Source of the DNA: Rhodopseudomonas pentothenatexigens
GTDB taxonomy: Bacteria > Pseudomonadota > Alphaproteobacteria > Rhizobiales > Xanthobacteraceae
Length of the DNA stretch: 50,834 nt
Reading direction: 5' to 3'
NCBI RefSeq assembly: GCF_900218015.1
Contig: NZ_UFQQ01000031.1
Location: forward strand, 1-50,834
This document shows, in pieces, positions 1-50,834 of the stretch (within the stretch, counting starts at the first letter, position 1; every line of letters begins with the position of its first letter). The notes under the pieces are model-generated. The model ran no database searches. It worked only from the letters and a program-made list of their open reading frames with translations, and was not told where the DNA came from. The position numbers and the translations under genes are program-made.

Positions 1-95
1 TGAACATGGAAGCCAATGTGGCCCCTCTGTCCCAGGGGTCCCGATTGGACGCCGATCACCCCGAAAACGGGGTCCTTATTCCACGCCGATTCACA
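1..95. mobile_element. Terminus of an IS21-type insertion sequence
   Basis: The first 95 bases look like the end of an IS21-family element whose body lies outside the window. Two imperfect copies of a ~25-bp unit occur 34 bp apart; several short terminal repeats of this kind are typical of IS21-family ends. The outer edge reads TGTGAATCGG on the minus strand, ending in the usual TG/CA dinucleotide at base 95. Immediately beyond it the IS3 transposase reading frame loses its family sequence, so this element appears to have inserted into the IS3 element. No istA or istB reading frame is visible here, so the family call rests on the repeats alone. Confidence 0.45.
35..94. repeat. Tandem terminal repeats, two copies
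   Basis: Copy 1 is at 35-59 and copy 2 at 69-94. Both begin GGGGTCC and both contain ACGCCGAT near the end, with a variable six to seven bases between. The 34-bp spacing and position next to a transposon edge fit transposase-binding repeats of an IS21-type end. Confidence 0.5.
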
Positions 96-718
96 ATCAG
101 CCGCTGGAACGGCTCGCTTCGGTATTGGCTGCCCTGATCGGAATGGTGCAACAGGGCGTTCGGCTTGCCGCGGCGCCACACCGCCATCAGCAGAGCATCG
201 GCGACCAGTTGCGCCGTCATCGATGCGCTCATCGACCAGCCGACCACCCGCCGGGAGAACAGGTCGATCACCGCCGCGACGTACAGCCAGCCCTCGGCGG
301 TCCAGATGTAGGTGAAGTCGGCGATCCACTTCTGGTTCGGCCTAACCGCTTCGAACTGCCGATCCAGGAGGTTCGAAGGCGCGATCGTCGCCGGACGATC
401 GCCATCGTCCTTCGGCAGCCGTCGCCGGCGCGGCCGGGCCCGCAGCGCCTGAGATCGCATCAACCGCTCGATCCGGTGCAGGCCACAATCGATCCCCTCA
501 GCCAGGAGGTCGCGCCAGACCCGACGGACGCCATAGGTTCGGTCGCTGGCGAGAAAGCTCGCTCTGACCCGCCCGCCGACGATTGCGTCGCTGCGGGATC
601 TGGCACTCGGAGCGCGGGTCAGCCAGGCATGAAAGCCCGACCGCGACACCCCGAGTGCATCGCACAGCCATGCCACCGGCCAGATCGTCCGGTGCTTCGC
701 GATGAAGACGAACTTCAT
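56..718 (-). pseudogene. IS3-family transposase OrfB (integrase domain), 3'-truncated
   Basis: OrfB of an IS3-family element: an N-terminal helical region with a YGVRRVWR motif, then an rve-type DDE integrase core. The first catalytic Asp is in IADFTYIW and the second in HHSDQGSQY. The third acidic residue and the usual C-terminal ~70 residues are absent: after EPFQRLI the frame runs into the neighbouring IS21-type terminus (IVNRRGIRTPFSG) and stops. The start codon overlaps the orfA stop as ATGA, whereas many IS3 elements use a -1 frameshift at this junction. Because the Glu of the DDE triad is lost, this is a non-functional remnant. Confidence 0.85.
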
Positions 719-1047
719 ATCGCTTCCTTCGCGAAGAAGGCTGCGGCCTTTTTTAGGATGTCGCGCTCCGCCTTCAGCTTCGCGACCTCACGCCTCAGCC
801 GCACGATCTCCTGCTGCTCAGGCTTCATATGGCCGTGACCGGGAAACGCCTGCACCGGGTCGACGCCGAACTGCTTCACCCATTTGCGCAGGACATTCTC
901 GTGAACATCGAGGTCGACCGCGGCCTGCGCCACCGAGACCCCGCGCTCCTTCACCAGCCTGACCGCCTCGACCTTGAACTCCCGACTGAACTTCCGTCGC
1001 TGCATGACACACCTCCAGCTTCATGAAACACCCAATCTCGGTGTCCA
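96..1047 (-). mobile_element. IS3-family insertion sequence, truncated
   Basis: A minus-strand IS3-family element with the standard orfA-orfB arrangement. Its 5' edge is placed near base 1047, where the minus strand starts TGGACACCGAGATTGGG, 42 nt before the orfA start codon. The 3' end is lost at about base 95, where the IS21-type end begins. The catalytic glutamate part of the integrase domain is missing, so the copy should not move by itself. Confidence 0.7.
715..1005 (-). CDS. IS3-family transposase OrfA (HTH DNA-binding subunit)
   Basis: A 96-residue OrfA of an IS3-family element. It opens with RRKFSREFKVEAVRLVKERG followed by a helix-turn-helix (VAQAAVDLDVHENVLRKWVKQ), the sequence-specific part of the transposase. 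A C-terminal leucine-zipper-like helix (LRREVAKLKAERDILKKAAA) normally mediates dimerisation with OrfB. Length is usual for the family. It overlaps orfB by 4 nt. Its partner is truncated, so the protein can bind ends but probably cannot support transposition unless an intact copy elsewhere supplies OrfB. Confidence 0.9.
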   Translation of the reverse strand: MQRRKFSREFKVEAVRLVKERGVSVAQAAVDLDVHENVLRKWVKQFGVDPVQAFPGHGHMKPEQQEIVRLRREVAKLKAERDILKKAAAFFAKEAI

Positions 1048-1330
1048 TCAAACCGGCAGCAGCTCATCGCTTGTGATCGTAGACCAAAGCGGGGAGGTGG
1101 ACCCAAGTGAGGGCGCCCGACTCGACTCCTTGTAGAAGGCGCCGTTGCTGTTGAGCACTGGCACGCAGCTGAGATGCGCGTACAGTCCGGGAATCCTAAC
1201 GGCAGCTCCGGCTCGCTTCCGGACGCCTCCAGGGCTGGGGAGGGGCAGGTGAGACAGCCGGCGCAGCAGATCCGAGTCCTTCGAACCACGCCGTCCCGGC
1301 CGCTGCCAGACCTCCTCACACCGTAGGGTG
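1048..1330. other. Intergenic, no convincing gene
   Basis: Lies between the IS3 left end and the 3' end of the P450-peroxidase gene. A 99-codon minus-strand frame from a GTG at 1347 runs across it, but it has no recognisable motif and a Pro/Ser/Arg-rich composition. I see no terminator stem followed by a T-run. Confidence 0.4.
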
Positions 1331-4300
1331 TCATTGGAAGTTGTCACACGCGTGGTTCGTCCGCACCGGTCGGGCGATGAAGCGCAGTGCTTGCAAGCTC
1401 GGAAGGAAGAAATAGCCGCCGCCGACGACCTTCACGAAGTCGGCGTGGACCTTTGCGTGTCCCGAGTCCTGCTGCGGGCGTGCATCAAGTGGAAGCGAGA
1501 ACACTAGGTCGGACGTCGGCAGGATGAAACGGTCATGATCGGTCTTGGCCGAAATGATCGGGTCCGGACAGTTGCGCAAACCGGAGAACGTTCGCGAATT
1601 GGACCAGGTCTGCTGGATGAACTCGAACTGCCTTTCGATGTTCGCATTGAAGCACATGAAGAACGTCCCGGCGTCCTCGCCGTTCGCGGATTGATAGGTT
1701 CGTCCCCGGCGCAGGATCCGATGGCGATTGTTGATCTCCAGCTGAAGCGGGCTACCAGGCCGGAAACTGTCGCGGGGATTGGATTTGCGCACGTGGGACA
1801 CGATCGGGCAGGCGAGCCCCTGAGGGTCGTCCGTGCCATGCCTGAAATCATTGTCCGGCTTCACCGGGGCCAGCAGCTCGAGCGGAACTTCGATCGATGG
1901 AAGAGCCTTGCGCACATTCCGGATCACTTGCCTGATCAGTTCGTCGCTTTGTGCGTCCCAGATCACGCTCATCAAGCCGTCGCCGCTCGGCACCAATTCA
2001 TCGAAAGTCAAAGCGCGGCCTTCCGCGTCGGGGTCATCCAGGATCCTACGCTCCATCATGATCCGCTTCCGAAGCTCGGCGAAAAACACGTATTTGTTTT
2101 GCTGGCTCCGGGACATCATGGGATTGCGCACCAGCGAGCTGCCGTCGCGCCAGCGCCCCATGAGCTTCGCAGCGATCAGTTCTTCGGCCAAGCGGACGTC
2201 GTACGCCGACGAAGATCGCTGAGCCGGATTGACCGTGAGGCCGCCGACGTCCGTCAGGTCGTTCATCGTGACGTTCATGTCCGTCGAGCCGTGGCTGTCC
2301 GCCGAGGTACCGATCTTGCCGCTGATCTCGGCGTGTAGATGATCGGCTGCGAACAGATGGTCGGGAATGCCCGGATTGCGGACTCTCAGCGACGTGGAGA
2401 AATAGCGGTTGCTGACCAGCTTTTCCGCCTGTAGCCGCACATAGCCGTTGAAGGCATCGACATCCTGCTCGAGTTGCCGGATTACCAAGAAACTTCCGTT
2501 GCGGCCGAAATCGCGCAGTTCCGACAGGCCGCTATTGTTGAACTCGGGAAATCGATCCGGAATCGCGTCTTGCAGCGGCGGCAGGTCGTTGTAGTCGTCG
2601 CGGGTCTGGCTGACCGTCGGACTGGGTGGATAGTAGCCGCGCGTATCCTTGTAGCCGAGGAGGAATTCGCCGGGGGCCACCACGTCGTCCGGAGCGAAAT
2701 CGCCCTTGCCGAACTGGCGCGTGCCGCGCATCACGGGCTGTGAGACACTGTCGACGAAGCCGAACGGTTCGCGATGATCGCCCCGCTTGCGCGACATCGA
2801 CATCTTGATGGTTTGCGCGGTCATGCCCGCGGCGGCGAGCATCGTCAATAATTCCTCGTCCTGCTTCTCGAATGCGGCTCTCTGTGCATCGGACTGGACG
2901 GAGCCGTAGTGTAGGACGATGGCGTGGCAAACCTTGGCGTCGTCAGGCGCGTCGCTCCATTGCCAATGGTCGGGCGCGTTGGCGCCGACATCACCCAGGA
3001 TGTTGCTGCGCTTCGCCATGCCGTCGACAAACGGCAGCGGCAGGGTACCGAAGCCCTCGAGTTGATTTCCTTCGGGAAAGCCGAGCGTCCTAAGACCGGC
3101 AGCAGTGAAGGCGATGAAGACGGCGTCTTCGTCGGGACTGTAGTCGCCCAGCGCGAGTGCCGGGCCGTCCGGCCGCACACTGATGGTTTCGGCATTGTAG
3201 GAGGTCTCTGCGATCGTACGGATCCAACCCCTGGCCAGCTCGGGGTCGCCGAATTTGACCAGATGGCCTCGTGCCTGACCCAGCCTGCCGAGTCCGCCGA
3301 ACAGGATCGACTGGACTTGCTCCGACTGGATCGTGTCCCGCGGGCGTGGCGGGGAATGGATGAGATCTTCCCACGCCTGCGCTTCGGCGCTCGTTCTGGC
3401 CCTTGCCAAGCCCTCGCGCACCAAAGCATTGGCGCGGATCTGCTCGGTGGTCAAATGCGGGAAGCGGCTGTACCAGAACAGCGTCTCGACCTGCTGCCGG
3501 CGCACCCATCTCTTGAACCGGTCGCCGTCGCGGGCGCCGTCGAAGTAGAACCAGTTGGTGCGCGGAAAGCCGACGCCATTGTTCCAAGCAGCGGTTTGGC
3601 CCCCATGAACCTTGGTGATAAAGTCTTCGAGATAGCTTTCCCAGCTTCCGTCGTAGTTGCTTTGGAAGATCAGCTTCTGCGTTCCTGGGACGCGAAACCA
3701 TTTGGCATAGTGGATGGTGGCAAAATCGGTGACGAATCCGGGCCTGAACCAGATCCGGACCATCTGCTTGATGATTTGGAGCGACAGCGCCATCGTCAGT
3801 TTGCGGAACGGCCCCGACTTCAACTCGGTCACCGAAGTCAGGTGGTTCTGCACGTAACCGGGGATGTCTTCCGTTGCGAGCAGTCGGCGCATGTGGTCAT
3901 GGGCAGGCGGCAGATCCTCGGGGCGCTCGATGGCCTCGCGGTGCCGAAGCCAGTACAGAAAGGCGATTGCCAGGGTGACGAGACCCAGCGCGGGCGTCAT
4001 CCAGAACACGACGTAGGTGACGGGAATCGTCGCGGCGAAAAGCCACCAGCCAAACAGCGGAACGAGCACCGTGGCGACGATGAAGGCGGCGTAGAGGGCA
4101 ACTAGGTTCGGCGTGGTCACGGCGCGTGCGACGAATTCCTCGAAGCTGAAATCCGTCCATTTCGAGAAGGCGGGCAGGCGGGCGGATGGCCTGACCAGCA
4201 GCGGTGCGAACCTCGTTCCGGCCAGCTGGCGGCGCGCCTCGCGCAACACGTAGCGCCCGCCGTCGCCGTCGATGGCCGCACGCGCGTTTGGGATGTTGCG

Positions 4301-6214
4301 TCCGGTCCGGGCGCTATCGACGATCGACTTGACCTCGTCATACAATCCGTCTTCGTCCGCGATTTGCGCCACCGAGAAGTCTGCGGTCCCGGGAAAATTC
4401 ACGCCGATCGCGCCCCAGGGCCACGTATGCAACTTGATCCGACGCCGCTTCAGCAGGGCCTCCGCCGGCATCGGCGGCTGGCCGGCATCGACATACTTCA
4501 TCAGCGGCTGAAACACCTGGTCGCCGACTTTTTGAACGATTTTCGAAAGGGCGGCCTCCTCGGCGCCATCGACATTGAGCTCCACCAGGAGATGATGTCG
4601 TGGTTCGGTCGCTGTGCCGAGATCGATGACGTTGATGCTGGCGAAATGCACGATCCCGGTTTCCCGGAACGCCCGATCGATACTCGCCGCGCGGGTCGCA
4701 TCGGCCTGGGTGGCACGCGGCCGTTTCGGGTGGCCGAACGATCGTAGCAGGGCTCGCACCTCGTCGATCGGCGCGTTGGCCGCCAACGGCACCGCACAAC
4801 AGATCATCGATTGCCGGCGTTGCCCGGTGTCGGGATCGTAGCGCAGCAGCATGTGGCGCGGGAACGGGCCGGCGCGCATCAGCCTGGGCGACTTCGACGC
4901 GAACCGAATGTTGTTCTGCGCCAACAGGACCTGGAACAGCTCGACGATAATCGCCTTGGCGAGCTCTTCGCCGATGCAGTCGTGTTCGCCGATGCCGAAC
5001 ATCAGGTTGCGTGGTGCCGGCCTGCCGGCGAAGCGCCCGGGGTCGAAATCGTAAGGCCGCGGAAATTTCGCAGCATCCATCAGCGCCGACGCGGTCGCCG
5101 CGATCACCGTCTCGCCCGGCGGGATGCCGGACAGTCGTCCTCCGCCGCCACTATTCAGGGGGCGGCCGGTGCGAACGCGAAACTGGCCGGGAAACAATGC
5201 CGGATTGAACCGGGCCGCTTCGAACAATAGCGCCTGAAGCGCATCGCGCTTGGCCAGATAGTCGGCCGATTGCGGTCCCGCGCTTCTCCGCGCGGCCTCG
5301 GCCTCGCGCGACAAGCGAACCGCATCGCCAAAGACGGAGGGGCGAAACGTCAGTTCTTCCAGGATGTGCCCGGCCGACATGGTGTTGGTGGGGACGAATC
5401 CGGTGATCAGTCCGAACAGCAGGGCCCGGATTTCTCCGCGTCGCGCCGCCGAATCCGCTTTCACTCCGCCGATCTGCTCGGGCTCGGATTTGGCGATGGC
5501 GATCAGCCGGCCCAGGATGGAGTTGTCGGGAGCGCCGAACAGACGGTCGTAATTGCGGTCGATGATGTCGCGCAGCCGTTCGGCTCCATACATCGCCTGA
5601 ATCCGCACCTCGCTTTCGCCGCTTGGGTCCGCGAACAGCAATGCGGTCGTCGACATTGCAAATTCGGCGAATTCGTCCGCGTTCTCGGCGGTCAGGCCGT
5701 ACAGCTTAAGACAGGTTTCGGTCGCGACGCGGGTGAACAGGTCCTTGATGGCGTCGATCTCGCCGCCTGCATCGGCGAGCAGCCACCCTGCGATCTGCCG
5801 GGCTGGTTCGCGGACGTCGCTGTCGAGATCGATCGTCGCCCAAATCTGTTTCATTACGGCCCGTTGGCGGGCATGGAGTTCGCCGTCGTCGCCGAGCGCG
5901 AAGTTGGTGCCCCCGGCGAGCAGCGTCATTTCGAGGCCGAACGGCACGTTAAAAGCATCGGGGTCTCGCAACACCGCCTCAACGTCGTCGTAGCGGACCA
6001 CCCAGTGAATTCCGCGAAACTTGATGATCGGAGGGATGCGACGGAACAGCGGTAGAAGCAGGTATCGCAAGGCGGCTTTGGTCCACCGGGCCGCGAGCTT
6101 GCCGAACCAGCCGGTCGGTGGAATCCGGTCGAGGCCGAAATCGCGTTGAGTGATGTTGGAGCGCTCGGGGTAGGAGAGGATCCTCGCGAAGGAATTGTCG
6201 TACTTCGTATCCAT
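1331..6214 (-). CDS. Cytochrome P450 - DyP-type peroxidase fusion protein
   Basis: A 1627-residue double-haem fusion. Residues ~25-465 are a cytochrome P450: ExxR is FEAAR (E332/R335) and the haem-thiolate loop is FGIGEHDCIG (Cys413). Residues ~466-690 form an alpha/beta region of unknown role, followed by three hydrophobic segments (~704-721, 723-740, 742-757). Residues ~835-935 (SNYDGSWESYLEDF, VGFP) resemble a region found with some DyP proteins. The DyP peroxidase domain spans ~960-1610, with GFVDSVSQP (catalytic Asp1155), the presumed proximal haem His1474 in SHVRKSNPRD and the distal Arg in RILRRGRTY. A longer frame begins at 6409, but ATG 6214 has AGGAGA five nt upstream and avoids overlapping the regulator gene. 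The P450 I-helix reads GFVPT, without the usual acid before Thr. The gene follows the SARP gene by 40 nt, probably one operon. The domains are clear; the substrate is unknown. Confidence 0.9.
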   Translation of the reverse strand: MDTKYDNSFARILSYPERSNITQRDFGLDRIPPTGWFGKLAARWTKAALRYLLLPLFRRIPPIIKFRGIHWVVRYDDVEAVLRDPDAFNVPFGLEMTLLAGGTNFALGDDGELHARQRAVMKQIWATIDLDSDVREPARQIAGWLLADAGGEIDAIKDLFTRVATETCLKLYGLTAENADEFAEFAMSTTALLFADPSGESEVRIQAMYGAERLRDIIDRNYDRLFGAPDNSILGRLIAIAKSEPEQIGGVKADSAARRGEIRALLFGLITGFVPTNTMSAGHILEELTFRPSVFGDAVRLSREAEAARRSAGPQSADYLAKRDALQALLFEAARFNPALFPGQFRVRTGRPLNSGGGGRLSGIPPGETVIAATASALMDAAKFPRPYDFDPGRFAGRPAPRNLMFGIGEHDCIGEELAKAIIVELFQVLLAQNNIRFASKSPRLMRAGPFPRHMLLRYDPDTGQRRQSMICCAVPLAANAPIDEVRALLRSFGHPKRPRATQADATRAASIDRAFRETGIVHFASINVIDLGTATEPRHHLLVELNVDGAEEAALSKIVQKVGDQVFQPLMKYVDAGQPPMPAEALLKRRRIKLHTWPWGAIGVNFPGTADFSVAQIADEDGLYDEVKSIVDSARTGRNIPNARAAIDGDGGRYVLREARRQLAGTRFAPLLVRPSARLPAFSKWTDFSFEEFVARAVTTPNLVALYAAFIVATVLVPLFGWWLFAATIPVTYVVFWMTPALGLVTLAIAFLYWLRHREAIERPEDLPPAHDHMRRLLATEDIPGYVQNHLTSVTELKSGPFRKLTMALSLQIIKQMVRIWFRPGFVTDFATIHYAKWFRVPGTQKLIFQSNYDGSWESYLEDFITKVHGGQTAAWNNGVGFPRTNWFYFDGARDGDRFKRWVRRQQVETLFWYSRFPHLTTEQIRANALVREGLARARTSAEAQAWEDLIHSPPRPRDTIQSEQVQSILFGGLGRLGQARGHLVKFGDPELARGWIRTIAETSYNAETISVRPDGPALALGDYSPDEDAVFIAFTAAGLRTLGFPEGNQLEGFGTLPLPFVDGMAKRSNILGDVGANAPDHWQWSDAPDDAKVCHAIVLHYGSVQSDAQRAAFEKQDEELLTMLAAAGMTAQTIKMSMSRKRGDHREPFGFVDSVSQPVMRGTRQFGKGDFAPDDVVAPGEFLLGYKDTRGYYPPSPTVSQTRDDYNDLPPLQDAIPDRFPEFNNSGLSELRDFGRNGSFLVIRQLEQDVDAFNGYVRLQAEKLVSNRYFSTSLRVRNPGIPDHLFAADHLHAEISGKIGTSADSHGSTDMNVTMNDLTDVGGLTVNPAQRSSSAYDVRLAEELIAAKLMGRWRDGSSLVRNPMMSRSQQNKYVFFAELRKRIMMERRILDDPDAEGRALTFDELVPSGDGLMSVIWDAQSDELIRQVIRNVRKALPSIEVPLELLAPVKPDNDFRHGTDDPQGLACPIVSHVRKSNPRDSFRPGSPLQLEINNRHRILRRGRTYQSANGEDAGTFFMCFNANIERQFEFIQQTWSNSRTFSGLRNCPDPIISAKTDHDRFILPTSDLVFSLPLDARPQQDSGHAKVHADFVKVVGGGYFFLPSLQALRFIARPVRTNHACDNFQ

Positions 6215-6254
6215 ACGATCTCCTGGTGTATCGGTCCGAGCGGGCCACCAAATT

Positions 6255-8084
6255 TCAGGCGTGCATTGTCGTGTCTTGATCCAATCCCAATTGCGCGACG
6301 AAGTAAGCGTTGAGCGCGGGGTCGATGTAGGGGAGCCAGTTGATGTCGTCGGCGCGAAGCTGCGGACGGGCTCTGCGCAGATCCTCCCGCGCTTCGTCGG
6401 CGAGTGCACGACGGTTCAGCGATTTGAGCGACAGGTACTTGATCATGAGGGCGTACCAGTAAGACGGCCGCCGCATGGTGGACTGGGTGGCAAGGTCCAA
6501 TGCGTCCTCGAAATTGCCGAGCAACCAGTGCGCCATTGCCTGTTCACCAAGGAAGAAGAACATCTGCTGATCGTGAGGGCTGAGCTTGATCGCCAGCGCG
6601 AGCGACGGCAGCGAGCGCTCCGGCTCACCACGCAGGATCGCGTTGCTGCCGAGCTGCGCATGGGCGAGCGACAGACTCGGACATAGATGGATGGCGCGAC
6701 GGATGAGGCAATCCGACTCTTCCGATTGACGCAACCATGCCTCGGCGGTCCCGGTGACCCAGTATCCCCGCGCATCGGTCGGGTCGAGCTCGATGATCTG
6801 GCGGCCCAGCGAGCTTGCCGCGCGGATCGCGGGCGCCTCGCTCCGCATCGCCCAGGCGCGCCACAGCGTGCACCAGGCGAAATGTACGCGCGCTTCGACA
6901 TTGCCGGGTTCGATCTGCAGCGCCTGATGGAAGTAGAATTCTGCCCTTTCGGCATCGTGGCGGCTGAGGCGGTTCATGTGCCAGCGGCCCCGCCACACGA
7001 GATCGTTCATCCTGGATACCTCGTCCGGCAGTCGGCGCGCGCGATGTTGCTCGGTCCTTGAGATGTTGCCCCCGAGGTTCCCCGCGATCTCCTCCGCGAT
7101 GCCCGTCAACATGGTCTCGGTGAGAGAGCCGACGATCTCGAACGAGCGGCCCCAGACCAGCAGATTTCCGTCGGTCTGCGTCAACTCGATGTTGATGCGC
7201 ATCGATGCGTCGGCTTTCGGGATCCGGAGTTGAACCACATAGTGCGCGCCGAGCTTGGCGCCAAATTCCGCGGCGCCCGACGTGAGCGTCAGGGCCGCGT
7301 AGCAGGAGCTTCGGGAGATCGTCGCCAGCCAGCGGATGCGCGACAGCTGGTCGATCAATTCCTGTGTCACGCCTTCGATGAGGTAGCACAGGCTCGGATC
7401 ACTTGCGGTATCGTTCGGCGGAAGCACCGCGACAACCGGCGTTCCGATGAAGCCGCCTATCCGACCGACGGCGCCGGCTCCGTCGCGGACGGCGAAGCCT
7501 GGCAACGTGGAATTGGACGATGTGGCATTGGACAGGGCGGACGGAGAGTCGACGCGGCCGGAATGCCTGCGCAACGCCGCCTCGCGCAATCGTTCTTCCC
7601 AATACCGTCGTTGATCTCGAAGCCAGTCATCGAATTCGGGGTCTGCGATGTCGAGGTCTTCGAGAAAGTCGGGCAGGTTGGTTGTAAGATCGAAATCCTC
7701 GGTGCCGTGCTGCTCGAGTCGGCGGGTGTCGATATCGATGTTGTTGATATCAAGTGTCAGGCTCTGCTTGTCGAAAGAGATCAGCGCCCTGTGCGCTCCG
7801 AGTGACCGCCGAAGTTCGCTGAGACACTGGCGCAAACTCGCCGAGCCTTCCTTGTCGCCGCGCTCGCTCCACAATCGCGATTGCAGCCAGCGTCGTCCAC
7901 GCATGCCGTGCGGCGCGACGGCGAGCATCGCCAGGATCGCCCGCGCTCGTCGTCCCTTGGGCGTGCAATCCACTCCGGCGCACTGCAAACGCACCGGTCC
8001 GAGCAGGCTGAGAGAATGGCGCACGGGATTCGCACGATCGTTCCGCTGATACGGCATCGCATCGACGATGTTCGCGTGGGTCAT
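6255..8084 (-). CDS. SARP/BTAD-type transcriptional regulator with TolB-like and TPR domains
   Basis: About 609 residues from ATG 8084 (weak GGA upstream); ATGs at 8156 and 8057 are also possible, and the frame is open back to 8348. The N-terminus is the winged-helix domain of SARP/OmpR-like activators (HSLSLLGPVRLQ, RRARAILAMLA, RLWSERGDKEGSASLRQCLS), followed by a BTAD-like helical segment. Next comes a TolB/CyaA-associated alpha/beta domain (PVVAVLPPND, YLIEGVTQELIDQLSRI, YVVQLRI). The C-terminal half is tetratricopeptide repeats (FYFHQALQIEPGN, IELDPTDARGYW, AIKLSPHDQQ). Such proteins are usually one-component activators of nearby gene clusters. It is read divergently from the giant-protein operon and is co-oriented with the P450-DyP gene, so it is the obvious candidate regulator of both; that is inference from layout. 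Confidence 0.85.
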   Translation of the reverse strand: MTHANIVDAMPYQRNDRANPVRHSLSLLGPVRLQCAGVDCTPKGRRARAILAMLAVAPHGMRGRRWLQSRLWSERGDKEGSASLRQCLSELRRSLGAHRALISFDKQSLTLDINNIDIDTRRLEQHGTEDFDLTTNLPDFLEDLDIADPEFDDWLRDQRRYWEERLREAALRRHSGRVDSPSALSNATSSNSTLPGFAVRDGAGAVGRIGGFIGTPVVAVLPPNDTASDPSLCYLIEGVTQELIDQLSRIRWLATISRSSCYAALTLTSGAAEFGAKLGAHYVVQLRIPKADASMRINIELTQTDGNLLVWGRSFEIVGSLTETMLTGIAEEIAGNLGGNISRTEQHRARRLPDEVSRMNDLVWRGRWHMNRLSRHDAERAEFYFHQALQIEPGNVEARVHFAWCTLWRAWAMRSEAPAIRAASSLGRQIIELDPTDARGYWVTGTAEAWLRQSEESDCLIRRAIHLCPSLSLAHAQLGSNAILRGEPERSLPSLALAIKLSPHDQQMFFFLGEQAMAHWLLGNFEDALDLATQSTMRRPSYWYALMIKYLSLKSLNRRALADEAREDLRRARPQLRADDINWLPYIDPALNAYFVAQLGLDQDTTMHA

Positions 8085-8539
8085 TCCGCGAGTCCAATGG
8101 TGGTAACGGTCGCTCGGCCGAGCGATGTCAATCAAATGGCGAAATGTAGGTAGCATAGAGCGGTAGTTGAATTCGTCGCAAGCTGTTTTCGCTCGTCCAG
8201 CCGGGTCGGCGGCCTGTTTCGCTGCGCGGAACGAGCTTTCGAGGTGCCGTGCTCGAAGCGGTCTGGCGAGATGGGGCGGCGTAGCGTCGGCTCCGGCCGG
8301 CCGCCGCGCTCGCCGTGATCTTTGCACTGCAAAGGTCTGCCGAGCCATCAGCGTTGGTCAGGACCGTGAAGCGCCGTCGGTTTTCACGGCAGATTCACAA
8401 CGATTTCACGCTCGTCTGACGAGCCGGTGATTGGCTGACTGTTGCTACGCGAAGCGATGGTCAGCGGAGTTGGTTCTCCGTCCGGCTAAGTGCCGAAAGC
8501 CGTCCGAGCGTTGTGGTTTGTCAGCGAAAGGACGCTCCG
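8085..8539. promoter_or_regulatory. Divergent control region between regulator and giant-protein operon
   Basis: About 455 bp separate the likely starts of the leftward regulator and the rightward giant-protein gene, and promoters for both directions must lie here. I cannot place -10/-35 elements confidently. Visible structures are a 7-bp perfect inverted repeat at 8410-8424 and repeated TTCAC words just before it (in TTTTCACGG, ATTCACAAC and TTTCACG). Part of this stretch would be coding if the regulator used the upstream start at 8156. Confidence 0.45.
8410..8424. promoter_or_regulatory. Palindrome, candidate operator
   Basis: GCTCGTC-T-GACGAGC is a perfect inverted repeat with a single central base, about 115 nt upstream of the giant-protein start. 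Size and position suit a dimeric regulator site. SARP proteins usually bind direct repeats, so a different regulator is possible. Confidence 0.3.
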
Positions 8540-11500
8540 GTGGACGATTTTCGGGACGAGGGGCAAGAAGCGCAGGCCGAAGCCACGTCGACAGGGGTTG
8601 CTCTGACGCGCCGCGAAATTGTCGTTGGGCTGTCGGCGGCATCGATGCTGGCGACGGAGAGCGCGTCGGCGGAAAGCGACGGCCCGATCGTCCGGCCAGC
8701 GCGATGGTCGCGGGACCCGAGGGTGTTCGGTGTCGAGATCGACTACCTTCCCTATGGTTCCGTCGCCATCTTTCCCGAAGTACTCGGGCCCACGGCGTCC
8801 ACGGAGTTCACGTTCGGTCAGAACGCAGCGGTCTCGGCCTTTGTCTTCAACAAGGTTAGCTTCTCCGACACCGGAACGTTTTCTTTCGGGATCGGCTGGT
8901 CCCGAAAGAACGATTCGTGGCTCGTCGTGGGGCAGTTCGGTAGGTCGAACGAAGCAGGTGCAAGGGCGGAAGCGGACTTCGGCGACTTCATAGCCGGCAA
9001 AGCATCGCTGAAGTTTCGGCTGTCGAATGTGCAGGCTGGCCAAGTCGTACGGGCGTTCTTCGGCCCCGCAGTCGAATTCGATCGGAGCAGCGGCGCGGAA
9101 TTCAGTATCAAGGTGCAGATACACGTGCCGGACGGCCAGCGGCCGCCGTTGCGGCCGGAGATTCGGTTCGCCTATGCGTTGCGACCGCTTGCGGCGTTCG
9201 GACTATGGGCATTCGACGGGCGGCTGCGGATCAATAGCCTCGACATCGGCGTCGTCGAACCTGACGAGGGGGACGGGGCATCGGTCCAAGGCGTGCGGCA
9301 CCGGGATGCACTCAATCATTCGCGGCCTTGGCCTCGTTCGCTGGTCTATCTCGGAGGTGCGAGGGCGGCCGATCTGAAATGGGCGCCTGAGACCGACAAC
9401 AATCCCTATTGGGTCGGAAAGTTGGCTGCGGGCGCAGCGGCGAAAGTGGCGCTGGATGGAGCGTTCGAGCGCTTTTCGGTGCGGCAGTGGGGGCCGGCGC
9501 GCGAAAGTGCGGCCATCCTCAGAGCTCCCTTGGCGGTTACCCTGGTAGGCAGCGATCGTTCCGTTCCTGGGAGCACGTTCTACCTGTCGGAGGCGATCGC
9601 GATCCGCCATCGGATATGGAACGGAACGCGTGAAGAGATCTACGAGAAGATCGGCGGTCGAATCCAGGACAAGCCATTCCAGTTGTCGAGTGCGTATGGA
9701 CCGCTGACCATCGAAGGCGATCCGTCGCCGCCCAAGACGAGGAAAGATGCCGAGGGCAGGGGCGCTTCCGTGGCGAGTCGCGAGGCGCTGCTGGCCTCGG
9801 AAAAGGGATTGACCCAACTCGTCCTCAAGGCACGTGACGATATCATCGAAGAGTTCGACGCGCGCGCCCGACTGCTGCACATTGCGATTCCCCTGGCAGA
9901 CGGTTCGTTCGGGGCGTCCCACTCGGACAAGAATATGGTCTGGAGCCGGCTCGACCTCGCCGGCAGCGAAGTGGCCTTCAGGCTGCCGGTGAAGTCCGCG
10001 TCGAAATCCGAAGCGCCGGCTGCGCGTGGTGTCGTCACCATCTGCGAGGCACCGGCTCCGCTGCCGGCGCTCGACCAGAACTTACCTGTGAGTGCGGCGG
10101 TGGCGCTCGACGGAGCCAAGCTTGCGGTGCGGCGATCGTCCGACAATCTGGCGTTGGAATTTCAGTTCGCACGAATGGCGCTCGAGATCGGCAAGGATGG
10201 CGCGCGGATCGTTCCCAACCTGCGGCTGTCCGGCGCCGGCCAGGGATACGCAGCGGCGGCAGCTCGCGAAACGGCGCGGCGCCTTGATGACCGCCCGTTG
10301 CTGATCGTCAATTTTCCACCACAGCATGTAGCCGAAAGAGCGTACTCCCGGCAGATCAACGACGGAATCGCGTTGCCGGATGCGCCGATGAGCGAAACCG
10401 ATCCGCTGTGTTTCACCAAGAGGCTGTTGGAATGGCGAAATGCCGGCATGGACGTCTCTCTCGAGGTTCGCCGGAAGCTGCGTGATGATCAGGAGGGGGT
10501 GAAGAGCAGTGATAAGTTGAAAGAGGAGTACGACGCCATCCGTGCTCTGCTGGCCAACCCTTCAATTTGGGATGAACGGCTCGGCCTCGACGGCGCTACT
10601 CTCAATACGTTGAGGGATCGGTGGGATCGGCTGCCCGCGGAGCAACGCGACGTATATCTCGGCCCGAATCCACTGGCGATGGACCCCGATGTCAGAGCCG
10701 TGACGCTCGAGATCTGGCGCGCTTACATAAAAAACACGACTACTCCGGCGATCGAAATCGAAAATTTGATCGCACGACTGCCTGACGTCGAGCTTGAGGA
10801 GGCGGTCATCGACGACATCAAGCGCCGGCTGAATGCAAGCAGAGACACGAAGACGACGCCTACTGTGCGCGGCTCGTCGTCTTCCGGCCTGGACCCCAAG
10901 CCTGTCGGCAATGGACCAAATCTCGACAACGAAATCCACAAGGAGAAGATTAGGCGAAGCAGGGACTACAAGGAAACGGTCGCCTGCGCTGCCAAGTTCG
11001 CTGAGAAGCCCGGTATTCCTATTCGCCTTCAGGCTTCGCTGGCGACCTATCGTGGCCGCGAACCCGTTCGCGCCGCGGCTCGGGCCGAGGGCACTGATAG
11101 GGATTTTCTGACCAAACTACGCGCATTCGTGCAATCCGCGATCGATGAGCCGAAAGGCGAAAAGTTCGAGGCGATTACGCAGGCCCGACTGTCCGGCGCG
11201 ACACGGCTGGTTTTCCGGTTCGATACCGCCGACCCGGTGGACGGCAAACGTGCCCGGCGACATATCGACTACTCCATCGACGGCTTGACCGATTGGGGCG
11301 AATTCGATCTGGCGGTCTGTTCGCGCGCCGAGACCGTCGAGAAGCCGGTAGGAAGCCGAATTCCGCATCTGGCTTTCCGGGCCGCCGAAGGCGACGCAGC
11401 CGTCATCTTGAAGCACAAGGGTATCAAACCCGGCCGATCGATCGAGGGTCGGCTGAGGGATATCCGCGAGTCGCTGCGGCCGCCGTCGGACGATGAGACG

Positions 11501-14500
11501 GCAATTGAATTACCGTTCCGTCTGACCTTGTCGCCCGACCAGTTTGCGCGGTTTCGCACCCGCCGGTGGGTCGACTGCAGGGTCCTCAGCGACGACAAGG
11601 ACTGGGCCGTTACCCCGCATCTGTGGTCAACCGAGCTCAACATCACGGCGGCACCCTCGGTGGTTCGGGCGATCTGGTCGCCAGACTTCAGGCCGGAAGT
11701 CTTCGGATACGCCCGACCGCCCGAGCGAGGGTCCCGGGCACCATGGCTCACGATCCCAGATGCCGACGAGAACTTCCGGACGTCGCTGGATGCTTACGAC
11801 CGTCACGAAATCGTGGCGCTGACCTCGGTCTACGGCCTTCCGGTGATGGGGCGCCGCGACGAGGGCGGTGTCATGCTGGCGGATTCGCACCAGTTCGAGC
11901 CGCCGGATCCCTACAAACTCCGGGACCTGAAGTACTACACGGTCGGCAATACCCAACGAGATCTCAGCGGGATCTATATTCCAAAGTCGCTCGACATCGA
12001 GGAACTCCGACTGACGGCGCTCGGCGGTAGCCTGCGCCACGATACCGGTTTCGTGCCGCCGGCGTCGGCATTGAAAAAGAATGGAGACGCTCTGTTCGAC
12101 GCGTTCTCGGTCGAACGGTGGCGACAGATTACAGTGCTCGGCCGCGATATCGAGGTCGAGGTCGTCTACAAGGGCTTCCTGTTTCCGCTCGGTGTGCGGG
12201 CGGCTCTGGTCAAGCTAACGGAGCGTCGTTTCGTCCGCAATCCGGCGACCGGTCACGTCTCCGCATTTCTGATCCAACGCAAATTCATCCGCATCGGCAA
12301 TCCTGAAAAGAATTTCCCAGCGCTTGGCCAACCGGACAAGTCACGACGATTTCCCGTCAATCAGTTGTCGATGCTGACCACAGTCACGCCCGACATCGTC
12401 GATCCCGAGAACAACCGGTCCGGATCAGCCTGGTCGGCGACAAACCCAGTGGTGATGGAGCATCCGAGCGGCCGGATCGATTTTCAGGCTCCCGATGGCA
12501 ACAAACTTCCGGGCCTGGCGTTCTGGCCGCGCACGACACCGGGAGTGTCGGGCAATATCGCGTTCGAGTACGTCATCGACAGCAAGACCAGCCCGCTGAG
12601 GATGCCGCTCGTCTTCGTCGACAACGTCGCAGCGAACAGGGCCGACTTCCTCCAGGCTTTGACGGCGTACTACAACGCCGGGCCGGCCGGCTTGCGGGTC
12701 GTCGACCATGGCGGCGCCAAGCGCCGCTACGCCGAAGAGAACGCCGACGGAGAATGTGAATTCGAAACCAACCGGTGGGAATTCAAGGCGGAAGGCCGCG
12801 CCGGCGGCAATGCCTTCTTCAAAGAGAACCAGACGAATCTGTATTTCGCCTTCGATCCGTTGCTGCAAGGGGCGGATCAACCGCCGTTCTATCCGTTCGT
12901 CGACGTGGCCAACATTCGTGTCGGGCAGGCCGAACGATTCGTCGGCCGTTCGCTCGGATCGGTCGACATGGAATTCGACCCCGACTACGTCAACTTGGGC
13001 TTCGGCGGAAATAACATCGCCGACAAGTATCTCAAGGTGAAGAGCGGCAAATGGCCGATCGACATGGGCGATTCCGGCGATCGCTCCGGTGGCATTGCCC
13101 GGCCGGCTATGGACGTCACCTATCTCTCCCGTCGAACGGGCCTTTTCGCCGGCGATCCAAAGCCGCCGAGTGGCGTTCCGGCGGCCGCCGTTCCGGTCTC
13201 ACCGGATGCCGACGCGGGGCCGCCGCCGTCGCTCGATCTTCAGGACTTCTTCAGCGACGACGCGAAGCTACTGGGGCTGATCTCCTTCAAAGATCTCTTG
13301 AAGCTATCGGGCGCAGCGGCACCGGAACTGAAGGAGCGAGTCGAATCGGCCACCGAGGAAACGCTGGAGTTCTTACGGCAGAACGTCATTCCGGACGTCG
13401 AACGTGCGATCGACCGCCTCGACCTGATGTGGCGAAGAGCGCAGGAGGGCGTCCAAAAGGCGACGCCGACCAACGCTGAACTGCTCAAGCTCGACCTGGA
13501 CAAGGTCTATCCCGACATCGCCTCGGCGCTGAAAGACCTGCGGCTGAAGTTGCGGCTGACCAAGGCGGCGGCCGGTCTCGGTGCCATCCAGGCCGTCACC
13601 GAACTGCAGGCCAGCGGCCGCAGGTTCGTCAATGCGGTAAATCGTTTGCTGGCAGATCCGATTGCTCCGTTGCGGCAGGATTTCCGCGACAGATTCCGCA
13701 AGCTGTCGGGGGACTTCTCCAAGTTGAGCGATGGAATTGGCGAGACGGTTCGACAGGCGGTTATGGCGGTCAAGACCGAGGTTGCCAGCGGGATAGGCAA
13801 CTTCTTCTCCACTCATCAGGCCGAACTGGCTCCCTTCGGTCGGTTGCTCGTGACGCTGCCGCCACCCCACGATTTCTACAGCCTGCTTCCGTCGGAACCC
13901 GAGCCCCGACGATCGATGCCGGAAAGTGTCGCGAGCGCCCTGGACGGCGCCACACGCAGCGCCGTCGAGACATTCATACGAATTGCGATCGACAATCCTG
14001 TCAACCCGGACATGGCGCTTCAGAACGCGGCGGACAAGGCGATCCAGGAAGTCGGATCGGCTGCAGCAGCGGCCGATGGATCGCTGAAGAACATCCTGAA
14101 TGCTTACCGGTCCGCCATGGAAACGAAGAGGGCCAAGCCAGCACGCGAGATGATCGCCGCTTTCGGCGGACCACTCTACAAGGACATCAGCGAGACCCTG
14201 CCGAAGCTGGCAGCGCTCGAGCGCGAATCCAGAAAGCTCGATGGAGACATCGTCGAACGATTGAGCCGGATGTTTGGTGAAATTCTCGCGGCCCAAGCGA
14301 AGATGCTCGCAAAACGGACGTTCGAGGAGCGCATTGCCGGAGTATGCGACACGGCAACGAGCGCATTCGGCGAGTTCGTCACCGCAAATTCCGCCGTTGG
14401 TTTATCGGCCCTCGTCAATGCGTTTGAGCAAGTTGCCGACAAAATCGATTCGGTGCGAACGACGGAATTCCAGGACCTGATGACCAGATTTCGCGGCTTC

Positions 14501-16735
14501 CGCGAGGGAGGCGATCAGGACGTCGGAAACATCTGCAGATTGCCATCGGGCGGTACCACTCCCAGCGCGGGAATGAAGATCTATGCGTTCGCGCGGATGC
14601 GCGAACTGTTCGCGATCAAGGCCGACCTGGTGGAAGCCGTGGGCCGTCTCGCTGCCGACGTGGGTTCAGAGACTGCAACGACAATCGCGGACACATGGTG
14701 CCAAGAATTGATCGAGACCGTCTACACGTCGTTCGTCGAGAGCAACGAAGCCGTCGCCAAATCGATCCGGAAGCTGAGAGACGCTATTCCGGAACCCGCC
14801 GCAACACCGGCCGACGCGCACGGCGCGATCGTCGCCGACTTGAAGCGCACCTCGCGATCGGAATTGGAGGAGTTCGCTAAAGAACTGGACGAAGCTCGAA
14901 CGCGAATTGCAGCGCTGCGACAAGGCGACCTCGCGACAGCGAGACCACGCCTCGCCGATCTCGGCGCGATCATCGTGGGAGACGGCAGTCCTGGCTCGGG
15001 GCTCGCTGCGATCCTCCGGAGGCGCGAGGCCGCCCTCCTGGAGCTGGTCGGGAAGATCACCAGTGCGGCAGACGGGGTGTCCACGCAATTGACGCGCGTG
15101 TTCACCGGAATGACTGCGCCGATATTCGAGCAGCTCAAAGCAAAGATCTACGACCCCCTGCTCACCTTCCGGTCCAACAACTGGAAGACGTCGCTGTCGG
15201 TCGACAACGACGTCCTGTCAATTCTTGCAAAGTTGCTCAAGGGTCCCGACGGCAGGCCGTTGGCGGGCCTGTTCGTGGTGGGAGACAACACCGCCAAGCC
15301 GGGTGACATTCCACAAGATCAACTCACACGCGACGTCGCCGATCTCGCGGTGCTGTCGAAACCTCCGGCGGGCCTGAGTACCAAGGAGTACGTGGCCAAA
15401 ATCCTTGCGTTCACGGATGCGTTTGAAAAGCAAACGGCGTCTCCCGTCCTCTTGGTGCGCAATCTGTCGTTGGTTCTGACCGCCGTCTTGCGCGGCGACA
15501 TCTCCCAGTTCGTCGATCTCAAGCAGGTTCGCCGCGAGATCGACGAGGCGGTACGCAAGATGGTCCCGGCCCGGATTTCGCGCAGCTACGATTTCAATCT
15601 GGGTTTGGGAGATGTGGGAGAGTTGGTCAGTTTCGACCCGCCGCGCGCGCACCCCAAGGGATTGCCTGGCAAGCTCGTTCTGCGTGCCAGCGGCACGGTC
15701 GATCTGTTGAACGCTAAGCACTCGACCTTCGATGCCGAAGGGTTCGTGCCCGGATTCAAGCTGAAGCTGTTGCCCGCCTTCGACGTCGCCACCATCCATT
15801 TTCCGCCGTGCAGCTTTTCGTCTGGATCCGGCAAGCCGTTCGATTTTTCGATGCGCGTGGAACGCGTGCAGCTTGGTGCGCAGGTCAAGTTTCTAGAGGA
15901 GCTTCAGGAAATTCTCGGTGCGCCGAAGGACGGCACCGGCTTCTTCCTGCGTCTGCTCACCGGCCGGAACAACATCGGCGTCGTTGCTGGCTACGCCTTC
16001 GCGCTGTCGCCCATTACGCTCGGCAACATGTACATCGACAATCTGTCGCTCAACGTCGCGGCGGAATTACCGTTCGACAAGGGCGACGCCCGCTTCGTCG
16101 TCAGTATCAGCCGTCCCGAAGCGCCATTCATGATTTCGGCGGCGCCTTACGCAGGTGCTGGTCATTTCGGGCTGATTGCCAATCCGAACGGCATCGTCGG
16201 CTTCGAAGCATCGTTCCAGTTCGGCGGCGGCGGCGGATTTTCGTTCGGCCCGCTCTCGGGATCGGGCCGGATTTCGGTTGGAATCTTCGTGCGCACCATC
16301 GAGGGATACACCGATCTCTACGGCTTGTTCTATGCGGGTGGGTCGGCTCGGATTGCCTGTTTCTCGGTCTCCGCACAACTCAATGTGCGCCTCCAGCAGT
16401 CAGGGGCGAACGTCGAAGGGGAGGCCATCTTCACGTACTCGTTCTCTATCGGGATCAAGGATATCGAATTCTCCGTGACGGTGTTCAAGAGAGAGAGCGG
16501 CGGCAAGAACGCGAACACGGCGTCGTTGTCGCCGGATACGACCAGGTTCGCGGACGTCATTGATCTTGATCGCTCCGAATACCGAGAAGCCTTCGCATCG
16601 GCCGAGCCGCAGGCGAAGCTCAGCAGTCTCACGTTCTGCAAGGCGGAGCATTTCGGAAAGTACCAAGCGTATTTCGCGCGGTTCGACGAAGTGACGCCGC
16701 GAAGCTCCAAGCCAGCCGCATGGGTGTTTCAATGA
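8540..16735 (+). CDS. Giant exported protein of unknown function (2731 aa)
   Basis: I do not recognise this protein. GTG 8540 is preferred over GTG 8513 because AAAGGA lies seven nt upstream. Residues 20-44 (TRREIVVGLSAASMLATE then SASA) look like a twin-arginine or Sec leader with a long N-region, suggesting export. Residues ~45-1535 are mixed beta-rich sequence without known motifs. A Pro-rich linker sits near 1537-1565. Residues ~1567-2220 are long amphipathic helices, probably coiled coil (for example ERVESATEETLEFLRQNV). The last ~450 residues turn beta- and glycine-rich (FQFGGGGGFSFGPLSGSG near 2560), like a beta-sandwich or pore-forming sheet. The stop overlaps the next start as ATGA. 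It heads an operon with a second giant protein and a secreted protease; a scaffold or envelope-spanning role is speculation. Confidence 0.8.
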   Translation: MDDFRDEGQEAQAEATSTGVALTRREIVVGLSAASMLATESASAESDGPIVRPARWSRDPRVFGVEIDYLPYGSVAIFPEVLGPTASTEFTFGQNAAVSAFVFNKVSFSDTGTFSFGIGWSRKNDSWLVVGQFGRSNEAGARAEADFGDFIAGKASLKFRLSNVQAGQVVRAFFGPAVEFDRSSGAEFSIKVQIHVPDGQRPPLRPEIRFAYALRPLAAFGLWAFDGRLRINSLDIGVVEPDEGDGASVQGVRHRDALNHSRPWPRSLVYLGGARAADLKWAPETDNNPYWVGKLAAGAAAKVALDGAFERFSVRQWGPARESAAILRAPLAVTLVGSDRSVPGSTFYLSEAIAIRHRIWNGTREEIYEKIGGRIQDKPFQLSSAYGPLTIEGDPSPPKTRKDAEGRGASVASREALLASEKGLTQLVLKARDDIIEEFDARARLLHIAIPLADGSFGASHSDKNMVWSRLDLAGSEVAFRLPVKSASKSEAPAARGVVTICEAPAPLPALDQNLPVSAAVALDGAKLAVRRSSDNLALEFQFARMALEIGKDGARIVPNLRLSGAGQGYAAAAARETARRLDDRPLLIVNFPPQHVAERAYSRQINDGIALPDAPMSETDPLCFTKRLLEWRNAGMDVSLEVRRKLRDDQEGVKSSDKLKEEYDAIRALLANPSIWDERLGLDGATLNTLRDRWDRLPAEQRDVYLGPNPLAMDPDVRAVTLEIWRAYIKNTTTPAIEIENLIARLPDVELEEAVIDDIKRRLNASRDTKTTPTVRGSSSSGLDPKPVGNGPNLDNEIHKEKIRRSRDYKETVACAAKFAEKPGIPIRLQASLATYRGREPVRAAARAEGTDRDFLTKLRAFVQSAIDEPKGEKFEAITQARLSGATRLVFRFDTADPVDGKRARRHIDYSIDGLTDWGEFDLAVCSRAETVEKPVGSRIPHLAFRAAEGDAAVILKHKGIKPGRSIEGRLRDIRESLRPPSDDETAIELPFRLTLSPDQFARFRTRRWVDCRVLSDDKDWAVTPHLWSTELNITAAPSVVRAIWSPDFRPEVFGYARPPERGSRAPWLTIPDADENFRTSLDAYDRHEIVALTSVYGLPVMGRRDEGGVMLADSHQFEPPDPYKLRDLKYYTVGNTQRDLSGIYIPKSLDIEELRLTALGGSLRHDTGFVPPASALKKNGDALFDAFSVERWRQITVLGRDIEVEVVYKGFLFPLGVRAALVKLTERRFVRNPATGHVSAFLIQRKFIRIGNPEKNFPALGQPDKSRRFPVNQLSMLTTVTPDIVDPENNRSGSAWSATNPVVMEHPSGRIDFQAPDGNKLPGLAFWPRTTPGVSGNIAFEYVIDSKTSPLRMPLVFVDNVAANRADFLQALTAYYNAGPAGLRVVDHGGAKRRYAEENADGECEFETNRWEFKAEGRAGGNAFFKENQTNLYFAFDPLLQGADQPPFYPFVDVANIRVGQAERFVGRSLGSVDMEFDPDYVNLGFGGNNIADKYLKVKSGKWPIDMGDSGDRSGGIARPAMDVTYLSRRTGLFAGDPKPPSGVPAAAVPVSPDADAGPPPSLDLQDFFSDDAKLLGLISFKDLLKLSGAAAPELKERVESATEETLEFLRQNVIPDVERAIDRLDLMWRRAQEGVQKATPTNAELLKLDLDKVYPDIASALKDLRLKLRLTKAAAGLGAIQAVTELQASGRRFVNAVNRLLADPIAPLRQDFRDRFRKLSGDFSKLSDGIGETVRQAVMAVKTEVASGIGNFFSTHQAELAPFGRLLVTLPPPHDFYSLLPSEPEPRRSMPESVASALDGATRSAVETFIRIAIDNPVNPDMALQNAADKAIQEVGSAAAAADGSLKNILNAYRSAMETKRAKPAREMIAAFGGPLYKDISETLPKLAALERESRKLDGDIVERLSRMFGEILAAQAKMLAKRTFEERIAGVCDTATSAFGEFVTANSAVGLSALVNAFEQVADKIDSVRTTEFQDLMTRFRGFREGGDQDVGNICRLPSGGTTPSAGMKIYAFARMRELFAIKADLVEAVGRLAADVGSETATTIADTWCQELIETVYTSFVESNEAVAKSIRKLRDAIPEPAATPADAHGAIVADLKRTSRSELEEFAKELDEARTRIAALRQGDLATARPRLADLGAIIVGDGSPGSGLAAILRRREAALLELVGKITSAADGVSTQLTRVFTGMTAPIFEQLKAKIYDPLLTFRSNNWKTSLSVDNDVLSILAKLLKGPDGRPLAGLFVVGDNTAKPGDIPQDQLTRDVADLAVLSKPPAGLSTKEYVAKILAFTDAFEKQTASPVLLVRNLSLVLTAVLRGDISQFVDLKQVRREIDEAVRKMVPARISRSYDFNLGLGDVGELVSFDPPRAHPKGLPGKLVLRASGTVDLLNAKHSTFDAEGFVPGFKLKLLPAFDVATIHFPPCSFSSGSGKPFDFSMRVERVQLGAQVKFLEELQEILGAPKDGTGFFLRLLTGRNNIGVVAGYAFALSPITLGNMYIDNLSLNVAAELPFDKGDARFVVSISRPEAPFMISAAPYAGAGHFGLIANPNGIVGFEASFQFGGGGGFSFGPLSGSGRISVGIFVRTIEGYTDLYGLFYAGGSARIACFSVSAQLNVRLQQSGANVEGEAIFTYSFSIGIKDIEFSVTVFKRESGGKNANTASLSPDTTRFADVIDLDRSEYREAFASAEPQAKLSSLTFCKAEHFGKYQAYFARFDEVTPRSSKPAAWVFQ

Positions 16736-19700
16736 CGGATACAGTGGTCAATGCATCGACGCGCGTCGTCGCGGCGGGACTCGTCGAAGGCAGCGAGCGT
16801 CTTCGCCTCACCGTGTCGTTCATGCCGACCCGCGCGAAGGGAGAGGACGGCGTAGCGGGCGTCAATCTTGAATCCTGGCCGAGCGGCATCGAGGGGTTGC
16901 TGTGCGGCCCGAGCGAATCGAGCGCGTTGCACTACTTCGTGGAGCCGATCCCACGCACGTTGCCAGGGAGGCCGGCGGCACCGAGCCGATGCGTCCCCGT
17001 GGCGTTGGCGAGGGCGCGGCCGCAAACGCTCAATGAACTTGGCGCGACGATTGATGATCTGTGGAGGTCGGTTTGCGACCATATGGCGAACGCCATGACC
17101 GACAAGGACCGGTTCTGGCAAGAACTTGGCGAGCTGTTCGATGAAAGCAGCGCCGGCGCCGACAAGTATCACAGACAGGTCGACGGTAAATCGGTCCCCA
17201 ACGTCCTCCCGACCGGGCGCGCGGACAGCGCGATTCTTCATGTGTTGGCGCGCGCGCGCCGAGCGGCGCGTACGGTTGTTGAGGGCGGCGTGCGGACGAC
17301 CATCGATACGGCGTCGACGTCGAAGGTGACACCTTGGCCGGACAAATTCTATCGCTCCGCGGGCAAGGACGCCGCCGAGAAGGAACGTGCCTGTCGGCTG
17401 TCGGACGAAAGGAAGCGGTTGGAGGAGGCCGCCGAAAAGTACGCGGGCGACTGCCGCAAGGCAGCGGCATCGATCGCCGCCAGCAAAGAGGCAAATCTAA
17501 CAACGAGCGGCCGTAGCGCTGCGACGGCCGCTTTGCTGTCGCCCGGGTCGGTCGGAACGTGCGGACCGTCGTGCGAGGATTTGTTCGACGAAGGCAAATA
17601 CGAAAGCCTGCTGGCGCGCGCACGGGCACTGCATCAGGTCGCGATGCTGCCCGACGATACCACGACTGCTCCGAAGGACCGCCCCCCCGGCGCGCTGGCG
17701 CAGGCGGACAACGAGAAGCTGCAAGATCGCTGCCAAATCGATACGACGACCTATCCGGGCCATTTTGCGCGGGTGTTGATGACGCTCGTGAAGTCTTATC
17801 CAGCGCTCGCACGGGTGTTCCGTTTCAGCGTGGATGTCGACATCGACATCGATCCGGCCACCTTGGCGCAGGCGTGGCGGGACGACGACCATGGCAATGA
17901 GGCGGCCTTCCTGATGCTGGCAGCGCGGGTTCCGGCCGGCGACGATACCAAAAGAGTCGAAAAGTGCGTGTCAAAGTGCGTGTTCACGCTCGCCAAACTC
18001 ACCAGACGCAAGAGCGATCAGCAATTCCTGGCGTTTCACCCGGTCACACGGGAGGAAGTCGAATTGCGGCTGGAAGGCTGCACGACCCAGAAAATTCGCG
18101 CCAGCGGCTCGGTGTCGCAGATCGGCGGCGTTGTGGATCTCGGGCAGCGCACCACCAAATCCGCAGGGCCGTTTTGCGGCGACCACGCGCGCTACGAGAT
18201 CATCAACATCGATCCGGTTTTGGCCACCGAAGCCGGTCTGCGCGAGGCACAAAAGCAGCAGAGTGTGGCCGACAACGCGGCTCGCACGGCCACCGAGGTT
18301 GCGAGCGCGCGGAAAGCTTTTGCTCGCGAGATCGAGACCGGGATCGTCAGTCGCGGCATGGTCCTGGTCGATCGCTGGCGCAGCGCGGCGGTGATCGGGG
18401 AGATGACGACGGCGCGGCTGTTCGCGGATGTGAAAACGCCGCTGCGCCTGCTGGATGCGGACGACCTCACCATCGGCTATCGCCTCGACGTGATGGCTCG
18501 CTCGGCCGACGATCGCGCGAACAGATGGCGGAGCCTGATGGACCGGGAGATCGATTATCGCGATCCGCGGCCGGAACGTGACGAAAAGGATCTGTTCGGG
18601 AAGTGTTTCGACGCGCTCGGTCTCAAATACGGCAGCGACCTGCGTCGTGATCTGGACGCCGCGATGATGATGCCGACCGCGCGCCGCCGACTGCTGGCCG
18701 GAGGCCAGCAGATGGTTCATGTCGAAGAGTGTATCGCGGGCTGGGAGGGAGACCCGCTGTCGCTGACTTGCAAGCGGGAGGAGATCGAGGTCAAGCGCGG
18801 AACGGAGATTGCGATCACTCGGCTGTTCGATCTTCCCAGCACGGCGACTGAAGCCACGCGGAAGGCGTGGCCGCTTCGCTACGGCTGGGCGTATCGGTTC
18901 GGCATGAGACCGGTGTGGGTCGGCGGCGTGGCGGTGCCGCTGGAACGGGCGGCTGCCGTTTACGACGCTCGAGGGCCGCTCGGCGACGTGACGATGCCGG
19001 TGACCAGCGGTCGCGACGGTGCCCCGCGGGCCGGCTGGAGGCGCTTCCTCCGGCAGGAAGCCGTTCTGCCTCCGATCGCGCTGTTGCCCAAAGGGATCGC
19101 GGGGGAAACCACGTTCATGTGCCGGCAGTCCGCCGTCACGTGCATTCTGCGCACCAGCGTGATCGAACAGCGCCGCAAGACCGAACAGACTTGGCGCGTT
19201 TTTTTGCCTCCGCAAGTCTCGCTCGACGAAGCGATGCGGCACGGCGTCTTCGACGATATCCGCAACAAGGAGTATCCCGACGGCGCGCTCGCGAACATCG
19301 ATTATGACCAGCCGATTCCAACGCAGCGGTTGTTGAAGAATGGTTTGAGGGCGCCCGAAGGCAAGGAGCCGCCGAGAATTGGTTTCCCGCAATTTGGCCG
19401 TGTTCCGGTTCGCCAGGACGGCAAGGTGGTGTTTCCGGCCAGCGACCAGCCATTGGAGCAGTTGACACCAAGCCATTTCGCGATCGTGTCGCCGGCGGAA
19501 GGGACCGGGCGAGACTCTTCGGACGCGTCGGACGTCTTCGGAGGCGAGCCGGTGTTCCGCATCAAGGCGCGAAGCGGAGTCGCGGAGCGAAAGCGACAAC
19601 AATTTTATCCGGACCCGATGGCGCGCCAGCTCGTCCTGGCGGTTCGTCGCGCCGGCGAGCCGGTCGGCACCGGTTATTTCGAAGGCGCCCCTCGCGTCAT

Positions 19701-22554
19701 CGACCTGTCGGGCAGTCCGTATGAGCAAGTCAAACCGGTCGCGCTCGTCGTCGAGCGGCACACCGACTCCGGCCTCCGCGTGGGGGAACCGAAGCAGGAA
19801 GACTTTTGGGCAGGAAAGGACGAAGACAGATTCATCGGCGACTCGGCCGAGATGAAAGGCGACGGTCCGAAGTGTTTGGTGCGGGTCGCGACGCTCGTTC
19901 TCAAGCCGGGTGAAGCCGTCGAACTCGATGCCTGGTACATTCCGACCGAGGCGCTGCTGCGTGCATATTTCGACCTGCCGGAGACCCTTGCAGTGATCGC
20001 CGCCGCGTCCCGCAATGCGCCCGGCCAAGACATTCTGGCGGCGCTCAACCGGCATCTGACGAGCAAGGAGGAAAAGCCATTCGCTTTCTCGGCTGGAGAA
20101 AAAGCCAAGCTCCGCCAGCAGGCCGCGTGGGTCGGCCACTCTGGAATCACTGTTGATCCGGTGGGCGTCGCCGCGGCCGCCGAGATTTTGTACCGTTTCA
20201 TTTCGCGACGTCCGCTTCCGGAATTGTCGTGTGTTCGCACGTTGTCGCTGTTGCATGCAGTCGACCGACCGCAGCGCGCGCCGAAATTCGCTGGCGACGA
20301 CGCCGTTTCGCGGCTTCGCGCCTACCGATGCAAATCGGATACGCCGGCCCGATTGGAAAAACTGAAACAGATCGCGTCCGAAAAGAATCTTCCGCCTCCC
20401 CATGGGCAGGAAGGGGACGATGGGATCGTCTTCTCCGGCAAGGTTCGCTTCGATCGGGACGGCTGCCGACAGCTCGAACTGGTCGCGCGCTGCATTTCGA
20501 TGGAACGATCGGCGATCGACGATACGCGTCTCGGCCGGACCAACCAGCAACGCCTGACCGGCGAGTGGCCGGAACGCGTCGCGGTCGAACCATCGAAGGA
20601 CGGAGAACATCGACAGGACGGAGCCGCCAAGGAGTTCATCAGCCGCAAGGCGCGCTATCTTTTCGGGTTCGATGTCGACAGCGCGGGCAGGGTTCGGCTG
20701 CCGAAAGAGACCGTGCCGATCCTCCAGATCGAGGATTTGCAGCAGCGGGGTAAGGAGTCGTCGTATCTGGCGGGCCTCGAAACCGTCGATCTTGTCGAAG
20801 CGCAGATCGCTTCGCTGGAGTCGAACAACCGCGAAAAGATGCGAGGTGCGCTGCGGACACTGGCCGGCGATTCGATCGCTGGCCAGTTGGCGCGCAAGAT
20901 GGAAGTGCATTTGCGCGCGGCCAGTCGTTTCGACACCTACTTCCGGCAGGTCGTCCCAACCAAGGAGTCGCCGGTGCCGGAATCGGTCTTTCCGGCCGAC
21001 CCGTACGCGGTCGACAAGATCAAGGTGACGAGCATCGATCCTCGCGGCGCAATCCGGTCCGGCGATCATGCAGACACTGCCCCGAAGCCGGGCTCCGACC
21101 AACTGCAAACGATCTGGATTCCGGCAACTGTCCGTCCGACCAGGCCGAAGGTGCACGCGGCACTGCCGAGCTACACGATCGATTGCGAGACCGACGTCAG
21201 CAAGAACGTGATCGGACAGTCCGGACCGCCGAAGCCGATACGGATCTCGAGTCTCGCGCGCCGATCACAAGTGAGAATTTTCCTGGATCGCCCATGGTTC
21301 TCCTCCGGCGAGGGCGAGCGGCTCGGGCTGGTGCTGTGGCCTCCGCACCTGCTCGAAGTGTCGCAAGATCCGGAAAACCTGCAGGCCGGCAGGGTCCCTC
21401 GGCATGTGCTCTACGAAAATCGACCCGATCTATCGACGGCGATGGATTTGGCGACTTTTGTCGACGAGGATCTGGGGCCCGGCGGCGCCTTCACGACCCG
21501 CTGGGGTGCCGATCCGATCCGGGAGAGTGCCGGCCCCATCGGCCCGTTCCTGACATGGCAGTGCCTGATCGGCGACGCAAAGGGTACGGGGGCCGCGACC
21601 GATGGGGCCGCGCGTCGCGGCCCCGCATCCGGGACGCCGGAGAGTGATTTTGACAGCGATTCTCCGGTCTATGTGCCGAAAGTAGCCATCCCACTGAGGG
21701 ATCCGCGCGAGCAGAAATCCGGAGAGAGAGCCGACGCTGCCGCCATCGAACCAACCATGACGGCGGCACTGCTGACCTATGTGCCGCGCTTCGACGTCGA
21801 GACGGAGAAGTGGTTCGTTGACGTCGAGCTGAAACCGGATCGGATGGTCGAACCTTTCGTGCGTTTTGGACTCGTGCGCTTCCAACCGAATGCCGACCCT
21901 CGCGTGCAGGTCTCGGCGCCCGTCACAGTCTGGGCGCAGCTCTATCCCAGACGCGACCTGCAGGTGTGGAAGGAAGGCCGTAACCTGGAAGTGCAGGTCT
22001 CGGGGTATTCCGCGCAAAGGGCATCAGGCAGTCTCCGCGGAAACCGCACGCAGGGGCTCATGCGTATTTCAGTGCTGGAACTGTCGAAGTCGGCGTCGGG
22101 GCACGCTGTCGAGACTGTCGCTCCTATGGTCGACGGTAACGTCCGAAAGGCGGCGGTTCGTCTGGTGGAGCGCGACGCCAAGCCGGCGCCATACTTCGCT
22201 GCCGTCGGCGATGCCACTTGGCGCGCCGCCTTCGCCCTCGCCACCGGCCCCGAAGCCCCCAGCAGGCTCGCGGTCGTGGTCGAAGAACTCGATGAGTACG
22301 CCTCGACAGAGGACGAGGATGCCGCCCCGCCGCCGCCCGCGCCTGAGCAAAAGGCGAAGCCGGAGCCCCAGCGAGGGCTCGAGCCTCCGGTCGGAGTGAC
22401 GAACGGCGGGCGGGCTCCGACATCGAATGCCCAGCAGAACAGACTGGCGCTGGAGCCGATCGTGGCCGCCGGCCAGCCGGCTCCGCCCGGCGTCGTCCGC
22501 AGTGGTCCGAGGTTCCTCGCGCGCGTCGAATACGAAAACCTGTCGTCGCCGTAA
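16732..22554 (+). CDS. Giant protein of unknown function (1940 aa)
   Basis: I do not recognise this protein. It starts at ATG 16732, overlapping the stop of the upstream giant gene by 4 nt (ATGA), which suggests translational coupling; an in-frame ATG at 16720 is the alternative. No signal peptide or membrane helix is evident. A short charged coiled coil lies near residues 213-250 (ERKRLEEAAEKYAGDCRKAA). Cysteines occur in loose pairs (KCVSKCVF, GTCGPSC, RCQID), possibly structural or metal-binding. The central and C-terminal thirds are beta-rich (for example RISVLELSKSASGHAVE). The last ~85 residues are a Pro/Ala/Glu-rich, probably disordered tail. Because it is coupled to an exported partner but lacks its own leader, it may act as a cytoplasmic or piggy-backed partner; this is inference. 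Confidence 0.8.
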   Translation: MTDTVVNASTRVVAAGLVEGSERLRLTVSFMPTRAKGEDGVAGVNLESWPSGIEGLLCGPSESSALHYFVEPIPRTLPGRPAAPSRCVPVALARARPQTLNELGATIDDLWRSVCDHMANAMTDKDRFWQELGELFDESSAGADKYHRQVDGKSVPNVLPTGRADSAILHVLARARRAARTVVEGGVRTTIDTASTSKVTPWPDKFYRSAGKDAAEKERACRLSDERKRLEEAAEKYAGDCRKAAASIAASKEANLTTSGRSAATAALLSPGSVGTCGPSCEDLFDEGKYESLLARARALHQVAMLPDDTTTAPKDRPPGALAQADNEKLQDRCQIDTTTYPGHFARVLMTLVKSYPALARVFRFSVDVDIDIDPATLAQAWRDDDHGNEAAFLMLAARVPAGDDTKRVEKCVSKCVFTLAKLTRRKSDQQFLAFHPVTREEVELRLEGCTTQKIRASGSVSQIGGVVDLGQRTTKSAGPFCGDHARYEIINIDPVLATEAGLREAQKQQSVADNAARTATEVASARKAFAREIETGIVSRGMVLVDRWRSAAVIGEMTTARLFADVKTPLRLLDADDLTIGYRLDVMARSADDRANRWRSLMDREIDYRDPRPERDEKDLFGKCFDALGLKYGSDLRRDLDAAMMMPTARRRLLAGGQQMVHVEECIAGWEGDPLSLTCKREEIEVKRGTEIAITRLFDLPSTATEATRKAWPLRYGWAYRFGMRPVWVGGVAVPLERAAAVYDARGPLGDVTMPVTSGRDGAPRAGWRRFLRQEAVLPPIALLPKGIAGETTFMCRQSAVTCILRTSVIEQRRKTEQTWRVFLPPQVSLDEAMRHGVFDDIRNKEYPDGALANIDYDQPIPTQRLLKNGLRAPEGKEPPRIGFPQFGRVPVRQDGKVVFPASDQPLEQLTPSHFAIVSPAEGTGRDSSDASDVFGGEPVFRIKARSGVAERKRQQFYPDPMARQLVLAVRRAGEPVGTGYFEGAPRVIDLSGSPYEQVKPVALVVERHTDSGLRVGEPKQEDFWAGKDEDRFIGDSAEMKGDGPKCLVRVATLVLKPGEAVELDAWYIPTEALLRAYFDLPETLAVIAAASRNAPGQDILAALNRHLTSKEEKPFAFSAGEKAKLRQQAAWVGHSGITVDPVGVAAAAEILYRFISRRPLPELSCVRTLSLLHAVDRPQRAPKFAGDDAVSRLRAYRCKSDTPARLEKLKQIASEKNLPPPHGQEGDDGIVFSGKVRFDRDGCRQLELVARCISMERSAIDDTRLGRTNQQRLTGEWPERVAVEPSKDGEHRQDGAAKEFISRKARYLFGFDVDSAGRVRLPKETVPILQIEDLQQRGKESSYLAGLETVDLVEAQIASLESNNREKMRGALRTLAGDSIAGQLARKMEVHLRAASRFDTYFRQVVPTKESPVPESVFPADPYAVDKIKVTSIDPRGAIRSGDHADTAPKPGSDQLQTIWIPATVRPTRPKVHAALPSYTIDCETDVSKNVIGQSGPPKPIRISSLARRSQVRIFLDRPWFSSGEGERLGLVLWPPHLLEVSQDPENLQAGRVPRHVLYENRPDLSTAMDLATFVDEDLGPGGAFTTRWGADPIRESAGPIGPFLTWQCLIGDAKGTGAATDGAARRGPASGTPESDFDSDSPVYVPKVAIPLRDPREQKSGERADAAAIEPTMTAALLTYVPRFDVETEKWFVDVELKPDRMVEPFVRFGLVRFQPNADPRVQVSAPVTVWAQLYPRRDLQVWKEGRNLEVQVSGYSAQRASGSLRGNRTQGLMRISVLELSKSASGHAVETVAPMVDGNVRKAAVRLVERDAKPAPYFAAVGDATWRAAFALATGPEAPSRLAVVVEELDEYASTEDEDAAPPPPAPEQKAKPEPQRGLEPPVGVTNGGRAPTSNAQQNRLALEPIVAAGQPAPPGVVRSGPRFLARVEYENLSSP

Positions 22555-22594
22555 ACACCGATCAGTCCGCCTTCGGGAACGGAGAGGTCCGAAA

Positions 22595-23164
22595 ATGCGC
22601 TGTTCGTACTACGCTTTGGTGCTGTGCCTCGTGACATCGGTGGCAAGCGCCGAATCGATCAAGATCCTCCACAAGGTCGATCCCATTGCCCAGCCCTCAC
22701 CGATGTCGTGCTGGGCGGCGGCGGCGACGATGTTGAAGAACTGGCGTTCGCCGGTGCCTTCGACGATCGCGGCGCTGGTCAAGGTGGCCGGGCCGAGATT
22801 CGAGCAAATCTACGGAAGCAGTTTTCCGCCGACAAACTCTGGAATTCCTCCCGCTGACGAGGCCGAATTCTACCGGGCCATCGGCCTCGTCGTCGTTCGC
22901 GGACTCAATCCGACCATTGCCAAATGGGCCGAGCTGTTGCGCACGAAGGGGCCTCTGTCGATCACGGTCGACGCCACGCCTTCCCAGGGATTCATACACG
23001 CCCTCGTCGTCGCGGGATTGGACGGCGACGGCACGCCCGGCGCGACGATCGTCAACTACATCGACCCGGCGGACGGCAAAAAGCACGACGTGGTCTTCCG
23101 GGAGTTTCTCAAGCTTTACGAAGGCTCGGCCAATTGGCCGTTGCAGATCATGCACAACCCCTAA
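22595..23164 (+). CDS. Secreted papain-like cysteine protease (AvrRpt2/C70-like)
   Basis: A 189-residue precursor with a classical Sec signal peptide (residues 1-19, cleavage after ASA). The mature part matches the compact papain-fold layout: catalytic Cys39 in PMSCWAAAATML, His135 in GFIHALVVAGLD and Asp158 in NYIDPADGK, with Q33 as the likely oxyanion-hole residue. Cys-His and His-Asp spacings resemble the AvrRpt2 (C70) and C39-like peptidases. ATG 22595 is chosen because GGAGAGG lies seven nt upstream and the signal peptide begins there, although the frame is open further back. It lies 40 nt after the second giant gene, so probably in the same operon. Possible roles are maturation of the giant proteins or attack on an external target. 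The exact family is uncertain. Confidence 0.8.
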   Translation: MRCSYYALVLCLVTSVASAESIKILHKVDPIAQPSPMSCWAAAATMLKNWRSPVPSTIAALVKVAGPRFEQIYGSSFPPTNSGIPPADEAEFYRAIGLVVVRGLNPTIAKWAELLRTKGPLSITVDATPSQGFIHALVVAGLDGDGTPGATIVNYIDPADGKKHDVVFREFLKLYEGSANWPLQIMHNP

Positions 23165-23229
23165 ACCGAAACCGCGCGCCACGGGCGGCAATGTCGCAAC
23201 GACTGTCACGTTCATCAGAGGAGGAAGTC

Positions 23230-23499
23230 ATGTCGGTTCATCTCAGGATCACCAATGTCAAAATCGAGGGCGAGTGGATCTCCGGCGTCGTAACGGTGGA
23301 AATCACCGAGATCGGATTAAACTTGTCAACGCCATTCAGAACGAAAAAGGACGTCGAGCAGACGATCGATCTCGGCAGCGGCATCAAGCTGGTCGGGGTC
23401 TTGACGCTGGAGGCTCCCAACAACGTCTGTTTTGCCGGGGAAGTGAAGAAGCCGCCTTTCTCGTACGACTTTCCGAAACAGTGTTTTCCGATCGGCTAG
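23230..23499 (+). CDS. Small conserved-looking protein, unknown function (89 aa)
   Basis: It begins at ATG 23230 behind a strong GGAGGAAG ribosome site (23220-23227). The 89 residues suggest a small beta-sandwich (HLRITNVKIEGEWISGVVTV, LGSGIKLVGVLTLEA) with two cysteines in the C-terminal third that could form a disulphide. There is no signal peptide and no recognisable family. It follows the protease gene by 65 nt and probably belongs to the same operon; a protease inhibitor or accessory protein is possible but unsupported. Confidence 0.6.
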   Translation: MSVHLRITNVKIEGEWISGVVTVEITEIGLNLSTPFRTKKDVEQTIDLGSGIKLVGVLTLEAPNNVCFAGEVKKPPFSYDFPKQCFPIG

Positions 23500-23566
23500 C
23501 CCGATTCGGTGTTCGATATTCCGACGATGGGACGTGGTCGTCCGAGGTGTCAGAGGTGACCGTTCT

Positions 23567-23819
23567 ATGCGTCGATCATCCTATTGGTTGAGAGTAACCA
23601 TTCTGCTGGCGGCGAAATCCATCGCCGCAGGCGAGTGCCCGGCAAGCCACGATTTGGCTGGTTGATGTCGACGGAAGAGTCTCGGCCGACCCATTTGCAG
23701 CCGTCTTGAGGTGGCTCGACGAAAATCACAATGAATTCGCCCGATCCGATTTGGATATCAGGATGGTCCGTCGGCGGTACACCGATCGATCGATGTTGTC
23801 GAACCACGGCAGGAGATGA
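23567..23819 (+). pseudogene. Frameshifted small secreted protein gene
   Basis: Two overlapping frames read as one small exported protein broken by a single frameshift. Frame A begins at ATG 23567 behind AGAGGTG with a plausible signal peptide (YWLRVTILLAAKSIAAGECP) and stops at 23665. Frame B takes over near 23650 and encodes a soluble-looking domain (IWLVDVDGRVSADPFAAVLR, then WLDENHNEFARSDLDI), ending at TGA 23817-23819, just before the next gene. Frame B has no start codon of its own near its beginning. The total of 253 nt leaves one extra or missing base. It could be a recent mutation, a sequencing error or programmed frameshifting; I see no obvious slippery heptamer. Confidence 0.45.
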
Positions 23820-23821
23820 CG

Positions 23822-24343
23822 ATGTGCGGCAAATACTTCTGTTCAGTCGTGCTGCTGGTGATGCTGGTCGCTGGCAAGGCGTGGGCACAGACCGATACGT
23901 GTGCGGTGCGTTGCCCGAATTTTGCTCCCCTCTACAATAGCGACACGTTCATGTGTCAGGAGCGGGGGGTCGAACCGATCGCTTTGGAGAACATCATCAT
24001 CGGCGGGATCAACAGCATTCCGAAGGTGGTCAAGTATTTGTTCGGGTCCTTGAAACGCGAGATCGAACAGAACAAGCGACGCCAGGGGCGACCAGACTGC
24101 AACCATTCCGCGTCGTATTATCCCCAGTTCAAACCCGATCTGTTCGGGAAGGCTGTGTGTGCGTCTCAGTACAAACTCTTCAAGGAGTGGGCGGTCGACG
24201 ATAAGCCGTACAACTTCAAGCGTCGCGATATTCAGTTTACCGTCTGGTGCATCGGCACGTACGGAGTTGCCATCGGCGATGGGGATTTCCCCCTGCAGCG
24301 CTGGAAGCAGAAGCTCAATACGGTATCGTTGCCCGACGGTTGA
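23822..24343 (+). CDS. Small secreted cysteine-rich protein, unknown function
   Basis: About 173 residues from ATG 23822, chosen because AGGAG (23811-23815) sits six nt upstream; the ATG at 23816 directly abuts that site. The N-terminus is a clear signal peptide (YFCSVVLLVMLVAGKAWA, cleavage before QTD). The mature protein has about seven cysteines (TCAVRC, FMCQERG, PDCNHS, AVCAS, VWCIG), enough for several disulphides, and a helical middle (KVVKYLFGSLKREIEQNKRR). I do not recognise a family. It is the last gene of the giant-protein operon, directly after the frameshifted gene, and fits a set of small proteins working outside the cytoplasm. Confidence 0.65.
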   Translation: MCGKYFCSVVLLVMLVAGKAWAQTDTCAVRCPNFAPLYNSDTFMCQERGVEPIALENIIIGGINSIPKVVKYLFGSLKREIEQNKRRQGRPDCNHSASYYPQFKPDLFGKAVCASQYKLFKEWAVDDKPYNFKRRDIQFTVWCIGTYGVAIGDGDFPLQRWKQKLNTVSLPDG

Positions 24344-24717
24344 TTTGGTCCGGAACGGCTGAATATCCTCTAAGTGCGGGCTACGCTGTCGGGCGGAATG
24401 TGGGGCAGTCCGCTGCGAGATCCTGGTGCCGCTGTCTTCAATGGGGGGCCGGGACTGACCGCGCCAGATGTGGACAGCGCCGCAATGGAGTGGACCGGCT
24501 ACTTGTTCCGGAGCGCCGGGTCGGCGGCACCGACGGGGCATTCCACCTTCAACTGTGATGCGGTGTACGTAACTGCCGCCGACGGATAGGGACAGGTCCC
24601 TGGTGCCAAGAAACCCGATGCGTCGTCATCGTGAGTGCGCTGCCTAGACTAGAAGGCCGACACCCCTCCTTGTCGGAGCGCGACGATGGGCTTGTTTGGA
24701 GAGGGGGAGAGAGGTGC

Positions 24718-24751
24718 CTGCAACAGAAAAATTGTTGCAGCGTTGTTGCAG
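24718..24751. repeat. Iterated CTGCAAC/GTTGCAG heptamers
   Basis: CTGCAAC at 24718-24724 forms an inverted repeat with GTTGCAG at 24734-24740 across a 9-nt AT-rich spacer, and a second GTTGCAG follows at 24745-24751. Repeated short words beside an integrase remnant could be recombinase arm sites or an operator. Low confidence. Confidence 0.3.
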
Positions 24752-24855
24752 GATGAAACGCACTTTTGCTTTATGGTTGTAGAATGAGCGTTCGCTCGTA
24801 AACAGATTTTGTAAAATACAATCAACGGTTTATGGCGGAAGGGGTGAGCCTAGGG

Positions 24856-24929
24856 TGGCGCACCCGACACGCTCGAAGCGTAGCTCCCGAAGAGCCTCAG
24901 GTTACAAGATAGAATGGTAATATCGGGTA
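24856..24929 (-). pseudogene. Decayed tRNA-like sequence, possible attachment site
   Basis: The minus strand ends in TGTCGGGTGCGCCA, a perfect tRNA 3' acceptor end with an encoded CCA, preceded by a T-arm-like GCTTCGAGC. About 74 nt upstream on that strand lies ACCCGA, which pairs with the acceptor TCGGGT. The D-arm and anticodon arm are not canonical and the T-loop is too short, so this is not a working tRNA. tRNA 3' ends are common integrase target sites, and an integrase remnant lies 0.4 kb away. Confidence 0.3.
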
Positions 24930-25317
24930 TTCCGGATGAAAGTTCAACAACTTATTGGAAGGTGTCTTCCCCTCGGACATTGAAGCAAGATGCGCGTTTG
25001 TTGGATGCGATGTTGGACGGTCTGACGGCTGCTCCTTCCTTCTTGCGAGAGATCGTCTTGGCTGTCCGCTCTCCGCAGTAGCGATACATGCGGTCTCATT
25101 CGATGGGCGTTTGAACGAGACGGTCTGGAGTCTCTGCCTCTGGCGTAGATTGGTTCAGTCAGAACTTGTCAGCTTTTCGTATCCGGCGTCTTCAATGATT
25201 GCCCGCGCCGATACCTAGTCGGCGCAGTACTCAGCAGCCGCGTGCCAAATCGTTCATTCAGCGCTCCGCTTGAAGTTGATGCCCCCCTGTCAGTCTGGTG
25301 CAGAATTTCCTCGATCC

Positions 25318-25400
25318 GCCGCTGATAATCTCACGATGGACCGCTACGGCCACGTGATGAGGTCAGACAGCTCACCCAGACGACGAACGCGAGTTCTGCA
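25318..25400 (+). pseudogene. Tyrosine-recombinase (integrase) C-terminal remnant
   Basis: The plus-strand frame encodes NLTMDRYGHVMRSD, the active-site tyrosine region of phage/ICE integrases (family consensus MDxYGHL); the Tyr codon is at 25345-25347. The R-K-H-R part of the catalytic set is not visible upstream in this frame, so only the end of the gene remains. It suggests the island entered by site-specific recombination and lost its integrase. Confidence 0.55.
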
Positions 25401-25541
25401 ACATCAAACGTCCGACCCGATCCAGTACTCACATGACCCGGATCAGAATTTCGAACAGTAAGCTCTTCAGCGGTAGACGTTGATTTATCGCACGAGATGA
25501 ACGAACCTCGGTGTACAACCTGTCTGAGGGAATGCATCACG

Positions 25542-27083
25542 ATGAGGTTTCGAAGAGTTGAAAATTTTCCTGGCACCAGTGCGCACAAAGGGACTTGCTA
25601 CCTCGTAAACGACAACTGGGACGATTTTTCATTCAAAACGTCGTTCGATTCAATTCTCTTAGACGCTGCAGGTGACAGGCGAGATCTTGGAGGTGTCAAG
25701 ATTTTGAAACGCGGCATGACGGGGGGGCGCGTGCCTCTCGACGATCGCTTTTCTCAACTCGACGACGATTGGTGCTCGCTGGGGACGAGTCGCGAGTACT
25801 ATATAGCACTATCCAAACTGGATGAAGCTCTCAGAACGGAATACCTAATTGCAATCCGTGATTGTGTTGCCAATAAAGATATCTGGCACTCATTTCGAGA
25901 CGAAGAAGGCATGAAAACATCTTTGCTTCGAAGTGTTTCAATACGAGACGTCGAAACGAACTTTCCGCGGATATTGAACGGCGACACGGCCCTAACTCCC
26001 TATAATTTTGAGTTCGAATTCGAGGCTGGTGCTAACGATGCAAAAGAGACGTGTAGGTTTTCCGTTGAGCCCGGGTCTAAGCCGCCGACGAATGTGCACG
26101 TAATTATTGGGCGGAACGGTGTTGGGAAGACTCGCTTACTTGCTGGCATGGCCGACGCGCTTTCAAATAATCGTGCGGCAAGCATTGGATTGCGCGGTGA
26201 ATTCACTTTTCTTGATTCAGACGACGAGGAGAACGAATTTCTCAATCTCGTGGTCGTATCATATAGCGCGTTCGATCGATTCAATCCGCTGTTTAGGTCT
26301 AAGCGAGAGTCGAAAGAGTCTATTCCGTATTACTATGTTGGCATTAAGAAGCGGAAGGAGACGCCAGAGCTCGGAGACAGTGCTGAAGATCGGATCGAGC
26401 TTAAGACGGCCAGTGACTTTGATGATGAGTTCGGGGCATGCCTTAGAAATATAACCGGAGGCGGCTCAACTCGTGCCCAACAGAAAATGGCTCAGTGGCG
26501 ACGGGCATTGTCTGTGCTACAATCCGATCCTGGCCTCAACGAGTTTATCGAAGGTGCCTTCGGAGCATCGTTTGATGGCGCCGGTCAACTTGAAGACTTC
26601 ACCTCACTCAGTTCCGGCCATAAGATTGTTCTTCTTACAATCGCCAAGCTAGTGGACGTCGTTAGCGACAGATCATTCGTGCTCATTGACGAGCCGGAGA
26701 CGCATTTGCATCCACCTCTTCTCGGGTCGTTCATCCGGGCGATTTCTGAACTTTTAATATCTCAGAATGCCGTCGCTGTGGTCGCCACGCATTCGCCTGT
26801 CGTTCTTCAAGAAGTACCAAAGAGTTGCGTTTCAGTTATATCTCGCTCTGGCTCGCGCATTCGCGTTCGAAGGCCTAGCCAAGAGACATTCGCTGAAAAC
26901 GTTAGTGTGTTGACTCGGAAGATATTTGGATTGGAGGTTCATGAAAGCGGCTTCTATCGTCTACTGAACGATGCTTCGCAGGGAAGGGAATTTGAGGTCG
27001 TAATTTCAGAGTTTAAAGACCAGGTGGGGGCCGAGGGGCGTGCACTTGCGAGAGCCTTTACTATCAAAGAGGACGACGAATGA
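25542..27083 (+). CDS. ptuA: Septu-type anti-phage ATPase PtuA
   Basis: A 513-residue AAA/ABC-class ATPase, with the Walker A at about residues 190-197 (IGRNGVGKTRLL), an ABC-signature-like TSLSSGHKIVLL and a Walker B with D-loop (FVLIDEPETHLHP), then a switch His (VVATHSPVVLQEVP). This is the SMC/OLD-like ATPase seen in Septu, and the next gene, overlapping by 4 nt (ATGA), is an HNH nuclease, which is the diagnostic pair. In Septu the ATPase complexes with and controls the nuclease during phage infection. ATG 25542 is preferred, with GAGGGA ten nt upstream; ATG 25497 would add 15 residues. Codon use is more AT-rich than in the giant-protein operon, fitting horizontal acquisition. The ~170-residue N-terminal region before the P-loop is not assigned. 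Confidence 0.8.
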   Translation: MRFRRVENFPGTSAHKGTCYLVNDNWDDFSFKTSFDSILLDAAGDRRDLGGVKILKRGMTGGRVPLDDRFSQLDDDWCSLGTSREYYIALSKLDEALRTEYLIAIRDCVANKDIWHSFRDEEGMKTSLLRSVSIRDVETNFPRILNGDTALTPYNFEFEFEAGANDAKETCRFSVEPGSKPPTNVHVIIGRNGVGKTRLLAGMADALSNNRAASIGLRGEFTFLDSDDEENEFLNLVVVSYSAFDRFNPLFRSKRESKESIPYYYVGIKKRKETPELGDSAEDRIELKTASDFDDEFGACLRNITGGGSTRAQQKMAQWRRALSVLQSDPGLNEFIEGAFGASFDGAGQLEDFTSLSSGHKIVLLTIAKLVDVVSDRSFVLIDEPETHLHPPLLGSFIRAISELLISQNAVAVVATHSPVVLQEVPKSCVSVISRSGSRIRVRRPSQETFAENVSVLTRKIFGLEVHESGFYRLLNDASQGREFEVVISEFKDQVGAEGRALARAFTIKEDDE

Positions 27084-27916
27084 AATATGTCGCTCCTCCC
27101 ACTATTGATCATCGCGACCACTATGAGGCCTGCGTAAGGCAGACTAGAAATAGGGACATACGGGATATGCTACTGGGCATGACCGACCGTGTGGTATCGG
27201 CTGGTGAAACCTATCGTGCGGCAGCCAGAGCGGGTCGATTGCACACAGTTGAGAAAATGCCAGCCACCACTCATGAGGCAAGGTGTTTGTCAAAAGTGTA
27301 TGACCGCCGTATGGCCGCTCGGGAAGGTAGTGGCCGAGCCGTGTATGACGAAATCAAAGCGTCGATTGCCCGGTGCCCTTATTGCGGTGACGGTGAGGTC
27401 TATGAGCTCGACCATTTTCTCCCACAAAGAGCCTTTCCTGACTTGAATGTTCTGCCAATCAATTTGGTGCCAATTTGCCATCCTTGTAATCATATCAAAC
27501 TTCAGCGAAAGCCTAATGGAGCAAATCGGACCTTTCTTCATCCCTATTTTGATCGATTGCCACAAGATATCCGCTGGCTATTTGCAGAGTTGAAGTCGTT
27601 GGGTAACGGTCCTGTCCTAACTTATCGTGTCGAGCTAGATGAGTCTCAGCATGGAGCGATTGCCCATAGACTCTCGTATCATTTTTATGAACTTCAACTT
27701 GGCCGCCGGTTCAAGGAGGCCTCCGCGACTATTTTGGTTGAGCTAGAGGCTATCCTCGATGAGCATCTTGGCCAATTCGACGCAGCACAAATGGCGGCGC
27801 ACTACAACGATCTCGGGCTGCGCTCTCTTCGGCTCCATGGAAACCGACTAGAGACTGCCGCCTATTTTGCTGCAGCCGAAAACGCGGATTACTGCTCGGG
27901 CAATTATCGAAACTAG
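27080..27916 (+). CDS. ptuB: Septu-type HNH endonuclease PtuB
   Basis: A 278-residue HNH nuclease. The finger is complete: zinc-type cysteines Cys99 and Cys102 (RCPYCGDG), the active-site Asp-His pair D111/H112 (YELDHFLPQ), Asn128 (INLVPICHPCNHIK) and the second Cys pair C133/C136. It probably cleaves nucleic acid when released or licensed by the PtuA ATPase encoded just upstream. Start and stop overlap as ATGA, so the two are likely made together. The length is within the range expected for PtuB. An anti-phage role is inferred from gene pairing, not shown. Confidence 0.82.
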   Translation: MKYVAPPTIDHRDHYEACVRQTRNRDIRDMLLGMTDRVVSAGETYRAAARAGRLHTVEKMPATTHEARCLSKVYDRRMAAREGSGRAVYDEIKASIARCPYCGDGEVYELDHFLPQRAFPDLNVLPINLVPICHPCNHIKLQRKPNGANRTFLHPYFDRLPQDIRWLFAELKSLGNGPVLTYRVELDESQHGAIAHRLSYHFYELQLGRRFKEASATILVELEAILDEHLGQFDAAQMAAHYNDLGLRSLRLHGNRLETAAYFAAAENADYCSGNYRN

Positions 27917-28205
27917 CTCAGCTTGGTTGCAAATCATTCTGGCTGACTAAGTACGCTGATCAAGTGCCTAGAACGCCCGTCTAGCAGGGGGCTGACGGAA
28001 AAAAGATCTGGCGCGGAGTGAAACAGCCGGTAACCGCTTCAGGCTCATAACCCCGGGGGCGGAGGCCCAAATTGTACCATGCCGAAATTACATCGAATAC
28101 AATGACTTAGGGCTTCTTGGGCGGCTTTTCACAGCCCGGTGGATTTCCATCCACGGTAGAAATTTTGTACTTGTTCTGTTCTGTGGAATCGGCCAGCCTT
28201 AAAGA

Positions 28206-30764
28206 ATGCCTCATGCCAGCAGTGTTGCGCTTCTTTGCTCGCTTTTAAACCCGGACAATGATGCTCGGCCGACCTTTCTATTCGGCGCGGGAGCATCCTT
28301 TTCATCCGGAATTCCGCTTGCCGCCGAAGGCGTAAAGAGACTTGCAAAGCAGGCTTACGGAGACCGCGTCTTGGGAGGCAAGACCCTTCCCGAGCAGATC
28401 AAAATGTCGGAGTGGACGGCGTGGCTGCAAGGGCAGAAATGGTTTGTTCGCGGTGACGAACGGCTGGCCGAAAACTTCCCTCTCGTCATCGAACATGAGC
28501 TATGGCCAGAGGCATATCGCCGTACAGCTTTGATGGACCTTGTTTCGTTGAAACAAGAGCTTGGCCCCGGCTATCGGGCGATGGCGGAACTAGTGCTGCG
28601 TGGCCTTGCTGGCACCATCTTGACCACCAACTTCGATATTTGTCTTCCCAAAGCTTTGAACGATAAACAGCCGCACATCCGGCATGTTGCGGAGGTCAAT
28701 CGCGCATCGGGTGACTTCAATGAATTTTCTCCATTTGCTCGGGCGCAGATCGTATGGCTCCACGGCAAGACCGAGCAATACACCGACCGTAACTTGATCA
28801 GCGAAACGCAGGTCCTTGATCCTGCGCTGGTTCAGAAACTCATCCCGCTTCTTGAGTCAACGCCGCTTGTGGTTGTCGGCTATCGGGGAGCCGAACCATC
28901 AATCACCAGTTCGCTGCTCGGGCCAGACACCGGACTCAAATTCCGGCATGGAGTCTTTTGGTGCCACCGCGCAGGCGACAAAGCACATCCGAACGTTGAT
29001 GCTTTGGCGCAGCGTCTTGGCCAAAACTTCCAATACCTAGAGATCGATGGCTTTGATGAGTTGTTCTGTGACCTGAACCGCGAAATGGCTGGCTTGCAGC
29101 GCTTCAGTCTGCCTTCTGCCGATGCGCCAGCCAAGCAGTTCGACGATCAGCCCATTACCGATGCCACGTGGGCCGATATTGATGCTGATCTTGCCCTAAC
29201 GACTTTGCGGCAATACTGCGCCAAATTGGAGCGTGGTGCTATCGATTCAATGCAATTGAAGCCTCTGATGCGCGAGCTGGGCCTTTTGATCGGCGCGAAG
29301 GGCCAGGAAAGCCCCAGCGCTGCGTGCGTGCTATTGTTCGGACGAGCTCCTGGGCGCTTTTTCCCCCATAGCGTGATTGCAGCGACCGTCGCCGATAAGA
29401 AGCGACGCATCTTTGCGGGCAACCTAATCGGTCAGTACAAGGCCGTGCTGGAATGGTTTGAGCAGGAGCAGGTCAATCCATCTATCAAGGTCAAAGGGCG
29501 TCGTCAGCACGAGACCCGTACCGCTTACTCCGAGCGCTCGTTGGTTGAGCTCCTTGTCAATATGATTGTCCACCGCGACTATTCAATCGCAAAACCATCG
29601 CAGATTAATGTCGTTCCTAACCACTCGGTTCGTTTCGTAAACCCGGGCGCTACTCTTCCTGCGGCGGCAGGTCGCCTTAGGCTGGGGCCGGACGGGGTGT
29701 TCGCGCCGGTGCCGCAGTTCAGTGACCTGCGCAACCGTGCATTGTGCGACGTATTCTTTGGCATCAGCGCCATGGAACGGGCGGGGACGGGCCTTACCGA
29801 CACATGCGAATTGGCTGCCGAATTGGGAGGTGCCGCTACCTTCGCTTATCCGCCGGGACAAGATAGCTTTGTAGCGCAATTGTTTCGCATCGAAGCCTCT
29901 GCCGGATCTACGACGGTCGCGAAGGATACACGCCCCGTCGGTACTTACGTTCTGAACCTTCTGCCGTTTGTTGCGACCCCTCAAGCAATCACACATATCG
30001 TACTCAATGTCACTCGCTGGGATGAGCTCGAGAAGAAAGTGCCGCTTGCCGAGGCCGGTACATTCGTTTTTGAGTGGCGGACTGGCGACCTTTGGAGCTT
30101 TATGCCTGAGGTATTAGTGAACACCCTGTTCGCTCCGGTCGCCAAAGGTCCAGCACGGAAGATCCCGTTGTGCGAAGTCGAAAATGACCGCGTTCTGCAA
30201 GCAAAGTTTTCGTGGTTGACCCGCCGACACTTCGAGGATCACCTCAGACTGTTCGAAGCGCGGGGGCTTATCATAGAGAAAGACAAGAACGGCCATCCTG
30301 CAAGGCGTGCTTACTTCACTGCGCTTAAGGGAGGTAACCGCACGATCATCTACGACACGCCAAATCGGAGGGGGGTGCGCCGCGACGTGGTGAAGCGCCG
30401 CGGTGAAGATCACAGGGCGTGGTTCGAATGCGAAGGGTTTGGCTACGAAGTCGTCAGACAAGCCAACGTCTGGGGAATCCGTATCAAGCCATTTTACATG
30501 TTTGCAAAGCGCGACGGCGTCACCCCGTTGCCGGGCTATATGCGCACGAGCAAAGCGACCCGCCGTATTAAGTTTGATCGCAATGCCAATGTGGAGAGCG
30601 ATCTCTCGTTTTGGGCACGCTTTCTTTCGCAAGGATCTCAGGTCATCAACATCGGCAACCGCTTCGTCGACGATCTTCTGATTGAAGGGAGATTTTTTAC
30701 CCTCGATGTTCAGGAAGGAGGATTGGCCGATGGCTTTGCCACTCAAGATCGACGTACTGCCTGA
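28206..30764 (+). CDS. SIR2 - RecG/DHS-like - APAZ-type partner of short Argonaute
   Basis: An 852-residue protein with three parts. Residues ~20-290 are a SIR2-like NADase: GAGAS at 27-31, TTNFD at 140-144, catalytic-type His in WLHG (186) and VVGYRG near 223-228. Residues ~335-565 match the RecG-like COG2865/DHS group: LLFGRAPGRFFP, VELLVNMIVHRDYS (456-460), FVNPG and MERAGTGL. The last ~280 residues should be the APAZ region that binds Argonaute, judged from position. The gene overlaps the short Argonaute gene by 35 nt. In SPARSA systems the SIR2-APAZ/pAgo complex depletes NAD(P)+ after guide-directed recognition of invader DNA. The usual partner is ~450-600 residues, so the middle module is extra. 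The upstream 289-bp gap holds a 6-bp hairpin (28139-28154). The ribosome site is weak (AAAGA). Confidence 0.82.
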   Translation: MPHASSVALLCSLLNPDNDARPTFLFGAGASFSSGIPLAAEGVKRLAKQAYGDRVLGGKTLPEQIKMSEWTAWLQGQKWFVRGDERLAENFPLVIEHELWPEAYRRTALMDLVSLKQELGPGYRAMAELVLRGLAGTILTTNFDICLPKALNDKQPHIRHVAEVNRASGDFNEFSPFARAQIVWLHGKTEQYTDRNLISETQVLDPALVQKLIPLLESTPLVVVGYRGAEPSITSSLLGPDTGLKFRHGVFWCHRAGDKAHPNVDALAQRLGQNFQYLEIDGFDELFCDLNREMAGLQRFSLPSADAPAKQFDDQPITDATWADIDADLALTTLRQYCAKLERGAIDSMQLKPLMRELGLLIGAKGQESPSAACVLLFGRAPGRFFPHSVIAATVADKKRRIFAGNLIGQYKAVLEWFEQEQVNPSIKVKGRRQHETRTAYSERSLVELLVNMIVHRDYSIAKPSQINVVPNHSVRFVNPGATLPAAAGRLRLGPDGVFAPVPQFSDLRNRALCDVFFGISAMERAGTGLTDTCELAAELGGAATFAYPPGQDSFVAQLFRIEASAGSTTVAKDTRPVGTYVLNLLPFVATPQAITHIVLNVTRWDELEKKVPLAEAGTFVFEWRTGDLWSFMPEVLVNTLFAPVAKGPARKIPLCEVENDRVLQAKFSWLTRRHFEDHLRLFEARGLIIEKDKNGHPARRAYFTALKGGNRTIIYDTPNRRGVRRDVVKRRGEDHRAWFECEGFGYEVVRQANVWGIRIKPFYMFAKRDGVTPLPGYMRTSKATRRIKFDRNANVESDLSFWARFLSQGSQVINIGNRFVDDLLIEGRFFTLDVQEGGLADGFATQDRRTA

Positions 30765-32232
30765 ACCCGAACTCGAATTTGCCAATGCTACACGCGACGT
30801 TGACCCGCGTCGTGGTCTTAGCACGAATGGCCCCGTCGACAATCGCGGTTTGCGAACGATCCGACTTGGCCTCGTGGGTCTGCCCGATGATATCGAGGCC
30901 GCGCGTGCTTGGCTAAACCGCCTCACACATTTTCTGCCCGCTTTCGAAGGAAATTCCAACCGCTTCCGGGATTGGCCAGGGCTGGAAGCGGCACTGAATT
31001 GCAATTTTTTTATCGACCAACAATTCGAGCGACCAGTCGAACCAGGTATATACAACACGCTTTTCAAGGATGCCTTGACCGGAAAATCTTTCAATGAACT
31101 TGTTGAGCTCTTCGATGGTCGGGTCAGTAGCCTTTTCGGCGACGATGCGCCTGATTGTATCGTGGTTTGTATTAAGCCTGAGCTCGGCGATCTTCGCGTG
31201 GCGAATCCCGGTCTTACTCCGGAGGAGCGCAAGGCGCTGGAGGTGTTGCGTGCGGAGGAGGAGAGCGACCAGCTCGCATTGTTCCAGCCGTCCCCCGACG
31301 AACTGAAGGCGGCTGAAGCACTCTATACGATGGCGGATGACTTGCTTTTCCGTACATTTTACCGTGCTATCAAAGCGCGGACCATGGTTCACGATGAAGC
31401 CATACCCATCCAGATTCTCCGTCGTGACACCCTGGATCGCCCCGACGACAAGGGACAGAGTCACGCCACACGTGCATGGAATTTTGCGACATGCCTTTAC
31501 TACAAAGCTCGCGGCATTCCTTGGCGACCGACCGACCTTCCAAAAAACGTTTGTTTCGTTGGAGTGTCGTTCCACCATATGAAGAAGCGGAGCGGACATC
31601 TAGTCTACGCAAGCGTGGCTCAGGCTTACTCGACAGATGTTCAGCCCTTTGCTTTGAAAGGGTCCAACATCGATCATGACCAACGCCGCGACCGCCAGCC
31701 TTACCTGAACGAAGGGCAGGCGATGGGTTTGCTTGAGGATGTCCTAAATCAGTACCACGACCGCGCAGGCGTCATGCCAGACCGCGTCGTAATTCATAAG
31801 ACAACAGGTTTCCAGCCAGAAGAGCTCGACGGGTTCAAGAAGGCGGCGAAGAGCCGGGTGTCGACGGTTGATTACGTGTGGATACGCTCCACCCCGTTCC
31901 GAATGGTTCGAAAAGGCTTTGAAGAGCCGTGGCGTGGAACACTCTGCACGCTTATGGATCAATCATATCTTTTCACGGGCGGTTATGTGCCGTGGTGGAA
32001 CGAGTATCCCGGGATGCATATTCCCGCTCCCGTTGAGATCGGAAGTGCCCTTCCCACGAACATGAAGGAGCGCTCGAAAGAAATCCTCACCCTGACCAAG
32101 ATGAATTGGAATTCGAGCGACGGCATCGCACGTCTTCCCATTACCCTCTTGTTCGCGCGGCGGGTCGGCGAACTGATGTGCGAGTTGTCGGACAATGCGA
32201 CGCCTAAGCCATCTTATCGATTTTATATATGA
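30730..32232 (+). CDS. Short prokaryotic Argonaute (MID-PIWI), catalytically inactive type
   Basis: A 500-residue short pAgo containing only MID and PIWI lobes. ATG 30730 is set by a strong AGGAAGGAGGA site seven nt upstream; the coding region starts inside the 3' end of the SIR2 gene. PIWI landmarks are NVCFVGVSFHH (272-282), PDRVVIHKTTGF, TGGYVPWWNEYPG and the terminal segment ILTLTKMNWNSSDG followed by LPITLLFARRVGEL. Where slicing Argonautes carry the first catalytic Asp (VGID), this has Ser280, and the RDG-type site is HKTTG, so it should not cut targets. It presumably binds a guide and target nucleic acid and switches on the attached SIR2 effector. Gene order and overlap match SPARSA loci. 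Confidence 0.85.
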   Translation: MALPLKIDVLPEPELEFANATRDVDPRRGLSTNGPVDNRGLRTIRLGLVGLPDDIEAARAWLNRLTHFLPAFEGNSNRFRDWPGLEAALNCNFFIDQQFERPVEPGIYNTLFKDALTGKSFNELVELFDGRVSSLFGDDAPDCIVVCIKPELGDLRVANPGLTPEERKALEVLRAEEESDQLALFQPSPDELKAAEALYTMADDLLFRTFYRAIKARTMVHDEAIPIQILRRDTLDRPDDKGQSHATRAWNFATCLYYKARGIPWRPTDLPKNVCFVGVSFHHMKKRSGHLVYASVAQAYSTDVQPFALKGSNIDHDQRRDRQPYLNEGQAMGLLEDVLNQYHDRAGVMPDRVVIHKTTGFQPEELDGFKKAAKSRVSTVDYVWIRSTPFRMVRKGFEEPWRGTLCTLMDQSYLFTGGYVPWWNEYPGMHIPAPVEIGSALPTNMKERSKEILTLTKMNWNSSDGIARLPITLLFARRVGELMCELSDNATPKPSYRFYI

Positions 32233-32290
32233 ACGATTTTGGACCGCAGAGTCGCGTCGTCTGCTGGGATGCAGATGTGATTGGTGCTAA

Positions 32291-34582
32291 ATGGCTTACT
32301 CATTCGAAAATCTGTCACATGCTGATTTTGAAGACTTGGCGAGGGATCTTCTAGGTCAAGAAACGGGAGTCCGATTCGAAGGTTTTAGCGCGGGGCCCGA
32401 TGGGGGCATCGATGGGCGGCATGCAACCGCAGACAAGCTGACTATATTACAAGCAAAGCATTATGCGGGATCGCCATTTTCTGCGCTGAAGAGTGCAATG
32501 GCTAAATCCCGTCCGTGTATCGATGTGTTGAAGCCGAGCCGCTATCTACTCGCAACAAGCAGAGCGCTTACACCAGCAAACAAGGCGTCGCTCGCAAGGG
32601 AGATTGGTCCATGGTTGCAGTCACAGGCCGACATTTTCGGTCCAACTGAGATAAACGATCTCCTTCGTAAGTTTCCGGAGATCGCAAAGGCGAATCTCAA
32701 ACTATGGCTATCTGGCACCGCTGTGCTCGAACGAATTGTTCATGCTGCGGCTCACGCATTCACTGTGGTCACGAGAGAGGAGATTGAATCGAAACTCAAG
32801 GTCTACGCGCCAAATCCAAGCTTTACTGCCGCCCGGGACAAGCTCGAGCAAGGCCACGTAGTTATTATTTCAGGGCCACCAGGCGTTGGGAAGACAACAT
32901 TGGCCGAAATGCTTTCTTACGCATACATATCCGATGGATGGACTTACGTCGCAATTCGTAGTCTGAACGACGGATTTGCGAAACTGGATGACAGAACAAA
33001 GCAGATTTTCTTTTTTGATGATTTTCTAGGAACTGCGGCTCTTGATACGCGAGCGTTGGCCTCGAATGATTCCGATTTAACGCGCTTCTTGAAACGCGTT
33101 CGCGCGTCAAGCAATGCAAGGTTTGTGTTGACGACGCGCGCTCCAATTTTTGAAGAGGCACGAAGAATTTCAGAACACCTCGCAGACCAAAGGCTAGATA
33201 TCGCGAAATATGTGCTGGATGTGGGGGTGTACACGCGACGGATTAGAGCTCGCATACTGTATAATCACTTGGCGATCTCAGGCGTTTCGCAGGAGCACAT
33301 TGTTGCGCTGTGGCAGTCTCATGCAGTTCCACTGATTGTAGACCACAAGAATTATAATCCTCGCATTATCGAGGCCATGACTGACGGGCCTCAAATGCGC
33401 GACGTGACACCAGCTAGTTACGGTGCGGAATTCCTCAAGGCGCTCGACAATCCTAGCCGCATTTGGGATGTCTCATTTCGCAAGCACATTCCAGAAATGT
33501 GCCGCCACCTACTATACGCTCTCTTTTTCTGTTCAGATTACGGTGTCTCGCTCGATGAACTGCGGGTAGCGTTCGATGCCCTGCACCAGCTGCTGGCATC
33601 AAAGTATTCCACGCCCCACGGGCCGAAGGATTTCGAGGAGGCGGTCAGAATACTCGAAGGTGGATACATAAACATCAATGGCAAGACCGTGACATTCATA
33701 AATCCCTCATTGAGGGACTTCCTCACGGATTACATCGATAGTCCCGAGCTTGTTGAAGACCTTGCAGAGGCAGCCCAAAAGGCCGACTGGTCAAAACGAG
33801 TTTCAGACCACATCAAAGCGAAACGTCTTTGGCGAGAGACATCCTGTAAGCGCGGTTATACGGCGTTCATTTCAGTCGCTCGTCGCTTCACGATATTGCC
33901 TGAGATGAAGAAAAACGAGGATCGTGAAGGGGTATGGTCCTACTATGATCTTAGCTTTGGCGGCCGCATCGAATTGTTGCTGGAGTGGTCTAAAGAGAGC
34001 GACAATGCCGTGTTTGTGCAGATTGCAACTGAAATAGCCGCCAATCCCTCCCGACGCTTCGATGCGTGGCGTGATGGGCAGAGGCTCGTTTCTCTTATCA
34101 TTCGCCTTCAGGATGGCGCGGAGTATGGCTCTCTGAAGGGTGCCGAAAAGCTTCGAACAGCGATCGAAGATCAGCTTGTCACAATGTTAAACGGCTACAT
34201 CGTCCCGGACGACTTGGATAGCATTCTGGACTCGATGGAGGGTTATGAACAGGTTCTTGGCGATCGAGTCAGAACGGCTTTAAGCGATGCCATGCGCGCG
34301 CAGTTCGAGCGCTTGGATTCGTTAATCGAAGACGTAGATAACGAAAGCACGCTAGACGACCACATTAAGGCAATACGACGGTTCGCACCGCTCGTCGGAG
34401 TCAAAGACGACGTGTTGGTACGTGCTGTGGCGACTATTGAGCTTAAGAAGTCCGAGATTGAAGAGGTATCAAGTGCTGCGGAATCGCCAACGTTTCCTGC
34501 AAGCATCCGACGTGAGAGTGACAAGTTTGATGATCAGGCTCTTGAAGATCTGTTCGCACCCCTTGTTTACGGCCTCCGTTGA
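32291..34582 (+). CDS. Mrr-type nuclease fused to a STAND NTPase (Avs-like defence protein)
   Basis: 763 residues. The N-terminal ~130 residues are an Mrr-like restriction-endonuclease domain: FEDLARDLLG, then GPDGGIDGRH (D41) and ILQAKHY (Q54, K56), the D-(E/Q)xK catalytic set. Next is a STAND-class P-loop NTPase, probably nSTAND3: Walker A GPPGVGKT (195-202), Walker B IFFFDDFLG (239-247), sensor-like RFVLTTRAP and a helical winged domain. The C-terminal ~250 residues are helical, as in STAND sensor arms. Such proteins sense a phage component, oligomerise and activate the nuclease; Avs proteins are the known examples. The start at ATG 32291 lacks a clear ribosome site. It lies 58 nt after the Argonaute gene on the same strand, but nothing shows they act together. 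Confidence 0.78.
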   Translation: MAYSFENLSHADFEDLARDLLGQETGVRFEGFSAGPDGGIDGRHATADKLTILQAKHYAGSPFSALKSAMAKSRPCIDVLKPSRYLLATSRALTPANKASLAREIGPWLQSQADIFGPTEINDLLRKFPEIAKANLKLWLSGTAVLERIVHAAAHAFTVVTREEIESKLKVYAPNPSFTAARDKLEQGHVVIISGPPGVGKTTLAEMLSYAYISDGWTYVAIRSLNDGFAKLDDRTKQIFFFDDFLGTAALDTRALASNDSDLTRFLKRVRASSNARFVLTTRAPIFEEARRISEHLADQRLDIAKYVLDVGVYTRRIRARILYNHLAISGVSQEHIVALWQSHAVPLIVDHKNYNPRIIEAMTDGPQMRDVTPASYGAEFLKALDNPSRIWDVSFRKHIPEMCRHLLYALFFCSDYGVSLDELRVAFDALHQLLASKYSTPHGPKDFEEAVRILEGGYININGKTVTFINPSLRDFLTDYIDSPELVEDLAEAAQKADWSKRVSDHIKAKRLWRETSCKRGYTAFISVARRFTILPEMKKNEDREGVWSYYDLSFGGRIELLLEWSKESDNAVFVQIATEIAANPSRRFDAWRDGQRLVSLIIRLQDGAEYGSLKGAEKLRTAIEDQLVTMLNGYIVPDDLDSILDSMEGYEQVLGDRVRTALSDAMRAQFERLDSLIEDVDNESTLDDHIKAIRRFAPLVGVKDDVLVRAVATIELKKSEIEEVSSAAESPTFPASIRRESDKFDDQALEDLFAPLVYGLR

Positions 34583-34958
34583 TCGCAATGGGCTCGTAAT
34601 AATTCGATCCGGCTACGCGGTCGCCGTGGATAGCACTAGCTATCTTATCGTCCGCGATATCACCTATTTAAATTCGAACCTTGCGCTTCAGTGGGGTGCG
34701 TTTGTCACGGCGCTTGTTTACGTTACACCGGAAACGGTGAAGCAGCAGAATCATCAGGTCTACTTTGCCGGATCGCACCCCTACGATATTGATGGAAGCA
34801 AGATCACCAATATCGGTGGCGGAGGAGAGGCGGTCATTTCACTTAACCCGGCTTCCGCAGACGTAGTGGTTCAGCGCCAGTTCTCGAACAAGCTGATCGT
34901 GGGCGGGCAAATGGTGGACTATGCCGTCACACCGCAGGATGTGAAACTGCCGATGTGA
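34530..34958 (+). CDS. Small hypothetical protein overlapping the STAND gene
   Basis: A frame of up to 142 codons whose last ~110 residues look protein-like and beta-rich (SYLIVRDITYLNSNLALQWG, QVYFAGSHPYDIDGSKI, LIVGGQMVDYAVTPQDV). The start is uncertain: ATG 34530 overlaps the STAND gene by 53 nt, while GTG 34626 avoids overlap and gives 110 residues. I do not recognise a family. Its position directly behind the STAND nuclease suggests a dedicated accessory, regulator or immunity partner, but it may be independent cargo. Confidence 0.5.
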   Translation: MIRLLKICSHPLFTASVDRNGLVIIRSGYAVAVDSTSYLIVRDITYLNSNLALQWGAFVTALVYVTPETVKQQNHQVYFAGSHPYDIDGSKITNIGGGGEAVISLNPASADVVVQRQFSNKLIVGGQMVDYAVTPQDVKLPM

Positions 34959-35025
34959 TCAAAGGGCTCTGGGGCGTATGCCGTGCGGCACGCTTCCATC
35001 GCAAGTGTCATGCTTGTTGGGGTTC

Positions 35026-36759
35026 TTAGAACGATGCCGCCCGAAGTGAATTGGCCCCGAACCAGTTTGCCAACGTACCCAAGGCGGTGTCCGACAGCTT
35101 TTGAGTAAAAAGAAGCGCTAGGCGTCTCCGAGGCCTGGAACAGGCGACATAGAATAGATTGCGATTTCGCTCAAACATTGCCGCTTTCGCCGCTGGTACT
35201 TGTCCCGTCCCGGCTAGCTCCAGCATCTCCCCAAAATTGTATTGGTTCCATCCCCGACCAATTACCACCAGCACGTTCTCGAATTCGGCTCCCTTTACAC
35301 CGTGTTTCGTCTCAAATGGGGAGTGGCCGTCGAGATACTTGCGCAAGGCCTTGACCTCGACATACGGAACATCACGAAACTTCATCCACTCGATCAAAGC
35401 GGGAGCCGCTTCAGTAGCCGACGTCGGATCGAATGATTTTGCCTCGTCGTCCCGTTCGACTATCCCGTCCGGCAGCCTTGGATGCCTTGTCGTTCGCAGA
35501 TGATCGACGACCTGTCCAACGGTCCCGTGCTGACGAATCTCGTTCAAGGAATTCATTGCGCCAAACCACGCGACCTTGTCGGACCTTTTGCGAACGAGCG
35601 GGACCGCGCCCCCGAGAGCTGCAAACATCGCGCCGTACCGCTTCTCCGAGAACGCTTCTGCCGCAGGCTCAAGTACGTCAACAAGGAAGGCAACAAGGGG
35701 ATGCTCCTTCTTCGTGAACGCTTCGTTGTATCGGAACGTGCTTGGCAGAGTTGGATACCCTTGCTCGGTGGCCAGAGAACGGTGCGTAAGCATCAGAATT
35801 TTCGTCTTCTCTGGTGAAAAATCCCATCCGCTTTCGGAAAGCGCGCCTTTTGCTCGTTCGAGAAAGCTATGAGCGATTTCGGAGGGCAGATCGCCACCCC
35901 AATGCGCGCCCGTTTGGCGAGGTCCGCTCCATGCATTGCTGTGAATGACCCTGACGTCTCCCACGTCTTCGGGGTTTTCCACGAACTGCGGCAGCTCAGG
36001 GCGAATTCTGTTTAGACAATCGACGATCGTGCTTACCGATCGAAAGTTTGCCTTCTTTCCGATCTCTTTGACAGCAGGGTGCTCGATGCTTCCGCATCCA
36101 TTCCCATAAATCTTCTGCCAATGATCACCGAAGAATCCAAAAAGCGGCGCGCCAGCCTTCCCCAGGAAATGTTCCTTGATAGCGGCGATCCAGTTGGCGT
36201 CTGTGTCCTGATACTCGTCGATGAGTATGATCGGAAACCGATCGGCCATTAGCTTCCTGAATTTGCTGTTGGCCATCAATTCAATTGTGAGTGGTAGAAT
36301 ATCGTCGTGATGTAGGGAGACCTGCTTCTCTTTGATGGATCGATGACCTAAACTGTACTCGATACTGCGATCTCCCAGATCGCCAAACTCCGCAATCCGA
36401 TCTTGCCACGCGGGCATTTGTTGAACGAGCAGTCTAAGTTGCTTTTGAAAGCCTTGAATCAGCGACCAGCAAAATGCGTGGTTTGTCTCGCAATAGATAA
36501 TCGGACTGCGATCAGTGCGTGACTCGATCTCGTCTTTTGCGACATTCGTAAATGTGATGCACGCGATCTGCTGATTACGCCGCGGAAGTGACCGCCTGTG
36601 TCTCTCGATCAGAAAGGTAAGTGCCTTGACAAGCGAATATGTCTTACCCGCGCCAGCCCCGGCCTCAAGCCGGAAGCTCTGGCCTCCTTCAAGGCATGCA
36701 TACATGCTTTCAAGCGCCTGTCGGCTTGCAAACGATGCAGGCGATTCCGTTTCAGGCAT
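35026..36759 (-). CDS. gajB: Gabija UvrD-like helicase GajB
   Basis: A 577-residue superfamily 1A helicase: Walker A EAGAGAGKTYSLV (residues ~32-44), motif Ia IACITFTNVAKDEI, Walker B with DExx-type IILIDEYQDTD (near 175-183), motif III FFGDHWQKIYG, and C-terminal motifs GVKGAEFENVLVV and NLFYVACSRPRRRLALL with the arginine finger. It lies downstream of and overlaps gajA by 8 nt on the same strand, the standard Gabija order. In Gabija, GajB is thought to sense DNA ends or ssDNA and turn over nucleotides, relieving NTP inhibition of the GajA nuclease. Its length is close to that of characterised GajB proteins. Confidence 0.88.
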   Translation of the reverse strand: MPETESPASFASRQALESMYACLEGGQSFRLEAGAGAGKTYSLVKALTFLIERHRRSLPRRNQQIACITFTNVAKDEIESRTDRSPIIYCETNHAFCWSLIQGFQKQLRLLVQQMPAWQDRIAEFGDLGDRSIEYSLGHRSIKEKQVSLHHDDILPLTIELMANSKFRKLMADRFPIILIDEYQDTDANWIAAIKEHFLGKAGAPLFGFFGDHWQKIYGNGCGSIEHPAVKEIGKKANFRSVSTIVDCLNRIRPELPQFVENPEDVGDVRVIHSNAWSGPRQTGAHWGGDLPSEIAHSFLERAKGALSESGWDFSPEKTKILMLTHRSLATEQGYPTLPSTFRYNEAFTKKEHPLVAFLVDVLEPAAEAFSEKRYGAMFAALGGAVPLVRKRSDKVAWFGAMNSLNEIRQHGTVGQVVDHLRTTRHPRLPDGIVERDDEAKSFDPTSATEAAPALIEWMKFRDVPYVEVKALRKYLDGHSPFETKHGVKGAEFENVLVVIGRGWNQYNFGEMLELAGTGQVPAAKAAMFERNRNLFYVACSRPRRRLALLFTQKLSDTALGTLANWFGANSLRAASF

Positions 36760-38815
36760 TTTGCTGCTCGTCGCTGGATGCTATGGCTGCAATCGCAAGG
36801 GCAAGCGCTGGGTCAGGTCCGGCCGGGTTGCCGCCGGCTAGCCAGCGTACCCCGTCGAGTATGTATTTGGGAGCATTCCAGTTTCGCTCTTCTATTGCGT
36901 ACTTAAGAGCGAATTCGGACTTTTTGAACGAACCTGCCAATTGTCGGGCCGAAAGCTCTTGTTCTTGCGGTGTCGGTCCTGCCAATCCGAATTGGGTTGC
37001 GTTGGCAAGAATGAAAGCATCTTCAAAGGTCCGGCCACAGGGACCGTTCACGGCCTCTGGACACTGATAGGCGATCCGATGGCGGCCCTTCGCCTTGTCT
37101 GTATCGAGCTTGGCGGAAAGCGCCGTCAGTGCGAGCGGAGCATCGTCTGAAAACCAAGCTTTAAGGCAGGCGTTGCTTGTCGTCGAGCCTTCGTGAACTG
37201 CACAGGCGGTGCCTCCCGCGACAGTAACCGAGTCTAAATCCGTGATGATCAGGGACCGCAGTTCGAGAAAATCGAGCAATGGAAGAAATAAGTGGGCATA
37301 GGCGCCGCCGACCTCCAGCACTGTAACGTACTGCGTGGAAAGCTTGGGCGATGTTGCATCGGCAGCTTCGAGCTTTTCGATCATGACGGGAAGAAGAAGC
37401 CGTTCGCTAAGGCCTTCCACAAGGATGGCCTTATCGGCAAAGAAGAGGTCGCATCGAGTGAGTGTAAGATATTGATGAAGAAATTTTCGGTCCGATGCGG
37501 AAGTGCCGGTGAGGCCTTGACGTAAATCCTTGATGCGTGCCTGACGTATCCCTGAATTCGCACCTGGGACATCAGTGCCAAGAAAATAGCGAATGCTCTC
37601 GAATCCTGATGCATTCGCTATGTGTGATGAATGGGTCGATACCACAAACTGAACCGGCCAAACGCCGCCATCATCCGCGCTGTGGGCTAATTGCTGTGCA
37701 ATTTTGTCAAGTTGACGGATGAAGACCTCTTGCATTTGAGGGTGAAGATGTGCCTCGGGTTCCTCGATGAAAATCATATGCATCCCCGGCGATACCGTTT
37801 CGGCCCGGAATGCTCGGTAGAAGCCGACGAGTTGCAGAAGAATAAAAATCAGATTGCGGACACCCAGGCCGTTGTAGGACTCAGGCAGGGGAACGCCGCC
37901 GTATCCCGCGTACCGAACCTTGGTGAAATTCGACAGAAGCGATTTGATGTTGAGCGTAGTCTCGGTTCTGATTTCTTGCCCTCCAAGCCCCGGATATCCG
38001 AAGCTTTGCAGTGTTGGCATGAGACCCTTTAGCTGATCGCTGAAATTAGTGTCGATTTGGTTCTGGATATCGTTGACAGCCGTAGTAAGGGCCTCAGCAA
38101 TCAGGCGATCGGCCGTATCGGCGGTCGGAGATGCGGCCGTTGTAAAGAGTCCCTCCAGTACTTTCGCCAGCACGTCGGACTCGCGTGTCGTGACGTCATC
38201 GAGGCCGCGTTGAGCGTTGATGAAACCAGTCTTTACAAGATTGCGGAGGGCGGCGGCAGTAAGAAGACGTTGGTTATCGGGATCGTTTGGATCTTGCGCT
38301 AAAGTCTTGAGGGCGTAGCAACTCGGAATGCGCTCGCGAAGCGTGCGGAAAAACGTTAGCCGTGCTTCGGCATCTAGGTCGCCGCTGGCCAGTGCATCGA
38401 AGAAGGTCTTGATGGCACCGTCCTTCAGTTCGTATCGCAGTAAGATGCTTGCATCGGCGCAAGTCGGATCAAGATCTACAACGAATGGAGCGAGCGGCCC
38501 CAGTTCTAGCTGGGCCGGATCATATCGACATACCAGATTGAGTTCTATAGCTGGCAAGAGAGGTCTGATGGTTGCCTCATCCTTGCCCTCCATGAAGGCA
38601 TTGCGTGCTTCGCAAAAATTATCGTAGCAGGAACTGGAGAAGTCTTCGAGTTGGAAAGTGGTAGGGCCTTCGTCGAGGAAGCGGCGCATCACTTCGGAGA
38701 GCGACGTTTTACCACTGTTGTTGCGTCCTACGATGACGGTGGTTCTCTCTTCGAAAACTAGTTCAACATCCGCCAAGAGCCGGAAGTTCTTTATCGTCGC
38801 GCGGTAGATATACAC
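36752..38815 (-). CDS. gajA: Gabija OLD-family nuclease GajA (ATPase plus TOPRIM)
   Basis: 687 residues from GTG 38815, chosen for a G-run (GGGGGG) four nt upstream; a TTG at 38827 would add four residues. An ABC-type ATPase domain comes first: Walker A GRNNSGKT at 30-37, a signature-like YNGLGVRNLI, Walker B MIFIEEPEAHLHP at ~347-359 and switch FVVSTHSSHIA. A TOPRIM nuclease domain follows: Glu467 in ILVEGLSERLLLP and the Asp pair in LIITDLDSV (526-528). OLD-type GajA is a sequence-specific nickase held off by cellular NTPs. It is longer than the ~580-residue Bacillus protein, with extra sequence between the Walker A and B motifs and at the C-terminus. It is encoded opposite to the other defence genes. 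Confidence 0.88.
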   Translation of the reverse strand: MYIYRATIKNFRLLADVELVFEERTTVIVGRNNSGKTSLSEVMRRFLDEGPTTFQLEDFSSSCYDNFCEARNAFMEGKDEATIRPLLPAIELNLVCRYDPAQLELGPLAPFVVDLDPTCADASILLRYELKDGAIKTFFDALASGDLDAEARLTFFRTLRERIPSCYALKTLAQDPNDPDNQRLLTAAALRNLVKTGFINAQRGLDDVTTRESDVLAKVLEGLFTTAASPTADTADRLIAEALTTAVNDIQNQIDTNFSDQLKGLMPTLQSFGYPGLGGQEIRTETTLNIKSLLSNFTKVRYAGYGGVPLPESYNGLGVRNLIFILLQLVGFYRAFRAETVSPGMHMIFIEEPEAHLHPQMQEVFIRQLDKIAQQLAHSADDGGVWPVQFVVSTHSSHIANASGFESIRYFLGTDVPGANSGIRQARIKDLRQGLTGTSASDRKFLHQYLTLTRCDLFFADKAILVEGLSERLLLPVMIEKLEAADATSPKLSTQYVTVLEVGGAYAHLFLPLLDFLELRSLIITDLDSVTVAGGTACAVHEGSTTSNACLKAWFSDDAPLALTALSAKLDTDKAKGRHRIAYQCPEAVNGPCGRTFEDAFILANATQFGLAGPTPQEQELSARQLAGSFKKSEFALKYAIEERNWNAPKYILDGVRWLAGGNPAGPDPALALAIAAIASSDEQQNA

Positions 38816-39023
38816 TCTGCCCCCCAAACGGAGCGGCTAGTTTTAAGAGAGTTGCCTCGCTCCATTGGCTGGAAGCTAGGGTACAACCGGAACGCGAAAT
38901 GTTTCAACCAGTCTCGGCGTGCACCCCTGTGTATTAGTCGATTAAATGGCAGCTAATGTTGTGCATGCGAGTACAGTGAAGCAACAATTTACCGTCACAC
39001 TTGGCTGGTTGCTTCGACTCGAT

Positions 39024-39533
39024 TTAGATATTCAGCGCAGGCCATTCCCTTTCCGGACGTCGCTGGAGCCGAGGAGGGGAGGGAGTGGCCCATCCTGCTA
39101 TCCACAAGCCATCGCCGGTCCACCAGCGCCAGAGCAGAGGCGACTGGGGGGCTGGAGCTGTATCGGCAAACGCGCAGGTGAGTGAAGGCGGCAGCACGCC
39201 CGCCTTGCGCATCACGAACGCGATGGAGCGGTCCGGGTAATTTTCATCAACGAGCCGGCCGCCAGGCAATGTGACGACGCCGGTATCAGAGGAATCGACG
39301 AGCATTTCTAACGGCGTACCGTCGTTGAGCAACTTCTCCATGCCCGCCCGGAAGGCAGGTGACGCCCGAAAACGTCCAGGGCTATCAAACAGCGCCTCCT
39401 CCAGAGCGTCGTCCAGCAGAGGCGGGCATTTGGCGCGGAACAGGGTTTCCAGCCACACCATGCGGTCCGGACCCATGACCTGTTCGAGCGTTGGCGCGAC
39501 GGGGGATGGCATCGGCAATGCGGGGCCAATCAC
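39024..39533 (-). CDS. Unnamed-family protein, paralogue 1 (leader lost by frameshift)
   Basis: A 169-codon frame from GTG 39533, with no recognised domain. It shares a pattern with the proteins at 47085-47747 and 47780-48304: TLEQVMGPDRMVWLETLFR here against SLEAILGPARLERAKFLW and TVEECFGPRRMARLAGLCR there, then an R-x-x-P-x-(F/Y)-R motif (RASPAFRAGMEKLLN) against RLAPAFRHALTAIIN and RLLPEYRKALTLLLN. The other two have twin-arginine leaders. Here a matching leader start (MTISRRN, ATG 39577) lies just upstream in another frame, and continuing it meets an in-frame TGA (39537-39539). So the gene is probably a pseudogene of an exported protein, though the body is open. Confidence 0.55.
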   Translation of the reverse strand: MIGPALPMPSPVAPTLEQVMGPDRMVWLETLFRAKCPPLLDDALEEALFDSPGRFRASPAFRAGMEKLLNDGTPLEMLVDSSDTGVVTLPGGRLVDENYPDRSIAFVMRKAGVLPPSLTCAFADTAPAPQSPLLWRWWTGDGLWIAGWATPSPPRLQRRPEREWPALNI

Positions 39534-39550
39534 AATTCAGCCGATGCCCG

Positions 39551-39727
39551 TCAGGCGTTGCGTCGGGAGATGGTCATTCGTTCAGGTACTGAACCCAAAA
39601 GGCCTGCTTCCAGGTGTAGAGTGTTGGTGACCGCAGCCAGTAACGATCGTCCAAGGGGCGGCCAGCCCGCGGCTTGCCAATCCCGACCGTAAAGAATGAA
39701 TTCAATACGCAGGTTAGGGAATTGCAT
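39551..39727 (-). CDS. Small hypothetical ORF (58 aa)
   Basis: It starts at ATG 39727, two nt after the stop of the upstream gene, and ends 17 nt before the GTG of the next. The sequence (FPNLRIEFILYGRDWQAAGW) looks plausible as protein, but its last residues (MTISRRNA) are the leader start of the broken downstream paralogue, so the two coding regions overlap. There is no clear ribosome site and no family. It may be a real coupled gene or a decay product. Confidence 0.3.
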   Translation of the reverse strand: MQFPNLRIEFILYGRDWQAAGWPPLGRSLLAAVTNTLHLEAGLLGSVPERMTISRRNA

Positions 39728-39729
39728 CG

Positions 39730-40155
39730 CTAACGCGGCGGCAGGCCGTTCAGCAGATTGCTCTTGATGCGATAGATTTCGCTCGTGCCGATCTTCCCGA
39801 AGCGTTCTTCGATCGGTTCGGCCCAGAAGCGGGCTGCCGGATAGCCGCGCTCGTGCCAGTATCGCTCCAGCCGAACTGCAAGGGCCATTGCACCCTGTCT
39901 GCAAAGGAAGTCGGCGGTGGCGGGCTTGTCGGCGCGGGGCGGGCGCGGCGTAACCGGCAGCACGGTGCAGGTTGCTACGCCCCGTCTGTTAGCCGAGGCC
40001 AGAATTCCGCGTCCCTGAAGGCAGGTTCCATCGCGACAGCAATCCGCGCCGGACAGGTCTCCGGCCAAAGGCGGCGGGCGAACAAGCGTAGAGATTGCTT
40101 GCTCAACCGGACAATCTTGCCTCGTGGTATCCGATATTGTGATTTCTTCGACCAT
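39730..40155 (-). CDS. Hypothetical protein of the conjugative element (141 aa)
   Basis: No family that I can name. ATG 40155 is chosen for AGGAAGG just upstream; the frame is open back to 40248. The N-terminal half is Pro-rich with a small cysteine cluster (DCCRDGTCLQG) and the C-terminal half is more ordered (ALAVRLERYWHERGYPAARF, then WAEPIEERFGKIGTSEIYRI). The ordered part, with its aromatic/basic character and final SNLLNGLPPR, looks conserved and resembles small cargo proteins of sphingomonad and rhizobial plasmids. It is first of three leftward genes. Confidence 0.5.
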   Translation of the reverse strand: MVEEITISDTTRQDCPVEQAISTLVRPPPLAGDLSGADCCRDGTCLQGRGILASANRRGVATCTVLPVTPRPPRADKPATADFLCRQGAMALAVRLERYWHERGYPAARFWAEPIEERFGKIGTSEIYRIKSNLLNGLPPR

Positions 40156-40335
40156 CACCTTCCTGCCTTTCTCGCCGGGTGGCGGATTGATCGGGGGGTG
40201 ATTGCCGACAAGCGGAACGAAGCCCGCAGTCGATTTGACGTTGGTCAATTCAGCCTATCTGCGGGCTCTCACGCAAGCGAAACTACTTTCAAAAGAAAGA
40301 ATTCTTCCGCGATTAGAAAACGTCCTCTTCTTTCC

Positions 40336-40353
40336 GATGGTTATCAAACCATC
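40336..40353. promoter_or_regulatory. Inverted repeat in intergenic region
   Basis: GATGGTT (40336-40342) and AACCATC (40347-40353) form a 7-bp perfect stem with a 4-nt loop, between two leftward genes. There is no following T-run, so an operator is as likely as a terminator. Confidence 0.3.
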
Positions 40354-40433
40354 CGAATGCGGAATGAGGTCGTGAGAGCACATGCTTGTATGAGGCGGAC
40401 GCCTCGTGGGAGTGCTGATCTCACCATCGGCGG

Positions 40434-40853
40434 CTAAAGAAGCTCGTCACCGGCCCAGTGGGGATCGACCTCAATATGGCCCTGTGAGCCGGAAATACTA
40501 ATCCCGTTGTGTCCGCCGCCCTGTTTCATGCATGCGGCGTCGAGTTGATCGGCAATGACGCGAGCGTCTTTGGCGGTGCAGGGGTTCAGCGTAACCGAAT
40601 AGCAGGCATTTGCCTTGCTATCGCACCAGATGTCGCTGATGATCCTGCGCAGCGGGGCGTCCACGCTTTCCACCATTCGGGACATCGTTCGATATTCGTC
40701 CGCCTTGTCACAGCGGCTGCTGAGCATGACACCATGAACCTCCAGAGACTTGATCGTGGTGGTGGCGACCGTTTCGGGGGCGCCGAAATGTCGCCTGTCT
40801 GCCACCGCGCGAACGACTTCTGGTTCAAATTCCGGGATGATGGGGCGTGCCAT
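40434..40853 (-). CDS. Hypothetical protein (139 aa)
   Basis: It starts at ATG 40853 (MARPIIPEFEPEVVR) with GAGG seven nt upstream; the frame is open back to 40901. Cysteines at SSRCDKADEY, DIWCDSKANACYSV, LNPCTAKD and AACMKQGG suggest a folded, perhaps exported or metal-binding domain, though there is no signal peptide. I do not recognise a family. It is divergent from the adhesin operon to the right. Confidence 0.5.
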   Translation of the reverse strand: MARPIIPEFEPEVVRAVADRRHFGAPETVATTTIKSLEVHGVMLSSRCDKADEYRTMSRMVESVDAPLRRIISDIWCDSKANACYSVTLNPCTAKDARVIADQLDAACMKQGGGHNGISISGSQGHIEVDPHWAGDELL

Positions 40854-41157
40854 GCCGAAGCCTCTCAAAAAGGAATCGACAAGCAGCTTAGCAAGCCGCA
40901 ACCGGGGCTCAAGGCGATGCTGAATAATCGCCGTTGACCATAGGAAAACAATCCGGCATGCTCGCGATGAAAGCGGCCTCAGCCGTTTTTGGGGTGTCGA
41001 AACCTCTCACGAAGCGGAACTTAGCGTTGCCGACACGAACGCTGCCTCCACCCCATAGGGCTGGGAGGCAGTGGCGTATGTCCAAGCCTCACGGCTAAAG
41101 GCCCCTGCAATCGTCTTCGTGCGATTTTCGAACTCCCAGCCACCAAGGGATTCGGAT
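40854..41157. other. Divergent intergenic region without a clear gene
   Basis: About 300 bp between the leftward 139-residue gene and the rightward signal-anchored protein. Several frames cross it, but none has a motif, ribosome site or convincing composition. It presumably holds the divergent promoters; I cannot place them. Confidence 0.35.
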
Positions 41158-41418
41158 GTGCGCGTGCGTCGATCAAACGTAATAGCAGGCTTTGCCGTTC
41201 TTGCGCTCCTCTGCGCGGCCGCGCTCTCGCATTTGCTTCCTGGCAACTCCCCCGCTTTCGGAATCGTTCAGGCTGAACGCTCGGTCCGCGATTGCCCCGC
41301 AATAATCGGCAAACAGCCGGTCGACATGAAGCATTGCAAGCATCGCATTGTCTCCGGTGCCGCTGCGCCCTTGCCGTATCCCAGACTTCCCGCAGCCCTT
41401 TCCCCCGGAAAACCGTGA
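41158..41418 (+). CDS. Small signal-anchored protein coupled to the adhesin gene (86 aa)
   Basis: GTG 41158 lies seven nt after AAGGGA. The protein has a basic start (VRVRRSN), one hydrophobic segment (VIAGFAVLALLCAAALSHLL) and a short exported tail with two cysteines (DCPAIIG, KHCKHR) and a Pro-rich end. Its stop overlaps the GTG start of the next gene (GTGA), so the two are translationally coupled. I see no family. It could be an anchor, pilot or chaperone for the adhesin; that rests on coupling alone. Confidence 0.5.
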   Translation: MRVRRSNVIAGFAVLALLCAAALSHLLPGNSPAFGIVQAERSVRDCPAIIGKQPVDMKHCKHRIVSGAAAPLPYPRLPAALSPGKP

Positions 41419-43049
41419 TCCGCCGCCTTGCCTTCCTCGCCTGCATTTCCCTTTCGTTGCTGACCACCGGCCCACTGAGCGCCGCTTGCACCAATCCGGC
41501 AGGACCAGAAGGCGAAGCCATTTACAATGGCGACCACAAGGTCATGCAGTTCTGCAACGGCACGAACTGGGTGAGCATGGCGGCTTCTGGCATGGGCACC
41601 GAGGTAGACCCGCATGTGGGGACGCTGACGAATGGAAAGTGGTGCTCCACCGACGGCACGATCATCAACTGTACGGCGGATGCACCGGCCTCTGGCGGAT
41701 CGTGGGGGATAACGGGCAGCGACATCTATTTCAGCACGGGCTCGGTCGGCATCGGCACGGCAACACCCGCCGCCACGGCGCTGCTTGATGTGACCTCCAC
41801 CACGAAGGGGCTTCTGCCCCCGCGCATGACGACGACGCAGAGGACGGCCATCACCTCCCCCGCCACCGGCTTAATGGTGTTCGATACCGATCTGAACCAG
41901 CTTCACGTAAAGGCCTCCGGCGGGTGGATTGCCGTTGGCTCAACTGGAAGCGGAGGTTCTGTTTCAATCGGCACGAGCTATACGGCCAATCTGCCTGCTA
42001 ACATGAGTGTGTCCGGCGGCTGCAATTTTTCTGGAACGGCCACGCTGACAATTCCCGCGACCGGCCTCTATTTTGTTCGCGGCCATTTGTCAGGATATAA
42101 ATACAGCGGCAATGCGACATGGTTACAGTTGACATTGAAGGACGCGTCAAACACGACTGTTTTCTCAACCTCTTCGGGTCTTCACCCGTCTTCAGCCAAT
42201 TACGTAACTCTCGATGGTTCAGACTTTGTGAACCTGCCCGCGGGAACATATACCGTTGCCGCGGATGCTCGTGACGGGAATGCTTGTGCCACGACCTCTT
42301 TCGGAAATATCTTAAATGGTTACGTCACGGCCAGTTCGCTCACTGACGGCAGCGGCGGCGGAGGCGGTTCGACAACCCTTGGCGGCCTCACCGATGTGAA
42401 CGTGAGCGGCGTCGCCAACGGTCAGGCGCTGGTTTACAACACGGCCTCCAGCAAATGGATTCCCGGCACCGCCACGTCGGGTGCCAGCGGATCATCGGGC
42501 CACGTGCAGTTCTCGAACGGCACGACGCTCAGCAGCGATGCTGCCCTCTATTGGGACAACAGCGGCAAGAAGCTCGGCATCGGCACGGCTTCGCCCTCAT
42601 CCACGTTGCAGGTGATCGGCACCGCCACGGCCACCACCTTCAGCGGCGCGCATTCGGGCGACGGATCGGCCCTCACCAACCTGAGCGCCACCAACATCGC
42701 CAGCGGCACCGTGCCCACGGCGCGCCTCGGCAGCGGCACGGCAAGTTCATCCACCTATCTGAGGGGTGACAATACGTGGGCGACGCCGAGTTCGGGATTT
42801 CAGTCTGGCATGTGGTGTGGAATTCGCGCGGGAATCTGTTCGGGGACAACAGCGACGTATGCCGGAACGTCTGTAGCATGCAACGGAACGACGCTTACGG
42901 GAAGCTGCGTGTACAACGGTCACATGGATGGCTACGTGCTATCTGGCAACAATTGTCCAAGTGGATTTGTGCCAGTTACAGTAACATATGCTGTCATTAT
43001 CAATGGAACTAATATCTCGCACCCGTTTATCACCTGCGTGAAAAGCTAA
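41415..43049 (+). CDS. Tail-fibre-like secreted adhesin with SVGIGT repeats
   Basis: 544 residues from GTG 41415, where a signal peptide begins (VIRRLAFLACISLSLLTTG, cleavage near LSAAC). The mature sequence is Gly/Ser/Thr-rich and repetitive, with the phage-tail-fibre/trimeric-structure motifs SVGIGTATP, DVTSTTKGLLPPRMTTTQR and a second KLGIGTASPSSTLQVIG. A middle beta-sandwich (CNFSGTATLTIPATGLYFVR) resembles C1q-like receptor-binding folds. The C-terminal ~70 residues carry cysteines (MWCGIRAGICSG, VACNGT, GSCVYNG, NNCPSGF). The likely role is extracellular attachment, perhaps recipient recognition during conjugation. The longer frame from 41292 is rejected because it would bury the signal peptide. 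Confidence 0.75.
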   Translation: MIRRLAFLACISLSLLTTGPLSAACTNPAGPEGEAIYNGDHKVMQFCNGTNWVSMAASGMGTEVDPHVGTLTNGKWCSTDGTIINCTADAPASGGSWGITGSDIYFSTGSVGIGTATPAATALLDVTSTTKGLLPPRMTTTQRTAITSPATGLMVFDTDLNQLHVKASGGWIAVGSTGSGGSVSIGTSYTANLPANMSVSGGCNFSGTATLTIPATGLYFVRGHLSGYKYSGNATWLQLTLKDASNTTVFSTSSGLHPSSANYVTLDGSDFVNLPAGTYTVAADARDGNACATTSFGNILNGYVTASSLTDGSGGGGGSTTLGGLTDVNVSGVANGQALVYNTASSKWIPGTATSGASGSSGHVQFSNGTTLSSDAALYWDNSGKKLGIGTASPSSTLQVIGTATATTFSGAHSGDGSALTNLSATNIASGTVPTARLGSGTASSSTYLRGDNTWATPSSGFQSGMWCGIRAGICSGTTATYAGTSVACNGTTLTGSCVYNGHMDGYVLSGNNCPSGFVPVTVTYAVIINGTNISHPFITCVKS

Positions 43050-43053
43050 TGAT

Positions 43054-43384
43054 CTAGGGGCGATTTAAGGATGGGGCAGTACAGGGACATCGTCGGGGAG
43101 ACAATTGATCCTTACATCGCCATGGCACACGCTCTTCCATTATCTCTTTATGCATCTTTAGTGCTGCCGTGATCTGGCGTTCCGTCATGGGGCGGGGGTG
43201 CCCGGCCAGCCGTGTCAACTTGCGAACGTCGATAAGCACCGTCATGCGGCGTCCGTCCCACCACGCGGGCCATGAGATGTAGCCCTCCCGGGATGCGATC
43301 AGGCGTTCTGCCGCGCCAATCGGTGTAGGTTTTGGAGTTGCGCTTCCGTTCGGCGGTCTTCGGGAGACGAAGCAGTGTCAGCAT
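43054..43384 (-). pseudogene. Frameshifted small gene of the conjugative element
   Basis: A plausible start, ATG 43384, has AGGAGC eight nt upstream and begins MLTLLRLPKTAERKRNSK, but the conserved-looking body (AAERLIASREGYISWPAWWD, then MTVLIDVRKLTRLAGHPRPM) lies in another frame that has no start codon upstream of GRRMTVL and ends at 43054. Joining the frames near 43325 gives about 100 residues. One frameshift best explains this. Function unknown. It is the third leftward gene after the DUF2285-like gene. Confidence 0.4.
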
Positions 43385-43638
43385 CGGCCATGCTCCTGAC
43401 TCGTTTGCTCAGCCGTCGCGACCTCGTTTGGAGTTGTCGTGATGGCGAGCGCGGTCCGGTCAGCGGCTGCCTGCCGGATGATGGTTTCGAGATGCGGTGG
43501 GACAGCGTACCAGCTGTTCATCCCCTCGAAAGACACGAACAGCGTGCCGTCGCGGACGACGATATTCCGAACGCGAACAAGCAATGGTGGGGTCTTGCTG
43601 AGCACGTCGGCGGGTTGTGAATTCCGCCTTTGGTTCAT
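43378..43638 (-). CDS. Hypothetical protein (86 aa)
   Basis: It begins at ATG 43638, just after the stop of the DUF2285-like gene, with GGAGG ten nt upstream. The core LLVRVRNIVVRDGTLFVSFE predicts a small beta-rich fold, followed by a helix (PPHLETIIRQAAADR) and a disordered tail. No family recognised. It overlaps the next, broken gene by a few bases. An operon with the DUF2285-like gene suggests a regulatory or DNA-processing role in the element, unproven. Confidence 0.5.
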   Translation of the reverse strand: MNQRRNSQPADVLSKTPPLLVRVRNIVVRDGTLFVSFEGMNSWYAVPPHLETIIRQAAADRTALAITTTPNEVATAEQTSQEHGRC

Positions 43639-43641
43639 CGT

Positions 43642-43914
43642 TCAGATGCCTCCACGCAACAGGTGGCGATAGCCGACTTCCGTCATCCACTTCGCACGGG
43701 TGAGGTGGCTGTCATAGGTACACCGCGCGACATCGGGCTGTGATTGCGGATCGAGGTGAAGCACGATTTGCGCGACCTCCTGCCAGTCGGCTCCTTCGGC
43801 GTCGGCATCGAGCAGCCTCAGATAGGTGATGCGGTGAAGATCATCATAGGGCGTCAGGCGCGGCACCGAGGGTGCCAGCGGATCGACGGCTGGATCGAAT
43901 TCAGGTTTCGGCAC
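43642..43914 (-). CDS. DUF2285-like protein
   Basis: 90 residues matching, from memory, a family common in alphaproteobacterial integrative elements: LTPYDDLHRITYLRLLDADA, EGADWQEVAQIVLHLDP, and a final SHLTRAKWMTEVGYRHLLRG. The family is small, helical and of unknown biochemical role, commonly encoded near element regulators. The family number is my best recollection and could be wrong; the association with conjugative elements is the more reliable point. It is first gene of a leftward operon. Confidence 0.65.
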   Translation of the reverse strand: MPKPEFDPAVDPLAPSVPRLTPYDDLHRITYLRLLDADAEGADWQEVAQIVLHLDPQSQPDVARCTYDSHLTRAKWMTEVGYRHLLRGGI

Positions 43915-44334
43915 CGGTCATCCTCCAGAAATAGGAAGGCAACGTAACAGCCACAGGCGCATCTTGAAGGCAAACAGAGGCACAACAATGGTCTTTTGCA
44001 ATCAGGATGAAAGTGGCGCGCCCGCTGACGCGGACCGGGCTGTCGTGAACCGGGCCGCAAAGCGTCCCGGCCCTTTGGGCGTCCATCCCTCGCGCATGGT
44101 GAGCCGTGCGATGCAGGAATGGACCAGGTGAAGCAGTCCTAAGGGGCCAGCCCCTCGCGCGCGCAAGGCATCCAGACACGTCCCGCCGCATCCGCACGTC
44201 TCCCCGAAGACGGGGCCCCTCGTGCGGACCCTCGGCGGGCCGCGTCCGGACCCTCCTTGCACTTGCTACCCCCGGTCTCGCCGACGGGCAGGGTTGCAGC
44301 AGCAGCTGCAACCCAAGCCCAAGGAGACAGGGAC
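43915..44334. other. GC-rich divergent control region
   Basis: About 420 bp between the leftward DUF2285-like operon and the rightward DUF2958-ardC operon. It is very GC-rich; long frames cross it only because stops are rare at this GC. A strong 9-bp inverted repeat lies at 44291-44314. No small gene is convincing. Confidence 0.4.
44291..44314. promoter_or_regulatory. Inverted repeat upstream of the DUF2958-ardC operon
   Basis: GGGTTGCAG and CTGCAACCC form a perfect 9-bp inverted repeat with a CAGCAG spacer, 20 nt before the ATG and just upstream of the AAGGAG site. It could be an operator or an mRNA hairpin that limits translation. The GTTGCAG core also occurs at the island edge (24734-24751). 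Confidence 0.45.
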
Positions 44335-44685
44335 ATGAAATTACTTACCGAACAGCAAGCCGCCCGGATGCTGGCCAATGGCCGGTACAACGCCGATCAC
44401 CCCGAACGTCCGAACGACTATCGCCCCGTCGTCAAACTGTTCTGCCCTTGGGGCGGCGCAACGTGGCTGCTCACCGAACTCGATCCCGAATGCCCGGACA
44501 TCGCGTTTGGTCTCTGTGATCTCGGCTTTGGCTGCCCCGAACTCGGCTCTGTCTCCCTTTCGGAAGTCCAGAGCGTTAGCGGCCCCGGTGGGCTCCGCAT
44601 CGAGCGCGATTTGCATTTCTCGGCGGACAAGACCCTTTCGGCCTATGCCGACGAGGCCCGCGCCGCCCAACGCATCATCGCTTGA
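44335..44685 (+). CDS. DUF2958 family protein
   Basis: 116 residues starting at ATG 44335, with AAGGAG eight nt upstream. Family features are MKLLTEQQAARMLANG, RPVVKLFCPWGGATWLLTEL, ECPDIAFGLCDLGFGCPELG and a final helical region. These small proteins are cargo of plasmids and integrative elements of alphaproteobacteria, usually next to antirestriction genes; their activity is unknown. The ardC gene follows 12 nt later on the same strand, so the two form an operon with the next 203-residue gene. Confidence 0.82.
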   Translation: MKLLTEQQAARMLANGRYNADHPERPNDYRPVVKLFCPWGGATWLLTELDPECPDIAFGLCDLGFGCPELGSVSLSEVQSVSGPGGLRIERDLHFSADKTLSAYADEARAAQRIIA

Positions 44686-44697
44686 GGGGAGGCGATC

Positions 44698-45597
44698 ATG
44701 CGCACCGACGTCTATCAGACTATCACCAACAAGATCGTTGCCGACCTCGAACAGGGCATTCGCCCATGGCTGAAGCCGTGGAGTGTTGAACATGCAGCCG
44801 GGCGCATCACGCGCCCGCTGCGTGCCAACGGCATCCCCTATCAGGGCGTCAATGTCCTGATGCTCTGGACTGAAGCCGTTACCAAGGGCTACGCCGCGCC
44901 GTTCTGGATGACCTTCAAGCAGGCCATCGACCTCGGCGCTCACGTCCGCAAGGGCGAGCAGGGCTGCCTCGTGGTCTATGCCGACCGCATCCGCCGCACC
45001 GAGAGAAACGCGGAAACGGGTGAGGAGACCGAGGCCGAAATCCCCTTCATGAAAGGATACACCGTGTTCAACGTCGAGCAGATCGACGATCTGCCCGCGC
45101 ATTTCTATGCGGCACCGCCACCCCGCGCGGAGCCCTTGCAACGGATCGAACGGGCCGAAGCGTTCTTTGCTGCAATACGTGCCGAAGTGCATCACGGCGG
45201 CAACCGCGCCTGTTATGTCGTCTCTCAGGACCGCATCGACCTGCCGCCCTTCGAAGCCTTCCGCGATCCCGAAAGCTACTACGCCACCCGCGCCCATGAG
45301 ACCATTCACTGGACTCGCCACGAGAACCGCCTCAACCGGGAATTCGGGCGCAAGCGCTGGGGCGATGAAGGCTATGCGATGGAGGAACTTGTCGCCGAGC
45401 TCGGCTCCGCCTTCCTTTCTGCCGACCTCGAATTGACCCCGGAAGTTCGCGACGACCACGCCGCCTATATCGCGAGCTGGCTTGAAGTGCTGAAGCGCGA
45501 CAAGCGGGCGATATTCACCGCCGCGTCTTATGCCCAGCGCGCCGCCGACTTCCTGCACGGGCTGCAACAGCCCGCGCGGGAGGAGGTTGCCGCATGA
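44698..45597 (+). CDS. ardC: ArdC-family antirestriction protein
   Basis: 299 residues. The N-terminal ~130 residues form the ssDNA-binding ArdC domain (DVYQTITNKIVADLEQG, GIPYQGVNVLMLW, KGYTVFNVEQID). The C-terminal domain is a zincin-like metallopeptidase: HETIH at 200-204 supplies HExxH and Glu234 in EELVAELGSAFL the third ligand. Known ArdC proteins protect incoming single-stranded plasmid DNA from restriction during conjugation. It follows the DUF2958 gene by 12 nt and overlaps the next start by 4 nt (ATGA). No disruption is seen, although the surrounding element is decaying. Confidence 0.92.
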   Translation: MRTDVYQTITNKIVADLEQGIRPWLKPWSVEHAAGRITRPLRANGIPYQGVNVLMLWTEAVTKGYAAPFWMTFKQAIDLGAHVRKGEQGCLVVYADRIRRTERNAETGEETEAEIPFMKGYTVFNVEQIDDLPAHFYAAPPPRAEPLQRIERAEAFFAAIRAEVHHGGNRACYVVSQDRIDLPPFEAFRDPESYYATRAHETIHWTRHENRLNREFGRKRWGDEGYAMEELVAELGSAFLSADLELTPEVRDDHAAYIASWLEVLKRDKRAIFTAASYAQRAADFLHGLQQPAREEVAA

Positions 45598-46205
45598 GCG
45601 CGCAACTTGGCTTTGACGCGCTGCTTTCCAGCGCCGATCAGATCAACGCCAACCGGCAGGTGGAGCGCGAAAGCGCTCACCTTCCGGGGGCCATGGAAGA
45701 GGCCTTGCCGTTCTACCGGGCTCTGATCGAGCGGCATCACGCCGCCATGCTGGCGGGTGACGCCGCCGCCGTGCTGGAATGCCACCGCGAGGCGCACCGG
45801 CTCGCCGAGAAACTGAATGGCTACGAGCCGGGGATCATCGCGGACGAGGACGCGCCGGGGTGCGTCCTCGACCGCGAGACACGCGCGCCCGATGGCGCGG
45901 TGCCGCTCTGGGGCCAGAGCGGCAGCTTCGAGATCACGGTCGGCACCATGCGCGCGCGGATCAGGATCGACGGATTGTTCGGTATCGCCTCGGGGTACTT
46001 CGTGTGGCCGGGGTTCGATGCGCGCGTGGTCGACCTCGATCAGCCCTTCATATCGGAAACCGGCTACCGGTCTTTTCTCGGGATCAGTGGCGCACTGGAG
46101 CCGGGTCACACGCCGGACAGCTTTGCAGCGGCGGTTGTCGAAGCCCATGTGAGGCGGGAGCTGAAGGGATGCCTTCTGACGATCAAGCCGGAGTATCGCC
46201 GCTAG
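45594..46205 (+). CDS. Conserved-looking hypothetical protein of the ardC operon
   Basis: 203 residues beginning in the ATGA overlap with ardC, so translation is probably coupled. The N-terminal half is helical (FYRALIERHHAAMLAGDAAA, ECHREAHRLAEKLNG); the C-terminal half is beta-rich (SGSFEITVGTMRARIRIDGL) and ends in a basic tail. There is no signal peptide or known catalytic motif, and I cannot assign a function. Its place as third gene of an antirestriction operon suggests a role in the establishment phase of the mobile element. Confidence 0.65.
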   Translation: MSAQLGFDALLSSADQINANRQVERESAHLPGAMEEALPFYRALIERHHAAMLAGDAAAVLECHREAHRLAEKLNGYEPGIIADEDAPGCVLDRETRAPDGAVPLWGQSGSFEITVGTMRARIRIDGLFGIASGYFVWPGFDARVVDLDQPFISETGYRSFLGISGALEPGHTPDSFAAAVVEAHVRRELKGCLLTIKPEYRR

Positions 46206-46221
46206 GGAGCCGGTAGCTGAA

Positions 46222-46253
46222 CCCGGCGCCTGCTGAAGCGGGACAACGCCGGG
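46222..46253. terminator. Hairpin between convergent genes
   Basis: CCCGGCG (46222-46228) pairs with CGCCGGG (46247-46253) across an 18-nt loop, in the gap between the rightward ardC operon and the leftward vapC gene. Position fits a shared bidirectional terminator, but there is no U-run on either side. Confidence 0.35.
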
Positions 46254-46266
46254 CGATGTTTACCTG

Positions 46267-46668
46267 CTAGCGTCCAACAAAGTGGAGGTCCGTCCGGACA
46301 AAATCGTCGCCCTTGAACTGCAAGGGCACGTTCATTGTCTTGGCCAGCGCGTAGGCTGCGCAATCAGCAAGATTCAGCCGTGTCTCGGAATTGATGCCCT
46401 TGCCGTACCGCTCGAAGGCGGCAACGGCTTCACGCGCCTGCGCCTCATCAAACGGGACAATTTCAAAGTCGTTCTCGATTTGCAGGAAGCGCCAGAAGCG
46501 CGCCAGCGCATTCGCACCACGGCGGATGCGGAGCACAATGGCCGCCTCATGCGCGTTCACGGCTGAAATAAGCAGCCGGTTCGCTTTCCGGATTTCGTCG
46601 GCAAAATGGCTTGCGTCAGGTTCACGCTCAAGAATGGCGATGAGGGCTGAACTATCGACGGCGATCAT
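46267..46668 (-). CDS. vapC: VapC-type PIN-domain toxin
   Basis: 133 residues with the PIN ribonuclease fold. Acidic active-site residues are visible: Asp5 in MIAVDSSALIAILE, Glu41 in NAHEAAIVL, Asp102 in LNLADCAAYALA and an Asp pair at 121-122 in KGDDFVRTDL. VapC toxins cut tRNA or rRNA when freed from VapB. Its start overlaps the antitoxin stop by 4 nt (ATGA). In this setting it probably stabilises the mobile element by post-segregational killing or acts as a further defence. Confidence 0.88.
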   Translation of the reverse strand: MIAVDSSALIAILEREPDASHFADEIRKANRLLISAVNAHEAAIVLRIRRGANALARFWRFLQIENDFEIVPFDEAQAREAVAAFERYGKGINSETRLNLADCAAYALAKTMNVPLQFKGDDFVRTDLHFVGR

Positions 46669-46919
46669 GGAGCGTTGATGTCGTCCATGATCTGCGTCGC
46701 CGGGCGCGGGTCAAGCACCGGCAGTGCTGCAATCTCCGCCCCGACCGCAAGCATCTCATCCACCGTCATCCGTCGGCGCGGATGTTGCGTGTCCCCGGCA
46801 AGGCCTGCCGCGGTCGCGCTCGCCTCAATCGCGCGCTTGATCGCTTCCTCAACAGAAATGCCCTGTGCCGCGGCCAGCCGCTCGGCAAGGCGTGTGATCT
46901 CTAGCGGAAGATCGGTCAT
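46665..46919 (-). CDS. vapB: VapB-type antitoxin
   Basis: 84 residues from ATG 46919, behind a GGAGAG ribosome site; the longer frame to 47063 is not needed. The N-terminus (LPLEITRLAERLAAAQGISV) and the following helix (EEAIKRAIEAS) match the short VapB/Rv0623-like antitoxin family, which binds operator DNA. The C-terminal tail (VDEMLAVGAEIAALPVLDPR) should wrap the toxin. It precedes vapC with a 4-nt overlap, the normal order, and probably autoregulates the pair. Confidence 0.82.
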   Translation of the reverse strand: MTDLPLEITRLAERLAAAQGISVEEAIKRAIEASATAAGLAGDTQHPRRRMTVDEMLAVGAEIAALPVLDPRPATQIMDDINAP

Positions 46920-47084
46920 TGTATCTCTCCTTTGCCAAGGATAGATCGCCCGATGGCAAAATTGCAAGTTCCATGAACGAGTTATGCTGTTTCCTGTCTT
47001 TGCAAGCGGTTGCAGGCAGAAGCAACGAGGCGGACGATCAGAGAGCTGCCTTCTCCGCCTCAAACACTCTGAGGCACGGCAGTC

Positions 47085-47747
47085 TCAATCGCCCGGGTAG
47101 CGACGCTTGTCCTTCAGCGCATGCTCGTAAGCTGCGACCATGTCGATTTCCTCCCAACCAAGCTTGTTGGCGAGAGACTTGAACACGAGCGGACTATCGA
47201 GGTGGGTTTTGCCCGTCATCATCCAGACAGGATCGGGCTGCCAGTCGTCTGAAACATACTTCCACGGTTCTTCATCGCCGAATTCTTGCCATGCGTCGCC
47301 AACGACGAAACAACGCGATTTGATGCGACCGGTCGCATCGTCAAAGTCGTCGCCCATCGCCAGATCACGCGGAAACAGATCGAAATACGAGAAGAGGGCG
47401 AGAACAGCGTATTCGCGGCGCAGTTCCAGCCCCCGGTCGGGGTTCTCGTCGTCGACGTCATATACCGCAGACGTGCTTCCGTTGATGATCGCCGTCAGCG
47501 CGTGTCTGAAGGCAGGAGCAAGCCTGAACTGGTTCGCCTCGTCGACTAGTCCCTCATCGAGACGGTGCGGCCATTGTGGAAGGCTCCAGAGGAATTTGGC
47601 GCGCTCCAGCCTTGCGGGGCCAAGGATGGCTTCGAGCGAGCGTGACGGTTGGCAGATTGCAGGCAGTGCGGTCGTGGGGGAAGACAGGACGAAGGCCGAC
47701 GCCCCCAGCGCTTTGACCATCCTTCGCCGTGACAGCCTGGGCATCAT
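47085..47747 (-). CDS. Unnamed-family protein, paralogue 2, with twin-arginine-like leader
   Basis: 220 residues. The start MMPRLSRRRMVKALGASAF is a twin-arginine type leader (RR near residue 8, hydrophobic stretch, then Ala-Leu-Pro before cleavage). The body shares with the genes at 39024-39533 and 47780-48304 the L-E-x(3)-G-P-x-R motif (SLEAILGPARLERAKFLW) and R-x-x-P-x-(F/Y)-R (RLAPAFRHALTAIIN). The C-terminal half is distinct (YFDLFPRDLAMGDDFDD, DDWQPDPVWMMTGKT). Function is unknown; an exported protein is predicted. It lies 32 nt after its neighbour paralogue, so the two probably form an operon. Confidence 0.65.
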   Translation of the reverse strand: MMPRLSRRRMVKALGASAFVLSSPTTALPAICQPSRSLEAILGPARLERAKFLWSLPQWPHRLDEGLVDEANQFRLAPAFRHALTAIINGSTSAVYDVDDENPDRGLELRREYAVLALFSYFDLFPRDLAMGDDFDDATGRIKSRCFVVGDAWQEFGDEEPWKYVSDDWQPDPVWMMTGKTHLDSPLVFKSLANKLGWEEIDMVAAYEHALKDKRRYPGD

Positions 47748-47779
47748 GCAAGCCTTCTGGACCGAAGGTCCTCAAATTG

Positions 47780-48304
47780 TCAAAGCATCCAGATGGTCGA
47801 GTTCGAAATTCTCATCTCGTCAGCAGGCTTCCGGTAATAGGTGATCACGCGGCGATCATCATCGAGATAATCCAGATCGGCATAGTTCGAGAACGGGAGA
47901 TTCATATACCGCGCCACGTTGTAAATTTCGTCATCGACGCTCTTTCCCGACTGCTCGATCTCCCAGCTTTCATCGCCAACCGTGAACCTCACCGCATCAC
48001 AGCCGTTCAGCAACAAGGTCAGCGCCTTCCGGTATTCCGGCAGCAGCCGCAACCGCCCGTCGTCATCCACCAATTGCAGCGGTGCGATTTGTCGTCTGTC
48101 CTTGCGGATGATCTCGGCCATCACCCCGCGCACGGGAGCGCCCCGGCAAAGCCCGGCAAGACGCGCCATGCGGCGTGGACCGAAGCATTCCTCGACCGTG
48201 CGGAGTGAGGTGGGTATGCAAGCACTGGACATGGAAGGGGCGACTGCCAGTAGAACGCCTGCGCCGATTTGCTTCAACACCGTGCGTCGCGACTGCTCCA
48301 GCAT
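47780..48304 (-). CDS. Unnamed-family protein, paralogue 3, with twin-arginine leader
   Basis: About 174 residues from ATG 48304, with GGAG eight nt upstream; a start at 48328 is possible but less likely. The leader MLEQSRRTVLKQIGAGVLLA holds a near-consensus twin-arginine motif (SRRTVLK), followed by cleavage around SSAC. The body repeats the family pattern: TVEECFGPRRMARLAGLCR and RLLPEYRKALTLLLN, then an acidic, aromatic C-terminal half (NYADLDYLDDDRRVITYYRK). It precedes paralogue 2 in a leftward two-gene operon. An export route for folded proteins would fit a cofactor-bound or quickly folding product. Confidence 0.65.
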   Translation of the reverse strand: MLEQSRRTVLKQIGAGVLLAVAPSMSSACIPTSLRTVEECFGPRRMARLAGLCRGAPVRGVMAEIIRKDRRQIAPLQLVDDDGRLRLLPEYRKALTLLLNGCDAVRFTVGDESWEIEQSGKSVDDEIYNVARYMNLPFSNYADLDYLDDDRRVITYYRKPADEMRISNSTIWML

Positions 48305-48564
48305 CACGCGGTCTCCGGTTAAGGCCAATGCCCCCTAAGCACGTGACATCGTGTGAGGTCGAGCATGACACTCGTCCGTCCGTTCAGATTGTCGCTGTGC
48401 TTGCCAAGGGGCGGCCAGTTCGCCGCCATCAATGACCGGTAGCCTACACAACGGAAGACTCGTCGCGAAAGAGTCGAAAACGTGAACGTCGAAAATATTG
48501 TCCGGCGATTGGCAAGACCGTTCGCAACCGACGAAGCACTGTCCACGGCGACACACCGAGGGCC

Positions 48565-48852
48565 CTAGTCGCTGACTGTCTTCCCATATCGGCTCCGAGG
48601 CTGCCTTGCCGCTTTCGCTGACGAAGAGCGCGGAGGCTCGCGGTGGTAAGTGCCGGTCGATCGGCGGACAGGAATGACTTCCCGGCTTGACGTCACGTCC
48701 GAGGCAGCGCCGAACACGGATGCCATTGGGCGGCCAACGATCAACTGCGGCCTGCTGCACCGGTTTTGGCAAGCGGATATCCTCGCGGCAAAGGTCAGCG
48801 TTGTGATGTCATATCGCCCGCGTCTGCCTTCATGCGTGGTGAAATTGCCGAT
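48565..48852 (-). pseudogene. Decayed inverted copy of the DUF736 gene
   Basis: The minus strand matches the intact DUF736 gene at 49077-49418 at both ends and in blocks between. The leader keeps AAAAGGAGAGAACC, but a six-base deletion removes the ATG, leaving ATCGGCAATTTC. The blocks DITTLTF and VFGAASD are recognisable in the frame, others only after frameshifts. The end (YGKTVSD then TAG) is almost the same as YKKKTVSD. So it is an inactivated duplicate in inverted orientation, about 225 bp from its intact twin. Confidence 0.75.
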
Positions 48853-48953
48853 GGTTCTCTCCTTTTCGGTGAGACCACCACAAGGCGATCTTTCATCGTT
48901 GCCCATCGTAGCAGTCGACCGACGTCGCGCGCCAAGGCGCGCCCTCCGGGAAC

Positions 48954-48993
48954 GCAAGAAAAAAGTGCGGACTTCGCCGAACTTTTTTCTTGC
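48954..48993. repeat. Long hairpin at the centre of the DUF736 inverted duplication
   Basis: GCAAGAAAAAAGT (48954-48966) and ACTTTTTTCTTGC (48981-48993) form a 13-bp perfect stem. An inner CGG/CCG pair (68-70 with 77-79) extends it across one mismatch. The spot is the axis between the two opposite DUF736 leaders, so it may be the fold-back point of the duplication, or a bidirectional terminator. Confidence 0.6.
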
Positions 48994-49076
48994 CGTTCGC
49001 CGTCTGCGGTCGACCGCAAAACGAGTGCAACGAGATCGCCGTTGTGGCGGCTCACTTAAGTGAAAAGGAGAGAACC

Positions 49077-49418
49077 ATGATTATTGGCAATTTCACCTAC
49101 GACAAGAAGGCAGACACCTATGCGGGCGACATCACCACGCTGACCTTTCAGCGCGGCGAGGTGCAAATCCGCCCCGCCGAGAAAACCGGTGCAGCCAAGG
49201 AGCCCGACTACCGGATCGTCACCCAGACGCCCAATGGCACCGTCGAGTTCGGCGCAGCCTGGGACCGCAAGAGCGAAGCCGGGAAGTCATTCCTGTCCGT
49301 CCAGATCGACGATCCGGCCCTTGGCGAGCCGCTGAATGCCGCACTTTTCGTCACCGAAAACGGCAAAGGGGCCACCCTGATCTGGAGCCGTTACAAGAAG
49401 AAGACAGTCAGCGACTAG
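49077..49418 (+). CDS. DUF736 family protein
   Basis: 113 residues from ATG 49077 behind AAGGAGAG. It has the full family layout: MIIGNFTYDKKADTYAGDI, TTLTFQRGEVQIRPAEKTG, YRIVTQTPNGTVEFGAAWDR, then SFLSVQIDDPALGEPLNAAL and the ending IWSRYKKKTVSD. These small beta-rich proteins occur on alphaproteobacterial plasmids and ICEs, often near the transfer genes, and their role is not known. A dead inverted copy lies upstream. It is convergent with the traG remnant. Confidence 0.85.
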   Translation: MIIGNFTYDKKADTYAGDITTLTFQRGEVQIRPAEKTGAAKEPDYRIVTQTPNGTVEFGAAWDRKSEAGKSFLSVQIDDPALGEPLNAALFVTENGKGATLIWSRYKKKTVSD

Positions 49419-49468
49419 CGCCACCTGCACCGGTCGCCCCAGCGGCCGGTGCTTCGCGGCGCGAACGG
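49414..49468. repeat. Direct repeat, left copy, flanking a low-GC gene
   Basis: About 55 bp starting at the DUF736 stop codon. Its last 28 bases (49441-49468) are the same as 50338-50365, and the first half is similar with one length difference. The right copy is the 3' end of traG. A low-GC cargo gene lies between the copies. Confidence 0.75.
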
Positions 49469-49569
49469 CCAGCCCCGGTTAGATGGAGCGAATGATAGAT
49501 AGCTACAGTTGGATTGTGTAAGCCCCTGTGCCGAATACAATGTTAGTCAAGTGTCGCTATGTCAGTCGA

Positions 49570-50190
49570 CTAGAATTTGGCTTTCGAAAACATCAAGATC
49601 AAACCAAGAAAGAACGCAACTATCACTCCATACATAACAAATTGCATCAGTCTGAAAGCGAATAGCCGAAGATCATCACGCAAGAATGACCAAAGGGTTA
49701 TTCTGCGGGGGTCCGCTATTTGCTTTAGATCCCAATTTGGCGCATAGCTTTCAGTGCATTTGTTGTCTTTATCGATAGATTGAAAACAGCTCAGTATCGC
49801 AGTTAGATGCTTCTTCGGTGGCACAATGGTGTGCTCAACAACTTGTCCCGGCCTTAAGACAATTGTCCGCTTCTTAATTCGATTAAGCAAATCAGCGCGC
49901 TGCTTATTTTTGAATAGCTCAATTTCGTAGTAGTATTCCCGTGGCTCCGTGCACACATTCTCAATTCGTACAATGAACCCTCTGGTCACAGAGGCTGTCA
50001 TCTCTGATCCACCTCCTGAAACGTCGCCATTGACCGCCGTCATTGGCGTATTGAAAGTATCGTAATCGAAAATCTTTGTGCGTCTAATCTTGATCTTTGC
50101 TTCACGTGCGAGAGAGAACTTGTCGACGCGAGTGGTGTCCTGTCCATTCGAGTTGGACGACTGTGTTAGAATATGTGAATCGGAACACAT
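49570..50190 (-). CDS. Low-GC hypothetical protein with C-terminal membrane anchor
   Basis: About 206 residues from ATG 50190 (MCSDSHILTQSSNSNGQ), with GGAG eight nt upstream; the longer frame to 50253 lacks this support. The middle is a mixed alpha/beta domain (FIVRIENVCTEPREYYYEI, TIVLRPGQVVEHTIVPPKKH) resembling a small beta-sandwich. The C-terminal end is one membrane helix (VMYGVIVAFFLGLILMF) after a basic/aromatic stretch. No family is recognised. Base composition is far more AT-rich than the genes on either side, and the gene sits between direct repeats, so it is a recent foreign insertion. Confidence 0.6.
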   Translation of the reverse strand: MCSDSHILTQSSNSNGQDTTRVDKFSLAREAKIKIRRTKIFDYDTFNTPMTAVNGDVSGGGSEMTASVTRGFIVRIENVCTEPREYYYEIELFKNKQRADLLNRIKKRTIVLRPGQVVEHTIVPPKKHLTAILSCFQSIDKDNKCTESYAPNWDLKQIADPRRITLWSFLRDDLRLFAFRLMQFVMYGVIVAFFLGLILMFSKAKF

Positions 50191-50309
50191 GCAGGGCACT
50201 CCTCTAGTATAGTCATTGCATGTAAGTATTATCAGCACAGTGAATGATGCCAACTATCAAGGGGTCGATTCGTTGGTTGTCTCTGTATCGCTTCAGATCA
50301 TGTCGTGTA

Positions 50310-50365
50310 ACTAGCGCCCACCGGCACCGGCCGCGCTAGCGGCCGGTGCTTCGCGGCGCGAACGG
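50310..50365. repeat. Direct repeat, right copy
   Basis: About 56 bp, the partner of 49414-49468; 50338-50365 is identical to its counterpart. It contains a GC-rich 10-bp inverted repeat (CACCGGCCGC and GCGGCCGGTG around GCTA) and overlaps the last codons of traG, so this is probably the original copy. Confidence 0.75.
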
Positions 50366-50739
50366 TCCGAGGCGGCCAAATGGAACGGGTCCTTGTCGAA
50401 CAGCCCGGCAAGACGGGGAATCTTCCAATACGGCACACGACCGGAGAAGAACGGATCATGCTTCCCCGAAAAGAACGTGATCGCTTCATCGGGCGGCAAA
50501 CTCATGATCCTCTCAAACGGCAGCAGCGGCACACGGCTTTCCGAGCGGGTATCGCTCTGCTCGGCACGGATCACCGAGCCCGCATAGGTTCGGCTGCGGC
50601 TTTCACCCGTGGTCATGCCGCCGCGCCGTTGCAGATAGTCCGCCGTATCGACGTCGGACGGCGTGAAGAATTGGACGAGGCCGCTATTGGCCAGAATGCT
50701 CATCCAGCGCTTGCCATAGAGCCCCTGCAATTGCGGCAG
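50311..50739 (-). pseudogene. traG: TraG/VirD4 coupling protein, C-terminal fragment
   Basis: The C-terminal ~142 residues of a type IV coupling protein: ANSGLVQFFTPSDVDTADYL, MTTGESRSRTYAGS, RIMSLPPDEAITFFSGKHDP and PRLAGLFDKDPFHLAASD. VirD4-class ATPases deliver the relaxosome to the mating channel. The ATPase core (Walker A/B) is absent because an IS3-family element starts at 50740, inside the gene; the reading frame is open right up to that edge. The ICE therefore probably cannot transfer by itself unless the rest lies beyond the IS and is restored by excision. Confidence 0.82.
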
Positions 50740-50834
50740 TGAACCGCCCCGGGTTTGCCGGAGGCTCCAACTCCTGAGAGGATGGAGCCATGACGAGCAA
50801 GACGACGAACAAGTTTTCCCCCGAGGTGCGCGAG
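50740..50834 (+). mobile_element. IS3-family insertion sequence, left end (runs off the window)
   Basis: The element begins at TGAACCGCCCCGGGTTTGCC, a terminal inverted repeat common in IS3-family elements, 50 nt before an orfA start. It interrupts traG. The remainder is outside the window. It differs from the IS3 element at the left end of the window. Confidence 0.7.
50790..50834 (+). CDS. IS3-family transposase OrfA, N-terminal fragment
   Basis: Only 15 codons ([15 protein letters not shown]) lie in the window, preceded by GAGAGGATGGAG. The start matches OrfA proteins of IS3-family elements, which continue with a helix-turn-helix. The position 50 nt inside a TGAACC terminus supports the call. 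Confidence 0.65.

Follow-up and report, generated by a model that had tools for sequence, protein, structure and literature searches.

A Coupled Pair of Giant Genes and Its Changing Lytic Neighbours in Rhodopseudomonas pentothenatexigens

Introduction

A stretch of 50,834 bp from Rhodopseudomonas pentothenatexigens (contig NZ_UFQQ01000031.1; hereafter the window) carries two adjacent giant genes, here called G1 and G2, between a divergent regulator gene with a haem enzyme fusion on one side and a small protease gene on the other. The question raised by this locus is which of these genes belong together, and what proteins of the size of G1 and G2 might do. According to the original prediction, regulator, fusion, giants and protease constitute one co-regulated locus in which a giant protein is exported and the protease serves maturation. 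The gene content was checked, the components were traced separately through plasmids and genomes, and the genes adjoining the giant pair were compared between loci.

Results and Discussion

Gene content of the window

The regulator, the fusion, the two giants and a protease with a signal peptide were all found as predicted. On the minus strand, the P450-DyP peroxidase fusion (1331..6214; 1627 aa) was recognised by Pfam (p450, E 6.7e-10; Dyp_perox_C, E 4.1e-7) and matched NCBIfam TIGR01413 with E 6.3e-19 and 68 bits, below the cut-off of 100.5; its start is likely to be the ATG at 6214 and not the GTG at 6409. Two central transmembrane segments were noted by eye. Directly upstream on the same strand lies a 697-aa regulator (6255..8348) in which Pfam detected C-terminal TPRs only; it is labelled SARP-type because its homologue in Novosphingobium is so annotated. 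A divergent intergenic region of 164 bp (8349..8512) separates it from G1 (8513..16735, plus strand; 2740 aa), a protein with homologues in 42 loci. G2 (16732..22554, plus strand) encodes about 1940 aa.

Downstream of G2 on the plus strand follow a Peptidase C70 (AvrRpt2-like papain fold) with a signal peptide (22595..23164; Pfam PF12385, E 8.1e-22), an 89-aa ORF (23230..23499) with no obvious signal peptide and no Pfam match, and a 175-aa protein (23816..24343) with a signal peptide by eye and no match in plasmids. Three small genes, two of them with signal peptides, had been expected beyond the protease; two were found, and the only signal peptide among them is that of the 175-aa protein, which is possibly an inhibitor or immunity protein or a second cargo. 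An IS3-type insertion element is situated at the left edge (window 56-1066) and is 82-84% identical to Bradyrhizobium plasmid copies among the matches listed.

The regulator and the fusion form a separate module

Nine plasmid records contained the fusion at a coverage of at least 80%. In eight (seven from Sulfitobacter, one from Novosphingobium) the gene directly upstream, in the same orientation, is the SARP-type regulator; in the ninth, from Pararhizobium, it is replaced by a cyclase-type gene, the C-terminal half of which matches the regulator. G1 was found in none of the nine, and none of them is among the 14 G1-bearing plasmid records. Conversely, when ten window proteins were searched by tblastn against 43 loci (42 G1 loci and one Sulfitobacter locus chosen for its fusion), the fusion was present only in the Sulfitobacter locus and thus in 0/42 other G1 loci. 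Since the fusion occurs without G1 and G1 without the fusion, the genes fall into two modules, regulator with fusion and the giant pair. The first of these, a two-gene module, is conserved on plasmids of Sulfitobacter and Novosphingobium and, with a regulator of cyclase type, of Pararhizobium.

The notion of a single system made up of regulator, fusion, giants and protease has in its favour the divergent arrangement around the shared 164-bp region, and in loci L005, on plasmid pC of Sinorhizobium meliloti LMB1, and L025 a SARP-like gene likewise lies upstream of G1 in divergent orientation. It is nevertheless very improbable, as the fusion is missing from every other G1 locus and eight of the nine fusion records have the regulator without G1; the co-occurrence that it had led one to expect in other genomes did not appear in either direction. 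The window resembles a SARP-regulated cluster in having a SARP-type gene divergently upstream of G1, and differs from one in that this gene goes with the fusion in other genomes. Plasmids of rhizobia frequently carry relatives of the regulator, 565 plasmid records giving a match. Shared control across the divergent region is conceivable, as L005 and L025 also carry such an upstream gene; the regulator and the fusion are neighbours of the giant pair and no part of it.

G1 and G2 are inherited as a pair

The giants have dozens of homologues, many more than chance ORFs would have. Relatives of G1 were collected from 14 plasmid records and 35 loci on genome contigs; five of the plasmid relatives, with giant-size genes, were studied, and four of these five are on plasmids typed as conjugative. 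G2 adjoins G1 in 39/42 G1 loci, of which 38 were identified by tblastn and one (L044) by clustering of ORFs; of the other three, L011 is a degraded fragment, and L013 and L046 lie at contig ends. In the window the ATG of G2 at 16732 overlaps the TGA of G1 by four bases. A candidate G2 start falls at -12 to +3 bases from the G1 stop in 29/40 loci; the overlap is one base in 6 and four bases in 17 (together 23/40), and eight bases in a further 2/40. The two genes look translationally coupled. Pairwise distances of the G1 and G2 cores run in parallel over 34 loci (Pearson 0.93, Spearman 0.80), which partner proteins would be expected to show, although common descent by itself also raises the correlation. 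Their products probably form one complex.

Profile searches confirmed more distant pairs: two in Streptomyces (973+1326 aa, with a 4-base gene overlap, and 1102+1075 aa) and one in Diaphorobacter (1422+1650 aa), all three with the same two-gene layout, and one in Rhizobium in which G1 is split into two pieces. The pair is thereby seen in four phyla (Pseudomonadota, Acidobacteriota, Armatimonadota and Actinomycetota), with a total length of about 2200-5500 aa across the family. In the G1-core tree an Acidobacterium clusters with Burkholderiales-type rows and a Mesorhizobium with Roseobacteraceae, and between one copy on a Rhizobium plasmid and one from Mesorhizobium the identity reaches 97%; these placements and this identity point to horizontal transfer of the pair. 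It is also rare, with 5/397 genomes of the order, 5/398 of a phylum sample and 2/385 of a class sample, counts that include the own genome each time and come from overlapping samples. Judged by its sequences, G1-G2 is a real, tightly coupled and mobile pair. The overlapping giant genes described in the original prediction are confirmed as a coupled pair, and one that lacks a family assignment.

Export signal and domains of the giants

The N terminus of G1 shows a Tat-type signal (residues 32-54; 8606..8674, plus strand) composed of TRREIV, a hydrophobic stretch and an AxA-like site. The corresponding motif, [ST]RRx followed by two hydrophobic residues, starts 37/46 G1 ORFs, the window included, and 1.8% of shuffles; Tat and Sec signals were told apart by this motif alone. 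It is absent from the G1 proteins of L010 and G885 and from three of the four distant ones as annotated (S. xanthophaeus, Diaphorobacter and R. ruizarguesonis TP23). G1 very probably bears an export signal, in agreement with the exported giant that had been proposed; in G2 no signal peptide was seen. At about 300 kDa, a folded substrate would be exceptional for Tat.

The conserved core of G1 comprises residues 885-1625 (11165..13387, plus strand). The C-terminal domain of G1 (residues 2472-2680; 15926..16552, plus strand) consists of amphipathic beta strands and is predicted to resemble a membrane beta-barrel, the matches including EspP, NalP, BrkA and intimin; a tail of 60 aa follows the barrel-like part. 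This domain and the C-terminal part of G2 are conserved family-wide, and the Streptomyces homologues keep the former despite lacking an outer membrane.

G1 and G2 of the window gave no Pfam, NCBIfam or PDB-sequence match above cut-offs. Neither 36 G2 cores and five distant proteins nor 35 G1 C-terminal domains had a Pfam or NCBIfam match above a curated cut-off (for the last set, four families with one member each, best E 0.005). As no tested family matches, the pair is classed as new, with a putative function.

Three kinds of known system were compared with it. Autotransporters and other type V systems are similar in that G1 is large, apparently exported and ends in a predicted membrane-beta-barrel-like domain. 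They differ in that the signal of G1 is of Tat and not of Sec type, in the second giant partner and the tail behind the barrel-like part, and in the occurrence of G1 homologues in Streptomyces, where there is no outer membrane. Polymorphic toxin systems (CDI, Rhs and others) offer a second comparison: here too a large conserved component stands beside exchanged lytic enzymes, and an accessory domain is common to two different hydrolases. Unlike in those systems, the lytic activities near G1-G2 are separate genes and the giants end in conserved C-termini instead of a variable toxin domain; no cognate immunity gene was recognised beside them. On the features examined, membership in either group was rejected (no Sec signal; conserved C-termini). 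The effectors of type VI secretion systems and extracellular contractile injection systems include proteases, muramidase and amidase, classes similar to those of the enzymes next to the pair; the giant pair, however, amounts to only two conserved genes, and no sheath, tube or spike genes were among the Pfam families listed within 2.5 kb of it (25 of 51 and 25 of 91).

Genes adjoining the pair

Neighbours were compared over 42 loci after removal of duplicates by using same-strand ORFs of 90-449 aa within 2.5 kb, with ORFs and signal peptides called by simple rules that failed to pick up the two small genes of the window itself. Signal-peptide-like starts were found in 27/67 ORFs downstream of G2 vs 9/68 upstream of G1 (Fisher p 0.0004), and in 6/51 and 8/37 ORFs of the opposite strand. 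The secreted genes anticipated downstream are thus reflected across the family, at about three times the upstream frequency. No cognate immunity pair was seen among the small proteins with such starts, which are frequent near the pair.

Hydrolases above the Pfam cut-off occur within 2.5 kb downstream in 9/42 loci, always as separate genes. The proteases are C70 in the window, M35 in L006 and L025, M10 in L017 and trypsin-like enzymes in L021 and G668; the wall hydrolases are lysozyme in L014 and, fused to M23, in G668, YkuD in L042 and Amidase_6 in L018. G668 thus has its lysozyme-M23 fusion and its trypsin-like protease in one locus. No recognised hydrolase lies downstream in 33/42 loci. Known upstream hydrolases are M10 (L016) and phospholipase C (L006), and the contrast of 9/42 downstream vs 2/41 upstream (p 0.048) is weak, as these very loci had suggested the idea; it is drawn from the Pfam families listed (25 of 51 downstream, 25 of 91 upstream). 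One of five later-found loci (G668) clearly fits the pattern. The lysozyme, YkuD and CHAP-like neighbours have no obvious signal peptide.

Stronger evidence than this count is the recurrence of families near distant G1s: M35, c9, c2, c6 and c24 reappear beside G1 proteins with cores only 28-39% identical. M35 is common to L006 and L025 (cores 35% identical), c9 to L019 and L024/L027 (38-39%; in L027 it lies 5 kb upstream) and c2 to L020 and L028/L036 (33-34%). Family c9 is possibly a cysteine protease; no Pfam family indicating one was found in it. Besides, c2, c6, c24 and M10 switch side or orientation between loci, M10 being upstream in L016 and downstream in L017 at a core identity of 76%. 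Close relatives also exchange enzymes: at 71-73% core identity, L014 has a lysozyme, L018 an amidase and L015 neither, and L012, the nearest relative of the window (53%), is without C70. An accessory domain is common to the L014 lysozyme and the L042 YkuD protein, which are unrelated hydrolases (phmmer E 1.7e-5; 0/300 shuffles). The C70 protease, the 89-aa and the 175-aa proteins had no homologues in the 43 other loci by tblastn. With C70 absent from these 43 loci and unrelated hydrolases in its place elsewhere, the role in maturation assigned to this protease finds no support.

Further observations concern single neighbours. The M35 protease recurs together with a membrane protein, c20, with several hydrophobic segments by eye (L006 26695-29253 and L025 21944-25413; hosts Ruegeria and Mesorhizobium); the two are possibly an effector and its protector. 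Family c2, a 270-aa protein that begins like a secreted one and matches no Pfam family above cut-off, stands beside the pair in L020, L028, L036 and L039 (and in the near-duplicate L040), once divergently upstream, and may be a third component. RHS repeats were seen in one upstream ORF, probably the 1776-aa ORF of L021 (419-5749), an RTX-repeat protein upstream of G1 in genome G288 (L065 4820-7051), and a patatin-like phospholipase gene after the divergent giant pair of Rhizobium ruizarguesonis TP23 (L075 17978-19509).

If only G1-G2 were a unit, the secreted hydrolases would be chance neighbours in gene-rich accessory regions. The small share of loci with a recognised hydrolase, the marginal p value and the transposases, resolvases and plasmid genes that are also found nearby fit such an explanation; the downstream excess of signal-peptide-like starts and the five recurring small families speak against it, and it appears unlikely.

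Alternatively, G1-G2 might serve the producing cell as a scaffold at its surface or envelope (an adhesin, a layer or a lipid-handling bridge), the hydrolases remodelling that cell's own wall or freeing the giant protein, with no part played by a target cell. This would suit the Tat signal, the predicted barrel-like amphipathic domain of G1 and the wall hydrolases and proteases that adjoin the pair in some loci. Most loci, however, are without a recognised wall hydrolase, and the swapping of unrelated enzyme classes between close relatives is more readily understood as a change of cargo than as a fixed assembly step, which makes the scaffold rather unlikely.

Defence-island context

The window runs into a dense defence island (25497-38827) with PDC-M01A/B (PtuAB-like), SIR2-APAZ with short pAgo, PDC-S73 and Gabija GajA/GajB. 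Its GC content is about 50-56% vs 61-64% for the giants. DpdE-H genes (7-deazapurine DNA modification) adjoin the giant pair in L004 (26677-34363), as does a DpdA-like gene in L024 (23288-24403).

An anti-phage or anti-plasmid device would be at home in such surroundings, and the patchy occurrence and mobility of the pair would agree with it. Competition genes, however, also occur in defence islands; Pfam and NCBIfam searches of G1 and G2 gave no sign of a nuclease, NADase or sensor domain, and the export signal of G1 and several extracellular-type hydrolase neighbours point elsewhere. A role in defence is accordingly considered quite improbable.

Proposed function

The reading that we favour, tentatively and at somewhat less than an even chance, is that of a mobile, Tat-exported G1-G2 carrier or scaffold for interchangeable lytic enzymes used against other cells. 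As its Tat signal suggests, G1 would pass through the inner membrane in folded form, perhaps taking G2 along, and its barrel-like C-terminal domain would become embedded in a membrane or act on one. From the coupling of the two genes and the exchange of their neighbours we infer that a G1-G2 complex may carry the small lytic enzymes encoded nearby, the proposed cargo being the C70 protease in the window and, elsewhere, M35, M10 and trypsin-like proteases, lysozyme, an L,D-transpeptidase-like enzyme and amidase; the enzymes so carried would act against other cells. Against this reading speak the 33/42 loci with no recognised hydrolase downstream, the G1 proteins that have no Tat motif, the size of G1 for a Tat substrate, the presence of the C-terminal domain in Streptomyces, and the lysozyme, YkuD and CHAP-like neighbours in which no signal peptide is obvious. 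A bolder version, in which a new two-component delivery system, carried across phyla by plasmids and other routes of transfer, exports a folded complex of about 500 kDa through Tat, inserts into or crosses membranes by means of the barrel-like domain and brings interchangeable lytic enzymes to competitors, is doubtful.

Conclusion

The separation of the giants from the SARP and P450-DyP module corrects a grouping that the arrangement of the window made tempting. What is left is a conserved pair, seen in four phyla and apparently transferred in recent times, that belongs to no assigned family and is hence a sizeable blank in annotation. If Tat export of G1 holds true, the protein would rank as an exceptionally large cargo of Tat and directly test the size limits of this pathway; if the adjacent enzymes are its cargo, the pair would represent a new system of delivery or antagonism for which candidate effectors are already listed.
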